From contig CM044962.1 in NCBI GenBank assembly GCA_024516035.1, forward strand, positions 6,857,659 to 6,921,658: a DNA stretch of 64,000 bases, written 5' to 3'. The translations under genes were made by a program, and so were the position numbers. The notes under the pieces were generated by a model that was not told the origin of the DNA, made no database searches, and was given only the letters and a program-made list of their open reading frames with translations. Position 1 is the first letter of the stretch. Every line of letters starts with the position of its first letter. Shown here in pieces: positions 1 to 64,000 of the stretch. This stretch comes from Bactericera cockerelli. Taxonomy: Eukaryota; Arthropoda; Insecta; Hemiptera; Triozidae.

Positions 1-2175
1 ACCGAGAGAGCATGAGAATAGTACTAATACACTGGGAGCATGAGATATAATCCTAGAGCATGTAGATTGAAGATATCCTGAGTAGAGCATGAGATTATAA
101 TACCTGAAGGCATGAGATTAGTTCCTCGTATGTAATAATACTGGAGTCATGTGAGAAGTTTTCTTATTAGATAATACTGAGAGAGCATGAGATATAATAA
201 TACCTGAGGATGATTCGTAAGAATATATATGATACCTGGAGAGAGATTTTGAATAGAAATACCAACATGGATTTCCTGAGAGAGCATGAGTATTTCTATA
301 GAAATAACTGAAAGCATGAGATAATAATATATACCTGAGAGAGCATGAGATAGATATAATAAGAGAAATAATTAATTACCTAAGAGTAGTATCCTGGGAG
401 GAGATATAATTACTGAGAGAGCATGAGATATATATTAATCTATGGATGAGATATAATAAACTGAGAGAGCATGAATATAATAATACCTGAGAGAGCATGA
501 GATATTTCTGGAGCTAGATAATACCTGAGAGAGCATGAGATATAATAATACCTGAGAGAGCATGAGATAGTATCTGAGCTAGATAAATACCTGAGAGAGC
601 ATATTGAGAGGTTTTCCTGAGAGATAGATAAATAAACCTGAGAGAGCATGAGATATATAATTTCTGGAGAAACATAGAATAATAATACTGAGAGAGCATG
701 AGATATAATAATACCTGAAGAGCATGAGATATATAGAGTAGATATAAACTGAGAGAGATGGATATAATAATACTGAGAGAGCATGAGATAGTTCCTGGGA
801 TAGATATATAATACCTGAGAGAGCATGAGATATTTCTGACATGAGATAATCCTGAGAGAGCATGGATATATTCCTCGTGAGTAATTATACTGAGAGAGCA
901 TGAGATATAATAATACTGAGAGAGCATGAGATATAATAATACCTGAGAGAGCATGAGATAGGTATAAATATACCTGAGAGAGCATGAGATATAATAATAC
1001 TGAGAAGCATGAGATATATAATACCTGAGAGAGCATGAGATATATTCTGAGAGAGCATGAGTAGATAATACTGAGAGGCATGAGATATCTATATAATACC
1101 TGAGAGAGCATGAGATATAATAATACCTGAGAGAGCATGAGATATAATAATACCTGGAGAGCATGAGATATATAATACCTGAGAGAGCATGAGAATAATA
1201 ATACCTGAGAGAGCATGAGATATAATAATACCTGAGAAGATGAGTTTTTGAGAATAGATAATAATAAACCTGAGAGAGCATGAGATATTATAGATAATAC
1301 CTGAGAGAGCATGAGATATAATAATACCTGAGAGAGCATGAGATATAATAATACCTGAGAGAGCATGAGATATATAATTACCTGAGAGAGCATGAGATAT
1401 AATAATACCTGAGAGAGCATGAGATATAATAATACCTGAGAGAGCATGAGATTTAATAATACCTGAGAGAGCATGAGATATAATAATACCTGAGAGAGCA
1501 TGAGATAGTAATATACCTGAGAGCATGAGATATAATAATACCTGAGAGAGCATGAGATATAATAATACCTGAGAGAGCATGAGATATTAGATAATAATAC
1601 CTGAGAGAGCATGAGATATAATAATACCTGAGAGAGCATGAGATATAATAATACCTGAAGAGCATGAGATATAATAATACCTGAGAGAGCATGAGATATA
1701 ATAATACCTGAGAGAGCATGAGATATTCTATAATAATACCTGAGGAGCATGAGATATAATAATACCTGAGAGAGCATGAGATATAATACTGTGAGAGCAT
1801 AGATATAATAATACCTGAGAGAGCATGAGATATAATAATACCTGAGAGAGCATGAGATATAATAATACCTGAGAGAGCATGAGATATAATAATACCTGAG
1901 AGAGCATGAGAAATAATAATACCTGAGAGAGCATGAGATATAATAATACCTGAGAGAGCATGAGATAATAATAATACCTGAGAGAGCATGAGATATAATA
2001 ATACCTGAGAGAGCATGAGATATGAGATAATAATAATACCTGAGAGAGCATGAGATATAATAATACCTGAGAGAGCATGAGAAATAATAATACCTGAGAG
2101 AGCATGAGATATAATAATACCTGAGAGAGCATGAGATATAATATTACCTGAGAGAGCATGAGATAATAATAATAC
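1..2175 (-). repeat. 27-bp minisatellite built from the 3' end and splice donor of the adjacent TTC28-like exon
   Basis: About 75-80 tandem units (length divided by 27). On the minus strand each unit reads TATCTCATGCTCTCTCAG followed by GTATTATTA. The first 18 bases are the last 18 bases of the exon at 2176-2348, and the GTATT that follows is its 5' splice site. Units next to the exon (about 1290-2175) are nearly uniform; towards position 1 they become degenerate with many indels. Unit length is nine codons and the unit has no stop in the exon frame. It looks like an expansion across the exon-intron junction. Indels at the far end may be real decay or read error. Confidence 0.93.
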
Positions 2176-2348
2176 CTGAGAGAGCATGAGATAGTTCTCG
2201 TAGTAGGGCACGGCCTGCGAGAACTCTGCGCGTGAGCTGAGGCAGTTCCCCAGGTTGAGCAGGGCACAGGCCTCCCCCGCCGTGTCCTTGAGCTCGCGAG
2301 CTATGTTGAGGTGAGCGCGGTAGTGCAGCAGCGCCATGTCATGCGCCC
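2176..2348 (-). CDS. TTC28: TTC28-like gene, coding exon 9 in this window (TPR repeats)
   Basis: 173 bp exon with acceptor TATTCCAG and donor GTATTATT. After completing a split glycine codon it encodes a TPR segment beginning GAHDMALLHYRAHLN and ending QAVPYYENYLMLSQ. This matches the TTC28 region that follows the block ending AVAYQALG in vertebrates. Phase fits the exon at 13331-13436. The exon is GC-rich against AT-rich flanks. Its donor is the first of dozens of near-identical donors in the adjoining array, so the true 3' limit is uncertain by multiples of about 27 bp. TTC28 is a very large TPR protein with a C-terminal CHAT-like region, linked in mammals to Aurora B and the midbody. The rest of the gene lies left of the window. 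Confidence 0.88.
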
Positions 2349-2375
2349 CTGGAATATTCAATAAATAATAATAAC

Positions 2376-2618
2376 TTCTGACTACAACATCACTCAGAAG
2401 GAAGCAGAAAAACGCTTAAAATATAAAGATCTCCAAGTAGAAATACAAAAACTGTGGAGCATGAAAACAACTGTAAATTCCAGTAGTGATTGGAGGCACA
2501 GGACTGATCTCGCACAAAACCTGCGAGGCAGTCAAAGAACTCCCAGGAACCCACAACTTGTTGGCATTGCAGAAGGCTGTTGTGTTGAGCACCGCCCAAA
2601 TAGTGCGGAAAGTACTGT
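2376..2618 (+). pseudogene. LINE C-terminal tail fragment, frameshifted
   Basis: Encodes KEAEKRLKYKDLQVEIQKLW, then after a frame change near 2475 a segment beginning IPVVIGGTGLISHKTCEAV and ending STAQIVRKVL. This is the conserved tail that follows the reverse transcriptase of many arthropod non-LTR retrotransposons. It is 5' truncated, frameshifted and lies in a TTC28-like intron. A related tail lies at 14215-14535. Confidence 0.7.
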
Positions 2619-2751
2619 AAGAACAGCATTAAATAATAACAATAGAAGAGAAGTACCTCAGGTGCACGGTGTGCACCCGGTACTTCCCAGAATATAACAC
2701 CATAGCAGTAATAGAGAAGCCATGTGAAGAAGAGCCAAATAATAATAATAA

Positions 2752-2953
2752 TAATATCGCCTTATTTATACTGCCCGATAAGGATTATTAAAGTCCCATT
2801 GTTCCAGCAGTAGGCCCAAGACATATTATTGTGTGGTAAAAATCCCAAAACGGGAGGACAACTTGTCATGCTCCGGCTGGGTTTCGAACCCACGACCTCT
2901 GGAACCTGTGGATTCACAGAGTGCCGCCTTTACCACTGAGCTACCGGGACAGA
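2752..2953 (-). mobile_element. tRNA-derived SINE, family A
   Basis: Read on the minus strand: tRNA-like head with A box (GTAGCTCAGTGG) and B box (GGGTTTCGAAACC-like), then a body that includes ACAAGTTGTCCTCCC and ends in TAAGGCGATATTATTATTATT. Other copies are at 21504-21708 and 27511-27716, with a diverged one at 47228-47402. The shared body and ATT-type tail identify a SINE rather than a functional tRNA gene. Confidence 0.8.
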
Positions 2954-3304
2954 CGATAAATGAGTGCCCGCAGAACCATAAAATCTTGATAAAAATTACT
3001 TTCTGTGTGGTGCCTGGGGAAAGATTAAGATCTCTCTCTTTCCTCTATCTCACTCACTCACTAGGCCCCGACATACCAAGTACAGAACCCAACAAAAATC
3101 CGACCCCACCGGGATTCAAATCCAGGTCACCTGCTCAATCCGACTTGTGGTTCTCGAGTTTTACGAGGACACACATACACACACAACCATCATCGCAGTA
3201 AATTTCAAAATCCCGAGCAAAATCAATCATAGTGGATATTGATAATGTAGCAAACTGGCCTATATTTCGAGAACGGTTTGTCAGAATATGGCAACATACA
3301 CACA
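2954..3304. other. Intron sequence with a degraded tRNA-SINE-like stretch
   Basis: No exon seen. Around 3060-3130 there is a B-box-like GGGATTCAAATCC on the minus strand, suggesting an eroded SINE. The rest is unremarkable. Confidence 0.4.
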
Positions 3305-3354
3305 CACGGAGACTCACCCAGGGCTTGATAAGCCTCGGCTAGGTTCCCATGCGA

Positions 3355-3418
<64 letters not shown>

Positions 3419-3420
3419 CC
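3305..3420 (-). repeat. Detached copy of an exon 3' end plus donor, followed by a (CA)n tract
   Basis: 3318-3353 repeats the last 36 bases of the type found in the exon at 13331-13436, with two or three substitutions, followed on the minus strand by donor GTGAGTCTCCG and TG repeats. A (CA)n microsatellite fills 3359-3418. It is the outlying member of the copies at 13145-13252, separated from them by the 9.7 kb interval 3421-13099. Confidence 0.85.
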
Positions 3421-3752
3421 TCACGCAGCAATACTTAGCCGAACCATTTTCGCGTTGCGACTTAGCCGAACTTAAGAAAAGTTTGTCCGATTTGAATAAG
3501 GTTTATATCAATTGCTAGCAATTTTAATTTAAGAGATACACACTTTTCGGTTTTTTTTACAATTCTCAACCATTTCGAAAATAATTGAAAAATTCTAACG
3601 TTCTGCTAATTCCCGAGTGCGAAGCGACCAGTGCCGGTCTCTAAAATTTCCTCATTCAGCAATACTTAGCCGAACCATTTTCGCGTTTGATACTTAGCAG
3701 AACACGCAAATGAAAAAATAGTACTTAACCGAACATTAACGATTTTTGAGCC

Positions 3753-3960
3753 AGCGTTGAAGGCACCGGTTCTTGTAGGATCACCGAAGTTGAGCAACGT
3801 ACATCTTCGTGATGCTGGTATTCCGGCCCAACAAAGGCTGGGTGAGGTTTATGTGGATATCGGTTTTTTTTTGTTTCCTGTGAAAAGAGGGTAAAACCCC
3901 CGTCGTCATATGACCATGCAGTTAAAAGTGGGGTTTAACGTCGCTTTTAAAAAAATAAAT
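3753..3960 (+). mobile_element. 5S rRNA-derived SINE (SINE3 type)
   Basis: Head GGATCACCGAAGTTGAGCAA corresponds to the internal promoter region of 5S rRNA. It is followed by a body with CGGCCCAACAAAGGCTGGGT and a tail ending GTTTAACGTCGCTTTT. Other members are at 45762-45972 (minus strand) and 63632-63790, with body-only fragments elsewhere. Confidence 0.78.
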
Positions 3961-4560
3961 AATTGAAAAGTATATTATTGTCTTAACATAGCTTTGCTCG
4001 GGCAGGAAAATGAAATGATTAAATCAAGGCATTATCTACTTAATGGAACGAAACTTTACGTGTGATAAGTTTGGTCAGATGAGTCAGGTCCTACTATTAC
4101 TTCCTAAATTTTCTAATATAATTATAATAGGAATGAAACTTATAAGTTCTCAGGAAATTATTATACACAACTCTTGGTAAAACAAAATAATAATCATCGA
4201 AATAATTTGAAGATAAAAAACACTGCCAATTATGGACACAATACTTCCTCGTGATTATTTCACATTATATACACGTAGGAAATTTTAATCAAAATCCATT
4301 GAGTAGTTTCCGAGATTTGCGCGTTACAAGGAATATTTTTAATAGACCGACAGACGGACACAAAACCAAAATTGCTCAGAGCAAAAAAATGTTTTTTTTT
4401 TTTTTACAGAAACGAACACAATACTAATATTTCTAATATTAGAAATATTAGTTTCTAATATTAGAAATTTCTCGGAAGTAATACACTGTCAATAAATTAT
4501 TAACACAATACTTCCTCGTGATTGGTTTACATTGTATACACGTGGCAATTTTGAGATTTT
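3961..4560. repeat. Fragments of a dispersed repeat (ACACAATACTTCCTCGTGAT family)
   Basis: Motifs GACACAATACTTCCTCGTGA (4233), a segment reading TTTCCGAGATTTGCGCGTTA, and the self-complementary TTCTAATATTAGAA with CTCGGAAGTA near 4425-4480. The same order of motifs recurs at 5336-5816, 7086-7120, 43790-43825 and 56055-56745. No coding capacity was seen, and the class is not identified. Confidence 0.55.
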
Positions 4561-4564
4561 ATAC

Positions 4565-4857
4565 TTAAGCTCAGTGGTTAAGCACTCGCTTCCTATGCGG
4601 AAGGTCCCGGATCCGAACCCCCGCGCCGACAAAAATTTGTATTCAAAATTTGGTTACAGTTGTTTGTAGGGAATACCTTTCGGTGCGCTCGTGTTGACTC
4701 AGCACCTAAATGGTAAGTATTGTGTCACTTCTCGCCCATCAGAGTGGAGGCATACTACGGGATGGGCAGGCTACAACACAGACCACAAGCTTCTACAGTA
4801 GCCCCTGTTTATAGCTACGAAATAAAAAAGGTTGTTAAACACTCATCTTTAAAAAAT
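4565..4857 (+). mobile_element. tRNA-derived SINE, family C
   Basis: Head AGCTCAGTGGTTAAGCACTC then B-box-like GGATCCGAACC, body with GTGTCACTTCTCGCCCATCA, A-rich tail. Copies at 12143-12412 (plus) and 16986-17334 (minus) share head, body and tail. Confidence 0.8.
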
Positions 4858-4881
4858 AAAATAAAACTCCATTGTATCTCT

Positions 4882-5085
4882 TGTACGGTGCACTGGTAGT
4901 CAAGTGGTTAAAGCGCTAGTCTGGTGATCTAGGTAGTGTAGGGATCCGTTGGTTCGAATCCCACCCAGTGCATGAATTTTCCTCATTTATTTGAGTTTGT
5001 AACCACAAAATAATAAGACTCTGAGGGTTAAGGTGGTAGAAAATGCTTTGAGTATCAACCTCGCCTGGTGGTTTATTATATCTAT
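4882..5085 (+). mobile_element. tRNA-derived SINE, family B
   Basis: Head GTGCACTGGTAGTCAAGTGG with B box GGTTCGAATCC, then body with AATAAGACTCTGAGGGTTAA and GGTGGTAGAAAATGCTTTGA. Copies are at 43826-44010 (minus), and degraded ones lie inside both 2.7 kb elements (53083-53280 and 58117-58300). Confidence 0.8.
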
Positions 5086-5089
5086 TACT

Positions 5090-5335
5090 AGCGGGCTGTC
5101 GCCCGCTTTGCGGGCCGAAGCATGGCCCGCTAGAAGCAAAAAATCCTTTTTCGCCAATGGCAGGTGTTGTAGTGGGAATTTCGAAAAATTCTGTCTTATT
5201 GCACATCTAGACTATAAGACAAAGCTACCTCCCAAATTTCAGCTTCCTAGGACTTACCAGTTCGGAGAAACAGTGATGAATCAGTGAGTGAGTGAGTCAG
5301 TCAGTGAGTGAAACTCTCTTATATAAGTATAGATA
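5090..5335 (+). repeat. Dispersed repeat beginning ACTAGCGGGCTGTCGCCCGC
   Basis: Nearly the same sequence recurs at 39988-40198: GGGCTGTCGCCCGCTTTGCG, then TGTTGTAGTGGGAATTTCG, then TCAGCTTCCTAGGACTTA, ending in a CAGTCAGTGA-rich stretch. The start folds on itself (GCGGGC/GCCCGC). Probably the 3' end of a dispersed element; the class is not identified. Confidence 0.55.
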
Positions 5336-5816
5336 TCTTACCTTCCAATATAGAGTGTTATTATATCTAAAACCGCTTAACCGATTTTCTTCAAATTTTA
5401 TATGTTATATATTATGGTAGAATACCGTTTTTCCTACAAACCCAACTCTACAAAAAATTGTGTATCGGCAAGTCATAGACGTTATTTTTGCACTTTTTTG
5501 TAAAAAAAATTGGATTTCCTAAATATCAAAGCTTATGATTTAGCTATAAATGCACAATGAGAACGCTAACTCCCAGCATATACAATATACATACATAATT
5601 TCGTGACAATTGGGTGTATTGTTCAAGAGATATAAGCGTTTAAGTAAAAATATAGTGGTCAGGCACATGGTCTGTATCACCAACAAGTGATAGTGCGAAG
5701 TTAATGAATTTAAAATGGGACCACCTACAATACGTCTCCTATACCTATATGTGTAAAAAATTTCGTCAAAATCTCGAAAGGAATAAGAAGTTGTAAAGTC
5801 GGCAAACTGTACAATA
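5336..5816. repeat. Dispersed repeat (CTTCCTCGTGAT family), interrupted by a foldback element
   Basis: Contains ACCGATTTTCTTCAAATTT, then TGTATCGGCAAGTC, AGATATAAGCGTTTAAGTAA and AAATGGGACCA, in the same order as 56140-56500. The copy is cut at 5817 by the MITE at 5819-6704. Confidence 0.6.
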
Positions 5817-5818
5817 TA

Positions 5819-6704
5819 CAGGGTCTTCATAAAGTCTCACCCAGGCCTAGGTTTCTCGAAAACGACTCAGAATATCAAAAAACGCAAAAACCCGTATTCC
5901 TTTATATTTAGGGGGATTGATTTTCAGCCAAAAAAAATTTGCCTACACGGCCCCAGTCAGGCTGGGCATGGACCAACTTTAAAATCTTAAATAGAATGGT
6001 ATGTCTTGTGGCATATTGTTTTAAAGGTCTTATTAAGAAAAGTTCATTACAACAAATTTAAGTGAGCTACAACTTACCGTTCTTGAGATACAGGGTCGGA
6101 CGTCCTGCGTAATATCCATATATTTTGACCTATAACTCGTTAACCGTAAATTATGGAGAAAATTTTTCATGGTAATAATAACTCCTTATGGCAAGAACTT
6201 TCGAACAAGTTAAAACTTGATTTGTTTTTTCGTTAAATTTTTTTCGACTGTTCGTCCGGCTGGCTGACGAAACCGACCAGAAACTAACATCAACAGAGTA
6301 TGTCGAGTTATAACTTGTTAGAAAGGTCTTGTCATAAGGAGTTATTATTACCATGAAAAATTTTCTCCATAATTTACGGTTAACGAGTTATAGGTCAAAA
6401 TATATGGATATTACGCAGGACGTCCGACCCTGTATCTCAAGAACGGTAAGTCGTAGCACACTGAAATTTATCGTAATAAACTTCTCTCAATAAGACCTTT
6501 AAAACAATATGCCACAAAACATACCATTCTATTTAAGATTTTAAAGTTGGTCCATGCCCAGCCTGACTGGGGCCGTGTAGGCAAATTTTTTTTGGCTGAA
6601 AATCAATCCCCCTAAATATAAAGGAATACGGGTTTTTGCGTTTTTTGATATTCTGAGTCGTTTTCGAGAAACCTAGTCCTGGGTGAGACTTTATGAAGAC
6701 CCTG
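5819..6704. mobile_element. Foldback MITE, 886 bp, with TA target duplication
   Basis: Almost the whole element is an inverted repeat. The left end CAGGGTCTTCATAAAGTCTC mirrors the right end, and the pairing continues inward for about 400 bases per arm around a short spacer near 6200-6300. TA flanks both ends (5817-5818 and 6705-6706), suggesting Tc1/mariner-type mobilisation in trans. No open frame of transposase length. Confidence 0.85.
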
Positions 6705-6706
6705 TA

Positions 6707-7187
6707 TATAATTACCTCCATTCTCCCTTTGTTTTTATTTCTAACGGTCTGAATTTAGTGAAACACAACCTTTTTTTATTTATATGAGTTGCATTTGTAC
6801 TTTGCCTTTGGAGCGTGGTAGGTATCCCCTTTTATAAGAAGGCCATTAAATACAAGAGATCTGCACTTTTAAACCTAAACAAAACTTGATCCTTTATTAT
6901 GTGTTAACAACTATGACCTCCCCACAGACCCTCCACAGAAGAAGGGAAAATACTGCTATATACCTATACATGAATATTAGTCATTTGGTTGTGAGTTCGA
7001 GATTGTTGAATGCTATAATAATTCATAAAGCAATGGGCAATGTTGGTATGATCAGATCCATTTAATAGAAAGAGAATAAAATGCACTGCCAATTATGGAC
7101 ACAATACTTCCTCGTGAATGGCATTCAAATTTTTCTACTTTTATTATCGCTAGAATCAGAGATTTTTTTACTGAATCACTTTACTTT
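6707..7187. other. Noncoding sequence
   Basis: No gene seen. A short CACTGCCAATTATGGACACA fragment of the dispersed CTTCCTCGTGAT repeat lies at 7083-7117. Confidence 0.5.
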
Positions 7188-10100
7188 AAAATACCCAAAA
7201 TTACATACTTGATGAAAATTGAAGGCAAAATGTCAAATATGATAAAATACCCCTTCAACTTTCGCTGAGTATGCAAACAAGTGGTTCCAAATGCTTGGTA
7301 AGGCTTCATTCACCATTGCCTATCTTCAGTTCAAATTTGAAAGAAATCTTTAAAGAGAGGTTATATGTTGACATGTTTTGTTTAAGATTTGACTCGATCT
7401 GAGATTTTGGATGTTTTCAGAAATCGAATGAACTTATCTTTCGAACCGTACGTCCGATTTGAATGAACTAAAGTGCTATCGATAGATCTAGTGGATTGTA
7501 AGATAGGCTGTTCTCGTTCATTTTCTGTCATTTTACATAAAGGGTTACTTTTTAACGGAAAACACTTTTGACGCACAACTGGGTTAAGAATGGCCTGGGT
7601 TATCAAAAACTATGCATGCGATTTCAAAAAAATCAACGATATTAGGCAGATCTTGCGAAATATTATTCCAAATTGGCATAAAAACATCAACAGATTATTT
7701 CATTCCATCCATTTCTTATCAAAAATGTCTATTTTGGCCTACCTCGAACTTTCAAAGGTGTGAAAACCTGGCAAAAATGCAAGCATCAAAAATCTGTGTT
7801 AGTCCATGCTTAATCGTTAGTTGAGAGCTATTGAATTCGACGTTTGTTTTTCAAAAACGCCTTCATATCATCATGTTATGCAATCATTTTGAAGGAGCCT
7901 TTGTGGGTTTCCTGTTGGCGGTACGGAAATTTTTTGGGAACCAAAAACGTATATTTTTGACTACTTCTCTCTAAAATTTAGTTTAAAATACCTAAAATTG
8001 CATACTTAATGAGAATTGAATGGAAAATGCAAATATGATAAATTACCCCTTCAACTTTCGCTGAATATGCAAACAAGTGGTTCCAAATGCTTGTTAAGGC
8101 TTTATTCACCACTGGCTATCTTCAGTTCAAATTTGAAAAAAATCCTTAAAGAAGAGGTTATATATGTTGACATGTTTGTTTAAGATTTGACTCGATCTGA
8201 GATTTTGGATGTTTTCAGAAATCAAATAAACTTATCTTTCGAACCGTACGTCCGATTTGAATGAACTAAAGTGTTATCGATAGATCTAGTGGATTGTAAG
8301 ATAGGCTGTTCTCGTTCATTTTCTGTCATTTTACATAAAGGGTTACTTTTTAACGGAAAACACTTTTGACGCACAACTGGGTTAAGAATGGCCTGGGTTA
8401 TCAAAAAGTATGCATGCGATTTCAAAAAAATTAACGATATTAGGCAGATCTTGCGAAACATTATCCCAAATTGGCATAAAAATATCAACATATTATTTCA
8501 TTCTGTCCATTTCTTATCAAAAATGTCTATTTTGGCCTACCTCGAACTTTCAAAGGTGTGAAAACCTGGCAAAAATGCAAGCATCAAATCTGTGTTAGTC
8601 CATGCTTAATAGTTAGTTGAGAGCTATTGAAATCAACGTTTGTTTTTCAAAAACGCCTTCATATTATCATGTTATGCAATCATTTTGAAGGAGCCTTTGT
8701 GGCTTTCCTGTTGGCGGTATGGAAATTTTTTGGGAACCAAAAACGTATATTTTTGACTATTTCTTTCTAAAATTTAGTTTAAAATACCTAAAATTGCATA
8801 CTTGATGAGCATTGAAGGCAAAATGTCAAATATGGTAAAATACCCCTTCAACTTTCGCTGAGTATGCAAACAAATGGTTCCAAATGCTTGGTAAGGCTTT
8901 ATTCACCACTGCCTATCTTCAGTTCAAATTTGAAAGAAATCCTTAAAAAAGAGGTTATATGTCGACATGTTTTGCTTAAGATTTGACTCGTTCTGAGATT
9001 TTGGATGTTTTTAGAAATCGAATGAACTTATCTTTCGAACCGTACGTCCGATTTGAATGAAACTAAAGTGCTATCGATAGATCTAGTGGATTGTAAGATA
9101 GGCTGTTCTCGTTCATTTTCTGTCATTTTACATAAAGGGTTACTTTTTAACGGAAAACACTTTTGACGCACAACTGGGTTAAGAATGGCCTGGGTTATCA
9201 AAAAGTATGCATGCGATTTCAAAAAAATTAACGATATTAGGCAGATCTTGCGAAACATTATCCCAAATTGGCATAAAAATATCAACATATTATTTCATTC
9301 TGTCCATTTCTTATCAAAAATGTCTATTTTGGCCTACCTCGAACTTTCAAAGGTGTGAAAACCTGGCAAAAATGCAAGCATCAAATCTGTGTTAGTCCAT
9401 GCTTAATAGTTAGTTGAGAGCTATTGAAATCAACGTTTGTTTTTCAAAAACGCCTTCATATTATCATGTTATGCAATCATTTTGAAGGAGGCTTTGTGGC
9501 TTTCCTGTTGGCGGTACGGAAATTTTTTGGGAACCAAAAACGTATATTTTTGACTATTTCTTTCTAAAATTTAGTTTAAAATACCTAAAATTGCATACTT
9601 GATATTGAAGGCAAAATGTCAAATATTTTAGAATACCCCTTCAACTTTCGCTGAGTATGCAAACAAATGGTTCCAAATGCTTGGTAAGGCTTTATTCACC
9701 ACTGCCTATCTTCAGTTCAAATTTGAAAGAAATCCTTAAAAAAGAGTTTATATGTCGACATGTTTTGCTTAAGATTTGACTCGTTCTGAGATTTGGGATG
9801 TTTTAGAAATCGAATGAACTTATCTTTCGAACCGTACGTCCAATTTGAATGAATTAAAGTGCTATCGATAGATCTAGTGGATTGTAAGATAAGCTGTTCT
9901 CGTTCATTTTCTGTCATTTTACATAAAGGGTTACTTTTTAACGGAAAACCTTTTTGACGCACAACTGGGTTAAGAATGGCCTGGGTTATCAAAAAGTATG
10001 CATGCGATTTTAAAAAAATAAACGAAACTAGGCAGATCTTGCGAAACGTTATCCCAAATTGGCATAAAAACATCAACATTTATTTTTTTGAAATCGCATG

Positions 10101-11275
10101 CATAGTTTTTGATAACCCAGGTCATTCTTAACCCAGTTGGGTGCTTATCTTAAAATCCACTAGATCTATCGGTAGCACTTTAGTTCATTCAAATCGGACG
10201 TACGGTTCGAAAGATAAGTTCATTCGATTTCTGAAAACATCCAAAATCTCAGATCGAGTCAAATCCTAAGCAAAACATGTCGACATATATAACCTCTTCT
10301 TTAAGGATTTTTTTCAAATTTGAACTGAAGATAGCCAGTGGTGAATAAAGCCTTACCAAGCATTTGGAACCACTTGTTTGCATATTCAGCGAAAGTTGAA
10401 GGGGTAAATTATCATATTTGCATTTTCCATTCAATTCTCATTAAGTATGCAATTTTAGGTATTTTAAACTAAATTTTAGAGAGAAGTAGTCAAAAATATA
10501 CGTTTTTGGTTCCCAAAAAATTTCCGTACCGCCAACAGGAAACCCACAAAGGCTCCTTCAAAATGATTGCATTACATGATAATATGAAGGCGTTTTTGAA
10601 AAACAAACGTTGAATTCAATAGCTTTCAACTAACGATTAAGCATGGACTAACACAGATTTTTGATGCTTGCATTTTTGCCAGGTTTTCAGACCTTTGAAA
10701 GTTCGAGGTAGGCCCAAATAGATATTTTTGATAAGAAATGGACACAATGAAATAACATGTTGATGTTTTTATGCCAATTTTGGATAATGTTTCGCAAGAT
10801 CTGCCTAATATCGTTGATTTTTTTTTAAATCGCATGCATACTTTTTGATGAACCAGGCCATTCTTAACCCAGTTGTGCGTCAAAAGTGTTTTCCATTAAA
10901 AAGTAACCCTTTATGTAAAATGACAGAAAATGAACGAGAACAGCTTATCTTAAAATCTACTAGATATATCGATAACACTTTAGTTCATTCAAATCGGACG
11001 TACGGTTCGAAAGATAAGTTCATTCGATTTCTGAAAACATCCAAAATCTCAGATCGAGTCAAATCCTAAGCAAAACATGTCGACATATAACCTCTTTTTT
11101 AAGGATTTCTTTCAAATTTGAACTGAAGATAGGCAGTGGTGAATAAAGCCTTACCAAGCATTTGGAACCACTTGTTTGCATACTCAGCGAAAGTTGAAGG
11201 GGTATTTTATTATATTTGACATTTTGCCTTCAATGCTCATCAAGTATGCAATTTTAGGTATTTTAAACTTAAATT
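7188..11275. repeat. 797-bp tandem repeat, head-to-tail then inverted
   Basis: The anchor AAAATACCYAAAATTRCATA starts near 7188, 7984, 8781 and 9578, giving a period of about 797 bp. At about 10080 the sequence flips: 10081-11275 is about 1.5 units in reverse orientation, with the reversed anchor near 10445 and 11243. Copies differ by scattered substitutions and short indels. Short open frames recur in each unit but have no recognisable domain, so I treat them as non-coding. Confidence 0.85.
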
Positions 11276-11311
11276 TTTTCTACGTACATTTTTAAATTTC
11301 ATTTTTCTCAG

Positions 11312-11792
11312 TGTAAAAATAGTATTTAGCTGTACAATACACCCGTCAAAAGTAAAAATAGTATTTAGTAGTACAATACACCCGTCAAAAGTAAAAATAG
11401 TATTTAGCTGTACAATACACCCGTCAAAAGTAAAAATAGTATTTAGTAGTACAATACACCCGTCAAAAGTAAAAATAGTATTTAGCTGTACAATACACCC
11501 GTCAAAAGTAAAATTAGTATTTAGTAGTACAATACACCCGTCAAAAGTAAAAATAGTATTTAGATGTACAATACACCCGTCAAAAGTAAAAATAGTATTT
11601 AGTAGTACAATACACCCGTCAAAAGTAAAAATAGTATTTAGTAGTACAATACACCCGTCAAAAATAAAAATAGTATTTAGTAGTACAATACACCCGTCAA
11701 AACCAAAAATAGTATTTAACTGTACAATACACTAGTCAAAAATAAAAATAGTATTCAGTAGTATAATACACCCGTTAAAAGTAAAAATAGTA
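11312..11792. repeat. 39-bp minisatellite, about 12 copies
   Basis: Unit GTAAAAATAGTATTTAGNNG followed by TACAATACACCCGTCAAAA. Alternate units carry GCTGT or GTAGT at one position in the first half, giving a 78 bp higher-order dimer that breaks down in the second half. Confidence 0.9.
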
Positions 11793-12142
11793 ACTATGTA
11801 CGAGTACTTGGTACCGCTCTTGGGCATAATATTATAATATGGTAGTCACTTTTAACTTGCAGCAAAAGAATCATACATGTGAAAAAAGATTTATCATTCG
11901 TCTGGCAGGTTTCAAATTATTCAAACTAAATAGTTGAAAGCGACGTTAAAACCCCAATTAAAAAAAAAAAAATGTGGATATGTGGAATCGCTCCTGTATT
12001 CTACATATCCAGTCTACATATCCAGGTATTCCGCTTGGGCTGTGTTTCATCTAAACAAATTTCTCTTCCATTCATTCCACTTTTCAGGTAAAAGAGGTAG
12101 CTAAATTATATTAAGAACAATCAATGCAAAAATTCAAGCTCA

Positions 12143-12412
12143 CGATTAGCTCGGTGGCTAAGCACTCGTACAAAAGGTCCGCGGGTTCGATCGCTGGAGC
12201 CGACAAAAAATTGTATTCTAAATTTGGTTATAGTTGATTGTAAGGGATACCATCCGGTGCTCTCGTGATGACCCAGCACCTAAATGGGTAGTAATGAGTC
12301 ACTTCTCGCCCATTAATACAAACCACAAAGGTCTATAGTAGCTCCTGTTTCATGGCTAAGAAATAAAAAAAGTCCTTGAAACAATCACCTTTTTTTTTTT
12401 TTTAAAAAAAAG
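12143..12412 (+). mobile_element. tRNA-derived SINE, family C
   Basis: Head TTAGCTCGGTGGCTAAGCAC, B box GGGTTCGATCG, then the family C body (CACTTCTCGCCCATTA) and a T/A-rich tail. More diverged than the copy at 4565. Confidence 0.75.
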
Positions 12413-13098
12413 AAACAAAATCAAAATTTATGATCACGGGTCGTTCCACTTGTAGATTTAGTGAGCACTCGCTGAGTGTATAATTATGTTCAACTTGTAG
12501 AGGTTATTGTAAAGCCTTATTATTCCTCAAATCCTCATACTTATACGAGAATTCTATTTGAATTACTTTCCAGCTGCAGAGGTAAAGAAAGTAGATTTAC
12601 TGGAAATTTTCCAATACACATAATAAATGTAAATTATAAATTATATTACAGGATTAAACAGATACAAAAGTACACTTAAAGAGTATCTCGGACTTCCAGA
12701 GGTCGGGACGAGCAGTTGAAACAAAAAAAAAATTAACGAAGTTTCAACAAAAAAAAAACCGTAGCTTCGATACTGATTTTTGGTTCGTCTAATTATTGCT
12801 GCGTAAGAATATACGTAAAAGAAAAATCAATATTTAGACGAACATCAATTTTATTGGGATTTTTTGTAAAATGAGAAAGACTATCCAATATTTATTTTTC
12901 AAATTATTAATACAATTTCTTCAACTCATTCTCTATGCGCCAATACCACTCAGAAAACTTAAAAAGTTATATTTTCAATGAAAATGGAAAAAGGAATTAG
13001 CCGAACCTCTCATGGTTCGGCTAAGTATTGGATATTTGTGTAAAGTTCGGCTAAGTATTAATTTTTCTTTTACGCGTTCGGCTAATTATTAATCCGTA
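12413..13098. other. Right subterminal region of the TTAGCCGAAC-bounded interval
   Basis: AT-rich and noncoding. 13000-13080 contains three GTTCGGCTAA motifs in the orientation expected for the right end. Confidence 0.5.
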
Positions 13099-13100
13099 AA

Positions 13101-13251
13101 CACACACACACACACACACACACCACACACACACGAAGACTCACCCAGGGCTTGATAAGCCACAGCCAGGTTCCCATGCGACACACACACACACACACAC
13201 ACACACGAAGACTCACCCAGGGCTTGATAAGCCACAGCCAGGTTCCCATGC

Positions 13252-13322
<71 letters not shown>

Positions 13323-13330
13323 AGACTCAC
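13101..13330 (-). repeat. Two tandem copies of an exon 3' end plus donor embedded in TG microsatellite
   Basis: 13145-13180 and 13217-13252 each repeat the last 36 bases of the exon at 13331-13436 (minus strand: CGCATGGGAACCTGGC, then TTATCAAGCCCTGG), followed by the donor GTGAGTCTTCG and (TG)n. With the real exon this gives three identical donors within 190 bp; a fourth lies at 3318-3353. The unit appears to expand jointly with the microsatellite. Confidence 0.92.
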
Positions 13331-13436
13331 CCAGGGCTTGATAAGCCACGGCCAGGTTCCCATGCGTGGACGCCTCCGAGTTCCTGTCTTTCACCTCCTT
13401 GGAAATGGTCAGCTCCTGCTTGTGGTACTTGATGGC
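13331..13436 (-). CDS. TTC28: TTC28-like gene, coding exon 8 in this window (TPR repeats)
   Basis: 106 bp exon, acceptor GACTCTCAG, donor GTGAGT. Encodes [19 protein letters not shown] and then a segment ending [13 protein letters not shown], closely matching the TTC28 TPR block around YHRQELQIS...AVAYQALG in vertebrates. It starts in phase 0 after the exon at 13813-14074 and ends with one base of a split glycine codon completed by the exon at 2176-2348. Its last 36 bases and donor are copied at least three more times downstream in the gene. Confidence 0.9.
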
Positions 13437-13812
13437 CTGAGAGTCAGAGCATGGGTGGGTCAACAGCATTTTTTTTTTTTTTTTATATAGGCTTTCTTTT
13501 TTTATGGCAGGATTCTCACTGGAGTGAGCTCTTCCACCCAATAATAATAATAATATATAATAAGCCCTTCGGCCCCCCCTTACGGAGCATGGGCCTCCTC
13601 CTTATGGAGGGCGTTTATTTATTTAATTTTATTAAAAGACATAGTTACAGTTACAATTATTCCAAAATACAAAATTTTACATTTTAACAACTGTGATTGA
13701 CACTGGCGAAGTCATTCTTTTTTTTTTTTTTTTTAATGAACAAAATTTAAAGAGAGGTGTATAACAATCGAAGTCCTTGCCCCTGTCATTATTTAAACGG
13801 AGGAATAATTAC
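13437..13812. other. Intron between TTC28-like exons
   Basis: T-rich, with poly-T runs near 13468 and 13719 and an ATT-type microsatellite. No exon or named repeat seen. Confidence 0.5.
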
Positions 13813-14074
13813 CTGCTGATAGTAGCCCATGGCGGAGTACGCGTTGCCGATGTTCCCGTAGGCGCGGCCCATGCCGGCCCGGTCTCCGAGGCCCGTGGCT
13901 ATGCTCAGATGGGCCTGGTGCAGCTTGAGGGCCGCGTCGTGGTCGCCTAGCAACTGGTACACGATGCCGAGGTTGGAGCAGGCGCGCCCCTCGCCCACCT
14001 TGTCCCGACAGGCGAGGCCCATGTCCAGCTGGCGCTCGTGCCAGCGCTTCGCCTGCGAGTAGTCGCCCGCGCAC
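13813..14074 (-). CDS. TTC28: TTC28-like gene, coding exon 7 in this window (TPR repeats)
   Basis: 262 bp exon, acceptor TCGGGCCTCAG, donor GTAATTATT. Frame: CAGDYSQAKRWHERQLDMGL, then EGRACSNLGIVYQLLGDH, LKLHQAHLSIA and GRAYGNIGNAYSAMGYYQQ. Two TPR units with the typical LG/AY pattern, aligning with TTC28 around RASSNLG and GRAYGNMGNAY. Very GC-rich against the intron. Phase fits both neighbouring exons. No amplified donor copies were found at this exon. Confidence 0.92.
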
Positions 14075-14214
14075 CTGAGGCCCGAGATGAGACATGTTTT
14101 TTTTTAAAAATGTTTATTTATTTACACTTTATTAATTGGACATATTAAATACAACATAAATAATTACAAATTAAAATACAATATAAGAGAAGAAAAAAAA
14201 AATAATAGTAATAA

Positions 14215-14535
14215 ATGATAAAAGATTTAAAAAATAAAACTTGTTTAATCATTGATGTTTCAGTACCATGTGATCATAATACAATCACGAAAGAAGCTGA
14301 GAAGAGGCTAAAATATCGAGATCTAGCAATAGAAATTGAGAGGATGTGGAACCTCAAAGTCAAGATAATTCCTGTTGTGGTTGGAGCTCTTGGTGTGATC
14401 CCAAAATCTTTACACTCCAAATCTATCACAAATACCTGGGATATATCAAGAGTCTGCCATCCAAGATGTCGTTTTGATGAGTACTGCCCATATCCTACGA
14501 AAAGTATTGAACTGAATCAGAAGATGCATTTTTAA
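14215..14535 (+). pseudogene. LINE C-terminal tail fragment
   Basis: Open for 106 residues: starts with an IIDVSVPCDHNT-like segment, then EKRLKYRDLAIEIERMWNLK and VKIIPVVVGALGVIPKSL. This is the conserved tail after the reverse transcriptase of many arthropod LINEs. The catalytic part is absent, so this is a 5'-truncated insertion within an intron. It ends at TAATCC near 14535. Confidence 0.75.
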
Positions 14536-14612
14536 TCCTGAGGTCTCCAAACTTGGATTAAAAACGAGAAGATGATGATGTATCAAAATAAAATATATAC
14601 CTATGATAATAA

Positions 14613-14775
14613 AGTTAAAGTTATCATATTTGTGTTAGTCACTTTCGTGATATCACAACTACTGAAGCTTGCTTTACTAAATCCACGCTGAAACCGGGAC
14701 TTGAACCACCGACCTCCAGGTTACAAGTCCGCCGCCTTATCGATCAAGCTTCTGAGGTCGGTATTATAATAACGA
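14613..14775 (-). mobile_element. tRNA-derived SINE, family D
   Basis: Minus-strand head ACCTCAGAAGCTTGATCGAT, B box GGTTCAAGTCC, then GATATCACGAAAGTGACTAA. Copies at 22244-22400 (plus) and 22968-23112 (minus). Confidence 0.75.
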
Positions 14776-14875
14776 AAACAATAAAACAAAATACATATAA
14801 ACTCTGTTTCGTGTTAATATAGGTCGGTTGGCTGGCGCTACTTGACGAGCGCTCGCCTACCGGCGAGCTTGATAA

Positions 14876-15240
14876 TATATTTAGTGGAAGGTAACCATTA
14901 GGCGAGATTAATGCTTAAAGCATTTTCTACCACAAAAGTCTCAGATGAAGAAAAATGTATACATTGGGTAGGATCCCGACCAAATCCAGGCATTAGGTGG
15001 GATCTGATCCACTGATCACTGATACATACGCTAAATTGTTTACATTGAGGGTGCAGCGTAAAGTCTAGCATCGTAACCACATTGATCGAATAAAAACAAA
15101 AAATTAATGGGGTTCGGTGGAAGAGAAAGTCCAAGGCTTTAACCTCGCCCTTGGTTCACTACATTATCCTATTGTGTTCTTTTTTTTTCATGTGATATGT
15201 TGCAGAATGTATCTTGTAGTTTACCAATAAAGTGTTAAAT
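14876..15240 (-). repeat. SINE/LINE remnants
   Basis: 14880-14940 resembles the 3' end of SINE family B (GGTTACCTTCCACTAAA with GGTAGAAAATGCTTTAAGCA on the minus strand). 15105-15240 has a GGTGGAAGAGAAAGTCC stretch and ends AATAAAGTGTTAAATAATAA, as in retrotransposon 3' ends; similar text occurs at 21240-21300 and 28500-28550. Confidence 0.5.
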
Positions 15241-15586
15241 AATAATAATAATAGTTTTAGTGAGATGGACTGAAATGTCTCCTCACTATTACTTCGGAAA
15301 CAAAAAAAAATGTATCTACCTCGAATTAAAAAAGAAAAACAGATTATGGGACAGTTGAAAAAATCAGACCTACCTCTTGCGTAATTCTAACCAAGTATAT
15401 CATGTACTTACCTAGCTGATGGGGGAAAAAAATGTGGCACTGCAAAATAATAGCATGTAGTAATAGTTTTTTTTTTAAATTTATTATGTAATTTTAGAAT
15501 TATTGTTTAACTAACTTGCATCCCAACCTCTATTGTAAACTCTTATTGAGAAATACAATTATATTTTTATTCTATTCTATATTCTA
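15241..15586. other. Intron sequence
   Basis: AT-rich; no exon or recognisable repeat seen. Confidence 0.5.
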
Positions 15587-16701
15587 CTTACCTAGCTGCA
15601 TGTCCCAGACCTGCATAGGCCCTAGCCTCCACAGCAATGTCTCCTAGCTCCTGCCCACTTCTCAGCATGTACTTACCTAGCTGCATGTCCCAGACCTGCA
15701 TACTCCACAGCAATGTCTCCTAGCTCCTGCCCACTTCTCAGCATGTACTTACCTAGCTATAGCATGTACTTACCTAGCTGCATGTCCTAGCTGCATGTCC
15801 CAGACCTGCATAGGCCCTAGCCTCCACCGCTCTATCTCCTAGCTCCTGCCCACTTCTCAGCATGTACTTACCTAGCTATAGCATGTACTTACCTAGCTGC
15901 ATGTCCTAGACCTGCATAGGCCCTAGCCTCCACCGCGCTGTCTCCTAGCTCCTGCCCACTTCTCAGCATGTACTTACCTAGCTATAGCATGTACTTACCT
16001 AGCTGCATGTCCTAGACCTGCATAGGCCCTAGCCTCCACAGCAATGTCTCCTAGCTCCTGCCCACTTCTCAGCATGTACTTACCTAGCTATAGCATGTAC
16101 TTACCTAGCTGCATGTCCCAGACCTGCATACTCCACAGCAATGTCTCCTAGCTCCTGCCCACTTCTCAGCATGTACTTACCTAGCTATAGCATGTACTTA
16201 CCTAGCTGCATGTCCTAGCTGCATGTCCCAGACCTGCATAGGCCCTAGCCTCCACCGCTCTATCTCCTAACTCCTGCCCACTTCTCAGCATGTACTTACC
16301 TAGCTATAGCATGTACTTACCTAGCTGCATGTCCTAGACCTGCATAGGCCCTAGCCTCCACCGCGCTGTCTCCTAGCTCCTGCCCACTTCTCAGCATGTA
16401 CTTACCTAGCTATAGCATGTACTTACCTAGCTGCATGTCCTAGACCTGCATAGGCCCTAGCCTCCACAGCCCTGTCACCTAGCTCCTGCCCACTTCTCAG
16501 CATGTACTTACCTAGCTATAGCATGTACTTACCTAGCTATAGCATGTACTTACCTAGCTGCATGTCCTAGACCTGCATAGGCCCTAGCCTCCACCGCCCT
16601 GTCTCCTAGCTCCTGCCCACTTCTCAGCATGTACTTACCTAGCTATAGCATGTACTTACCTAGCTATAGCATGTACTTACCTAGCTATAGCATGTACTTA
16701 C
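15587..16701 (-). repeat. Complex tandem array of exon 3' ends and GTAAGT donors
   Basis: Minus-strand units combine an exon-derived block (GGAGGCTAGGGCCTATGCAG, then ACATGCAGCTAG) with the donor GTAAGTACATGCT. The exon part is the last 55-75 bases of the exon at 16702-16865. Long units of roughly 115-150 bp alternate with short units of about 20 bp (ATAGCTAGGTAAGTACATGC). I count about 20 or more CTAG/GTAAGT junctions. A second exon-internal GAGCTAGG also occurs in long units. Confidence 0.92.
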
Positions 16702-16865
16702 CTAGCTGCATGTCCCAGGCCTGCATAGGCCCTAGCCTCCACCGCCCTGTCGCCTAGCTCCTGCGCAATTCTCAGCACATTCTCGTGGAACACGATGGCC
16801 TGCGCAAAGTTGCGCCGGTAGTGATGGGAGGAGCCTAGGTTACTGTAGGCGCGCGCCTCTTCAAC
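16702..16865 (-). CDS. TTC28: TTC28-like gene, coding exon 6 in this window (TPR repeats)
   Basis: 164 bp exon, acceptor TATCTGCTTCCAG, donor GTAAGTACATG. Encodes VEEARAYSNLGSSHHYRRNF, then FHENVLRIAQELGDRAVEAR and AYAGLGHAAR. Vertebrate TTC28 has the same block (REEARAYSNLGSAYHYRRNF ... RAYAGLGHAAR). The split arginine codon is completed by the exon at 13813-14074. Its 3' end and donor are the template of the array at 15587-16701, so several potential donors lie within the first 60 bases of the intron. Confidence 0.93.
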
Positions 16866-16984
16866 CTGGAAGCAGATAATAATAATAATTCCGTGTCCGT
16901 GAGATAGGTATTGATACCTAAATCACGGTGGTATATAATAATTCCGTGTCCGTGAGATAGGTATTGATACCTAAATCACGGTGG

Positions 16985-16985
<1 letters not shown>

Positions 16986-17028
<43 letters not shown>

Positions 17029-17334
17029 CTTTTTAAAAGATGAGTGTTTCACAGCCTTTTTTATTTCGTAGCCATGAAACAGGAGCTACTGTAGACGCTT
17101 GTGGTCTGTGTTGTAGCCTGCCCATCCCGTAGTATGCCTCCCCTCTGATGGGCGAGAAGTGACACAATACTTCCCATTTAGGTGCTGGGTCAACACGAGC
17201 GCACCGGATGGTATCCCTTACAAACAATTGTAACCAAATTAAGAATACAAATTTTTGTCGGCGCGGGGGTTCGAACCCGGGACCTTCCGCATGGCAAGCG
17301 AGTGCTTAACCACTGAGCTAATCGCGCACTCAAA
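16986..17334 (-). mobile_element. tRNA-derived SINE, family C, with long poly-T/A tail
   Basis: Minus strand: head TTAGCTCAGTGGTTAAGCAC, B box GGGTTCGAACC, body as at 4565-4857, then about 41 consecutive T on the plus strand (16988-17028) as its poly-A tail. It sits inside the palindromic satellite. Confidence 0.85.
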
Positions 17335-18719
17335 TAATATATAATAATTCCATGTCCGTGAGATAGGTATTGATACCTAAATCACGGTGGTATATAATAA
17401 TTCCATGTCCGTGAGATAGGTATTGATACCTAATTCACGGTGGTATATAATAATTCCATGTCCGTGAGATAGGTATATTGATACCTAAATCACGGTGGTA
17501 TATAATTATTCCGTGTCCGTGAGATAGGTATTGATACCTAAATCACGGTGGTATATAATAATTCCGTGTCCGTGAGATAGGTATTGATACCTAAATCACG
17601 GTGGTATATAATAATTCCGTGTCCGTGAGATAGGTATTGATACCTAATTCACGGTGGTATATAATAATTCCGTGTCCGTGAGACAGGTATTGATACCTAA
17701 ATCACGGTGGTATATAATAATTCCATGTCCGTGAGATAGGTATTGATACCTAAATCACGGTGGTATATAATTATTCCGTGTCCGTGAGATAGGTATATTG
17801 ATACCTAAATCACGGTGGTATATAATTATTCCGTGTCCGTGAGATAGGTATTGATACCTAAATCACGGTGGTATATAATTATTCCGTGTCCGTGAGATAG
17901 GTATTGATACCTAAATCACGGTGGTATATAATTATTCCGTGTCCGTGAGATAGGTATATTGATACCTAAATCACGGTGGTATATAATTATTCCGTGTCCG
18001 TGAGATAGGTATTGATACCTAAATCACGGTGGTATATAATTATTCCGTGTCCGTGAGATAGGTATATTGATACCTAAATCACGGTGGTATATAATTATTC
18101 CGTGTCCGTGAGATAGGTATTGATACCTAAATCACGGTGGTATATAATTATTCCGTGTCCGTGAGATAGGTATTGATACCTAAATCACGGTGGTATATAA
18201 TTATTCCGTGTCCGTGAGATAGGTATATTGATACCTAAATCACGGTGGTATATAATTATTCCGTGTCCGTGAGATAGGTATTGATACCTAAATCACGGTG
18301 GTATATAATTATTCCGTGTCCGTGAGATAGGTATATTGATACCTAAATCACGGTGGTATATAATTATTCCGTGTCCGTGAGATAGGTATTGATACCTAAA
18401 TCACGGTGGTATATAATTATTCCGTGTCCGTGAGATAGGTATATTGATACCTAAATCACGGTGGTATATAATTATTCCGTGTCCGTGAGATAGGTATTGA
18501 TACCTAAATCACGGTGGTATATAATTATTCCGTGTCCGTGAGATAGGTATTGATACCTAAATCACGGTGGTATATAATTATTCCGTGTCCGTGAGATAGG
18601 TATATTGATACCTAAATCACGGTGGTATATAATTATTCCGTGTCCGTGAGATAGGTATTGATACCTAAATCACGGTGGTATATAATTATTCCGTGTCCGT
18701 GAGATAGGTATATTGATAC

Positions 18720-20714
18720 CAGTGGCGGCTCCTGACTTCAAGACTAGGTGAAGACAAATTATACCCAGAAGTATTGAAAAAATAAAATTTATTAATTTAT
18801 CAGATCTTAGTTCTTATGGTCTCATAAACACAGCCCATTGTAAGTTATGGCTGTTTCCCTGCAGAGCATGGTTTTCTCTCATACCAGTTTTGCATCATAG
18901 AAGTTTTTATAGGTACTTTTTTTGGAGAACACTTGGTACTTAATAAATAACCAAGGCCAGCAGAACAATTTGTCAACACTTGAGCTGGTACACAGCCATT
19001 CATTTTTCATAAGCCATTCAGGCTTGAACTGTATGGCTGTGGGGCAGGCATTTGCTTTACTTTTTTAGTGGTGGTTATAGTAATTGGAGAAATTGGATAT
19101 CCAGTAATCATAATAATTATCTTTCTTATCCTCATTACTTCTTAATCTGAATGGGGTTACTTTTAATGTTTGAACCCCATGATTTTGTGGGAATCTCATT
19201 GTTTCTTTGAAATATTGTTATTAATTATTCATCTTAATAAAAAATATTTATTCATCTTAATAAAAAATATTAACTAAAAGTTGGTAAAAAGGAATTAAAA
19301 TACAAATATTAGGATTATACCTCAGTAGATAGGTAGGTACAACATTTTAAAGAGGGGTTAGAACTGGGAAGGAAAGAAAGTTAGTTGAAGACTAAAAATT
19401 ACAATCCAAAACTGGAAGAAAATTCACCACCAGATTACAAAATAAATCTAAGAAAACATTCTTACTACAAATATAAAATCAGCTTAAATTTGTGTTACCA
19501 TTGATGTTTAAATGACTATTTATGAAAAACACAGATATTGCCTTATAATTTTAAGTAATTCACTGGAAGCTGTGTGCTTAGCTACCTGCAACCTGCATAA
19601 TTATAATGTTATTTCTGACACTAAAAGAAGTACATAGCTACTTCATATTCAACTTATTATGAAAAGCACAGGTCAGATCAGGTAGGAATAATGTTTCTAT
19701 CCTGTATCAAATTAATTAAAAGTCACTTGGTTACCGTTGAAAAGATTTGAAAATAATCTAATAAAATTTAAAAAGTGCACAACAAGTTTTGTTTACATTC
19801 TAAAGATAAAAGATACAATGTTGCCAAGTTAATTTCATAGCTAAATTTCTACAAACTTCAAGAGCTATATTTTAAATTTAAAGAAATCCCTCAAATCATG
19901 TAAGACGTATTTATTTATTTTAAAACATAATACTACACCGCCTGAACAGAATTTTCTCTTGAGAATTTCATTTCAACACGTCTAATTTCATGATTTTTTT
20001 TTAAAGTGGTTCCTAATCAGGATCTTAAACAGGACCACCATTGTCCCTATTTAAAAACTTCTTGGAACAACTAGATACCAGATTATCTTATTTGGCTCAA
20101 TTTCGGTACCTACATTAAATAATTATATCCGAGATTTGACTTCAATCGAGATGTCCTTTTTAAGACTATAGTTGACAAGATACATAAATAGTTAAAATTT
20201 ATTGGTATCGGCTATCGTTTAGGAACTATGTACAAAACTAGAACCCAAAAAATGAGAAATAATATACAAAATTCCTGACACAAAATCCTGCTTTCCTAAC
20301 GCCTACGTTATTATAATTATTATTATTATTTATTTTTTTTAATATTACAAGATTGTGCTAGATATGGGAGGCGCTAAATCATTGACTGGTTTCCTAGGTC
20401 TGGCATAATGCTACTGGCAACAATGTTAATATCAAAAACACATGACATCTCACATGGTATGTGGCTTCGTGACATTTCGTATGAGGTCGTGTAGATAATG
20501 TAAACTGAATACAACTGAAGACTGTCCTCAGTAGCATATTACATAGATATAGTTTTTGCCTAATATTTCATGATACCTACTTGGAAATACTCAACTCTGA
20601 TTGGTTGATTCAAGGACAACTGAAGACAATTTCGAATTGTCTTCACATTTGGTGTTCTCCTTGGAAAGTAACATGAAATGTTAAGCAGCATTGATCTATT
20701 TTACACAAAGCTTA

Positions 20715-20753
<39 letters not shown>

Positions 20754-20862
20754 CTTTGAGTTGGATCAATTGTGCCATGTTCAAGGGATTATGATTAGTG
20801 TTTTCACTGTTCAAAATTAGGTGAAAATGTCTTCAGTGTCTTCACCCGACGAGCCGCCACTG
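18720..20862. mobile_element. Non-autonomous hAT-like transposon, 2143 bp, in satellite DNA
   Basis: Terminal inverted repeats CAGTGGCGGCTCCT and (other end, minus strand) CAGTGGCGGCTCGT match at 13 of 14. An exact 8 bp target duplication ATTGATAC lies at 18712-18719 and 20863-20870. Subterminal GGTGAAGACA occurs at both ends. The interior is AT-rich with a poly-T run near 20720 and no transposase-length frame. TIR start and 8 bp duplication fit the hAT superfamily. Confidence 0.9.
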
Positions 20863-20939
20863 ATTGATACCTAAATCACGGTGGTATATAATTATTCCGT
20901 GTCCGTGAGATAGGTATTGATACCTAAATCACGGTGGAT

Positions 20940-21110
20940 GAGAGGATTATATGGACGCTCAGATCCAATGTCTAGGCTCCTTTCATGTGCATTGATTCTT
21001 TTTGGTTTTAGCGTCCTGACTTGAGGTAAACAGAACGGGGGTATTACCCTCCATTCGCTGGGAATCGTACCAGCTACCCACATTAACCTCACCCTGCCTG
21101 GGTAAACCAG
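20940..21110 (-). mobile_element. 5S-SINE-related body fragment
   Basis: Contains TTCGCTGGGAATCGTACCAG, CTACCCACATTAACCTCACC and CCTGCCTGGGTAAACC, the reverse-strand body motifs of the 5S-derived SINE family (compare 28400-28500 and 45830-45890). The 5S head is not recognised. Confidence 0.5.
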
Positions 21111-21503
21111 ATGAAAGGTATTAAGTTTTGTTTTAATAATTTGAATCTTTTAGAATATATTCTATGTACTCCATGTATTGTAACTAAAACTTGATCGAAT
21201 AAAACTTGTGTAGTAATAGAAAGTTTAGTAATAGAAAGGGTTGGGTGGAAGAGATTGCCATAGGCAATAACCCCGCCCTTTAGTTAGGACATATGTTTTC
21301 AAATATTTTCTATTCTTTCTCATTTTTATTGTATATATTGTTTTTTTTTTTAATTTTTTTCACTGTTAAAATTATTATTTATATGTACATAATGACTAAT
21401 TCAAATCAGGACGTAAAACCAAATAGAATCAACTGGTCACATTAGATCTAAATAAAGGTTCGTGTGATAAAATTGAACATGGATGGATTCGAAATCAGAG
21501 AGA
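21111..21503. other. Intron sequence with a retrotransposon 3'-end-like stretch
   Basis: GGTTGGGTGGAAGAGATTGC near 21238 recurs at 28500; poly-T at 21335. No coding exon seen. Confidence 0.45.
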
Positions 21504-21708
21504 TAATAATATCGCCTTATTTATACTGCCCGATAAGGACTATTAAAGTCCCAGTATTCCAGCAGTAAGCCCAAGACTCATTATTATGTGGTAAAAATCT
21601 CAAATGGGAGGATAACTTGTCATGTCCCGGCTGTGTTTCGAACCCGCGACCTCTGGAATCTCTGGATTCACAGAGTGCCGCCTTTACCACGGAGCTACCG
21701 GGATAGAA
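21504..21708 (-). mobile_element. tRNA-derived SINE, family A
   Basis: Same head, body and ATT tail as 2752-2953, orientation minus. The B box reads GGGTTCGAAACAC, slightly altered. Confidence 0.82.
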
Positions 21709-21994
21709 TAAAAACTTGTTCAGTAATAAAACCAAAGGAAGATCCTCTATGAAACTTCCCCTCACCAGTTTTTACCTTGTTTTTATTTTATTAATTTTTT
21801 TTTTTTTTTTTACACTTTATTTTATATACAATACATACAACAATAAATTATTAACAAAGATAAAAAAAAATTAACAATAGGTATTTACAAAATAAGATAT
21901 AGAAGAAAAAAAAAATATTTAAATTTTAAATATACAATGTATTGTAATCCGGGGCGAAGTTAATGCCTTAGGCATTCTCTGCCACTTAACTTAC

Positions 21995-22203
21995 CTTGTT
22001 GCCGAGCCGGCGCGCCAGTCTCAGGTGCTGCGTGTGGCAGTCGACGGCGCTCTCGAACTCGCCCATGGCCAGATAGACCACGCCCACGTTGCCTATCTCG
22101 CGGGCCTCCTGCAGGCGGTCGCCCATCTGCTTCACCAGCTGGACGCACTGCTTGTGCGAGGCCAGGGCGTTCGGGTAGTCGCCTATCGCGGTGTAAACAT
22201 GCC
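21995..22203 (-). CDS. TTC28: TTC28-like gene, coding exon 5 in this window (TPR repeats)
   Basis: 209 bp exon, acceptor ATTGTTCCCAG, donor GTAAGTTAAG. Frame after the split glycine: HVYTAIGDYPNALASHKQCV, then a segment with RLQEAREIGNVGVVYLAMGE and TQHLRLARRLGNK. Nearly identical in layout to vertebrate TTC28 (HVYTAIGDYPNALASHKQCV...). Ends in phase 0 before the exon at 16702-16865. Its first bases and acceptor are duplicated twice upstream at 22440-22565. Confidence 0.94.
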
Positions 22204-22243
22204 CTGGGAACAGTATTATTATATGTTTTATTTCTCATGTAAT

Positions 22244-22400
22244 AACCCGACCTCAGTAGCTGGATCGATAAGGCGGCGGACTTGTAACTTGGAGGTCGGT
22301 GGTTCAAGTCCCGGTTTCAGCGTAGATTTAGTAAAGCGAGTTTGAGTAGTTGTGATATCACAAAATTGATTAACACAAATATGATAACTTAAAAAACTTA
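22244..22400 (+). mobile_element. tRNA-derived SINE, family D
   Basis: ACCTCAGTAGCTGGATCGAT head, GGTTCAAGTCC B box, GTTGTGATATCACAAAATTG body. It lies directly upstream of a TTC28-like acceptor. Confidence 0.78.
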
Positions 22401-22439
22401 ATACATATGGTAACAATCAACATCATCTAAGGGCTAGGA

Positions 22440-22565
22440 TATAGCAAACATAGAAGGATTATCGCGGTGTAAACATGCCCTGGGAACAATATTATTTCTC
22501 ATGTAATACATGGTAACAATCAGGTAGTCGCCTATCGCGGTGTAAACATGCCCTGGGAACAACAA
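22440..22565 (-). repeat. Two copies of a 3' splice site and exon start
   Basis: ATCGCGGTGTAAACATGCCC then TGGGAACAA occurs at 22460-22490 and again, with GGTAGTCGCCT before it, at 22523-22563. Both repeat the plus-strand text of 22180-22215, the first 25-35 bases of the exon at 21995-22203 plus its acceptor. They offer alternative acceptors without the rest of the exon. Confidence 0.85.
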
Positions 22566-22967
22566 TATTATTATTATTATTAAACATGTTGGATCAGGTT
22601 TTATTTACAAATTTACATTTTTTTACAATAATAATTAGAGAGAGACACAAATTGTTCATATATTTTAAATAAATACAATCGCGGCTGTCTACCTTTGGTA
22701 GATTGCTAATACACAGCATACTCATCAATCCAGAAGATATTAGCTTTCTCAATGTTGGGGGTTTTTCTAATTTTTTTTTCTTTCATTTATTCTTTAACTT
22801 CTTCTTTCCAATTTCAGTTTCAATCATACTCCATGTATGTGGTGATGGAGGATATATATATGGAGTTTATTAAACATGTTGGATCAAGTTTTATTTATAA
22901 ATTTACATTTTTTTACAATAATAATCAATACTAATAACACCTACTGTATGATGACTAAAACTATAAT
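22566..22967. other. Intron with a duplicated ACATGTTGGATCAGGTTTTA stretch
   Basis: TTAAACATGTTGGATCARGT followed by TTTATTTAYAAATTTACATT occurs near 22580 and 22868, about 288 bp apart. No coding exon seen. Confidence 0.5.
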
Positions 22968-23112
22968 ATAAAGTTATCATATTTCTGTTAATCACTTTCG
23001 TGATGTCACAACTACTCTAACTCGCTTTACTAAATCCACGCTGAAACCGGGACTTGAACCACCGACCTCCAGGTTACAAGTCCGACGCCTGATCGATGAA
23101 GCTACTGAGGTA
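22968..23112 (-). mobile_element. tRNA-derived SINE, family D
   Basis: Minus-strand head, GGTTCAAGTCC B box and ATCACGAAAGTGATTAACA body as in the other family D copies. Confidence 0.75.
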
Positions 23113-23144
23113 AAACTATAATATATATTTATTTACAAAATTAT

Positions 23145-23290
23145 TTATAATATATAAAAAAGGCTTTCCAAGTCTGAGGAACGAGGCACTGTGCCCATCA
23201 CAGCTGCTGCATTTCCTCTCTGGATACACAGAGAAATACTCTGTTTCAAAAAGGAGGTCGACCTTTTCTCTCCTGATGACTGTATGATGA
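23145..23290 (-). pseudogene. LINE 3'-end coding fragment
   Basis: Encodes FLKQSISLCIQRGNAAAVMG and TVPRSSDL. The motif LxIQRGNAAxVxGT is the extreme C-terminus of many arthropod LINE polyproteins. A second related fragment lies at 62550-62838. Confidence 0.6.
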
Positions 23291-23334
23291 TGTATAATAT
23301 TGTAATGGATATTCGGGGAGGTATATCCATTACA

Positions 23335-23620
23335 CCGTGTAGTCATGTTAGCGCGTGAGTTAGCGCGCTAGGCATTGCACGCATGGTGACCTGGGTTCGA
23401 TTCCCAGCGGAGTAGGATATTTTCTGCTCTGTACTTGAATGTTCGGGGTCCACTCATACCTCGTGAGGAAAAATGAGTAGCTGCTTTGATGTGAAGCAGC
23501 GACCAGTGGCAGAATCATGGGCAAAAAAAATAATACAAGATATTGAAAATTGAATTGGTAAAGTCCTATGATTCTGCGCTACCCACTAAAATTGTGACAT
23601 AATAACACTAAGAAAAAACA
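23335..23620 (+). mobile_element. tRNA-derived SINE, family E
   Basis: Head with GCGCGCTAGGCATTGCACGC, then GGTGACCTGGGTTCGATTCC (B box), body TTCGGGGTCCACTCATACCT and GAAGCAGCGACCAGTGGC, tail ACTAAAATTGTGACATAATA. Copies lie at 50530-50826 (minus) and 60366-60660 (plus) in the inverted arms of the SIRT6 intron element, with a fragment at 48480-48600. Confidence 0.82.
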
Positions 23621-24007
23621 TTATTATTATTATTATATTCGGGGAGGTAAAGATTCTCAATTACAATTCAATTTAAATTTCTGATTTTCTTCAAAACATA
23701 ATACAAAATAAAATTCTGAATGTTTTTCCTCTAATATGTAAAAACAACACTCATCTTAGAAGCCAAATAAAAATGGCTTAGAATGGGCTGAATGGGTCCT
23801 CTGTATAAAAAAAAAAAACAATAGGGTAGAACCCAACATCCAAAGTAAGGGGACGAAAATAATCCGACACCGCCGGGATTCGAACCCTGGAGTGGAAGCC
23901 GAGTGGTATGACTGGACCCAGGACATTCAAGTACAGAGAAGAAACAAATCTGCGCCTCTGGGGATTGAACCCAGGGCACCGTATCCTTGCAGTAGCGTGC
24001 ACTAGCT
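23621..24007. other. Intron with SINE remnants
   Basis: 23870-23900 and 23955-23980 carry minus-strand B-box-like GGGATTCGAACCC and GGATTGAACCCAG, from eroded tRNA-SINEs. The text leads directly into the minisatellite. Confidence 0.5.
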
Positions 24008-25440
24008 GCCACACAAACCTCACCCAGCCTCGGTAGGGTCGGAAATTTGTCTACCGTCCACTCACCCAGCCTGGGTAGGGTCGGAAATGTCTCTACCACC
24101 TCCACTCACCCAGCCTGGGTAGGGTCGGAAATGTCTCTACCGTCCAATCACCCAGCCTCGGTAGGGTCGGGAAATGTCTCTACCGTCCACTCACCCAGCC
24201 TCGGTACGGTCGGAAATATCTCTACCACCTCCACTCACCCAGCCTGGGTAGGGTCGGAAATGTCTCTACCACCTCCACTCACCCAGCCTTGGGTAGGGTC
24301 GGAAATGTCTCTACCGTCCACTCACCCAGCCTGGGTAGGGTCGGAGGAAATGTCTCTACCGTCCACTCACCCAGCCTCGGTAGGGTCGGGAAATGTCTCT
24401 ACCGTCCACTCACCCAGCCTGGGTAGGGTCGGAGGAAATGTCTCTACCGTCCACTCACCCAGCCTCGGTAGGGTCGGAGGAAATGTCTCTACCGTCCACT
24501 CACCCGGCCTCGGTAGGGTCGGAGGAAATGTCTCTACCGTCCACTCACCCAGCTTCGGTAGGGTCGGAGGAAATGTCTCTACCGTCCACTCACCCAGCCT
24601 CGGTAGGGTCGGAGGAAATGTCTCTACCGTCCACTCACCCAGCTTCGGTAGGGTCGGGAACTGTCTCTACCGTCCACTCACCCAGCCTCGGTAGGGTCGG
24701 GAAATGTCTCTACCGTCCACTCACCTAGACTCGTGAGAGCGCTGGCCGCAGCCTGAGTGTCCTTGCACTTTATGGCGTGCACTAGCTGCCACACAAACCT
24801 CACCCAGCCTCGGTAGGGTCAGAATTGTCTCTACCGTCCACTCACCCAGCCTCGGTAGGGTCGGAGGAAATTGTCTCTACCGTCCACTCACCCAGCCTGG
24901 GTAGGGTCGGAGGAAATGTCTCTACCGTCCACTCACCCAGCCTTGGTAGGGTCGGGAAATGTCTATACCGTTCACTCACCCAGCCTCGGTAGGATCGGGA
25001 AATATCTCTACCGTCCACTCACCTAGACTCGTGAGAGCGCTGGCCGCAGCCTGAGTGTCCTTGCACTTCATGGCGTGCACTAGCTGCCACACAAACCTCA
25101 CCCAGCCTCGGTAGGTTCGGGAAATGTCTCTACCGTCCACTCACCCAGCCTCGGTAGGGTCGGAGGAAATGTCTCTACCGTCCACTCACCTAGACTCGTG
25201 GAAGCCGCTGGTCGCCGCCCTGAGTGTCCTTGCACTTCATGGCGTGCACTAGCTGCCACACAAACCTCACCCAGCCCAGGTAGGGTCGGAAATGTCTCTA
25301 CCGTCCACTCACCCAGCCTCGGTAGGGTCGGGAAATGTCTCTACCGTTCACTCACCCAGCCTCGGTAGGGTCGGGAAATGTCTCTACCGTCCACTCACCC
25401 AGCCTCGGTAGGGTCGGAGGAAATGTCTCTACCGTCCACT
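24008..25440 (-). repeat. Minisatellite from a 5S-SINE body, interleaved with exon fragments
   Basis: About 30 units of 40-47 bp: CTCACCCAGCCTCGGTAGGG, TCGG(GA/AGG)AAATGTCTC, TACCGTCCA. The ACACAAACCTCACCCAGCCT core matches the reverse strand of the 5S-SINE body (compare 3850-3880). Three inserts (24725-24788, 25023-25086, 25190-25254) are the last ~64 bases of the TTC28-like exon at 27217-27421 with its donor. On the minus strand each unit also carries GGGTGAGTGG, a donor-like sequence. Confidence 0.9.
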
Positions 25441-27216
25441 CACCTAGACTCGTGAGAGACTCGTGACTCACCTAGACTCGTGAGAAACTCGTGACTCACC
25501 TAGACTCGTGACTCACCTAGACTCGTGACACACCTAGACTCGTGACTCACCTAGACTCGTAACTCACCTAGACTCGTGAATCACCTAGACTCGTGAGAGA
25601 CTCGTGACTCACCTAGACTCGTGACTCACCTAGACTCGTAACTCACCTAGACTCGTGAATCACCTAGACTCGTGAGAGACTCGTAACTCACCTAGACTCG
25701 TGAGAGACTCGTGACTCACCTAGACTCGTGACACACCTGAGACTCGTAGACTCTACAGACTCGTGACTCACCTAGACTCGTGACACACCTAGATTCGTGA
25801 GAGACTCGTGACTCACCTAGACTCGTGAGAGACTCGTGACTCACCTAGACTCGTGACTCACCTAGACTCGTGACTCACCTAGACTCGTGACTCAACTAGA
25901 CTCGTGACTCACCTAGACTCGTGACTCACCTAGACTCGTGAGAGACTCGTGACTCACCTAGACTCGTGAATCACCTAGACTCGTGAGAGACTCGTGACTC
26001 ACCTAGACTCGTGACTCACCTAGACTCGTAACTCACCTAGACTCGTAACTCACCTAGACTCGTAACTCACCTAGACTCGTGACTCACCTAGACTCGTAAC
26101 TCACCTAGACTCGTAACTCACCTAGACTCGTGAGAGACTCGTGACTCACCTAGACTCGTGAGAGACTCGTGACTCACCTAGACTCGTGACTCACCTAGAC
26201 TCGTAACTCACCTAGACTCGTAACTCACCTAGACTCGTGAATCACCTAGACTCGTGAGAGACTCGTGACTCACCTAGACTCGTGACTCACCTAGACTCGT
26301 GACACACCTAGATTCGTGAGAAACTCGTGACTCACCTAGACTCGTGAGAGACTCGTGACTCACCTAGACTCGTGACTCAACTAGACTCGTGACTCACCTA
26401 GACTCGTGACTCACCTAGACTCGTGAGAGACTCGTGACTCACCTAGACTCGTGAATCACCTAGACTCGTGAGAGACTCGTGAATCACCTAGACTCGTAAC
26501 TCACCTAGACTCGTAACTCACCTAGACTCGTAACTCACCTAGACTCGTGACTCACCTAGACTCGTAACTCACCTAGACTCGTAACTCACCTAGACTCGTA
26601 ACTCACCTAGACTCGTGACTCACCTAGACTCGTAACTCACCTAGACTCGTAACTCACCTAGACTCGTGAATCACCTAGACTCGTGAGAGACTCGTGACTC
26701 ACCTAGACTCGTGACTCACCTAGACTCGTGACACACCTAGATTCGTGAGAAACTCGTGACTCACCTAGACTCGTGAGAGACTCGTGACTCACCTAGACTC
26801 GTGACTCAACTAGACTCGTGACTCACCTAGACTCGTGACTCACCTAGACTCGTGAGAGACTCGTGACTCACCTAGACTCGTGAATCACCTAGACTCGTGA
26901 GAGACTCGTGAATCACCTAGACTCGTGACTCACCTAGACTCGTGAGAGACTCGTGACTCACCTAGACTCGTGACTCACCTAGACTCGTGACTCACCTAGA
27001 CTCGTGACTCACCTAGACTCGTGACTCACCTAGACTCGTGACTCACCTAGACTCGTGACTCACCTAGACTCGTGACTCACCTAGACTCGTAACTCACCTA
27101 GACTCGTGACTCACCTAGACTCGTGACTCACCTAGACTCGTGACTCATCTAGACTCGTGACTCACCTAGACTCGTGACTCACCTAGACTCGTAACTCACC
27201 TAGACTCGTAACTCAC
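25441..27216 (-). repeat. 17-bp minisatellite built from an exon end and GTGAGT donor, about 100 copies
   Basis: The minus-strand unit TCACGAGTCTAGGTGAG equals the last 12 bases of the exon at 27217-27421 (TCACGAGTCTAG) plus its splice donor GTGAG. Variants have GTGAGT, GTTACG or an extra TCTCACGAGTC. Higher-order blocks of several hundred bases recur (for example 25990-26350 and 26480-26840). Because 17 is not a multiple of 3 and the unit holds TAG, reading through would soon terminate. Confidence 0.94.
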
Positions 27217-27421
27217 CTAGACTCGTGAGAGCGCTGGCCGCTGCCTGCGTGTCCTTGCACTTCATGGCGAGCACCAGCTGATAGCGGTGCGACTGGAGCG
27301 CCTCCTCGAGGCTGGCCTTGGAGAAGTAGGCGGAGCCTAGGTTCCCGTGGGCGCGGCACTCCCCGCCCACATCTCCCAGGGACTTGGCTACGGCGAGGTC
27401 CTGCTGCATGTAGTTGATAGC
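27217..27421 (-). CDS. TTC28: TTC28-like gene, coding exon 4 in this window (TPR repeats)
   Basis: 205 bp exon, acceptor TGTCGCCCCCAG, donor GTGAGTTACG. Frame: AINYMQQDLAVAKSLGDVGG, ECRAHGNLGSAYFSKASLEE, then HRYQLVLAMKCKDTQAAASA and LTSLG. Vertebrate TTC28 has YMQQDLDVAKTLGDQTGECRAHGNLGSAF in this place. Ends one base into a glycine codon completed by the exon at 21995-22203. The donor used could be this one or any of about 100 copies in the following 1.8 kb. Confidence 0.94.
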
Positions 27422-27510
27422 CTGGGGGCGACAGTCGATTACAATAGTCATAATTATTATTGGAATTCAAAAAACCTATAATTCTTATAATTATAATTAT
27501 AACTAGTCTG

Positions 27511-27716
27511 TCCAGGTAGCTCAGTGGTAAAGGCGGCACTCTATGAATCCGGAGATTCCAGATGTCGTGGGTTCGAAACCCATCCAGGACATGACAAGTT
27601 ATCTTCCCATTTGGGATTTTTACCACATAATAATATGTCTTGGGCTTACTGCTCGAATAATGGGACTTTAGTAGTCTTAATTGGGCAGTATAAATAAGGC
27701 GATATTATTATTATTA
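27511..27716 (+). mobile_element. tRNA-derived SINE, family A
   Basis: CCAGGTAGCTCAGTGGTAAA head, GGGTTCGAAACCC B box, body to TAAATAAGGCGATATTATTA. Complete-looking copy. Confidence 0.85.
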
Positions 27717-28680
27717 TTGGATTATGGAATGGCCTTGCCTACGAATGCCAAGAAGGAGAATAAAAATCTTTATCCATGAAAACATTAATTTAATGATTTG
27801 AACATAAAAGCTGTAGCCAAGCTGGCTACAACAACAACAACAGCGACCTTAGCGTCCATTTCCGTATAGGGGTTAATTAAGCAAAGTGGCCTTTATTTAA
27901 GCTCTACTATACGTGGTTTCTTTTTGTATATGACCTTTTGATACACCCTGTTATGTAATGTTGCTTATCTTAGTAAAAAAAAATTCTAGTTTCTATCTCT
28001 CTGGTTATTTTTGTTTTTACCATTGCTAGTATTTCCCTCTGGTTAATCCAAACCAAAACACCAGGTTCGTTAATGGACAAAATCGAGAACTTAAGTCATG
28101 ACTTAGAACCGATGCTAAGTACGCAAATCGAGACTGAGCTCCACTATATTACAAAAAGGTCTATTAATCATTAGTTCACTTAAGGCGAAAATAATAGACA
28201 AATTCAATAACTCAAGTCATTGCTAAGAGTCTGTTTTCCCTATCTTACAAAGTACGCAATCCGTGACAGTGCACCTGTGTAATATTCTTCTTCTTCTTTT
28301 TTTATTCTGTATTATCCCGATTTTGCAGGGTCAACGTTGTTCAACTTCATGGTTGAGGTCGGTTGGTTTTGGCACATTTTCACGGCTGGATGCCCTTCCT
28401 AACGCCAACGATTCTATTTGATTTAACGTCCTGGATTAGGACGGGGGTTTTACCCTCCATTTGCTGGGAATCGTACCAGCTAATACCCACAGTAACAAAG
28501 GATTGGGTGGAAGAGATTGCCACAGGCAATAACCCCGCCCTCTAGGTAGGACATTGTTATTTTCTTTTTTACTTATTTATTTTGTCATTTGTTTGTTTGT
28601 TTTTTTTTTTTTTTTTCTTAATTTTATACTGTTACCATTATACTTTGTCCTCCTAATAAAGCTTAAAAAAAAAAAAATAC
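27717..28680. other. Intron with SINE/LINE remnants
   Basis: 28300-28560 holds 5S-SINE-related body text (GGCTGGATGCCCTTCCTAAC, TTTGCTGGGAATCGTACCAG) and a GGTGGAAGAGATTGCCACAG stretch seen also at 21240. Poly-T at 28598. No exon seen. Confidence 0.5.
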
Positions 28681-28681
28681 C

Positions 28682-28999
28682 TCACCCAGCCTAGGTAGGC
28701 CCGGAAATATTACTAATAATAAATAAAAAAAATTAACCTCACCCATCCTAGGTAGGGCCGGAAATATTACTAATAATAATAAAAAAAATTAACCTCACCC
28801 AGCCTAGGTAGGGCCGGAAATACTACTAATAAAAATACCTTATCCAGAGAGTTGAGAGCCCAGTACGCGGAGGAGAGCGCGGAGAACACGCTGCCTCTCA
28901 GCTTGAGAGAGCAGGTGCCTATCTTGAGGGCGGCCTCTATCGTACCTCACCTAGCCTAGGTAGGGCCGGAAATATTACTAATAATAATAAAAAAAATAC
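28682..28999 (-). repeat. Short tandem repeat plus duplicated 3' part of the next exon
   Basis: Three units of about 58 bp (CCTCACCCAGCCTAGGTAGG, GCCGGAAATATTACTAATAA) precede 28839-28937, which copies the last 99 bases of the exon at 29000-29232 including its donor, with about five substitutions. A fourth unit then leads to the real exon. The fragment lacks an acceptor, so it is a donor-only partial exon. Confidence 0.88.
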
Positions 29000-29232
29000 C
29001 TTATCCAGAGAGTTAAGCGCCCAGTACGCGGAGGAGAGCGCGGAGAACACGCTGCCCCTCAGCTTGAGAGAGCAGGTGCCTATCTTGAGGGCGGCCTCCA
29101 GCACCTGCACGGCACACGAGTAGTTCCCCGACCCCGCCCCCAGCAGCTCCTGCCCCACCACGGAGATGAGGACGAACGGGCTCTTGTCCAGATTCATCGC
29201 TTCCAGCTGCTGGAAGGTGGGCTCCAGAGTGT
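29000..29232 (-). CDS. TTC28: TTC28-like gene, coding exon 3 in this window
   Basis: 233 bp exon, acceptor TTTATTTTTCCAG, donor GTATTTTTT. Encodes TLEPTFQQLEAMNLDKSPFV, then a segment with SVVGQELLGAGSGNYSCAV and EAALKIGTCSLKLRGSVFSA and LSSAYWALNSLDK. The GTCSLKLRGSVFSALSSAYW block is a hallmark of TTC28. It joins in phase to 29786-29933 (split codon) and 27217-27421. Its 3' 99 bases are copied at 28839-28937 and its 5' 71 bases at 29478-29548. Confidence 0.95.
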
Positions 29233-29477
29233 CTGGAAAAATAAATAATAAGGGAAAATCTTTACTATTTAATAATTTATTGTTTTAATAATTACGTACC
29301 TTTTAGTATAATATTGTAATGCTTGATTGAGTGGTCACTATAACACTATGTGTCATTCAATCTTGCAAGTAACACACTTCTCTTAGAAGCTCTTCAAAGC
29401 TTAGGAGAAGTACCTTTGTATTAATGTTTCTTTATAAAGAAAATAAATAAATAAACTATTATTATTATTATTATGTA

Positions 29478-29548
29478 GGAGATGAGAAGGAAAGGGCTCT
29501 TGTCCAGATTCATGGCTTCCAGCTGCTGGAATGTGGGCTCCAGAGTGT
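29478..29548 (-). repeat. Duplicated 5' part of a TTC28-like exon with acceptor
   Basis: Copies the first 71 bases of the exon at 29000-29232 with about five substitutions; AG and a weaker polypyrimidine tract are retained. There is no donor, so it is an acceptor-only partial exon about 245 bp upstream of the real one. Confidence 0.85.
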
Positions 29549-29785
29549 CTGGGAGAATGAATAATAGATGTATGTTCTGATATTCATGTACATCTAGTAC
29601 AACTTCTCACTTTTCTCTTTATACTGATTAAAATAGAGAGGTAAGTTGATGATATGAATATTAGGAACTATTTTACCTGCTGATGAGAACAAAAAAGCTC
29701 GAAACAGCTGTCTAGGTATGTTTTGATATTCATGCACATCTAGTACAACTTCTCACTTTTCTGTTTATACTGATGTAGGACTTAC

Positions 29786-29933
29786 TTCTGAGGGGGGATT
29801 TCATGGAGGCTTCTATGAGTCCTGAGAGGAGCTGGGCGGACTTGGGATCGACAGCCAGACCACAGCTGAAAGCTGCCAGCGCCTCTCCGTACTTGCCCAG
29901 ACACTGAAGAGCTACACCTTGTCTGTAGTACGC
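29786..29933 (-). CDS. TTC28: TTC28-like gene, coding exon 2 in this window (TPR repeat)
   Basis: 148 bp exon, acceptor TTTCATTTTCCAG, donor GTAAGTCC. Frame AYYRQGVALQCLGKYGEALA, AFSCGLAVDPKSAQLL, EASMKSPLR. It corresponds to AYFRQGVALQYLGRHADALA of vertebrate TTC28 and completes the N-terminal TPR begun in the exon at 30839-31090. Ends one base into a codon continued at 29232. Confidence 0.94.
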
Positions 29934-30170
29934 CTGGAAAATGAAAAAAAGGAATTAGATATATTAAGGAACAATTATAATCCAATGATTTTGAGGTGCT
30001 GATTACGAATTTGACGGTCATTTTTGGCTAACTGTTACCATTGAGTACGCCTGGAACATGAAAAAAAGGAATTAGATAGATAAATTAAGGAACAATTATA
30101 AACCAATGATTTTGAGGTGCTGATTACGAATTTGACGGTCATTTTTGGCTAACTGTTACCATTTGAGTCA
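29934..30170. repeat. Tandem duplication (about 120 bp) carrying a copied 3' splice site
   Basis: AAGGAATTAGATA through GAGGTGCTGATTACGAATTT and GACGGTCATTTTTGGCTAAC occurs at about 29950-30040 and 30065-30165. The second copy begins with GAGTACGCCTGGAACATG, repeating the first bases of the exon at 29786-29933 and its acceptor. Similarly, 29570-29635 and 29716-29775 repeat a TTCTGATATTCATGTACATC segment. Confidence 0.8.
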
Positions 30171-30838
30171 CCAGTGGCGGAATTTGACTTCTTTTTGAGT
30201 GATCAGGAAAGTAGTGTGGTGTCACACCCAGTTTTTATCTATATTAAATTGAATAACATATTTTATAACCACTATGTATATGTATAGGTATAAATATAAC
30301 TTTTACTGTAAATGAAATTAATAATAAAGGCCATTTTACATAATTAATTTATTTATTCAGCTCAGTCTTTTTTTTCTCAACAAATACTTGAAATATATTT
30401 ATTTACATAAATATAATCATCTTCTTCCTTTTTAATCACAAAGTTTCAGTATGGTCCTGAGTGCGTTAGCATGTGTTGGACAGTACCATTACAAGAAAGG
30501 CATTTTTGTATATAAAATTCTGCAAATTTAAATGTTTTTAATTTAAATTTCTATTTTAGTTAATTTTATTCTTAGTTATATTATTTTACTTTTAAGACTC
30601 AAATCTGGACTTTGCAGACCCACCTATGTTTTTTAAAGAGAACACAAAACTTGTTCTCTATGAATCAAATCATAGCTTATAATTTATAATACATAATAGA
30701 TAGGATAGTTTTAGACATTTTACTTAGTAATTGCCCTCGTTTGCACGGCGTTTAGTAAAATTAAAAAAAAAAAATTGATTGTTTTTGTAAATTAATAGAT
30801 CTTTATTGGCATTGTTATTTATTTTTTTATAGTCTCAC
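30171..30838. other. Intron sequence
   Basis: Begins CAGTGGCGGAATTTGAC, resembling a hAT-like end, but no matching second end was found. Otherwise AT-rich without features. Confidence 0.45.
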
Positions 30839-31090
30839 CTTGGGCCAGTTCGGGTTGATCTCCCGCGCCCGGCTAGCATCAGCCAGGGCCCGCTGGAACT
30901 GTCCCATCTTGAGAAACGCGGCCGAGCGATTCGAATAGATGATGTAGTTGTGCGGGTCGAGATCCAGGGCCTCGCCGTACAGAGCCACGGCGCGGCCGAA
31001 GTCCCCGCCCTGGCAGGCCGCATTCGACTCGCGTACCTTCTCCAGGAAGAGGGCCTCGCTAGCGGCCGGCAGCTCAGAGGTGCCCTTGAC
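30839..31090 (-). CDS. TTC28: TTC28-like gene, coding exon 1 in this window (N-terminal TPR)
   Basis: 252 bp exon, acceptor ATATTCATTTCAG, donor GTGAGACT, phase 0 at both ends. Encodes VKGTSELPAASEALFLEKVR, ESNAACQGGDFGRAVALYGE, then ALDLDPHNYIIYSNRSAAFL and INPNWPK. This is the first TPR of TTC28 (vertebrate FVEKVRQSNQACHDGDF ... YSNRSAAY). The exon opens with a splice acceptor, so the start codon lies upstream in an exon I could not find. TTC28 is a cytoplasmic, multi-TPR scaffold-like protein. Confidence 0.93.
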
Positions 31091-31829
31091 CTGAAATGAA
31101 TATGAATATTTATTGTAATTATACAAGTTGTGTGTTTACAAAACAATTATAAAATAAATTTAAGATCTAAAAAAACAAAAAATAAAATAAAAAATAATAA
31201 AAAATATATCATCAATGTTAATTAGAATTTGACTTTGTTTACTTATTTTTACATAACTTTTGTGGTGAAGAGGACAAAAGATGTGTCTTCATACTCTAAA
31301 CGTTAGCATAAAGATGTTGAAAAGAAAAGGTTTTGTAAATCAGGCCAGTTAAATTTACATTTTACTTTTCATTTACCACAAAAAAGTTATTTATCACTTT
31401 TTTTATTGCAAGTGTAGAGTTTTTGATAGGTACTAATACCACTTCAATTAATAATTATGATACCATGTTCATACAGATAACTTACATTATTTTAATTCTG
31501 AAAATATATGATATTAGAAATACCTATTACATACATACTTCAAGTTAATGTCATGGCAAGATTAACATGTATGTATGAGTGGATCAAAGTTAAAGTAGAG
31601 GGAACCTATGAAATGTTAATCCAAGCCAGGATTCAAACTCAGGCTTTAAAAGTGAATTTAATTTTTGAGTAAAATGAGAAAAAAAATTGTCTGATAATCC
31701 AGCATGTTTGGGACCGGCTTGGTGCTCGACTACCAAAAATTCTGGTCTATCAGGTGGTACCACTTTTATTTACTGTAGGCTTTGCCCTAAAACGAATGTA
31801 TGTACAATGTACTAATGTACATTCATACA
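31091..31829. other. Noncoding sequence upstream of the first visible TTC28-like exon
   Basis: AT-rich; no exon, tRNA head or repeat recognised. The gypsy element starts at 31834. Confidence 0.5.
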
Positions 31830-31833
31830 TAAA

Positions 31834-32207
31834 AGATATAAGTGGGGATCTCCCACTTGTGTTTTTAAAAAAAGTTTATTTTCCAAAAACTGAAAATGAC
31901 AAAGTCTTTAAAAATACTTAATATCGAAAAATGAACTTAATTATATTTTTAAATATGCAATTGACATATCAAAATGAATGAAAGATAATTATTAGAACAT
32001 TTAAAAGAAAATAATATAATTATGAAATAATAAAATACTTAATTAATAAAATGTGAATTAAATAGATCGCAAATTTATTTTATCGATCAGCGACAATGCT
32101 CGATGCAAGTCCTGAATCAATCTGCCCGTCGGACCCTACCAATGGCTATTGTCAGAAGGACAATAGCTGATTTTTTAATACAGTCAGCATTTATGGTGGC
32201 TGTAACT
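31834..32207 (-). repeat. 3' LTR of the gypsy element
   Basis: 374 bp, identical by eye to 38715-39088. It contains GCTATTGTCCTTCTGACAAT with AGC following, a 9 bp-stem hairpin, and AT-rich stretches with AATAAA-type signals. Confidence 0.95.
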
Positions 32208-32220
32208 CCTCCACCCTTAG
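32208..32220 (-). other. Polypurine tract
   Basis: Minus-strand AAGGGTGGAGG directly before the 3' LTR, the expected place for plus-strand priming. Confidence 0.7.
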
Positions 32221-32530
32221 AACTTTGCATCCCCTGGGAGGGAGGGATTGGGATTGATTCCCAGATTTGTTGAAGAGTTACATGCTAGCTTAATTTGTGG
32301 AAGAACATTTTCTGGTTCACGTTTCTTAAATAGATGTAGTATCTGTAAATATAGATTAGATTTCCTAATTATCAGTATCAGTGATGAAATGGATACAGAG
32401 AGGGTAATACACATTAGTATTTTCCAAGGGTTCAATGAATTGTCTAAAGATTGAACATCTCTATTTGCTGGAGTCAGTTGGTTTAGCTTAATGTCATCTA
32501 AATTTAAATCATGAATCCTTATTTTGAAAT
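32217..32530 (-). pseudogene. Env-like C-terminal part (transmembrane segment), out of frame with the upstream part
   Basis: Open frame with a hydrophobic segment (KILMCITLSVSISSLILII) followed by a basic cytoplasmic-like tail; it ends at 32217. Position before the polypurine tract and a single C-terminal membrane span fit the end of an errantivirus envelope protein. It is one frame away from the upstream env-like frame, which stops at 32519, so a small indel near 32520-32530 has broken the gene. Described only; no repaired product is given. Confidence 0.6.
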
Positions 32531-33220
32531 CAGATAATTTCCTGAACCAAATTTGACATTAACATTTTCCAGGATTGTAGGTTTTCCTGAGGTCTTGGAT
32601 GAAAAGTTTAAGATTTCATTCCTAAATATAAGGTTTCCTTTGTTTGATTCAATTAGAAATATGCCTTTTAATTCTTTTATTTCAATTTCATTTTCTAATT
32701 CTAGTTTTATGGTTTCACTGAAAGGAAAAACAATAATAAACATATTTATTTGGGGAATATAATCAACATAGTTTTCTTGAATTTCTAGCGTTATGTGTGT
32801 ACATGACTCAGGCTTTTCATTTTGAAGTATTTGCCTTTCACACTCTTTCAGATTATTATTGACATTTCTCTGAAAGCACTGATAAGGTTTTCCCAATTCA
32901 CAGATATTGTTCAAAGGTTTAAGGGATTTTTCTGATTTCAGGAAGTAGTGAACTTTCGGTATAACTGTAGTAAATCCTAATTCACTTGAAGATGGGATAG
33001 ACTTAAGGTAAATTAGGTCATATTGTTGGTCATAATTAATAGGAAAAGATAGGAAGTAAATAATTTTTGAGTTTTCAATTTTGCAGCTTACATCTAAGAT
33101 CTTTTGGAGTTCTAAAATACTACTTATTTCTAAAGGTATAGTGTTATGTACATTCTGTATGAGTGCTTCTTTGTAATTTTGCTTTGCCAAGGTTAATTGG
33201 TAGGATTCCGAGATTTTCGG
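32519..33220 (-). pseudogene. Env-like ectodomain remnant, N-terminally truncated
   Basis: Open in the pol frame immediately after the pol stop, with no ATG near its start, no signal peptide and no furin-type site. Cysteine-bearing stretches (for example NNICELGKPYQCF) and the position between pol and the 3' LTR suggest the C-terminal half of an insect errantivirus envelope protein. With the frame break before the membrane segment, a functional envelope is unlikely. Identification rests on position and general pattern. Confidence 0.55.
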
Positions 33221-36200
33221 TTATATTGCGGAGTCTGAATTCTGCACTTGTTGCTGTGCAGATGAGGCACCTGAAACATTTTTGGGCGGACGTTTAATGT
33301 TTGACAGATGAATTTTCTCTGTAGTGTTGTGGTGGGTGGGTATAATTTTTGCTGTTTTCAGACCTTTATCAATATTTTCAATGTTTTCTTGTTTGTATTT
33401 GTTTTGCGTTTTGCTTTGTATTTGCTTGTTTCTGACCCAAACTTCTTGAGGGATTTCAGGAAGAGCTTCTCTTCCCTGATTTTTATGTGAAGTGATTTTC
33501 TCTTTATTTTGAGAAATTTTTTCTCTTATTTCTTCAAACAAAAATTTTGTTTTCTCTTTATGATGTGCCACGTAGTTTGAGGTTATTAGTTGTTCTGTGT
33601 CAATATCCGTTATGTCGGACGGTTCAAAATGCCCTGTGATCACTTCTATAGGTTTGTGTTTTGTGACAGAATGACTTGTGTGGTTATAAGCGATGACCGC
33701 GTATTTTACTTTTAAGGACAAGGAGTCGTTTTTGAACTCTTCGCGATTGTTGAATAATCGTATGTGCTCTATTAATGTCGAGTGAAAACGTTCTATTACT
33801 CCATTGGACTCAGGATGCTGGGAGGAGGTGAAATGGATATTAATCTTGTGAAGAGAAAGGAGTTCTTTTATTACTGAGTTTTTAAATTCGCCTCCATTAT
33901 CTGATATAATTAGGCTAGGAACGCCGTGGTGAGCAAAACTTTCCAAGAGTTTACTCGCGATTTCAGTTGCTTGAGCAGAACGAAGCAAGTAGGCTTGTGC
34001 AAATTTAGAAAAGGGGTCAATAAGCGTTAGAAATTTGGATTTTTCAAGAGAAATGGTGTCTATGTGTAGGACATCAAACGGTTTTAATGCAGTGGGTGTG
34101 ATGTTGTATGTCAGTTTCAAGGGGTTGCGGTCGTACTTGGTCTTTTGGCATATTTCACAGTTATTAATATAGTCTTGTACATGTTTAGCAATGTTGGGCC
34201 AGTAGTAGTGTTCTTTAATTTGTCTGGTAGTTTCGTCCATACCCCTATGGTTAGTTTTTCCGTCATGAAACTTTTTTATAATGTCAGTTTTCTTGTTTTC
34301 TTCAGTCACGTCAGTTAGCATCTTAGTGCATTTGATAAGATTTATTTGTGAATTTTTAAAGTAAGTCTGTAAAGTTCTCGATAGTTCCTCGTATAAGCTC
34401 TCAGTTTTAAAGAATACGTGGTATTTGACTTTTGGTGCAATGTGTGTTTTTAAGAACTCAGTTAGTTGTCCTAAGAGATTTTCAGGTGAAAACTCGTAAA
34501 TTCGTCTTTCTTTGTCTCTGTGAATGATTTTTAGTGATTTGAGTGGGTTAGGGTGGGCTAAATGTGAAATGGAAAGGATTAATTGATTCTTCCCCAAATT
34601 AATTGGACCGTCAAAGATAGGTATACCTATGAGAGGGTGTTCCAGGTTGGAGTGGATAGTATTTATATCTTCTTCTTCTGCCTGTTCGGTGATATCTTGA
34701 GGTGCAGGGGCGACATTGGTGATGTGTTCTGAAGATGTAGCGGCCTCGTAGGTGATGGGGACTGGGGGTACAGCGACGTCAACAGTTGGGGGAAGTTCTT
34801 GAGTGACAGGATCTTCTCTTAGTAAGTGAGCATATGCGTCTGCAACGAACGCATCAAGGTCTAATATGTCCTGTTCTAAGTCCGGTTCCGGTAACATAGA
34901 AAGTAAGTCGTCTTCTAGTACTGGTTGTACGGGTGAGTTGGTTTCGTTCATGTTTAGTTCAACTCTTGAAAGGGTGTCCGCATTTGTATTTTGTGAACCT
35001 TTTTTGTAAACTATGTCATAGTCGTATTCCTCAAGTTTTAGTCTCCAACGTATCAATTTAGAACTTGGCTCTTTAAGAGAGAAGAGCCACTGGAGAGGCC
35101 TATGATCTGTGAAAATTTTGAATTTTTGTCCGTATAGGTAAGGCCTAAAATATTTTACTGCCCATACAATGGCTAGTAGTTCCTTTTCGATTGTCGAGTA
35201 GTTGCATTCACTGTCATTCAACGTTCTGCTTGCATAGGCAACAGGTCGATCACTGCCTATGGGTCCCTGAGATAACACTGCACCGAGAGCAACGTTGCTC
35301 GCATCGGTTGTCAAAATGAAAGGTTTGCTAAAGTCTGGGTATTGGAGTATTGGTTCGTTTGTCAACAAATTTTTACAAAGTTCAAAGCATTCTTGATAAT
35401 CGGGATCAGTTATATTTATTTTTGCATTTTTCTTTAACCGTTTAGTTAATGGTTTTGTTAAACTTGCAAAGTCTTTTATGAATTTACGATAGTAGCTTAA
35501 AAGTCCAAGAAAGCTTTTAATCTGTCTTGTGGTCTTCGGGATGGGGAAGTTTTCTATAGCTCTAATTTTGTTGGGGTTGGGCTTGACACCTTCGGGTGTG
35601 ATAACGTGACCAAGGAAGTCAACGTCCTTTTTCAAGAACTCACACTTGTCTAGTTGAATTTTCAAGTTAGCATTTTTTAATCTATCGAATACCAAGGAAA
35701 GGTTACTTAAATGTTCCTGAAGGGAAGTGCCAAAAACCAAGATGTCGTCGAGGTACACAACACATACTACGTTAATTAGACCTCGCAGTAGTTTTTCCAT
35801 TACTCTCTGAAAAGTAGCAGGTGCGTTTTTTAGGCCCATGGGCATACGCAGGAATTCGTAGTGCCCGTGTTCAGTGTTGAAAGCTGTTTTGGGGATACTA
35901 CTTTCGTCTATTTCTATTTGATAGAATCCCGATGCTAAATCTAGGGTGCTGAAATAATGAGAGCGACCAAGACGATCTAGGAGCGAATTTATGCAAGGGA
36001 GGGGGTAGCGGTCCCCAATAGTCTTCTCGTTCAGTTTCCTGTAATCTATTACGATTCTCCACTTTCTCTTACCTGAAGCGTCGAGTTTCTTAGGAACTAT
36101 CCAAAGTGGGGAGGACCAAGGGGAATGGGAGGGGCGAATAATATCATCCTCTAACATTTTTTGAATTTGTTGTTGAACTTCAGCTTTGTGGACATGCGGA

Positions 36201-37063
36201 TATCGGTATGTTTTCGTATACACTGGTACGTCGTCCGTTGTTCGTATAGTGTGTTTTACGGCGTTCGTAAATGTAAGATTCTTAGTGTCTGTATGGAAAA
36301 TTTCTGAGTAATTATTTATTAGTTTTTGAATTCCGTCCTTTTCCTCTGTGTTCATGTGGTCCATTCTAATCCTATTGAAATCAAATTCTGAATTTGTCAG
36401 TTGAGCGTTGTTCAAGTTATTGTATGTGGATGTTTGTTCGAAATTTTGAAGAGATAAAGCTTCTACAGGGTGTAACAAAACTTTCGTTTGTAATTCCGTG
36501 TCATTAACAAGTGTACATATTGCCTTACTGTCTTTGACTCTAAGTATACCTTCAGGTATATAAGCCGAACCAAATCTTTTGTGTGGTATCAAACAATCTC
36601 CGTTTTGAATATTCATAACATCTATAGTTACGATCTGTTCCTGTCGTGGTTCGAGTATGATGTGGTTTACCTGGGTAACTGTGTCTCTGTGATGGATAGT
36701 TATGTCGGTCGTTGGCGATCGAAGCAGATTATTTTTCAAGTCAACTACCATACTAAGGGCCACAAGATTGTCCATTCCCAAGAGGCAATCGAAAAAGTCA
36801 TGAAATTTAAAGAGATGTAGTTTCATTGTGCCCGTCATTTTGAAAATTTTGGGAAACGGAATTGAGATGCTATATTTTTCTCGCGAACGTCCATGAGCAG
36901 TATTAATTTCGAATGGATCATATTTAATTTTGTTTTTGAAAAATTTTTGGGCTGTTTCTGGGTTTATAAAAGATTTTGTACTACCAGTGTCAATAAGCAT
37001 TTTCAAATTAAGTCCCGGTATGATTAGAAATGGTAAGTAATTGTCGTTGTTTGTCAAATTCAT
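33221..37063 (-). CDS. pol: Gypsy Pol polyprotein (protease, RT, RNase H, integrase)
   Basis: 1280 residues from the ATG at 37063. Protease active site LIDTGS at 24-29. Reverse transcriptase about 280-500 with FSTLDLASGF (371-380) and the YLDD box at 437-440. RNase H about 580-700 with TTDAS (585-589) and FTDHRPLQWL (651-660). Integrase zinc-binding region with H939, H952, C969 and C972. Catalytic triad D1002, D1055 and E1091, with 35 residues between the last two. The pol frame is -1 relative to gag, starts 8 bases past the start of the gag stop codon, and is open upstream into gag, so -1 frameshifting or re-initiation are both possible. All catalytic residues are present. Confidence 0.96.
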   Translation of the reverse strand: MNLTNNDNYLPFLIIPGLNLKMLIDTGSTKSFINPETAQKFFKNKIKYDPFEINTAHGRSREKYSISIPFPKIFKMTGTMKLHLFKFHDFFDCLLGMDNLVALSMVVDLKNNLLRSPTTDITIHHRDTVTQVNHIILEPRQEQIVTIDVMNIQNGDCLIPHKRFGSAYIPEGILRVKDSKAICTLVNDTELQTKVLLHPVEALSLQNFEQTSTYNNLNNAQLTNSEFDFNRIRMDHMNTEEKDGIQKLINNYSEIFHTDTKNLTFTNAVKHTIRTTDDVPVYTKTYRYPHVHKAEVQQQIQKMLEDDIIRPSHSPWSSPLWIVPKKLDASGKRKWRIVIDYRKLNEKTIGDRYPLPCINSLLDRLGRSHYFSTLDLASGFYQIEIDESSIPKTAFNTEHGHYEFLRMPMGLKNAPATFQRVMEKLLRGLINVVCVVYLDDILVFGTSLQEHLSNLSLVFDRLKNANLKIQLDKCEFLKKDVDFLGHVITPEGVKPNPNKIRAIENFPIPKTTRQIKSFLGLLSYYRKFIKDFASLTKPLTKRLKKNAKINITDPDYQECFELCKNLLTNEPILQYPDFSKPFILTTDASNVALGAVLSQGPIGSDRPVAYASRTLNDSECNYSTIEKELLAIVWAVKYFRPYLYGQKFKIFTDHRPLQWLFSLKEPSSKLIRWRLKLEEYDYDIVYKKGSQNTNADTLSRVELNMNETNSPVQPVLEDDLLSMLPEPDLEQDILDLDAFVADAYAHLLREDPVTQELPPTVDVAVPPVPITYEAATSSEHITNVAPAPQDITEQAEEEDINTIHSNLEHPLIGIPIFDGPINLGKNQLILSISHLAHPNPLKSLKIIHRDKERRIYEFSPENLLGQLTEFLKTHIAPKVKYHVFFKTESLYEELSRTLQTYFKNSQINLIKCTKMLTDVTEENKKTDIIKKFHDGKTNHRGMDETTRQIKEHYYWPNIAKHVQDYINNCEICQKTKYDRNPLKLTYNITPTALKPFDVLHIDTISLEKSKFLTLIDPFSKFAQAYLLRSAQATEIASKLLESFAHHGVPSLIISDNGGEFKNSVIKELLSLHKINIHFTSSQHPESNGVIERFHSTLIEHIRLFNNREEFKNDSLSLKVKYAVIAYNHTSHSVTKHKPIEVITGHFEPSDITDIDTEQLITSNYVAHHKEKTKFLFEEIREKISQNKEKITSHKNQGREALPEIPQEVWVRNKQIQSKTQNKYKQENIENIDKGLKTAKIIPTHHNTTEKIHLSNIKRPPKNVSGASSAQQQVQNSDSAI

Positions 37064-37068
37064 AAGAG

Positions 37069-38070
37069 TTACTGGTCCGAGGCTTCTTCTCGAAAATCCT
37101 GGACCTCGTCTGTGTCGTTTGGTTGATTCCCATATTCATTTATGGGGTTTGAGTCTTCGATTGACTCGTAACTATCTTGGGTCATTTCCAGATTGTTAAG
37201 TCGGGGATTTGTTGTCATAGCGGACATGGGTGTCGGTCTATAAGAAGGCCCGGGTGTAGATCTGTTCCAAACGTTTGTATTGTTGTTTCCTTGATTCTTG
37301 TTCATCCCACTCTGCGGTTTGTTGATATTTTGTTGAGAATTGTTATTACGAAATGGATTGAAAAGTCCACTACCTGAAGTAGAGTTATTGTGATTATTTT
37401 TGTTTTGCATGTGAGGAGGTATGTATTTTTCTGTGGTATTTGTAGAATATGGTTTGTTTTTGTTATAGTTCGAATTATAATTGTTGTTGTTTTCATACGG
37501 TTTTTTCACCGCGTCAATTTGAAAGTCGTTTGTGAGTATGTTGAGAGCCTCGCCAAGATCTCTCGGATTTTTTGTTCTCATGAGAGCACCTAAGGGCTCC
37601 TTTAAGCCTCTGAGGAAAGTCCTCAAACCAAGTTTCGAAACGTAATCTCTTACGTCGTTTTGTGTTGACATTTCATGGGTATCCATGAAACTAGAGTGAA
37701 GGTTAATGTATTTTTGAATTTTGCTATGAAATTCAAAGGGTGACTCGTTTTTCGTTTGTGTTAAACCACACATTTCGACTGTAAGCGTATAGCAATCACG
37801 CTTATCGCCGTATGTACTCAGGAGAGCTGTTTTTAAGTCCCTCCAATTAGTAATATTGTAAGAACTTAAATTGAGCTTTGCTTCGCCTTTAATTTTAGAG
37901 CGAAGCGAAGACATCAAAAAGATGTTTTGAAAATTGTCAGCATTTGCTTCATCATAGAAATGCTTTACCATGGTCTCACATATCGAAATGAATTCCGATA
38001 GCAGCTCGACCTCGCCCGAAAATACGGGCACCATTTTTAGGTGTTCAGATTTGAGTTCCGGAGGAGCCAT
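37069..38070 (-). CDS. gag: Gypsy Gag protein
   Basis: 333 residues from the first ATG of the frame at 38070; the frame is open further upstream to 38160 and beyond (an acidic stretch with EYSYDPLLEDDLLG) but has no earlier ATG. The N-terminal two thirds is helical capsid-like (MAPPELKSEHLKMVPVFSGE, later NILTNDFQIDAV). The C-terminal third is Asn-rich and low-complexity, without a CCHC zinc knuckle, as in many insect gypsy elements. It assembles the particle and packages RNA. The stop at 37069-37071 is adjacent to the pol ATG. Confidence 0.88.
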   Translation of the reverse strand: MAPPELKSEHLKMVPVFSGEVELLSEFISICETMVKHFYDEANADNFQNIFLMSSLRSKIKGEAKLNLSSYNITNWRDLKTALLSTYGDKRDCYTLTVEMCGLTQTKNESPFEFHSKIQKYINLHSSFMDTHEMSTQNDVRDYVSKLGLRTFLRGLKEPLGALMRTKNPRDLGEALNILTNDFQIDAVKKPYENNNNYNSNYNKNKPYSTNTTEKYIPPHMQNKNNHNNSTSGSGLFNPFRNNNSQQNINKPQSGMNKNQGNNNTNVWNRSTPGPSYRPTPMSAMTTNPRLNNLEMTQDSYESIEDSNPINEYGNQPNDTDEVQDFREEASDQ

Positions 38071-38697
38071 TGTGAGTTTTCTAAAAATACCTAGAAGATC
38101 GTCTTCTAACAAGGGATCGTATGAATATTCTGTGTCTGATTCTCTGGTAGATTCAGACAAGGTAGACTCAACGTCTGAGTCCGTTTTGAATAGATAAATT
38201 CTATGTAAAAATAATAGATAGTAGGTAATATTATTATGTACCTAGAGTAAGGATTATAGTAAAGAGATAAGAAGGTGAGGATGTGTAGTGTAATTGTAAA
38301 CAATAGTGAGAAAGATTAAACCCTTGAACAGTAAAAGTGAAAGGAAAAATATTATCTTACAGTGCCAGCAGAATCAACAACATTGAGGTGGGTAGGTACT
38401 CGGTAACTGCTCCGTGTGAGGTATGAGAAGCTATTGTTCCAGGTCCTTGCTCTGCTCTGCCCTGCTGACTGAGACTGGTTTCTGCTCTGCTGACTGACTT
38501 AGGGTCTTCGGTTCGTGGTTCGATGCGAGAAAATCCGACGATTTTACAGCTACGGGGGTAATCCAATATGTAATCCAAAGGGTAATCCAATAATAAGGCA
38601 CTGCACTGAGTTCCTCACTATTCCTCGGAAAAGTTTTTTTATATGGGTTTTAGCTTTTTGGGGGTGTAGATTTTTTTGTTTTGGGGGTGAAAACACC

Positions 38698-38715
38698 CAA
38701 AATTTGACTGCGCCA
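38698..38715 (-). other. Primer binding site (tRNA-Ser type)
   Basis: Minus strand TGGCGCAGTC directly at the inner edge of the 5' LTR. The same start is used by the 17.6/297 group of Drosophila elements for serine tRNA priming. Confidence 0.7.
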
Positions 38716-39088
38716 GATATAAGTGGGGATCTCCCACTTGTGTTTTTAAAAAAAGTTTATTTTCCAAAAACTGAAAATGACAAAGTCTTTAAAAATACTT
38801 AATATCGAAAAATGAACTTAATTATATTTTTAAATATGCAATTGACATATCAAAATGAATGAAAGATAATTATTAGAACATTTAAAAGAAAATAATATAA
38901 TTATGAAATAATAAAATACTTAATTAATAAAATGTGAATTAAATAGATCGCAAATTTATTTTATCGATCAGCGACAATGCTCGATGCAAGTCCTGAATCA
39001 ATCTGCCCGTCGGACCCTACCAATGGCTATTGTCAGAAGGACAATAGCTGATTTTTTAATACAGTCAGCATTTATGGTGGCTGTAACT
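38715..39088 (-). repeat. 5' LTR of the gypsy element
   Basis: 374 bp, identical by eye to 31834-32207; it should hold the promoter. Flanked on its outer side by target duplication TAAA (39089-39092). Confidence 0.95.
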
Positions 39089-39444
39089 TAAATGTATGCT
39101 GAGACTGGACGACTGGTTTCCGAACAATACCAAGACTTTCCAGATGATTCTGAACAACCCCTAAAACTTTCAAAAAACTCTCATTCATTTTTATTTGATT
39201 AAAAGCACTTTTGGAGAAAACTATTTTTTTTTTACAATTTTCAAGAGTGATGCCGTACTATTGGGCATTCCGGTGTACTATTGGGTATTTTCAAAATATT
39301 ACGTAAAACCACATTGAGTCCCAAGTGAACTTAGAACCCACAAAATCATAATATATGGCCAAAACAAGACATTCCTGTGGTTTTTTATTCTCAGCACCAC
39401 CAACACCCCTTTTTTTTCTCTCCAACATATGGAGTTATAGTTAC

Positions 39445-39573
39445 CTCGGACATATCCCTTTGAGACATGGCAATTGAGGAAAAACAGACATGTGCAGCAG
39501 ATTGTTAGGTTGACTATTTCCACTGGGAGTTGATTACTGACTAGGGAGCAGAACAGATGTGCAACCAGTTCAT
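39445..39573 (-). CDS. Exon of an unidentified gene
   Basis: 129 bp between a strong acceptor (TTTCTTTCATTTCCAG) and donor GTAACTATAA. The frame compatible with the exon at 41891-41983 reads ELVAHLFCSLVSNQLPVEIV, NLTICCTCLFFLNCHVSK, then GYVR. Leucine/cysteine-rich, perhaps alpha-helical. I do not recognise the family. The gypsy element lies about 350 bp downstream. Confidence 0.5.
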
Positions 39574-39589
39574 CTGGAAATGAAAGAAA

Positions 39590-39745
39590 ACAAAATAGGT
39601 TTATTTATACCTAGTGTAAAATTGACTAGGTTTATTTATACCTAGTGTAAAATTGACTAGGTTTATTTATACCTAGTGTAAAATTGACTAGGTTTATTTA
39701 TACCTAGTGTAAAATTGACTAGGTTTATTTATACCTAGTCAAATA
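39590..39745. repeat. 31-bp minisatellite, five copies
   Basis: Unit TAGGTTTATTTATACCTAGT followed by GTAAAATTGAC, perfectly repeated. Each unit contains the short inverted pair TAGGTTTATTTATACCTA. It lies just upstream of the acceptor of the 39445-39573 exon. Confidence 0.9.
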
Positions 39746-39987
39746 ACATAGATCTTTATTTGAAATATAGTGATCCTTACAGAACTGGTTGCCTATCAAA
39801 TAAACAATCTAAAGATTTTCATATTACTCTAGCTCTTTTCATATTGCTACCTGTATGTTTCTTGTTAGAATCAAGCAATTAATATGATACAAAAATATGA
39901 TACCAGTTGCCTCCAAATGAACCTACAACCAGTTGATTTTTGAAAAATACCTTCTCAAATTTTACTTATATCTATCTTTTATTAGAT

Positions 39988-40198
39988 TACTAGCGGGCTG
40001 TCGCCCGCTTTGCGGGCCGAGGCATGGCCGTGAAAGCAAAAAATCCTTTTTCACCAATGGTAGGTGTTGTAGTGGGAATTTCGAAAAATCCCAAAGCTAC
40101 CTACCAAATTTCAGCTTCCTAGGACTTACGGTTTGGGCTGTAGAGCGATGATCAGTCAGTGGTCAGTCAGTGACTTTGACATTTATATATTAAGATAG
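39988..40198 (+). repeat. Dispersed repeat beginning ACTAGCGGGCTGTCGCCCGC
   Basis: Second copy of the repeat at 5090-5335, about 40 bp shorter internally, ending GTCAGTCAGTGAC with ATTTATATATTAAGATAGTG. Confidence 0.6.
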
Positions 40199-40359
40199 TG
40201 GTGCAAACATATTTTGAATAGAATTCAAGAAATTGAAACAAATAACTGGTTGTCTAGCAAATGAGCCTACAACCTGTTAATTTTCCAAAAATAGTCAAGT
40301 TTTATTTGAACATATTCTGGATAGAAATCTAGAAATTGAAACAAATAAATGGTTGACTA

Positions 40360-41480
40360 TAAGAGGAACATGATTTAGATCAGTGTAGATTCATATAACA
40401 GATTATATTACAAAGGAACATAAAATAGATCTTTATGGATACTGGTTGTCTAGCAAAGGAACAAGATTTAGATCAGTATAGATACAAATAACTGGTTGTC
40501 TAGCAAAGAAACATGATTGATACCGGTTGTCTAGTAAAGGAACATGACTTAGTTCAGTATTGATACATAATAACTGGTTGCCTAGCCACAGATCATGATA
40601 TAGTTCAATATGATTCAAATAACCGGTTGTCCAGTAAAGGAACATGATAAAGATCAGTATTGATACCGGTTGTCTAGCAAAGGAACAAGATTTAGATCAG
40701 TATAGATACAAATAACTGGTTGTCTAGCAAAGGAACATGATTGATACTGGTTGTCTAGTAAAGGAACATGACTTAGTTCAGTACTAATACATAATAACTG
40801 GTTGCCTAGCCACGGAACATGATTTAGTTCAATATGATTCAAATAACTGGTTGTCCAGTAAAGGAACATGATAAAGATCAGTATTGATACCGGTTGTCTA
40901 GCAAAGGAACAAAATATAGATTAGTATTGCTACTGGTTGTCTAGCAGAGAAAACTAATAAAGATCAGTATTGATACAAATAACCGGTTGTCTAGCGGATC
41001 ATGATAAAGATCAGTATTGATACTGGTTGTCTAACAAAGGGACATGACTTAGTTTAGTAGTGATACTTAATAACTGGTGATTTGTATCTATTGCCTAGCA
41101 ACGGAACATGATTTAGATCAGTATAGATACAAATAACTGGTTGTTTAGCAAAGGAACATAATATAGACCAGTATTGATAATGGTTGTCTAGCGAAGGAAA
41201 AAAATATAGATTAGTATTGATACTGGTTGTCTAGCAGAGAAAAATATAATATAGATAAATTGATAAAAATAACCAGTTGTCTAGCAACAGATCATGTTAG
41301 TTCAATATGATTCAAATAACTGGTTGTCCAGCAAAGGAACATTATATAGATCAGTATTGTTACAGATTGTCTAATGAAGGAACAAGATTTGGTTCAGTAT
41401 TAATACTTAATAATTGATTGCCAGGCAATGGAACATGTTTTAGTTCAGTATTGATTCAAATAACAGGTTGTATAGCAAAA
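40360..41480. repeat. Diverged ~50-60 bp minisatellite (ACTGGTTGTCTAGCAAAGGA family)
   Basis: About 20 loosely conserved units built from CTGGTTGTCTAGCAAAGGAA, CATGATTTAGATCAGTAT and GATACAAATAA. A higher-order block of about 225 bp is repeated (40440-40660 and 40665-40885). It lies in the intron between the two exons of the unidentified gene. Confidence 0.85.
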
Positions 41481-41890
41481 AATCTATTAATTTCCAAAAA
41501 AATATTTAGATCTACTACCTATACTTATGATTTTCTCAAGAATCAAGGATTCTTGCAAATTCACTCAAACCCAGCCAGTGTGATCTCATAAGCTATGTTA
41601 TTGATTTAATAATAAATGTTTCTAAAAAAGCTGTCACCATAATACAATTATGTCCAGGTACAGCTTGCTAATTTATTGGGACACTGCATTATAACTTTAA
41701 TTTATAAAAATGAGTTCTTGATATCATGAGTTCAAACAAGTACAAGAATGTAGGATGAGAGTTAAATTCAAAAAGATTTTAACATTGAGACCATAAAAAT
41801 AGAATCAGGAATGTGATGTCTGCTAATTTAGGCAGATTCTTTAGCTTAAGCCTACAGAGATTAGAGTAGAAATCTTTCAAGTAAGCTTAC
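41481..41890. other. Intron sequence
   Basis: AT-rich; no repeat or exon recognised before the donor at 41881-41890. Confidence 0.5.
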
Positions 41891-41983
41891 TGTACTCAGC
41901 CTCAGGAATGCCAAGCATGTTGGCCAAATCGAATAGGTAATCAAACTCAAAGTTCACAGAGATCACTAGGTTCCCAAGGAAAT
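41891..41983 (-). CDS. Exon of an unidentified gene
   Basis: 93 bp ending at a good donor (GTAAGCTTAC). Only one frame is open: DFLGNLVISVNFEFDYLFDL then ANMLGIPEAEY. The acceptor (GATGTGAG) has a poor polypyrimidine tract, so the 5' limit is uncertain. It ends in phase 1, which fits the exon at 39445-39573. Family not recognised. Confidence 0.45.
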
Positions 41984-43789
41984 CTCACATCTTCATCTGA
42001 TTCATACCTACTGAATTACTGAAATTGTTTAATCATGAAAAAGACAAACTGGGCCTGATTTTTTGTTCATAAACCGAGGATGATATTACAAGGAACTAAT
42101 GAAAGTTTTATCATTTATCCTTTTCGTTCACTTACTGTTGATTAATTTTGATCGAATTCCTAGCCCATACAGCGTAATCCAAGGGGGCTTTTGACTCAAT
42201 TTTGAGCAATCAACAAGTGGTTTTGAGGCATTTCTAGCACTATTATGGTGAATAAAACACGAACGTAGTGTTTAAAGGACACAAGAAAATAGTCCGAAAC
42301 ATCTCCACTATCATTAAAACACTTAATTAATTGGTATAAATTAATTAAAATTTAAAATAAAAAGTTAAATCGAGCAATCGAGGAATTTATCGCAGAAAGT
42401 TCTCAGATGTAGGACTGGGTTCATCGCATTTCGCTCAAGTTCGCTGTTGAATCGGTTCTCAGGCTCGGATTTAAAAGCATTAGTTCTTCGGTTCCCCCGC
42501 TAGAGCGTAGCAGTTGTCGCACATTCCAATCTCGCCATTTTGGAATGTGGTTCCCATTGGGACGCCGGAAGGCAAAAATTTCGAGAAAAAAATAATTTAC
42601 AACCTTGCGATAGTTGCGGATTTTCGTTCAAAGCATTTTTTAATTGAAACCGGTTTGCGCAGGAATTGCAGATTCGCGAGTGCAATTTCTACATCCGCTC
42701 TGAAGACAATAGGCATGTTCCGTTCACTGTGTAGGTACTTCTGTGCATTGGAGTTAATATACGCGGACCGGGTTTTTTGTTTGAAGTTTAGGTACCTATG
42801 AGTCCGCGTACCTACAATAAATTATTCTTTATTTCTTGCACGTACATTTGGCTCTTCTTTCTCTTGTGAGACTGCGGGTATAATTGTTACAAATTATTCG
42901 CAGGTCTTCAACTTTTCCGGCTGATTCCAACACGAGTTAGCCAGCCTCAGTAATGTAAGAATAATCTAAGAACAAAAAAAATCAATTCCATTCGAAATAA
43001 AGTACTTACACGTGAGGCTGGCATTTCTGGTCTGACCAGGTGACGTTACGTTAGTGTAGGTAGCTGGCCCTCGTTAAAGAAAGCACTCTACTCTCAGAAT
43101 CCCTCTTTCAACCGTCCCTTAAAACACTCTGATTGATGATGGTTTATTTGATAACCAACAATTAGAGAGCGTTGTGTCATGTTTGAATCGAAGATTTTAG
43201 TTTTTCTGGAACGGGGCACTGGTTCACGATTCCAAGCGAATGGCGGGTAAAACTCTCGTACTGAACGGTGGCGTAGCGGGGGGGGGGGGGGTTTTGGGGA
43301 CAAATCCCCCTCCCCCGAAATTTCCAAGAAACCCCAGCTAAGATGAAATTTACGTTAGGCGAGATTTCTGAACCCCTATCAAAACACCCCCGAAATCCCC
43401 TCATACCCTCCCCGTTTGTTTTTGTAATAACCTCTGTGGCGCTAAGACACGGATTGCGTACTGTGTAAGATAGTAAAAACCGACACTTACAAACGACTTA
43501 AGTTATTGATGTTGTCTATTAATTCCGACCTTAATCCAAAAATCGAATGATTGGACATGGCAGGTTGACATTGGATCTGGGCATCTATGAAATCATAGTA
43601 CGTACCACCACCATGCACCACTGACAGAGAGGTGTGTCTGTCTCACGGACGTTCTGACGTGACATTCAGAGCTTGGCCCGTTTAACCTCGGAGCGTCCAA
43701 CGCAACATTAAGGGAAAATTATGAATACATGCCTTCAAAGTCGGAGTTCCAACCAATCACAGGGCACTAAAATAAATAACACTTCCGAT
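41984..43789. other. Mostly noncoding sequence, possible promoter or first exon of the unidentified gene
   Basis: 42400-42780 is less AT-rich and could contain a transcription start, but I see no convincing start codon and frame. 43278-43288 is a run of 11 G. 43440-43720 contains fragments resembling 28030-28270 and a 5S-SINE-like GGAGCGTCCAACGCAACATT. Confidence 0.35.
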
Positions 43790-43825
43790 TTCTAATATTA
43801 GAAATTTCTCGGAAGTAAAAATAAC

Positions 43826-44010
43826 TCTCTTTAGTGGAAGGTAACCACCAGTCGAGGTTAATGCTCAAAGCATTTTCTACCACCTAACCCTCAGTCTTAT
43901 AATTATGTGGTCACAAACTCAAATGAATGAGGAAAAATTCATGCACTGAGTGAGATTCGAACCAACGGATGCGTTAAGTGCGTTAACCACTTGACTACCA
44001 GTGCACAGTA
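43826..44010 (-). mobile_element. tRNA-derived SINE, family B
   Basis: Minus-strand head CACTGGTAGTCAAGTGGTTA, B box GGTTCGAATCTC, body and end (GGTGGTTACCTTCCACTAAA) as at 4882. Preceded at 43790-43825 by a CTTCCGATTTCTAATATTAG fragment of the dispersed repeat. Confidence 0.8.
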
Positions 44011-44159
44011 GCCGCCTTGCGTACAAAAAGCTTAGACCATTTTCTTTCTATACATAAAAAAATTCTATAACTTGTGTCCCGGGACCACTTTTGCAGTACT
44101 CCAGCGCACTTCACCTTTACATCCATGCCATTCCGGAAACGGAAAATTTCGGTCATAAT

Positions 44160-44280
44160 TTTCCGCTCCGGACGGGATTCAAACCCGCAAACTCCAGGTC
44201 AGCGACCAATGCTCTGAACCACTGAGCTACGGAGGTCGGCTCAGTGTTAAGGTCCCGGTTTCGATCCCCAAAGACTACAA
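44160..44280 (-). mobile_element. tRNA-like SINE head fragment
   Basis: Minus strand CCGTAGCTCAGTGGTTCAGA (A box) and GCGGGTTTGAATCCCGTC (B box) about 50 bp apart. No shared body was identified downstream, so a degraded SINE or tRNA pseudogene. Confidence 0.6.
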
Positions 44281-45320
44281 AAAAAAAAGTGAAAACTTGC
44301 TATTTCAGTGAAGAGAAAATACTGTAAATACACAATTTAGTTCAAATTGAAGAGGTTTATTTTACAGAAATGCATTGTCCAATAAATTAAATACAACACG
44401 GAAGTTCTAAGAGCATAATTAATTGACGAAAAAAAAAAATTCCGTACATTAAAATAATATTAATGATACAATTTATTTTTAAATTTACATTACCTCATCC
44501 AGCGTATTGCAATTGCTATAGATAGGTACAGAGAGGTGTTGCTCTGAGTATTAGAGGAACTCTCCCAACCTCTGAAAAATTGGAAGAAATATTTTACTTG
44601 TAAGATGTTCTTCATGTTGTGCTGCTTTATTATAAATATACTGTACATGTTATTTCACACAAAAATATCTACTAACATAAAAAAACGTAAAAAAAATGAA
44701 CATGTAAAAAGTTCACGATTCACTGAGTGGATAAATGTTAACGAATCTCTAAGGGCATTCAAAATGTTTACCTACCAAGATAGTAATTTAATATTTTAGG
44801 TTGAATACAACTAAAAAAACATTGTGAAATGATCCCAGAAAAGTCCGTTAAATGCGTAACCCGCAAATCTTTAAACATTATCACAAAAATTGTTAGCAAT
44901 TACGAAGCAGTGAAAAACTGTTTCTAAACTGTGTAAACATGTATCTAAATTAACTTAAAAAATGTTTGTGAAATAAAAAATGATCCATAAAATATGCAAA
45001 GTTTTGAACAACTTTAAATCAAAAAAAGTTGAGTTATTAAGCATTGAAAAATACTGATCTCCATAAAAATTTGTAAAATGGAACAATTAAAAAAATAAAT
45101 CGTTTTAACATTAATAAATACTGATCTACATAAAAGTAGTTAAAATGAAAATTAATAAAATAAGATGATTATTAACATAAAATACATCTACATGCTTAAT
45201 GGTAAATTGGAACGATTAATTAAATCAATTACAACTATAAATATTTATAAAAGTTGTTCATATTCGTGTTAACACAAAAGTGATTTATAATCAAGAATTA
45301 CTCAAACTCGCTCAATGAAT
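44281..45320. other. AT-rich noncoding sequence
   Basis: Low-complexity A/T-rich text with several related ATTAATAAATACTGATCTAC stretches (45000-45130). No gene seen. Confidence 0.5.
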
Positions 45321-45518
45321 TTAAACATTTACAATACAGACTAGTGTAATTAAACTGCAATAACGTGAACTAAAATCTTGTACTCTCAAATCGCCTAAAA
45401 AACCGATGCTCCATTTTATTATGGCTGTGGAAACCAATTCAACGGAGTCGAAAAAGTGTCCGCCGTCTGCTATCGGAACAAGAAGTGATTTTTTATCAAA
45501 TGAAAATTCCTTAGCCAT
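45321..45518 (-). CDS. Short open frame, hypothetical
   Basis: 65 codons from an ATG in good context (AAGAATGGC): MAKEFSFDKKSLLVPIADGG, then a moderately hydrophobic stretch and a stop at 45321. Base composition is more balanced than the flanks. No homology recognised; it could be noise or a transposon remnant. Confidence 0.2.
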   Translation of the reverse strand: MAKEFSFDKKSLLVPIADGGHFFDSVELVSTAIIKWSIGFLGDLRVQDFSSRYCSLITLVCIVNV

Positions 45519-45639
45519 TCTTCTTAAATACACGCAGAAAGAACAATAAAAGCATTTGTAAAGTACATAGAAAAGATCTTCAAAGAAATATATTTTATCA
45601 ATCAAGTGACCTCAAACATTGAGGTTTCACTGGAAACTC

Positions 45640-45972
45640 ACAGACCCACAATAACCTCAACCGGCCTGGGTGGGGCCGGGAATAGCCAGCTTCACGATAG
45701 ATAGTTTGAATTTGACTGGCCATCCACCAAGTCCTGACCTTGCTGGACGTTCTTTATTATTGTTTTAATTTGGGTTCAATGTCGCTTTCAACTGCATGGT
45801 CATATCACGACAATGGTGTTACCCTGCATTCGCAAGAAACTCACAAACCTGCTACCCACATAAATCTCAACCAGCCTTGATTGGGCCGGAAGGCCAGCAT
45901 CACAAAGTCTTCACCTCGCTGGACGTTGGTTAACTTCAGTGATCCTACGAGACCCGGTGTATTCAACGCGAC
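45640..45972 (-). mobile_element. 5S rRNA-derived SINE plus a second partial copy
   Basis: 45762-45972 on the minus strand: GTCGCGTTGAATACACCGGG, then CGTAGGATCACTGAAGTTAA (5S-like promoter region), body GGCCCAATCAAGGCTGGTTG, tail GTTGAAAGCGACATTGAACC. 45640-45755 is a second, head-less body copy in the same orientation. It lies about 80 bp downstream of the SIRT6-like stop codon, so it may sit in the 3' UTR. Confidence 0.75.
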
Positions 45973-46054
45973 ATAGAAACTGACTCTTCCCTAATTTCAC
46001 TTTCAACAAATTTCAAGTTATCACTTTGGTGTTTTTAATTTCGTTTAGTGTTTT

Positions 46055-47119
46055 TCATTGTTCCTCGCAGTGTTCTACTTTTTCTGTTTTGGTATTATTT
46101 TCTACATTTGCTATTTCAAAATCACTACTTTCTCGTCCTGTCTCCATTTTCTGTTTGTTTTTTTCTTGCTTCACATCGAGTATTCTGCTTTTCAAATCTA
46201 GTTTACTTTCGTCATTTTCTGATACATCACCATCAACTTTTATATTTTCCACTCCACTATCACTTCTGCCACCATTAATTTTTTCACTTACATCCTTTCT
46301 TGCTGTACCTTCTCTTTTTTCTACGTCTTTGATAACTTGCATTCTACTTTTCAAATCTAGTTCACTTTCGCCATCTTCTGATACAACATCATCTTCTTCT
46401 ATTTTATTTTTCACTCCACTCTCACTTCTCTCACCATTCTTCTCATCACTTCCTGTTCCGTTATTTCTTTCTCTACACTTTCCTCTTCCCATGTTTTGTG
46501 TACAATCCTCTTCTTCTGATTCATCATCATTATCATCATCTTCTTCTATTTCATTTTCTACTCCGCAGTTTCTTTTGTCACCATTTTTTCTCTCTTTTAT
46601 ATTTTCCATGTCTTGTTTAGAATCTCTGTTACTCTCTTGTTTGTCTTTTTTCTTCTTTGTTTCTAACTCTTCATTGTTTTCTTGCTTCACTTTTTTTGTA
46701 ATTAATTTATTTCTGTCTTCATTGACATCTTCTAGTTTTACTTTTCTCTTTTTTATATCCAACTCATTCATTTCCTCCTTGATTTCTTGCTTCACTTTTC
46801 TTGTAATTAATTTATTCCTGTCTTCCTTGACATCTTCTAGCTTTACTTTTCTCTTCTTCGATTTCACCTCATCCTGATCCTCCTTGACATGTTGCTTTAC
46901 TTTCTTTTTCTTGTTCTCTCTCATCTTCTCTTCGTATCTCCGCTTCACCTTGGCTACCTCACTCGCCTGGGGCGTCCACTCTATCTGGTAGGCTTGTGCT
47001 TGACTGCGAGAGGGGTCTTGTTTCTCGTCATACTCTGGTATGGAGAGACCCAGATGGTCCATGAGACCAATCAGTATGTCGTCTACGTAGCCCCGGATTA
47101 CAAGGTCTGCCTTTTTGTC
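46055..47119 (-). CDS. SIRT6: SIRT6-like, exon 6: end of catalytic domain and K/E-rich tail
   Basis: Acceptor GTTTCTTACAG. Starts DKKADLVIRGYVDDILIGLM, then DHLGLSIPEYDE, the end of the sirtuin fold (human [28 protein letters not shown]). The remaining 320 or so residues are mostly K, E, D and N, with an internal duplication of about 32 residues beginning KRKVKLEDVKEDRNKLITRK and again KRKVKLEDVNEDRNKLITKK. Basic clusters could serve nuclear localisation, and the tail is probably disordered. Stop TGA at 46055-46057. The antisense strand has a long open frame, but it is a shadow. Confidence 0.92.
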   Translation of the reverse strand, partial: DKKADLVIRGYVDDILIGLMDHLGLSIPEYDEKQDPSRSQAQAYQIEWTPQASEVAKVKRRYEEKMRENKKKKVKQHVKEDQDEVKSKKRKVKLEDVKEDRNKLITRKVKQEIKEEMNELDIKKRKVKLEDVNEDRNKLITKKVKQENNEELETKKKKDKQESNRDSKQDMENIKERKNGDKRNCGVENEIEEDDDNDDESEEEDCTQNMGRGKCRERNNGTGSDEKNGERSESGVKNKIEEDDVVSEDGESELDLKSRMQVIKDVEKREGTARKDVSEKINGGRSDSGVENIKVDGDVSENDESKLDLKSRILDVKQEKNKQKMETGRESSDFEIANVENNTKTEKVEHCEEQ

Positions 47120-47227
47120 CTGTAAGAAACAAACAGAATATTGTTTTCTTCTTCATTGAAATAAACTCAATCTTTCCTTACTGACAAGTCTGACAATATA
47201 GGGTGGCCCTGAACTTATGTTCACTGT

Positions 47228-47402
47228 CAGTCCCGGTAGCTCAGTGGTTAAAGTATTGGTCTGATAATCTAGTGATCGCAGGTAACAAACCCAGCTGGGG
47301 TATGACAAGTTATCCTCCCATTTACAATTTTGACCACATGGGCTTACAGTTAGTGTTCAAACACAACAGAGGCCCTATACCCTGGGCTAGAGCCAGTACC
47401 AC
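47228..47402 (+). mobile_element. Diverged tRNA-derived SINE, family A
   Basis: TCCCGGTAGCTCAGTGGTTA head, degraded B box (GGTAACAAACCC), body ATGACAAGTTATCCTCCCAT. It lies in the last SIRT6-like intron. Confidence 0.7.
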
Positions 47403-47468
47403 ATAAAATAATCTAACCATGTTATTAAATGTAAGCAGCCACAACAGAGTCCTGACAATCGTCTATAT

Positions 47469-47832
47469 CAGGGGTGCCCAACCTTTACAGAAGAAGATCT
47501 ACTATAAAGTCTCAGATAATCACAGCGATCGACCCCCCCCCCCCCCCCCAAGGTTTCTCAATACCACCAGGTACCTCCCCTTCTAAATTTCAATTTCTCC
47601 TCCTTTCTATTTCTCCTTTGAATTCTCATGATTTAAGGAAGGAGATCTCGGAATTTCGCTTGTGTGAGATATAAACCAGTTAACCTCGTTCACAATATTA
47701 TTTTGTACTTTATATATTGCTACAAAAAAAGTCATTCATTTTGCATGCATTTAGACATTTAGAGCGTTATCTCATCTCTCTGGACGTGATCGACCCAAAA
47801 TCAATCCGGGATCGACTGGTTGGGCAGCCCTG
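47469..47832. mobile_element. hAT-type MITE, 364 bp
   Basis: Ends CAGGGGTGCCCAACC and (other end, minus strand) CAGGGCTGCCCAACC, 14 of 15 matching, with an exact 8 bp target duplication GTCTATAT at 47461-47468 and 47833-47840. It includes a run of about 18 C near 47532. No coding capacity. Confidence 0.92.
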
Positions 47833-48043
47833 GTCTATATCAAGCTGTAGGTACCAGGGTCTGAGGTCGAGGGTTTAGGGTTAGGGTATAGGCCCAGGGT
47901 CCTTTTTGTGGCACTTAACATGATATGATGTGTTTTCTATTGAGCTCATGAATATTTTTTTTTTTCTTCTTTAAAGTTATGTGGTTTTCAGATGTTTGCC
48001 TCAAGAAATAGGCTTGTGTTCTCCTAAATTTCATAATACTCAC

Positions 48044-48144
48044 ATGTTTAGTGCTGGATAAATTACAAATGACAAGTTTTCCCTGGTTGTATTTCTTTGT
48101 GTAAACAGGTAACATTCCACTGGGGTTGATCTGTAGTGTTGTGC
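48044..48144 (-). CDS. SIRT6: SIRT6-like, exon 5
   Basis: 101 bp, acceptor TCAATATTGCAG, donor GTGAGTATT. Encodes TTLQINPSGMLPVYTKKYNQ then GKLVICNLSSTKH. In human SIRT6 this is [32 protein letters not shown], part of the Rossmann fold that binds the NAD ribose. Confidence 0.95.
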
Positions 48145-48629
48145 CTGCAATATTGAAGTGACATTATTTAATAACTTTTTCAATCTACCATTAGTTAATT
48201 TTGCTATTGTAGCTATAATTATTACTAATAATAAAATTATATAATATACAACTTTTCACTATTAATGCATTCATAATGTATTAACACCAAGCTCCTTTTT
48301 ACAAACAGTAGTTTACACTTTCAAAGTACTATGTAGTTAGAAAAAAAAAATAGTATTGCACTTTTAGTACCTAAAACGAACCCACATAATTCAGCCACTG
48401 TTAATTTACTGATGTGCAGAAACATTGATGTGATTATTGTCTTTCCCCGCGCCTAGCACCCAATTTCTCCCCTCAAGAGGTATAAGTGGACACCAAACAT
48501 TGAAGTATAGAGCAGAAAAATCCCTCCCTTGCTGGGGATTGAACCCAGGTCACCATTTGTGCAAAGCCTAGTGCAATAACGCAGTTGATCATGGTGACTA
48601 AAATACTGTAAATAAATAAAAGACATTAC
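48145..48629. other. SIRT6-like intron with a SINE E fragment
   Basis: 48480-48600, minus strand, matches SINE family E: GGTGACCTGGGTTCAATCCC and GTCCACTTATACCTC. The rest is AT-rich. Confidence 0.6.
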
Positions 48630-48823
48630 CTAAACAGATACTCAGATCTGCAATGCTAGAGTTGTAGTCTCCCAGGTTGATATCTCGCTGGGGTAGGTTG
48701 TGCTCCCAGTCCAGGATGGTGTCATGTAGGGTGCCTCGACAAGGACGTAACCCCTGGTATGGACAAGGTGTACCCAGATTCTTCTGACCCACTGAGTTGG
48801 TGGCAGATTTTCGAACAAATTGC
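48630..48823 (-). CDS. SIRT6: SIRT6-like, exon 4 (zinc-binding loop)
   Basis: 194 bp, acceptor CCTTCCTCAG, donor GTAATGTC. Encodes QFVRKSATNSVGQKNLGTPC, then LRPCRGTLHDTILDWEHNLP and ADLSICLG. The two cysteines (TPC and RPC) complete the four-Cys zinc site begun by CSKC in the previous exon. DTILDWE is diagnostic of the SIRT6 group. Confidence 0.95.
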
Positions 48824-48989
48824 CTGAGGAAGGAAACATAACAATTGTGAAGAACAATCAATAATTAAAAAATATTGGAGAACTTCCCAAGGCATGTGTT
48901 TTTGGGACTTGTAAGTCAAAGGGTAGTGGATAGTGCACAAGCGTGGACATGGCTATATTCATTTACATATTTCCATGACTACCACTCAC

Positions 48990-49232
48990 CTCTCGCATTT
49001 GCTGCACTGATCCACATACATGTTGCCATGTAACTCAGCCAAGTATTTTCTACTCAGTCCGGATCTTAAGTGTAGGGCATCAATGTTCTGACTCACTACA
49101 TAGTGCACCTTCCGCTGCTTCACAAGTTCCACTATGGCCATGTGAGTGGGGGTTGGCTTGGCATCGTCAAATGATATGTTTACTGTAGGCTTGATTCCTT
49201 TCTTCTCCAGTGTCCAAACTCCATTTGGTCCT
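48990..49232 (-). CDS. SIRT6: SIRT6-like, exon 3 (catalytic core)
   Basis: 243 bp, acceptor ATTATTCCAG, donor GTGAGTGG. Contains GPNGVWTLEKKG, the VVSQNIDALHLRSGL motif (NAD contact residues N and D), ELHGNMYVDQCSKC with the catalytic histidine in LHG, and the first zinc cysteine pair. Human SIRT6 has VSQNVDGLHVRSGF and ELHGNMFVEECAKC at these positions. Confidence 0.96.
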
Positions 49233-49532
49233 CTGGAATAATTTTAATAATAATATGAATATAGTTATGTTTATTGATATTAGGATGCATGAATTAAATA
49301 GTGCTGAGTTTACTTTTAAGATGGTAAGTAGATACCACATTTTCCTTGAACAGGAGTCACAACTTGTTTTAAAAAAATATTCTTGGAACAGCATACATAA
49401 TTTTTCTTATTTGTAAATTATTGTACCAAATGACTTTATTAAACCATTTTTACAATGTAAAAATGAATATTGCAATGATACGGTAGTCCAATTTACTGTC
49501 CATTATCTCATCACCATAATTTCAAAGTTTAC

Positions 49533-49660
49533 CTGAAGTCTGGTATACCAGCAGCTGTGCTGATTCCAGCACCCGTATGTATGACAACATGTGAGGCTTC
49601 TTCAATCCACTTGCTGAGTTGTTTCACCTTCTTATCAAATTCATCTTTATTGTCAACTGA
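49533..49660 (-). CDS. SIRT6: SIRT6-like, exon 2 (NAD-binding loop)
   Basis: 128 bp, acceptor GTTTATATTTCAG, donor GTAAACTTTG. Encodes [20 protein letters not shown], then [33 protein letters not shown] is the sirtuin signature; human SIRT6 has [20 protein letters not shown]. The preceding intron begins at 49661 and contains the composite element 76 bp away. Confidence 0.96.
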
Positions 49661-50529
49661 CTGAAATATAAACAATAAAGTTGTTAAAGTTTCTTGTTTT
49701 TCAAGTACCTATATATATAATTTATTAAATCAGTATTAGCCCAGGCAAATTAGTGCTAAAATGGGGTCTAGCGTCAAAAAATTGCTCAATAGCTGGAAAT
49801 CGTTTAAACCCTTAAAGGGGTCCTGAATAATGGGTATATGAGTTTGCGACGGATTTTAGGTTGTGCTTCCGAGTTTAGGGCCTAAATAGTGCAAATTTTT
49901 TGCACTTTTTTTAAAATCGCGCTTATAACTCAAAATGTATTTATTCTACAGAAAATTTTACTCAGTTCTTATCTAAGGAACATAAAATTATGCGTCTAAT
50001 GACGTTTGAATCATTAAAAAAGGTTAAGCCGTTCAGCCACAATCGCTCCTCAAAGATGGGTGGTTTTTTCAAACATAGCTCAAATTTTGAAAATTCTCAA
50101 CTTTTAACGCCTGTAAGTCAAAAAGGACTGCACCAATTGAAAAATTTAATAGAATCGAACTTGTAGAAAATGTAATTTTAAGTAAAATACTGTTTGAAAT
50201 TTGAAATTTGCTCACTCCAGTGCTGAGTTATGATTTTTCGTCCCTAGCACCAAATTTCCGCTAAGGCAGTGCAACGCAAGAAACTTCATCTGAACTCTAA
50301 AATTCTCATATTCTTACAACTTTTCAAGCAAAACTGAACGTAATCTATTGCATTCAGTCGAATAGGTAATTTAAAATTTTGAGAAACTTGCACTGAATTT
50401 TACTAAGATCTTCACTGAACATGTTGTGATTTCAAGACAGCTGGCACACTATGGAGGATGTAACTTGTTTTATATGCGGGAACATTGTGCAAGAAGGAAT
50501 ATTAATAATAATATAATAATAAAAATGCA

Positions 50530-50826
50530 TTTTCTTTGTGTTGTTATGTCACAGTTTTAGTGGGTAGCGCAGAATCATAGAACTTTGCCAGTTTAATTTA
50601 CAATATCTTGTATTATTTGTGTGCCTATGATTCAGCCACTGGTCGCTGCTTCATATCAAAGCAGCTACTCTTTTTTCCTCACGACTCACGAAGTATGAGT
50701 GGACCCCGAACATCCAAGTACAGAGCTACAGAGCAGAAAAAATCCCATCCCGCTGGGAATTGAACCCAGGTCACCATGCGTGCAATGCCTAGCGCGCTAA
50801 CTCACTCGGTTACAGTGACTACAACA
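50530..50826 (-). mobile_element. tRNA-derived SINE, family E (left arm)
   Basis: Minus orientation: TAGCGCGCTAGGCATTGCAC head, GACCTGGGTTCAATTCCCAG B box, body to ACTAAAACTGTGACATAACA. It has an inverted counterpart at 60366-60660 because it lies within the mirrored arms. Confidence 0.82.
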
Positions 50827-50872
50827 TATTAAAGGCAAAGATAGAGGAATATTAAAGAAAAAGTTACTTCGA

Positions 50873-51360
50873 ATGTTCATTGAGGACAGCAGGAGGAGAA
50901 ATGATGTGCATCACACGTGGTTACAGACTCAAAGATCTGTTATACTTCACGAGAAGTGTCGCAAAGGTGTCTACACCAGCGGTCGGCAACCTGGGGTCCG
51001 CGGACCCCCGGGGGTCCGCGAGAGCTAAATTGGGGGTCCGCGAAGCCATTTCAGGATTTAAAAAAAGGAGAAGAAAAATAGCTCATGAACTCGAATCATA
51101 AATAGTCCGAAGTACCCTACTTCCCCTTAACTACTTTTCTTTCATACCCCCCCTTTGGTAACGTGGGGGTCCCTTAAATTTTTTCGAGATAAGCTAGGGG
51201 TCCGCGTAGTTCAAAAGGTTGCCGACCGCTGGTCTACACGAAGGAGTCAAACACTGTAAAGGCCGAAAAAGAAGCAAGAAACGGAAGCCGTGTGACAAGA
51301 GGCCGTGAGGAAATACCAAAATTCAACTTCAAGGAGCTCTGCTTCTACTGTGGAAAAGAT
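50873..51360 (+). pseudogene. Left-arm copy of the arm-encoded reading frame, disrupted by a hAT MITE
   Basis: The same coding text as 59899-60320 in inverted orientation, beginning ATGTTCATTGAGGACAG. It is split at 50977-51231 by a MITE and ends at 51360, where a second MITE and unrelated sequence begin. Flanking halves keep RKGVYTKESN-type coding after the 8 bp target duplication. Confidence 0.65.
50977..51231. mobile_element. hAT-type MITE, 255 bp
   Basis: Perfect 16 bp inverted ends CAGCGGTCGGCAACCT with exact 8 bp target duplication GTCTACAC (50969-50976 and 51232-51239). The interior is rich in GGGGTCCGCG. Absent from the other arm at 60236, which shows the empty site. Confidence 0.96.
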
Positions 51361-51361
51361 A

Positions 51362-51561
51362 TGGAGGTTCTGGGTACTAACGACTTCTTAGGAGTGAACC
51401 ACTTTTCATGGCCATCAATGGTATCCATGTTTATATCGGCGTTGTCATATACAAATTGATTTAATGAATTTTTAGTGATGATAAGGCCATGATACGTTCC
51501 ATTCTATGGGGGGGTATTCAGTGCTTCACTCCTAAGAAGTCGTTAGTACCTAGAACCTCCA
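51362..51561. mobile_element. Foldback MITE, 200 bp, TA target
   Basis: About 38 bp inverted ends beginning TGGAGGTTCTGGGTACTAAC, with TA on each side (51360-51361 and 51562-51563). The interior is AT-rich. It marks the point where left-arm similarity to the right arm ends. Confidence 0.85.
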
Positions 51562-51563
51562 TA

Positions 51564-52158
51564 CTGAAGGTGAAATCAATCCCACTAGTGACCAGTTTGA
51601 GCGAACTCTCCCTGTTCACGCCATGTGACTCCAGTTTGAATTGACTCCAAACTTACCCCGCGCATATCACTCGATCTCTACGCCCCTAACTGTTAGAGAT
51701 AACACTTCGATATCAGATGATAGGCATATCATATGATCTTACAAAGAAAGCCAGAGATTCGGTACGATAGATTGGGAACGACGATGCCTCGTTCAGATTG
51801 TAACAACCAGTGGTCAGGGTACGTCTTCTCTCCTTCCTTGATCTACCACCTTTGATCCCCTTCTAAAGGCGTAAGTACTTGGTACAAGTACTCAAGGTAA
51901 GATCATCCAATCTCATTTCATAGTAGTAGTTTATTTCTTCCTTTTATCTTTCCGTGTAAATTTAATACTCTTTAATACACCTACACCTTTCGTAGTAGCG
52001 TTATTGAACCAGCGGCCTTTTCTTCGTTAAACCCCAGTGACTGGGAAACTTAGGTCTTTCGGCTTCAAAGCCCCAGTTACTACATTAATTCACTCCCCTC
52101 GTCCAGATATACCTTGAGCTGCATCAGGATCCATAGATGGGCGTGAATTAAAGAACAT
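51564..52158. other. Unique interior sequence of the composite element
   Basis: No repeat partner within the window and no clear domain. A short frame just before 52158 (DGRELKN) appears to be interrupted by the 2.7 kb element and may continue at 54858. Confidence 0.45.
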
Positions 52159-54857
52159 CCCAGACAGCACAGTCAACTGGATGTATACCATACTGTTAGG
52201 TGGAAAAAGTCTACTTGCCCACCTGGAAATCAGCTGGAGATTTCCACCTTCCACCTGACCTCCACCTGGAAATCAACTGGAAATGAACTGGAAAGTAACC
52301 CAACTTTTAACTGGAAGTCAGTTGCTCAAAGTCAACTGGATTTGTTCCACTTATTTCCAGCTACTTGTAGCGCTCTCTAGTGGATGGGTAGTAACTCACT
52401 ACCACAATGTTGACATACCTATTTACCTATACTGTACATTATACTACATAATAATCAAATGCTACGCTCTTGGTTTTGAGGTCGTGGGTTCGAATCCCAT
52501 TATATGCATTTTTTTGCAAATAATAATAATAATAATAGTAATAAAAATCTAGAAACAAATGTATATTAGGCATAAATTCAATTTCAGTTATTTAATTTAG
52601 AGGCCATACATTCAAATCTCATGAAGAATATTTTTTTTGTATAAAAATAAAGTAATAAATTTTAAATAGGTTTTTTTAACACATACACACACACAAATTT
52701 GGGTATAATTTTTTTTTATAGAAATTTGGAAAGAAAAAGAAAATAACTAATCTGTTTTAAACAACACAATTCAAATAAGACTCTTTAACATGATTATATT
52801 TTATAATAAGAGTGTTTATTATTAATAAAAAAATTGTCACAAAAGTGTAAAATGCACTATTAAATTTCCACCATGTCACAAGACCTTGTACCAATGTATC
52901 ACAAGTACTTCCTAAGTAGGTATAATCTCTATATATTATAATACTCAAAGTTGTGCATGTCTGGCTGACTATGTCCTCTTGGGGTTACAATGCGAAACGG
53001 TACTCTCACTGAGAGTTCACCCCCCCTAAGCCACCTTCAACATACTAGAAAATTATCAAAATTAAAATATGTAATACAATTTTCAAGTGCACTGGTAATC
53101 AAGTGGTTAACGTGCTAGTCAGATAATCCACTTAGCGTAGGGTTCCGTTGTTTCAATTTTTTCCTCATTATGGTTGTGACCACATAATAATAAGACTCTG
53201 AGGGTTAGGTGGTAGAAAATGCTTTAAGCATAACCTTCAACCTTACCTGGTGGTTACCTTCCAATTAAAAGTGTTATTATTATTTTTATTGGGACACCGG
53301 CCATGAGAAAAAACCTTAATGGTGACAAAATGCCAGGTTTTAGCTAGTATAGAAATAAAATAACGATATCCAATTATAAAATATGCTCATAACATGTACA
53401 TAATCACAATAAAATAATAATCCTATGTAAATGAAAATATATTTTTCTAGTGAAACCAAAAATAACAAAGAAATAAACTAATAGCCAGCAGAAAATGAAG
53501 ATGAGGCATGGATTAGTGAATGTTATTATGTATTTGTAATCCTTCATGACAATTTACATACTCCTGTGGCTAATTAGAATTGCTGGGTTGTTTGCTTTGA
53601 GAATTATTACCAAAAAAGCATTGTTATACTTAAATTAAAAAAAAATTGACTTAATTGTTAAGACTAGTGAAATTATAAAACACAATAGTGTGGAACACTT
53701 TTTTTTTTTTTTTTTTTTTTTTAATAGATATAAAATGAACACAAAATTTGAGGGGCTTCATAGTAATAAGGTAGTTTAGAAAGCTGAATAGTTAATATTG
53801 TTATTAGAGACAGTGCACAGAAGATTGGCTAATTAATTTTGAGTAAAATAATCAGGAAGCATGTAACAAAGTATACAATACATCATATTTTAGTGTGGCA
53901 GAACCACCTACGAATGAAAATTTAATTTTATAATAAAATATTATGTATTGCAAATCTAAATAAAATCCACAGAATGAAAATTTTCATTATCTAGCACCAT
54001 ACATCAGATTATTCAGCTGTTTCCTTGCTTGAACCAGGACCTTTTTTAAGGTACGATTCCAAGTGAATTGATGGTGTAAAACCCAATTGTGCTAGTTTGA
54101 CTGTCCAGGAACAGCAGAGTGCAGAAAGTTCATTATTGTCCAAGTGCATGGAGTATTGTCCAATGAAGAATGTTATCCATTATTAACTTTTGTTCTCCTC
54201 TCTTTTTCTTCTGTCACGATTTAGAATTTTAGACAAACTAAAGAACTCCTTCTGTGACATCTCTGAATAAAATTTGGAGTTCAGTAAGAATTAACACTTT
54301 CTCGAAATCAAATTTGGAGTTCAGTAAGAATTAACACTTTCTCGAAATCAAATTTGGAGTTCAGTAAGAATTAACACTTGCAGTAGTTATAAAAATGTTC
54401 AAAAACTAATTGAAATAGGTACCAATTATAAAAAAAAAATTAAAACAACTCACAATAATCGAGAATCACAAAAACGGAATTTCTCTAAAAAATTATTCAA
54501 AATTAAAGATGGCGAATGCAACAAGAACACTCTCGGTAAAGTTCGTGTGAAACCCGAATCAATCCGAGAGCGCTTTTTAACTGAACTGGAAAAATGTGGA
54601 GCATTTCCAGCTGACTGGTCAACTGACTAAATTCTAGTTATGTTCTAGCTGGAGAGAATCGTTATATTTCCAGCTGACTGCCCAGGTGACTGAGTCTAGA
54701 TGGATTTTTGTTGGAAATATCCAGGTGGCTGGTCAACTGATTTAATCCATAATGGAAAAATTCAGCTGTCGGGACAGTTGGAGGTCCAGTTGACTATATA
54801 CACCTGGATATTTCCACCTTAAATCCAGACTGGAAGTCAACTTCCGTGCTGTCTGGG
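52159..54857. mobile_element. 2.7 kb non-autonomous transposon, copy 1
   Basis: Inverted ends CCCAGACAGCACAG and CCCAGACAGCACGG (minus strand), with dense subterminal CAACTGGA/TCCAGTTGAC motifs over about 170 bp at each end. No transposase frame; a degraded SINE B at 53083-53280. Nearly identical, same orientation, to 57188-59898. Copy-specific differences include a 24-T run at 53699-53722 and a three-fold 50 bp repeat at 54280-54380. No clean target duplication. Confidence 0.85.
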
Positions 54858-54879
54858 AAATATCACAGTAATTGATTCC

Positions 54880-55173
54880 AGTCAAGAGATATTGGATAGT
54901 ATTCTTCCTCGTGAATCAGTAATTAAATCAGTTACAGATGATCAAGTGCAAACTGCTTGTGTTTACTGTGGTAAATTATACAAACATGTCAACAAACACA
55001 TTTCTGCAGCTCATCCTGAAGAATATAGACAAAGATTGGCAAATAAATACTCTAAAAAATCAAACAATGTTTCTAGCTCCGAGCAAGATAAAAGTGATTC
55101 AGATAAAACAGAAATTGAAAAAGGTATATCCGAGTGGTCAAAGAAAAATTGGATTAGTATGGATCTTATTTAG
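54880..55173 (+). pseudogene. Zinc-finger-like frame, possible transposon protein fragment
   Basis: From the ATG at 54892: MDSILPRESVIKSVTDDQVQ, then CVYCGKLYKHVNKHISAAHP, followed by a charged S/K/D-rich stretch to a stop at 55173. CxxC-x8-H-x4-H resembles a C2H2/BED-type DNA-binding finger. The frame is open upstream to the edge of the 2.7 kb element, suggesting that element landed in a coding exon. The family is not identified. Confidence 0.45.
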
Positions 55174-55434
55174 TGTAATTTAGTTATTTCCTGTTTATGC
55201 CTATCAAGATTTGCATTCAAAATACTGACGAAAAGAAATGAATTCCTAATTCAACCATATTCTTTAGAATAAAATACAAAAAAATCAACTAAAATGACTT
55301 TTTAGTTGTTTTTTTCTAACTTGAGAGATAGAGTGAATTTAAAATTGGTAAATCTTTTTTTTAACAAGAACTGACGGGATGTTTTCCAATTTATTACAAT
55401 ATTATTAAAACAAAATAAAAACATTGCCAATTAT

Positions 55435-56053
55435 GCAGGGCTGCGGAGCTGCGGAAAAAATTTGAGCTCCGGCTCCGGCTCCAGCTCCTCTTTGTATTAT
55501 TTTCTAGCTCCGGCTCCAGCTCCGGCTCCTGGAGCTAAGAGAAAAAAAAACTGGCTCCGGCTCCGGCTCCTGGCTCCAGTAATGTGCATCTTATTTGAAT
55601 ACAAAATGTATATATTAGTATAAACTGAATACCTATCATTGGTTGTATCGAAAAATGTGTTTAAACACTTACATTATGTTCTATAACTTTTCCCCTTATC
55701 TAGAACCATTAAATCACAAATTAATAACTCTTAGGTACATTTTAGATTTTGTATTGTATTTTATTGTACATAAGAACATTATTTACATTAGATTTGAGGA
55801 TGGTGCTGGAATAGTGGATGTGGTGGAGTAGTGTTATTTATTTTTAATAGGTAATAATAATAATAAATAAAAAAAACCACTCATAATTCATTTTTAAGTC
55901 AGAGCTGGATGCGGAGCCAAGTTTTTGAAAATTTGGCTCCGACTCCGGCTCCAGCTCCTCTTTACTAAAATAATTGGCTCCGGCTCCAGCTCCGGCTCCT
56001 TCAGACCAAAAAATGTTAAGCTCCGGCTCCTTAGCTCCGGCTCCGACTCCGCA
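55435..56053. mobile_element. hAT-like element with GGAGCC-triplet ends, right end truncated
   Basis: Starts CAGGGCTGCGGAGCTGCGG, a typical hAT-type terminus. Both ends are runs of GGCTCC/GGAGCC (55465-55580 and 55910-56050), and the other end reads CTGCGGAGTCGGAGC on the minus strand without the last CAGGG. Inserted in GCCAATTATGGACACAATAC of the dispersed repeat, with ATG at both junctions. No transposase frame. Confidence 0.65.
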
Positions 56054-56054
56054 G

Positions 56055-56745
56055 ATGGACACAATACTTCCTCGTGATTGCTTCACATTGTAAAAACGTG
56101 CCAATTTTGAGATTTTATAGAAAATTACTTGTATCTCCAAAACGGCTCAACCGATTTTCTTCAAATTTAATTTATATGGTAGAATATCATTTTTTCTACA
56201 TTCTAGATTCCACAAAAAATTCTGTATCGGCAAGTCGTAGTCCTTATTTTTTTACTTTTTTGTCCAAAATTTCGGAATTTCTTAAATATCAGAGTTAAAT
56301 TATAATTATTTTAAAAATAAATATAAATAACAAATGTAAAACAATAATATGCATATTCTTACAAAATTTCATCGAAATCGGGTGTACCGTTCACGAGATA
56401 TAAGCGTTTAAGTAAAAAGTTAGTGGTCAGGCGCATGGTCTCTTTCACCCAGAACCACTAGTATGAATTCGATAAATTTAAAATGGGACCATCTGCAGAA
56501 TGTCTCCTAGATGTGTGCAAAATTTCATCAAAATCGGTCGAGTAGTTTTCGAGATTTGCGCGTTACAAGGAATCGTTTTAACAGACAGACAGACAGACAG
56601 ACCGACACAAAACCAAATTTACTCAGTAGGTTATGAAACGTCCAGAAATATGAAAAAAATTGAAATCGGAGCAAAATAATATTTTTTTTTACAAAAACGA
56701 ACACAATACTTCCGATTTCTAATCTTAGAAATTTCTCGGAAGTAA
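56055..56745. repeat. Dispersed repeat (CTTCCTCGTGAT family), longest copy in the window
   Basis: Runs from GGACACAATACTTCCTCGTG to TTCTCGGAAGTAAAA, with CCGATTTTCTTCAAATT, AGATATAAGCGTTTAAGTAA, AAAATGGGACCA and GAGATTTGCGCGTTACAAGG in between, and an ACAG tract at 56581-56605. Fragments occur at 3961-4560, 5336-5816, 7083-7117 and 43790-43825. Confidence 0.65.
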
Positions 56746-57187
56746 AATCACATGAATAACTCATTTTGACAGCAAAAAAATATATCTACTTTGTCAGGTA
56801 TTGTTCCCTAATTTTTGCTATTTGAGAATTCGTCTATTTGATTTTTCACATAGATTTAGAAAATAGATATCGCATAGTTGACACAAAAGTGAAGTCGATT
56901 TTGAGAGAGCGATTGAGAGCACTCTGGTGAAAATTTTGGGCGCTATAAGGGCAAAACATTGGAAATTTTACATTGGTTCTTATGGAAAAACCCGACCCTT
57001 TTGTAGTTTCCGAATTTATTAATTTTCTTTTCTCTCTATAATAGTAAGATTTCGCAATGTTATCGGGACCCGATAACCTATCCCCATAACGATAAAGTCT
57101 CGAATTTGCGTCTCTGCGCATGACAAAAATTATCGGAGTTTGGTTATGGTTATCGGGATCCCCATAATTCGAGTGGATTATGGGGTT
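56746..57187. other. Interior sequence of the composite element
   Basis: 57050-57185 is rich in TTATCGGGATCCCCATAA-like text with internal inverted symmetry (TTATCGGGACCCGATAACC), suggesting the end of another small transposon. No gene seen. Confidence 0.4.
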
Positions 57188-59898
57188 CCCAGACAGCACA
57201 GTCAACTGGATGTATACCATACTGTTAGGTGGAAAAAGTCTACTTGCCCACCTGGAAATCAGCTGGAGATTTCCACCTTCCACCTGACCTCCACCTGGAA
57301 ATCAACTGGAAATGAACTGGAAAGTAACCCAACTTTTAACTGGAAGTCAGTTGCCCAAAGTCAACTGGATTTGTTCCACTTATTTCCAGCTACTTATAGC
57401 GCTCTCTAGTGGATGGGTAGTAACTCACTACCACAATGTTGACATACCTATTTACCTATACTGTACATTATACTACATAATAATCAAATGCTACGCTCTT
57501 GGTTTTGAGGTCGTGGGTTCGAATCCCATTATATGCATTTTTTTTGCAAATAATAATAATAATAATAGTAATAAAAATCTAGAAACAAATGTATATTAGG
57601 CATAAATTCAATTTCAGTTATTTAATTTAGAGGCCACACATTCAAATCTCATGAAGAATATTTTTTTTGTATAAAAATAAAGTAATAAATTTTAAATAGG
57701 TTTTTTTAACACATACACACACACAAATTTGGGTATAATTTTTTTTTATAGAAATTTGGAAAGAAAAAGAAAATAACTAATCTGTTTTAAACAACACAAT
57801 TCAAATAAGACTCTTTAACATGATTATATTTTACAATAAGAGTGTTTATTATTAATAAAAAAATTGTCACAAAAGTGTAAAATGCACTATTAAATTTCCA
57901 CCATGTCACAAGACCTTGTACCAATGTATCACAAGTACTTCCTAAGTAGGTATAATCTCTATATATTATAATACTCAAAGTTGTGCATGTCTGGCTGACT
58001 ATGTCCTCTTGGGGTTACAATACGAAACGGTACTTTCACTGAGAGTTCACCCCCCCCTAAGCCACCTTCAACATACTAGAAAATTATCAAAATAAAAATA
58101 TGTAATACAATTTTCAAGTGCACTGGTAATCAAGTGGTTAACGTGCTAGTCAGATAATCCACTTAGCGTAGGGTTCCGTTGTTTCAATTTTTTCCTCATT
58201 ATGGTTGTGACCACATAATAATAAGACTCTGAGGGTTAGGTGGTAGAAAATGCTTTGAGCATAACCTGACCTGGTGGTTACCTTCCAATTAAAAATGTTC
58301 TTATTATTTTCATTAGGACACCGGCCATGAGAAAAAAACTTAATGGTGACAAAATGCCAGGTTTTAGCTAGTATAGAAATAAAATAATGATATCCAATTA
58401 TAAAATATGCTCATACCATGTACATAATCACAATAAAATAATAATACTATGTAAATGAAAATATATTTCTTCAGTGAAACCAAAAATAACAAAGAAATAA
58501 ACTAATAGCCAGCAGAAAATGATGATGAGGCATTGAATACACCAGTTTTTATGAAATAGCCAAAGTTAAGCAATGTCTAACGTGGTGGAACATGGATTAG
58601 TGAATGTTATTATGTATTTGTAATCCTTCATGACAATTTACATACTTCTGTGGCTAATTAGAATTGCTGGGTTGTTTGCTTTGAGAATTATTACCAAAAA
58701 AGCATTGTTATACTTAAATTAAAACAAAATTGACTTAATTGTTAAGACTAGTGAAATTATAAAACACAATAGTGTGGAACACTTTTTTTTTAATAGATAT
58801 AAAATGAACACAAAATTTGAGGGGCTTCATAGTAATAAGGTGGTTTAGAAAGCTGAATAGTTAATATTATTATTAGAGACAGTGCACAGAAGATTGGCTA
58901 ATTAATTTTGAGTCAAATAATTAGGAAGCATGTAAAAAAGTATACACTACATCATCTTTTTAGTGTGGCAGAAGCACGTACGAGTGAAAAATTCATTTTA
59001 TAATAAAATATTATGTATTGCATATCTAAAAAAAATCCACAGAATGAAAATTTTCATTATCTAGCACCATACATCAGATAATTCAGCTGTTTCCTTGCTT
59101 GACCCAGGACCTTTTTTAAGGTACAATTCCAAGTGAATTGATGGTGTTGAACCCCTGTGCTAGTTTGACTGTCCAGTGTCCAGGAACAGTAGAGTGCAGA
59201 AAGTTCATTATTGTCCAAGTGCATGGAGTATTGTCCAATGAAGAATGTTATCCATTTTTAACTTTTTGTTGTCCTTTCCTTTTCTTCTGTCACGATTCAC
59301 GATTTAGAATTTTAGACAAACCAAAGAACTCCTTCTGTGACATCTCAAAATCAAATATGGAGTTCAGTAAGAATTAACACTTTCTCGAAATCAAATTTGA
59401 AGTTCAGTTAGAATTAACACTTGCAGTAGTTATAAAATGTTCAAAAACTAATTGAAATAGGTACCAATTATAAAAAGAATTAAAACAACTCACAATAATC
59501 GAGAATCACAAAAACGGAATTTCTCTAAAAAATTATTCAAAGATTAAAGATGGCGAATGCAACAAGAACACTCTCGGTAAAGTTCGTGTGAAACCCGAAT
59601 CTATCCGAGAGCGCGTTTTAACTGAACTGGAGAAATGTGGAGCCTCTCCAGCTGACTGGTCAACTGACTAAATTCTATTTATGTCCTAGCTGGAGAGATT
59701 CGTTATACTTCCAGCTGACTGCCCAGGTGACTGAGTCTAGATGGATTTTTGTTGGAAATATCCAGGTGGCTGGTCAACTGATTTAATCCATAATGGAAAA
59801 ATCCAGCTGTCGGGACAGTTGGAGGTCCAGTTGACTTTATACACCTGGATATTTCCACCTTAAATCCAGACTGGAAGTCACCTGCCGTGCTGTCTGGG
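57188..59898. mobile_element. 2.7 kb non-autonomous transposon, copy 2
   Basis: Same ends and interior as 52159-54857. It has about 55 bp around 58533-58589 that copy 1 lacks, only two copies of the 50 bp repeat near 59350, and a short T-run. Its right end interrupts the reading frame at 59899-60320. Confidence 0.85.
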
Positions 59899-60320
59899 AT
59901 ACCACGACAAGAATCGTACTTGCCTTCAGCGGCTACGAGGTCTGATTCAGTTGCCATCTTACGCAATACCACCGCCCCCATTTCATCTCCTCTGGCAATT
60001 GCAGAACCTTTAATTTTTTGCATTATTTCTTGTGTCTGAATTTCACGTCTATGAAGAGGAAGCTTTTTCTGTTTAACCTTGAAGCTTTCAGAGGCATCTT
60101 TTCCACAGTAGAAGCAGAGCTCCTTGAAGTTGAATTTTGGTATTTCCTCACGGCCTCTTGTCACACGGCTTCCGTTTCTTGCTTCTTTTTCGGCCTTTAC
60201 AGTGTTTGACTCCTTCGTGTAGACACCTTTGCGACACTTCTCGTGAAGTATAACAGATCTTTGAGTCTGTAACCACGTGTGATGCACATCATTTCTCCTC
60301 CTGCTGTCCTCAATGAACAT
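59899..60320 (-). pseudogene. Transposon-encoded protein fragment (right arm)
   Basis: From the ATG at 60320: FIEDSRRRNDVHHTWLQTQR, later KFNFKELCFYCGKD, KKLPLHRREIQTQ, ARGDEMGAVVLRKMATESDL and VAAEGKYDSC. The CFYCGK pair and the DLVAAEGKY...C motif resemble a cysteine-rich domain I recall from repetitive, probably transposon-borne proteins of invertebrates. The frame is cut at 59898 by the 2.7 kb element. Its mirror copy is at 50873-51360. Confidence 0.5.
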
Positions 60321-60365
60321 TCGAAGTGACTTTTCCTTTAATATTCCTCTATCTTTGCCTTTAAT

Positions 60366-60660
60366 ATGTTGTAGTCACTGTAGCCAAGTGAGTTAGCGCG
60401 CTAGGCATTGCACGCATGGTGACCTGTGTTCAATTCCCAGCGGGATGGGATTTTTTCTGCTCTGTAGCTCTGTACTTGGATGTTCGGGGTCCACTCATAC
60501 TTCGTGAGTCGTGAGAAAAAAAGAGTGGCTGCTTTGATATGAAGCAGCGACCAGTGGCTGAATCATAGGCACACAAATAATACAAGATATTGTAAATTAA
60601 ACTGGCAAAGTTCTATGATTCTGCGCTACCCACTAAAACTGTGACATAACAACACAAAGA
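60366..60660 (+). mobile_element. tRNA-derived SINE, family E (right arm)
   Basis: Mirror of 50530-50826; B box slightly altered (GACCTGTGTTCAATTCCCAG). Confidence 0.82.
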
Positions 60661-61447
60661 AAATGCATTTTTATTATTATATTATTATTAATATTCCTTC
60701 TTGCACAATGTTCCCGCATATAAAACAAGTTACATCCTCCATAGTGTGCCAGCTGTCTTGAAATCACAACATGTTCAGTGAAGATCTTAGTAAAATTCAG
60801 TGCAAGTTTCTCAAAATTTTAAATTACCTATTCGACTGAATGCAATAGATTACGTTCAGTTTTGCTTGAAAAGTTGTAAGAATATGAGAATTTTAGAGTT
60901 CAGATGAAGTTTCTTGCGTTGCACTGCCTTAGCGGAAATTTGGCGCTAGGGACGAAAAATCATATCTCAGCACTGGAGTGAGCAAATTTCAAATTTCAAA
61001 CAGTATTTTACTTAAAATTACATTTTCTACAAGTTCGATTCTATTAAATTTTTCAATTGGTGCAGTCCTTTTTGACTTACAGGCGTTAAAAGTTGAGAAT
61101 TTTCAAAATTTGAGCTATGTTTGAAAAAACCACTTATCTTTGAGGAGCGATTGTGGCTGAACGGCTTAACTTTTTTTAATGATTCAAACGTCATTAGACG
61201 CATAATTTTATGTTCCTTAGATAAGAACTGAGTAAAATTTTCTGTAGAATAAATACATTTTGAGTTATAAGCGCAATTTTAAAAAAAGTGCAAAAAATTT
61301 GCACTATTTAGGCCCTAAACTCGGAAGCACAACCTAAAATCCGTCGCAAACTCATATACCCATTATTCAGGACCCCTTTAAGGGTTTAAAACGATTTCCA
61401 GCTATTGAGCAATTTTTTGACGCTAGAGCACTAATTTGCCTGGGCTA

Positions 61448-61999
61448 TATAGACTAGATTTTACTTTTTATACCTGCAAGGTATATAGAAAGTTTTATTT
61501 AAGGTCATTTTTAGTTGTATATTTAAAAAAAAAAATTGAGATGATAATATTTCTGGACAAATAAGAATCTCCAGATTCCAATAAAGAAATTTTAATAGAA
61601 TGTTCAGTTACATTTATGTGTGTGCCTTTTAAGCAAATAAAATGCCAGCAATGGGCAAAAATCCTCAAACTGTTACAAGAATCTTACAAACCTACTATCC
61701 ACATTAATCACACCCAGCCTATGTTCATCTGGAATGCCAGCATCACAAAGTCTTCACCATGATGGGCATTGCTCAATTTTGGTGGTCCAACAAAAGCAGG
61801 GCATTAAAACACCATTAAACACTGGCCTTCTTTGTCCAATTATTCAATTTGGGATTAATTTTCCTGGAAAATTAGAGTGGGGGTTTAACCCTTCATGACA
61901 ATCATGACTGGGAATACAACTACCTACATTGAACTCACTTAGCCTGGTTTGGGTAGGAAAAGGGAAGTGATAAGGCAAAATTATAACTTGATTACTTAC
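61448..61999. other. SIRT6-like intron 1, upstream part, with 5S-SINE remnants
   Basis: 61680-61960 holds two reverse-strand 5S-SINE body fragments (ACTATCCACATTAATCACAC, then ATGACTGGGAATACAACTAC). The rest is AT-rich. Confidence 0.5.
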
Positions 62000-62065
62000 T
62001 TCAGGTAGACCCAGTTTACCCTTGTTTTCATAGGGTGACAAGCCTTCAGCATAACTGCAAGACAT
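62000..62065 (-). CDS. SIRT6: SIRT6-like, exon 1 with start codon
   Basis: 66 bp from the ATG at 62065 to donor GTAAGTAATC. Encodes MSCSYAEGLSPYENKGKLGL then PE, matching human SIRT6 [22 protein letters not shown]. Phase 0, fitting exon 2 at 49660 across 12.3 kb. No TATA box or clear promoter was identified upstream. Confidence 0.95.
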
Positions 62066-62549
62066 GGCTCATTATCAGTTTAAAGCACTAGAATTGAATT
62101 ACCTTTACCCATTGAAGGTATAATGAGAAGCTTTCTGAACAGTAAAACACTGAAAAGAAACGAAAACGAACACTTATGGACTTATCACTTATCAAAAACA
62201 TAAAAACACTGACATAAAAAACATAAAAACTATTTCGAACCTCCCTCCCACAGATTACAGAACCGGTCGTCCCCACACGGCCACGAAACCGGCCCTGATA
62301 TATTTTAAGAACCGTTTACAACATTTCATAATAGGGTCACGATTATCGCGGGAAAGGTTAAAAAAAAAATTGTTTCTCGATTAAAATCAAGTTGATTCTT
62401 GATTTTACAGACAGAACCATTACCTACCTACATTATAGTTATTTGTTTAACAAATATGAAAATCCAATTTACAACAGTTTACACTAGTTCCCTGGTCTCG
62501 TGGTCAAATGCTAGTCTGAGATAGCACCTGTGTCAACACTAGCAGATAC
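62066..62549. other. Upstream flank of the SIRT6-like gene
   Basis: Probably 5' UTR and promoter. A GC-richer patch lies at 62235-62300. No transcription motif can be assigned. Confidence 0.4.
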
Positions 62550-62838
62550 TTGTGTGCCACAGACCAGTCGTACAGTTGGTGCTGCAGCAGAAAAAATGCC
62601 TCTTACAGTTTCATCACCGAGGCAAATTACATCTTTGTTCCCCTGGCATGTGAGACAATGGGCCCTTGGAGTAAGGAAATGAAGAGCTTTTTTAAAACTG
62701 TAGGAGATGGCTTGGTTCGTCTCACTGACAATAGGGCCGCCAAGGCTTTCCTCTTTCAGAGGATTTCTTTGGCGATCCAACGAGGTAATGCTACCTGCAT
62801 GTTAGGTACATTTGTAGGGATGGGATTCTCGACTCGTT
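62550..62838 (+). pseudogene. LINE 3'-end coding fragment
   Basis: Encodes ANYIFVPLACETMGPWSKEM then FLFQRISLAIQRGNATCMLG. The pattern FxPxAxETxGPW...LxQRISLAIQRGNA is the C-terminal tail of many arthropod LINE polyproteins. No reverse transcriptase catalytic region is present. It runs into the hAT-like element at 62815. Confidence 0.65.
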
Positions 62839-63431
62839 TAGAATATTCGATTCAGTAGACTCAGTTCATCAAAAGTAGTCGACTCAGTGAGTCGACTCTT
62901 TAAGAGTCGCGGTTCTTTGAAATTCTGTATAATTTGTTTCACCTTAGACAATGGGGGTAGTCGATTCAGTAGGTAGTCTAGGGAGTATGGATGGGATTCT
63001 CGACTCGTTTAGAATATTCGGTTCTGTAGATTCATATTGAATATTCATATTGTCCTCCCCTACATCTAGTTCTCACTTATCCCTGATATCACATTAAGAA
63101 GCTAGTAGAAAGAAATTAATTTTGAGTGGGTAACAGACTTGTTTTCAAAGGATAAAGCCATAGTCAATCCTATTCAAGAGTTTGAAAGATTATATTCTTA
63201 AATCGTCCCTGACGGTCCCTATAGGACGGGACCGATGCGATGAGATGTTGAGTGATGACGTCAGTGGGTAACAGACCTATTTCTAATGGCTAGTGCTAGT
63301 GGGTTAAACCAGACAAGGAAATGAGCGGTGAGTCGAGAGTCGATTTTTTAGAACTTCGAGAGTCGATTCATACGACTCTTCAGAAATAGTCGACTCTTCG
63401 AGTCGACTCGCTCAATATTTACCCATCCCTA
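62815..63431. mobile_element. Putative hAT-like MITE with TAGGGATGGG ends
   Basis: 10 bp perfect inverted ends TAGGGATGGG and CCCATCCCTA. Subterminal GAGTCGACTC/GACTCGTTTAGAATATTCG motifs are repeated near 62828, 62892, 62998, 63342 and 63395. The inner copy GGATGGGATTCTCGACTCGT at 62989 duplicates the left end. No matching 8 bp target duplication was seen. Confidence 0.6.
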
Positions 63432-63599
63432 ATTGCCTCATGCAAGTGGGATCGAGCAAGTCTATCTCCTGTGATTTTAAAATTGATCAATTTAATAAAT
63501 AAATAAATATCTATAGAATGTAAAAAAAAAAATTACAACAGTCTTGTAAATTAGCATAGTTTTTCCATATACTAATGAAGAGCTACCTGCATGTTAGGT

Positions 63600-63646
63600 G
63601 CATTCAACGCGCCAGCGATGCCAGCATCGATGGCGCGTTGAATGCA
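63600..63646. repeat. 15-bp perfect inverted repeat
   Basis: GCATTCAACGCGCCA and TGGCGCGTTGAATGC around a 17 bp spacer. The right arm is the start of the adjacent 5S-SINE, so the left arm is probably an inverted fragment of the same SINE head. Confidence 0.85.
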
Positions 63647-63790
63647 TCGGTTCTCGTCGGATCACCGAAGTTAAGCAACGTCTAGCGAAGGCTTTCCTCC
63701 TGCGAGAGTTTCCTGCGAAAGGAGAGGGTACGTAACCCCCGTCGTAGATGACCATCATGAAGTTGAAAAATGACGTTAAACCCTAATAAT
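63632..63790 (+). mobile_element. 5S rRNA-derived SINE
   Basis: GTTGAATGCATCGGTTCTCG and GGATCACCGAAGTTAAGCAA preserve the 5S rRNA internal region well. Shortened body, tail GTTGAAAAATGACGTTAAAC and an ATA microsatellite end. Confidence 0.82.
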
Positions 63791-63812
63791 AATAATAGAT
63801 TTACAACAAAGT

Positions 63813-64000
63813 ATGGCTAATACAGTGTTTGATGAATTTGATCCTACAAACGAAGAAGAGCTTATTAAATTTATTAAAAATATGAAGGGAAGATCAAGTC
63901 CAGGACCAGATTCAATACTCACTACAACATTAAAACACATAGCACACAACATAGTTAAGCCTCTTGTATACCTTATTAATCTCAGTTTTCAACAAGGCAT
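63813..64000 (+). CDS. LINE reverse transcriptase, N-terminal part, runs off the window
   Basis: Open from the ATG at 63813 to the edge: NTVFDEFDPTNEEELIKFI, then KGRSSPGPDSI and later PLVYLINLSFQQGI. The K-x-x-SPGPD motif followed by N-x-S-x-x-x-G is the start of the reverse transcriptase domain of Jockey/CR1-type LINEs. Only 62 codons are in view and the upstream endonuclease is not seen. Confidence 0.8.
   Translation, partial: MANTVFDEFDPTNEEELIKFIKNMKGRSSPGPDSILTTTLKHIAHNIVKPLVYLINLSFQQG

Follow-up and report, generated by a model that had tools for sequence, protein, structure and literature searches.

Tandem duplications spanning exon edges in the introns of a TTC28 gene from a psyllid-like insect

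Introduction

Minisatellite-like tandem duplications of exon/intron boundaries, named 'mirages', have been described in amphioxus, where they occur in Adh3 and in the globin genes BflGb6 and BflGb9, and where PGBD5 has also been compared (PMC3087553, PMC3902484). In the excerpts of these two papers the name is applied to lancelets only, splicing is described as undisturbed and length instability is reported. For amphioxus VCBP3, whole exons or parts of them, splice sites included, are also mentioned within introns, as data not shown (PMC2632668, excerpt). Excerpts of work on other animals describe variable internal tandem repeats at the exon–intron boundaries of human segmentally duplicated genes (PMC2812944), repair-mediated local duplication in vertebrates (PMC2671141), intron gain via tandem genomic duplication (PMC4974935), and intronic minisatellites in earthworm metallothionein, whose fourth-exon duplications are absent from the transcript (PMC12783039). 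The excerpt of a study of tandem repeats in Daphnia (PMC3152781) contains nothing on splice sites, and no insect or psyllid case was recognised in the titles and abstract openings of the literature matches listed.

The stretch of DNA analysed here (64,000 nt; the window) carries nine exons (E1–E9) of TTC28 from a psyllid-like insect on its minus strand, with repeats that closely parallel mirages as excerpted. In both, the splice junction falls inside the tandem unit, the copies occupy the intron next to the genuine exon, the two ends of exons are alike involved (five donors and three acceptors in TTC28), and many units retain AG/GT, as in the TTC28 E9, E4 and E6 arrays. Unit sizes are ~10–160 bp in mirages and 17–155 bp in TTC28. 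The host differs, lancelet in one case and insect-like in the other, and TTC28, known from one sequence, has eight affected junctions of a single gene within 31 kb and up to ~112 units. From their excerpts, the human boundary repeats share with TTC28 minisatellites at exon borders and duplicated splice sites, but concern recent paralogs in which new introns are possible, whereas no new intron was seen in TTC28. The vertebrate repair duplications likewise reproduce short stretches locally, exons and splice sites among them, although as single copies from break repair rather than arrays; duplication of this type could be the seeding step of the TTC28 arrays. Like the excerpted intron-gain cases, TTC28 shows tandem duplication within a gene, bearing on introns; unlike them, its duplications lie at existing junctions.

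Results

GT-AG borders are present at all nine TTC28 exons. Joining E2–E9 gives an uninterrupted open frame of 500 aa, which contains TPR domains and matches TTC28-named homologues. On the minus strand the exons lie at 30839–31093 (E1), 29786–29933 (E2), 29000–29232 (E3), 27217–27421 (E4), 21995–22203 (E5), 16702–16865 (E6), 13813–14074 (E7), 13331–13436 (E8) and 2176–2348 (E9). BLAST against the window found no junction copies of E1 or E7.

A unit holding both exon and intron sequence across the splice junction was found by BLAST and the local-duplication map at 8 of the 18 TTC28 junctions. Local copies span five of nine donors (E3, E4, E6, E8 and E9) and three of nine acceptors (E2, E3 and E5). 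In the exon-against-window BLAST, at most 25 matches were listed per exon, out of 72 for E4, 53 for E6 and 73 for E9. The units are mostly arranged head to tail and hold an exon end plus its donor or acceptor. The genuine exons are intact, with GT-AG borders and E2–E9 in one frame, and the copies sit in the adjoining introns.

The donor arrays, all on the minus strand, are the most extensive. The E9 array (1–2195, TRF) has a 27 bp unit of 18 exon nt and 9 intron nt, the last 18 nt of E9 forming the first unit. Approximately 85 units occupy 1–2192, ~49 of them in 890–2192, with 54 AGGT including the genuine donor. Indels and substitutions amount to 5.7 % and 0.8 % in 881–2192 and to 17.1 % and 6.6 % in the degenerate distal part (1–880), the copy number of which is therefore untrustworthy. 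The array continues past the start of the window. The E4 array (25457–27228, TRF) consists of ~112 units of 17 bp, each of 11 exon nt and 6 intron nt, with 85 AGGT and 71 AGGTRAGT, again including the genuine donor. Next to it, a 43-bp array of intron 4 (24019–25456, TRF) contains, at three places, the final 64 nt of E4 together with the donor. In the E6 array (15387–16707, TRF), 21-bp and 106-bp units are present, with eight copies carrying 76 exon nt, a 428-bp higher-order repeat and 36 AGGT, the genuine donor included. The E8 array (13100–13366; TRF, BLAST) is shorter; its ~72-bp unit holds 36 exon nt, the donor and a GT run, and is present in two local extra copies, with three GGGTGAG and no AGGT. 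A far copy of the E8 end and donor, also with 36 exon nt, lies 10 kb away in the same intron (3294–3353, minus strand; 93.3 % over 60 nt, BLAST), flanked by AC runs. An unstranded repeat-rich block (3421–13098), recognised from its sequence and local repeats, separates this copy from the E8 array and probably represents one or more mobile-element insertions.

These observations bear out an earlier report, made from the sequence alone, of arrays with a unit spanning the 5′ splice site at E9, E8, E6 and E4. The 'half-copies' that it placed on either side of E3 are real, but they are separate copies of the donor end and of the acceptor end. One copy, set head to tail, takes in the E3 end, donor and intron start (28792–28937, minus strand; 91.0 % over 155 columns, BLAST), in which the last 99 exon nt correspond to 28839–28937; a second, short donor copy at 28678–28745 carries 8 exon nt. 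The other is a copy of the E3 start and acceptor (29478–29566, minus strand; 91.0 % over 89 nt, BLAST), with 71 exon nt at 29478–29548.

Two further acceptors are duplicated, also on the minus strand. At E2 a 121-bp unit with 7 exon nt is present in two tandem copies (29927–30168; TRF, BLAST), the extra copy located by BLAST at 30044–30154. E5 has two extra acceptor copies (22460–22589, BLAST), at 22460–22496 and 22520–22589, with 20 and 33 exon nt. No TTC28 acceptor has more than two extra copies, and high-copy arrays holding exon sequence occur only at donors (E9, E6 and E4). Because the acceptors of E2, E3 and E5 are also duplicated, the feature common to the repeats is the exon edge and not the donor; the donor had been proposed as the shared position when the acceptor copies were mostly overlooked. 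Tolerance by itself would not lead one to expect long expansion solely at donors.

Discussion

The junction-spanning minisatellites of TTC28 are probably tolerated tandem duplications of exon edges, of the 'mirage' kind and unusually dense. Local tandem duplication, by slippage between short direct repeats or by break repair that copies nearby DNA, would copy a stretch overlapping an exon edge. A duplication entirely within a coding exon would be removed by selection, while one straddling the edge would do no harm to the original exon or to the splice site belonging to it, and the extra copy would become intron. Some copies may then expand as minisatellites, chiefly at donors and with short units. 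If splicing keeps to the exon-proximal site, the extra sites would be tolerated and decay, and the exon would retain the protein. Births of such duplications were probably raised locally in or near the TTC28 exons; this, like the mode of duplication and the tolerance through proximal-site choice, we infer. Units of the E9 and E4 arrays close to the exon are cleaner than distant ones, as expected from growth beside the exon. Candidate short direct repeats were noted by eye at some founder ends, for E6 (ACATG), E2 (AGT) and E9 (TAT), and none beyond ~1 nt was seen by eye at the E8 and E4 founders.

The TTC28 arrays look like a striking insect example of a repeat type known from lancelets, tolerated rather than useful. 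With the coding frame intact, a true donor is followed immediately by tens of donor-like sites, which makes the arrays a natural experiment on how splicing chooses the exon-proximal site among near-identical ones. They also bear on the origin and persistence of duplicated splice sites, which are possible raw material of intron change. So dense a case in an insect-like host points to a wider occurrence of such arrays, whose assembly is difficult and which may for that reason have escaped notice. A wider alternative, which we regard as possible but doubtful, is a genome-wide process of this lineage that favours exon borders, arose apart from that of the lancelet and expands donor copies into long arrays, the intronic copies being fossils of earlier exon sequence. 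Were this true, one could measure across thousands of genes how duplicated splice sites are born, grow and come to be tolerated. In a search for related loci, 14 stretches in a genome contig set and one in a viral contig set fitted a search pattern, and none of either set was confirmed.

That the exons simply lie at random in a region rich in tandem duplication is unlikely, although coverage alone fits it: 45 % of 1–31,200 sits in local duplications (at least 25 nt, 80 % identity, distance 10–4000), and 8 of the 18 junctions fall in duplicated DNA, no excess over the 8.14 that rotation of the exon map leads one to expect (P=0.59). This rotation, however, allows arrays to land across coding sequence. 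Founder units give a different result, as 8 of 11 hand-listed seeds cover a junction against 1.31 expected, and none of 200,000 simulations reached 8. Omitted from the seeds were four components in 3418–11792, one at 20712–21811, the microsatellites and six components beyond 31.2 kb, and the sample is one gene in one window chosen for being striking. With automatic grouping, a junction is included in 7 of 13 components within 1–31,200 and in none of 6 beyond; none of the 13 lies wholly inside a TTC28 exon. In a Sir2-family control with exon borders placed by eye, none of nine junctions was covered, but duplications make up only 5.5 % of that part, which leaves the comparison little power. Repeated, independent seeding at the exon edges of one gene is supported; the accompanying argument that random VNTR birth is hard to accept holds for founder units and fails for coverage.

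A donor- or splicing-linked mutational process, such as R-loops or transcription-linked breaks at 5′ splice sites, is quite unlikely to have made the arrays. It would fit the restriction of high-copy exon-bearing arrays to donors, with acceptors limited to two extra copies, and over the first 60 intron nt four of five array donors and two of four plain ones show positive GC skew, a figure that measures the array itself. With three of nine acceptors duplicated, a donor-only mechanism was rejected; of the donor-specific proposal in the preliminary description, what stands is that growth into long arrays was confined to copies of donors. Exon-side composition does not distinguish the two groups either: GC of the last 60 exon nt is 0.57–0.67 in the five array exons and 0.57–0.70 in the four plain ones, and skew is −0.24 to +0.35 and −0.47 to +0.02, respectively. 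E7 and E1 rank first and third of the nine in exon GC (0.691 and 0.655), yet have no copies. With ranges overlapping over nine exons, exon-side GC or GC skew was rejected as a cause, and the proposed role of R-loops or GC-rich exon ends finds no support.

It is improbable that the arrays are functional, their stocks of extra donors or alternative exon ends serving to control TTC28 splicing or to extend the protein by peptide repeats. Within 1.5 kb of the exon, 23 of 38 donor-like sites in E9 and 2 of 2 in E8 precede the first in-frame stop, as such a role would allow; none of 60 in E4 or of 23 in E6 does, the distal donors there coming after a stop. Conservation of the donor core does not exceed that of the remaining unit in E9 (43/340 against 208/1947 variable, P=0.30), and the core is more variable in E4 (70/444 against 122/1453, P=2e-5). 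Extra donors are thus not conserved in the two arrays examined, and selection keeping them there was rejected. Differences between exon and copies that are shared among copies are mostly silent (13 silent to 4 changing, and 7 to 1 in the two single E3 copies), which could favour function and also counts for the tolerance reading; private differences (7 to 8) look neutral by these counts, which exclude copies with <30 exon nt and use a 13-nt margin adopted after the data were seen. The suggestion that extra donors are tolerated gains support from the unconserved donor cores of E9 and E4 and from the stops preceding distal donors in E4 and E6.

Creation or inflation of the repeats by error-prone long reads or misassembly is likewise improbable and was rejected as the sole explanation, for although the E9 array is indel-dominated throughout and touches the window edge, and array copy numbers may be wrong in the assembly, read noise would hardly yield differing units at eight junctions, the higher-order repeat of E6, copies that carry their own differences from the exon, or an E8 copy lying 10 kb off.

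Further intronic repeats accompany the exon-edge copies. A 53-bp array (16873–18720, unstranded), broken by what by eye is a tRNA-like SINE, stops 16 nt before the E6 acceptor and contains no exon sequence. Intron 3 holds 56-bp repeats (28664–28837, minus strand; TRF, BLAST). The repeats of the locus were said to be unrelated in sequence, but this does not hold for all: a stretch is common to the intron 4 43-mer and the intron 3 56-mer, which are 82–90 % alike over 28–42 nt.

Structure and distribution of junction-spanning repeats in TTC28

The junction arrays of TTC28 are real, apparently tolerated, and a dense addition to a known class: the amphioxus 'mirages', minisatellite-like tandem duplications of exon/intron boundaries which have the same structure and occur at both exon ends (PMC3087553, PMC3902484). 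No insect or psyllid case of junction-spanning arrays was recognised among the literature matches listed; as evidence of absence this is weak.

Nine TTC28 exons (E1–E9) are located within the first 31 kb on the minus strand, from 31093 down to 2176, all nine with GT-AG borders. E2–E9 sum to 1500 nt and, when joined, form a single open frame with TPR repeats (Pfam). Several TTC28-named proteins are present among the 120 matches listed of 350 in a protein search. Within this list the first named match by E-value is a mite protein, a beetle protein shows 85 % identity across 53 % of the query, and Diaphorina citri, a psyllid, has the top local identity among named matches (92 % over 132 aa, 97 % over 94 aa). 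The host is presumably psyllid-like. When the D. citri TTC28 model (P0021) is set beside E2–E6, exon order differs and unrelated residues follow E3, as if the assembly or the gene model were broken there.

Tandem arrays at the TTC28 exon edges were confirmed with TRF. With queries made of every exon and 100 nt of flanking sequence, copies spanning the donor (5′ splice site) were found at E3, E4, E6, E8 and E9, and copies spanning the acceptor (3′ splice site) at E2 (7 exon nt), E3 and E5; E1 and E7 gave no junction-spanning copies. Self-alignment, run separately, recovered the identical 8 of 18 TTC28 junctions. It found 0 of 9 junctions duplicated in the Sir2-family gene to the right, a weak control because just 5.5 % of 31,201–64,000 is locally duplicated. 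The five donors of the preliminary description, which proposed donor-seeded arrays, were recovered; the acceptors of E2 and E5 had been missed. Long arrays have grown from donor copies only.

The E9 donor array has a 27-bp unit with 18 exon nt and comprises about 85 units, reaching the window edge, with the distal 880 nt degenerate. The E8 unit of about 72 bp consists of 36 exon nt, the donor and a GT run, in two local copies; a far copy lies at 3294–3353, with a repeat-rich block standing between. This block, at 3421–13098, carries direct repeats of ~0.8 kb together with a 39-bp array (11313–11792), and part of it, near 10,080, is inverted; it looks like nested mobile elements, presumably inserted. 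A long, foldback-like inverted repeat is also apparent by eye at 5820–6710, centred near 6,270. At the E6 donor, 21-bp and 106-bp units are arranged with a 428-bp higher-order repeat and eight copies with 76 exon nt. A 53-bp array adjoins the E6 acceptor (16873–18720, 20863–20937); a SINE-like stretch and an unrelated segment of ~2.1 kb interrupt it. The E4 donor array has about 112 units of 17 bp, beyond which a 43-bp array embeds three copies of the last 64 E4 nt plus donor. At E3, 99 exon nt plus donor are copied once head to tail, a further, shorter copy includes the donor with 8 exon nt, and on the opposite side a copy holds 71 exon nt plus acceptor; E5 has two acceptor copies, and at E2 the acceptor lies in a 121-bp duplication.

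Taken by twelfths of the array, the error in E9 rises from 0.06 beside the exon to 0.28 in the most distant part, and in E4 from 0.03 to about 0.11. Growth beside the exon would leave the near units cleaner; in E9, poor assembly could also account for the pattern.

Chance or excess at exon edges

Founders, the original duplicated units, were compared with units placed randomly in the gene, rejecting purely exonic placements and removing arrays and element blocks. Junctions are covered by 8 of 11 hand-listed founders against 1.31 expected, with at least 8 in 0 of 200,000 simulations. However, 45 % of the 1–31,200 region is duplicated DNA, and the 8 of 18 junctions within it compare with 8.14 expected when the exon map is rotated (P=0.59; P=0.63 once the element block is excluded). 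A junction is no likelier than other local positions to sit in duplicated DNA. The two nulls disagree and both matter; by the first, exon edges founded repeats unusually often in TTC28 here. Automatic grouping of local duplications placed a junction in 7 of 13 components within 1–31,200 and in 0 of 6 further right. None of the 13 lies wholly within a TTC28 exon, as purifying selection would have it.

Fate of the extra donors

Conservation of the donor core was assessed in the E9 and E4 arrays. In E9 the core varies like the rest of the unit (43/340 vs 208/1947, P=0.30). The E4 core varies more than the rest (70/444 vs 122/1453, P=2e-5), partly from a variant unit without the donor. Within 1.5 kb, donor-like sites preceding the first in-frame stop number 0 of 60 for E4, 0 of 23 for E6, 23 of 38 for E9 and 2 of 2 for E8. 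With the core no better kept in E9 and E4, and stops preceding the distal donors of E4 and E6, the earlier suggestion of tolerance is supported; from sequence, the extra donors are read as probably tolerated, with the exon-proximal site used.

History and origin of the copies

Silent-site counts covered copies holding 30 or more exon nt (E3, two; E4, three; E5, one; E6, eight; E8, three). Of the differences from the exon common to an exon's copies, 13 are silent and 4 changing; among distinct private differences the split is 7 silent to 8 changing. Common differences are mostly silent in copies of E3 (28839–28937, 29478–29548), E4 (24725–25255), E6 (15592–16629) and E8 (3318–3353, 13145–13252). 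All 4 changing ones lie at most 12 nt from a copy's broken end, and a 13-nt margin, chosen after the data were seen, leaves 12 : 0. For a neutral copy lineage and a constrained exon, 13 : 4 gives P=0.0055, or P=0.031 with a sixfold GC-to-AT bias. The simplest reading of these small numbers is that arrays grew shortly after they were seeded, with silent changes in the exon following later. Weak coding constraint may also act on the copies, since the silent : changing count for the two single copies of E3 is 7 : 1.

Donor-linked seeding through GC-rich exon ends or R-loops, as first proposed, finds little support because acceptors are also copied and exon-end GC and GC skew overlap between array and array-free donors. 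Over the first 60 nt of intron, G-skew is seen at 4 of 5 array donors vs 2 of 4 plain donors, but there the measurement is of the array itself. By eye, short direct repeats flank the founders at E6, E2 and E9; none is seen at E8, and at the unit ends of E4 they span about 1 nt at most. Seeding partly by slippage and partly by break repair would fit this.

Neighbouring sequences

A Gypsy-like element at 33224–38241 pairs a gag-like frame with a pol frame; the latter holds protease, reverse transcriptase, RNase H and integrase domains. The Sir2-family gene, SIRT7-like on our reading, carries its SIR2 domain in one exon (Pfam). A lysine-rich open frame at 46058–47152, in which no Pfam domain was found, is taken for its last exon; within this frame is a 105-bp tandem duplication of 2.2 copies (46674–46903).
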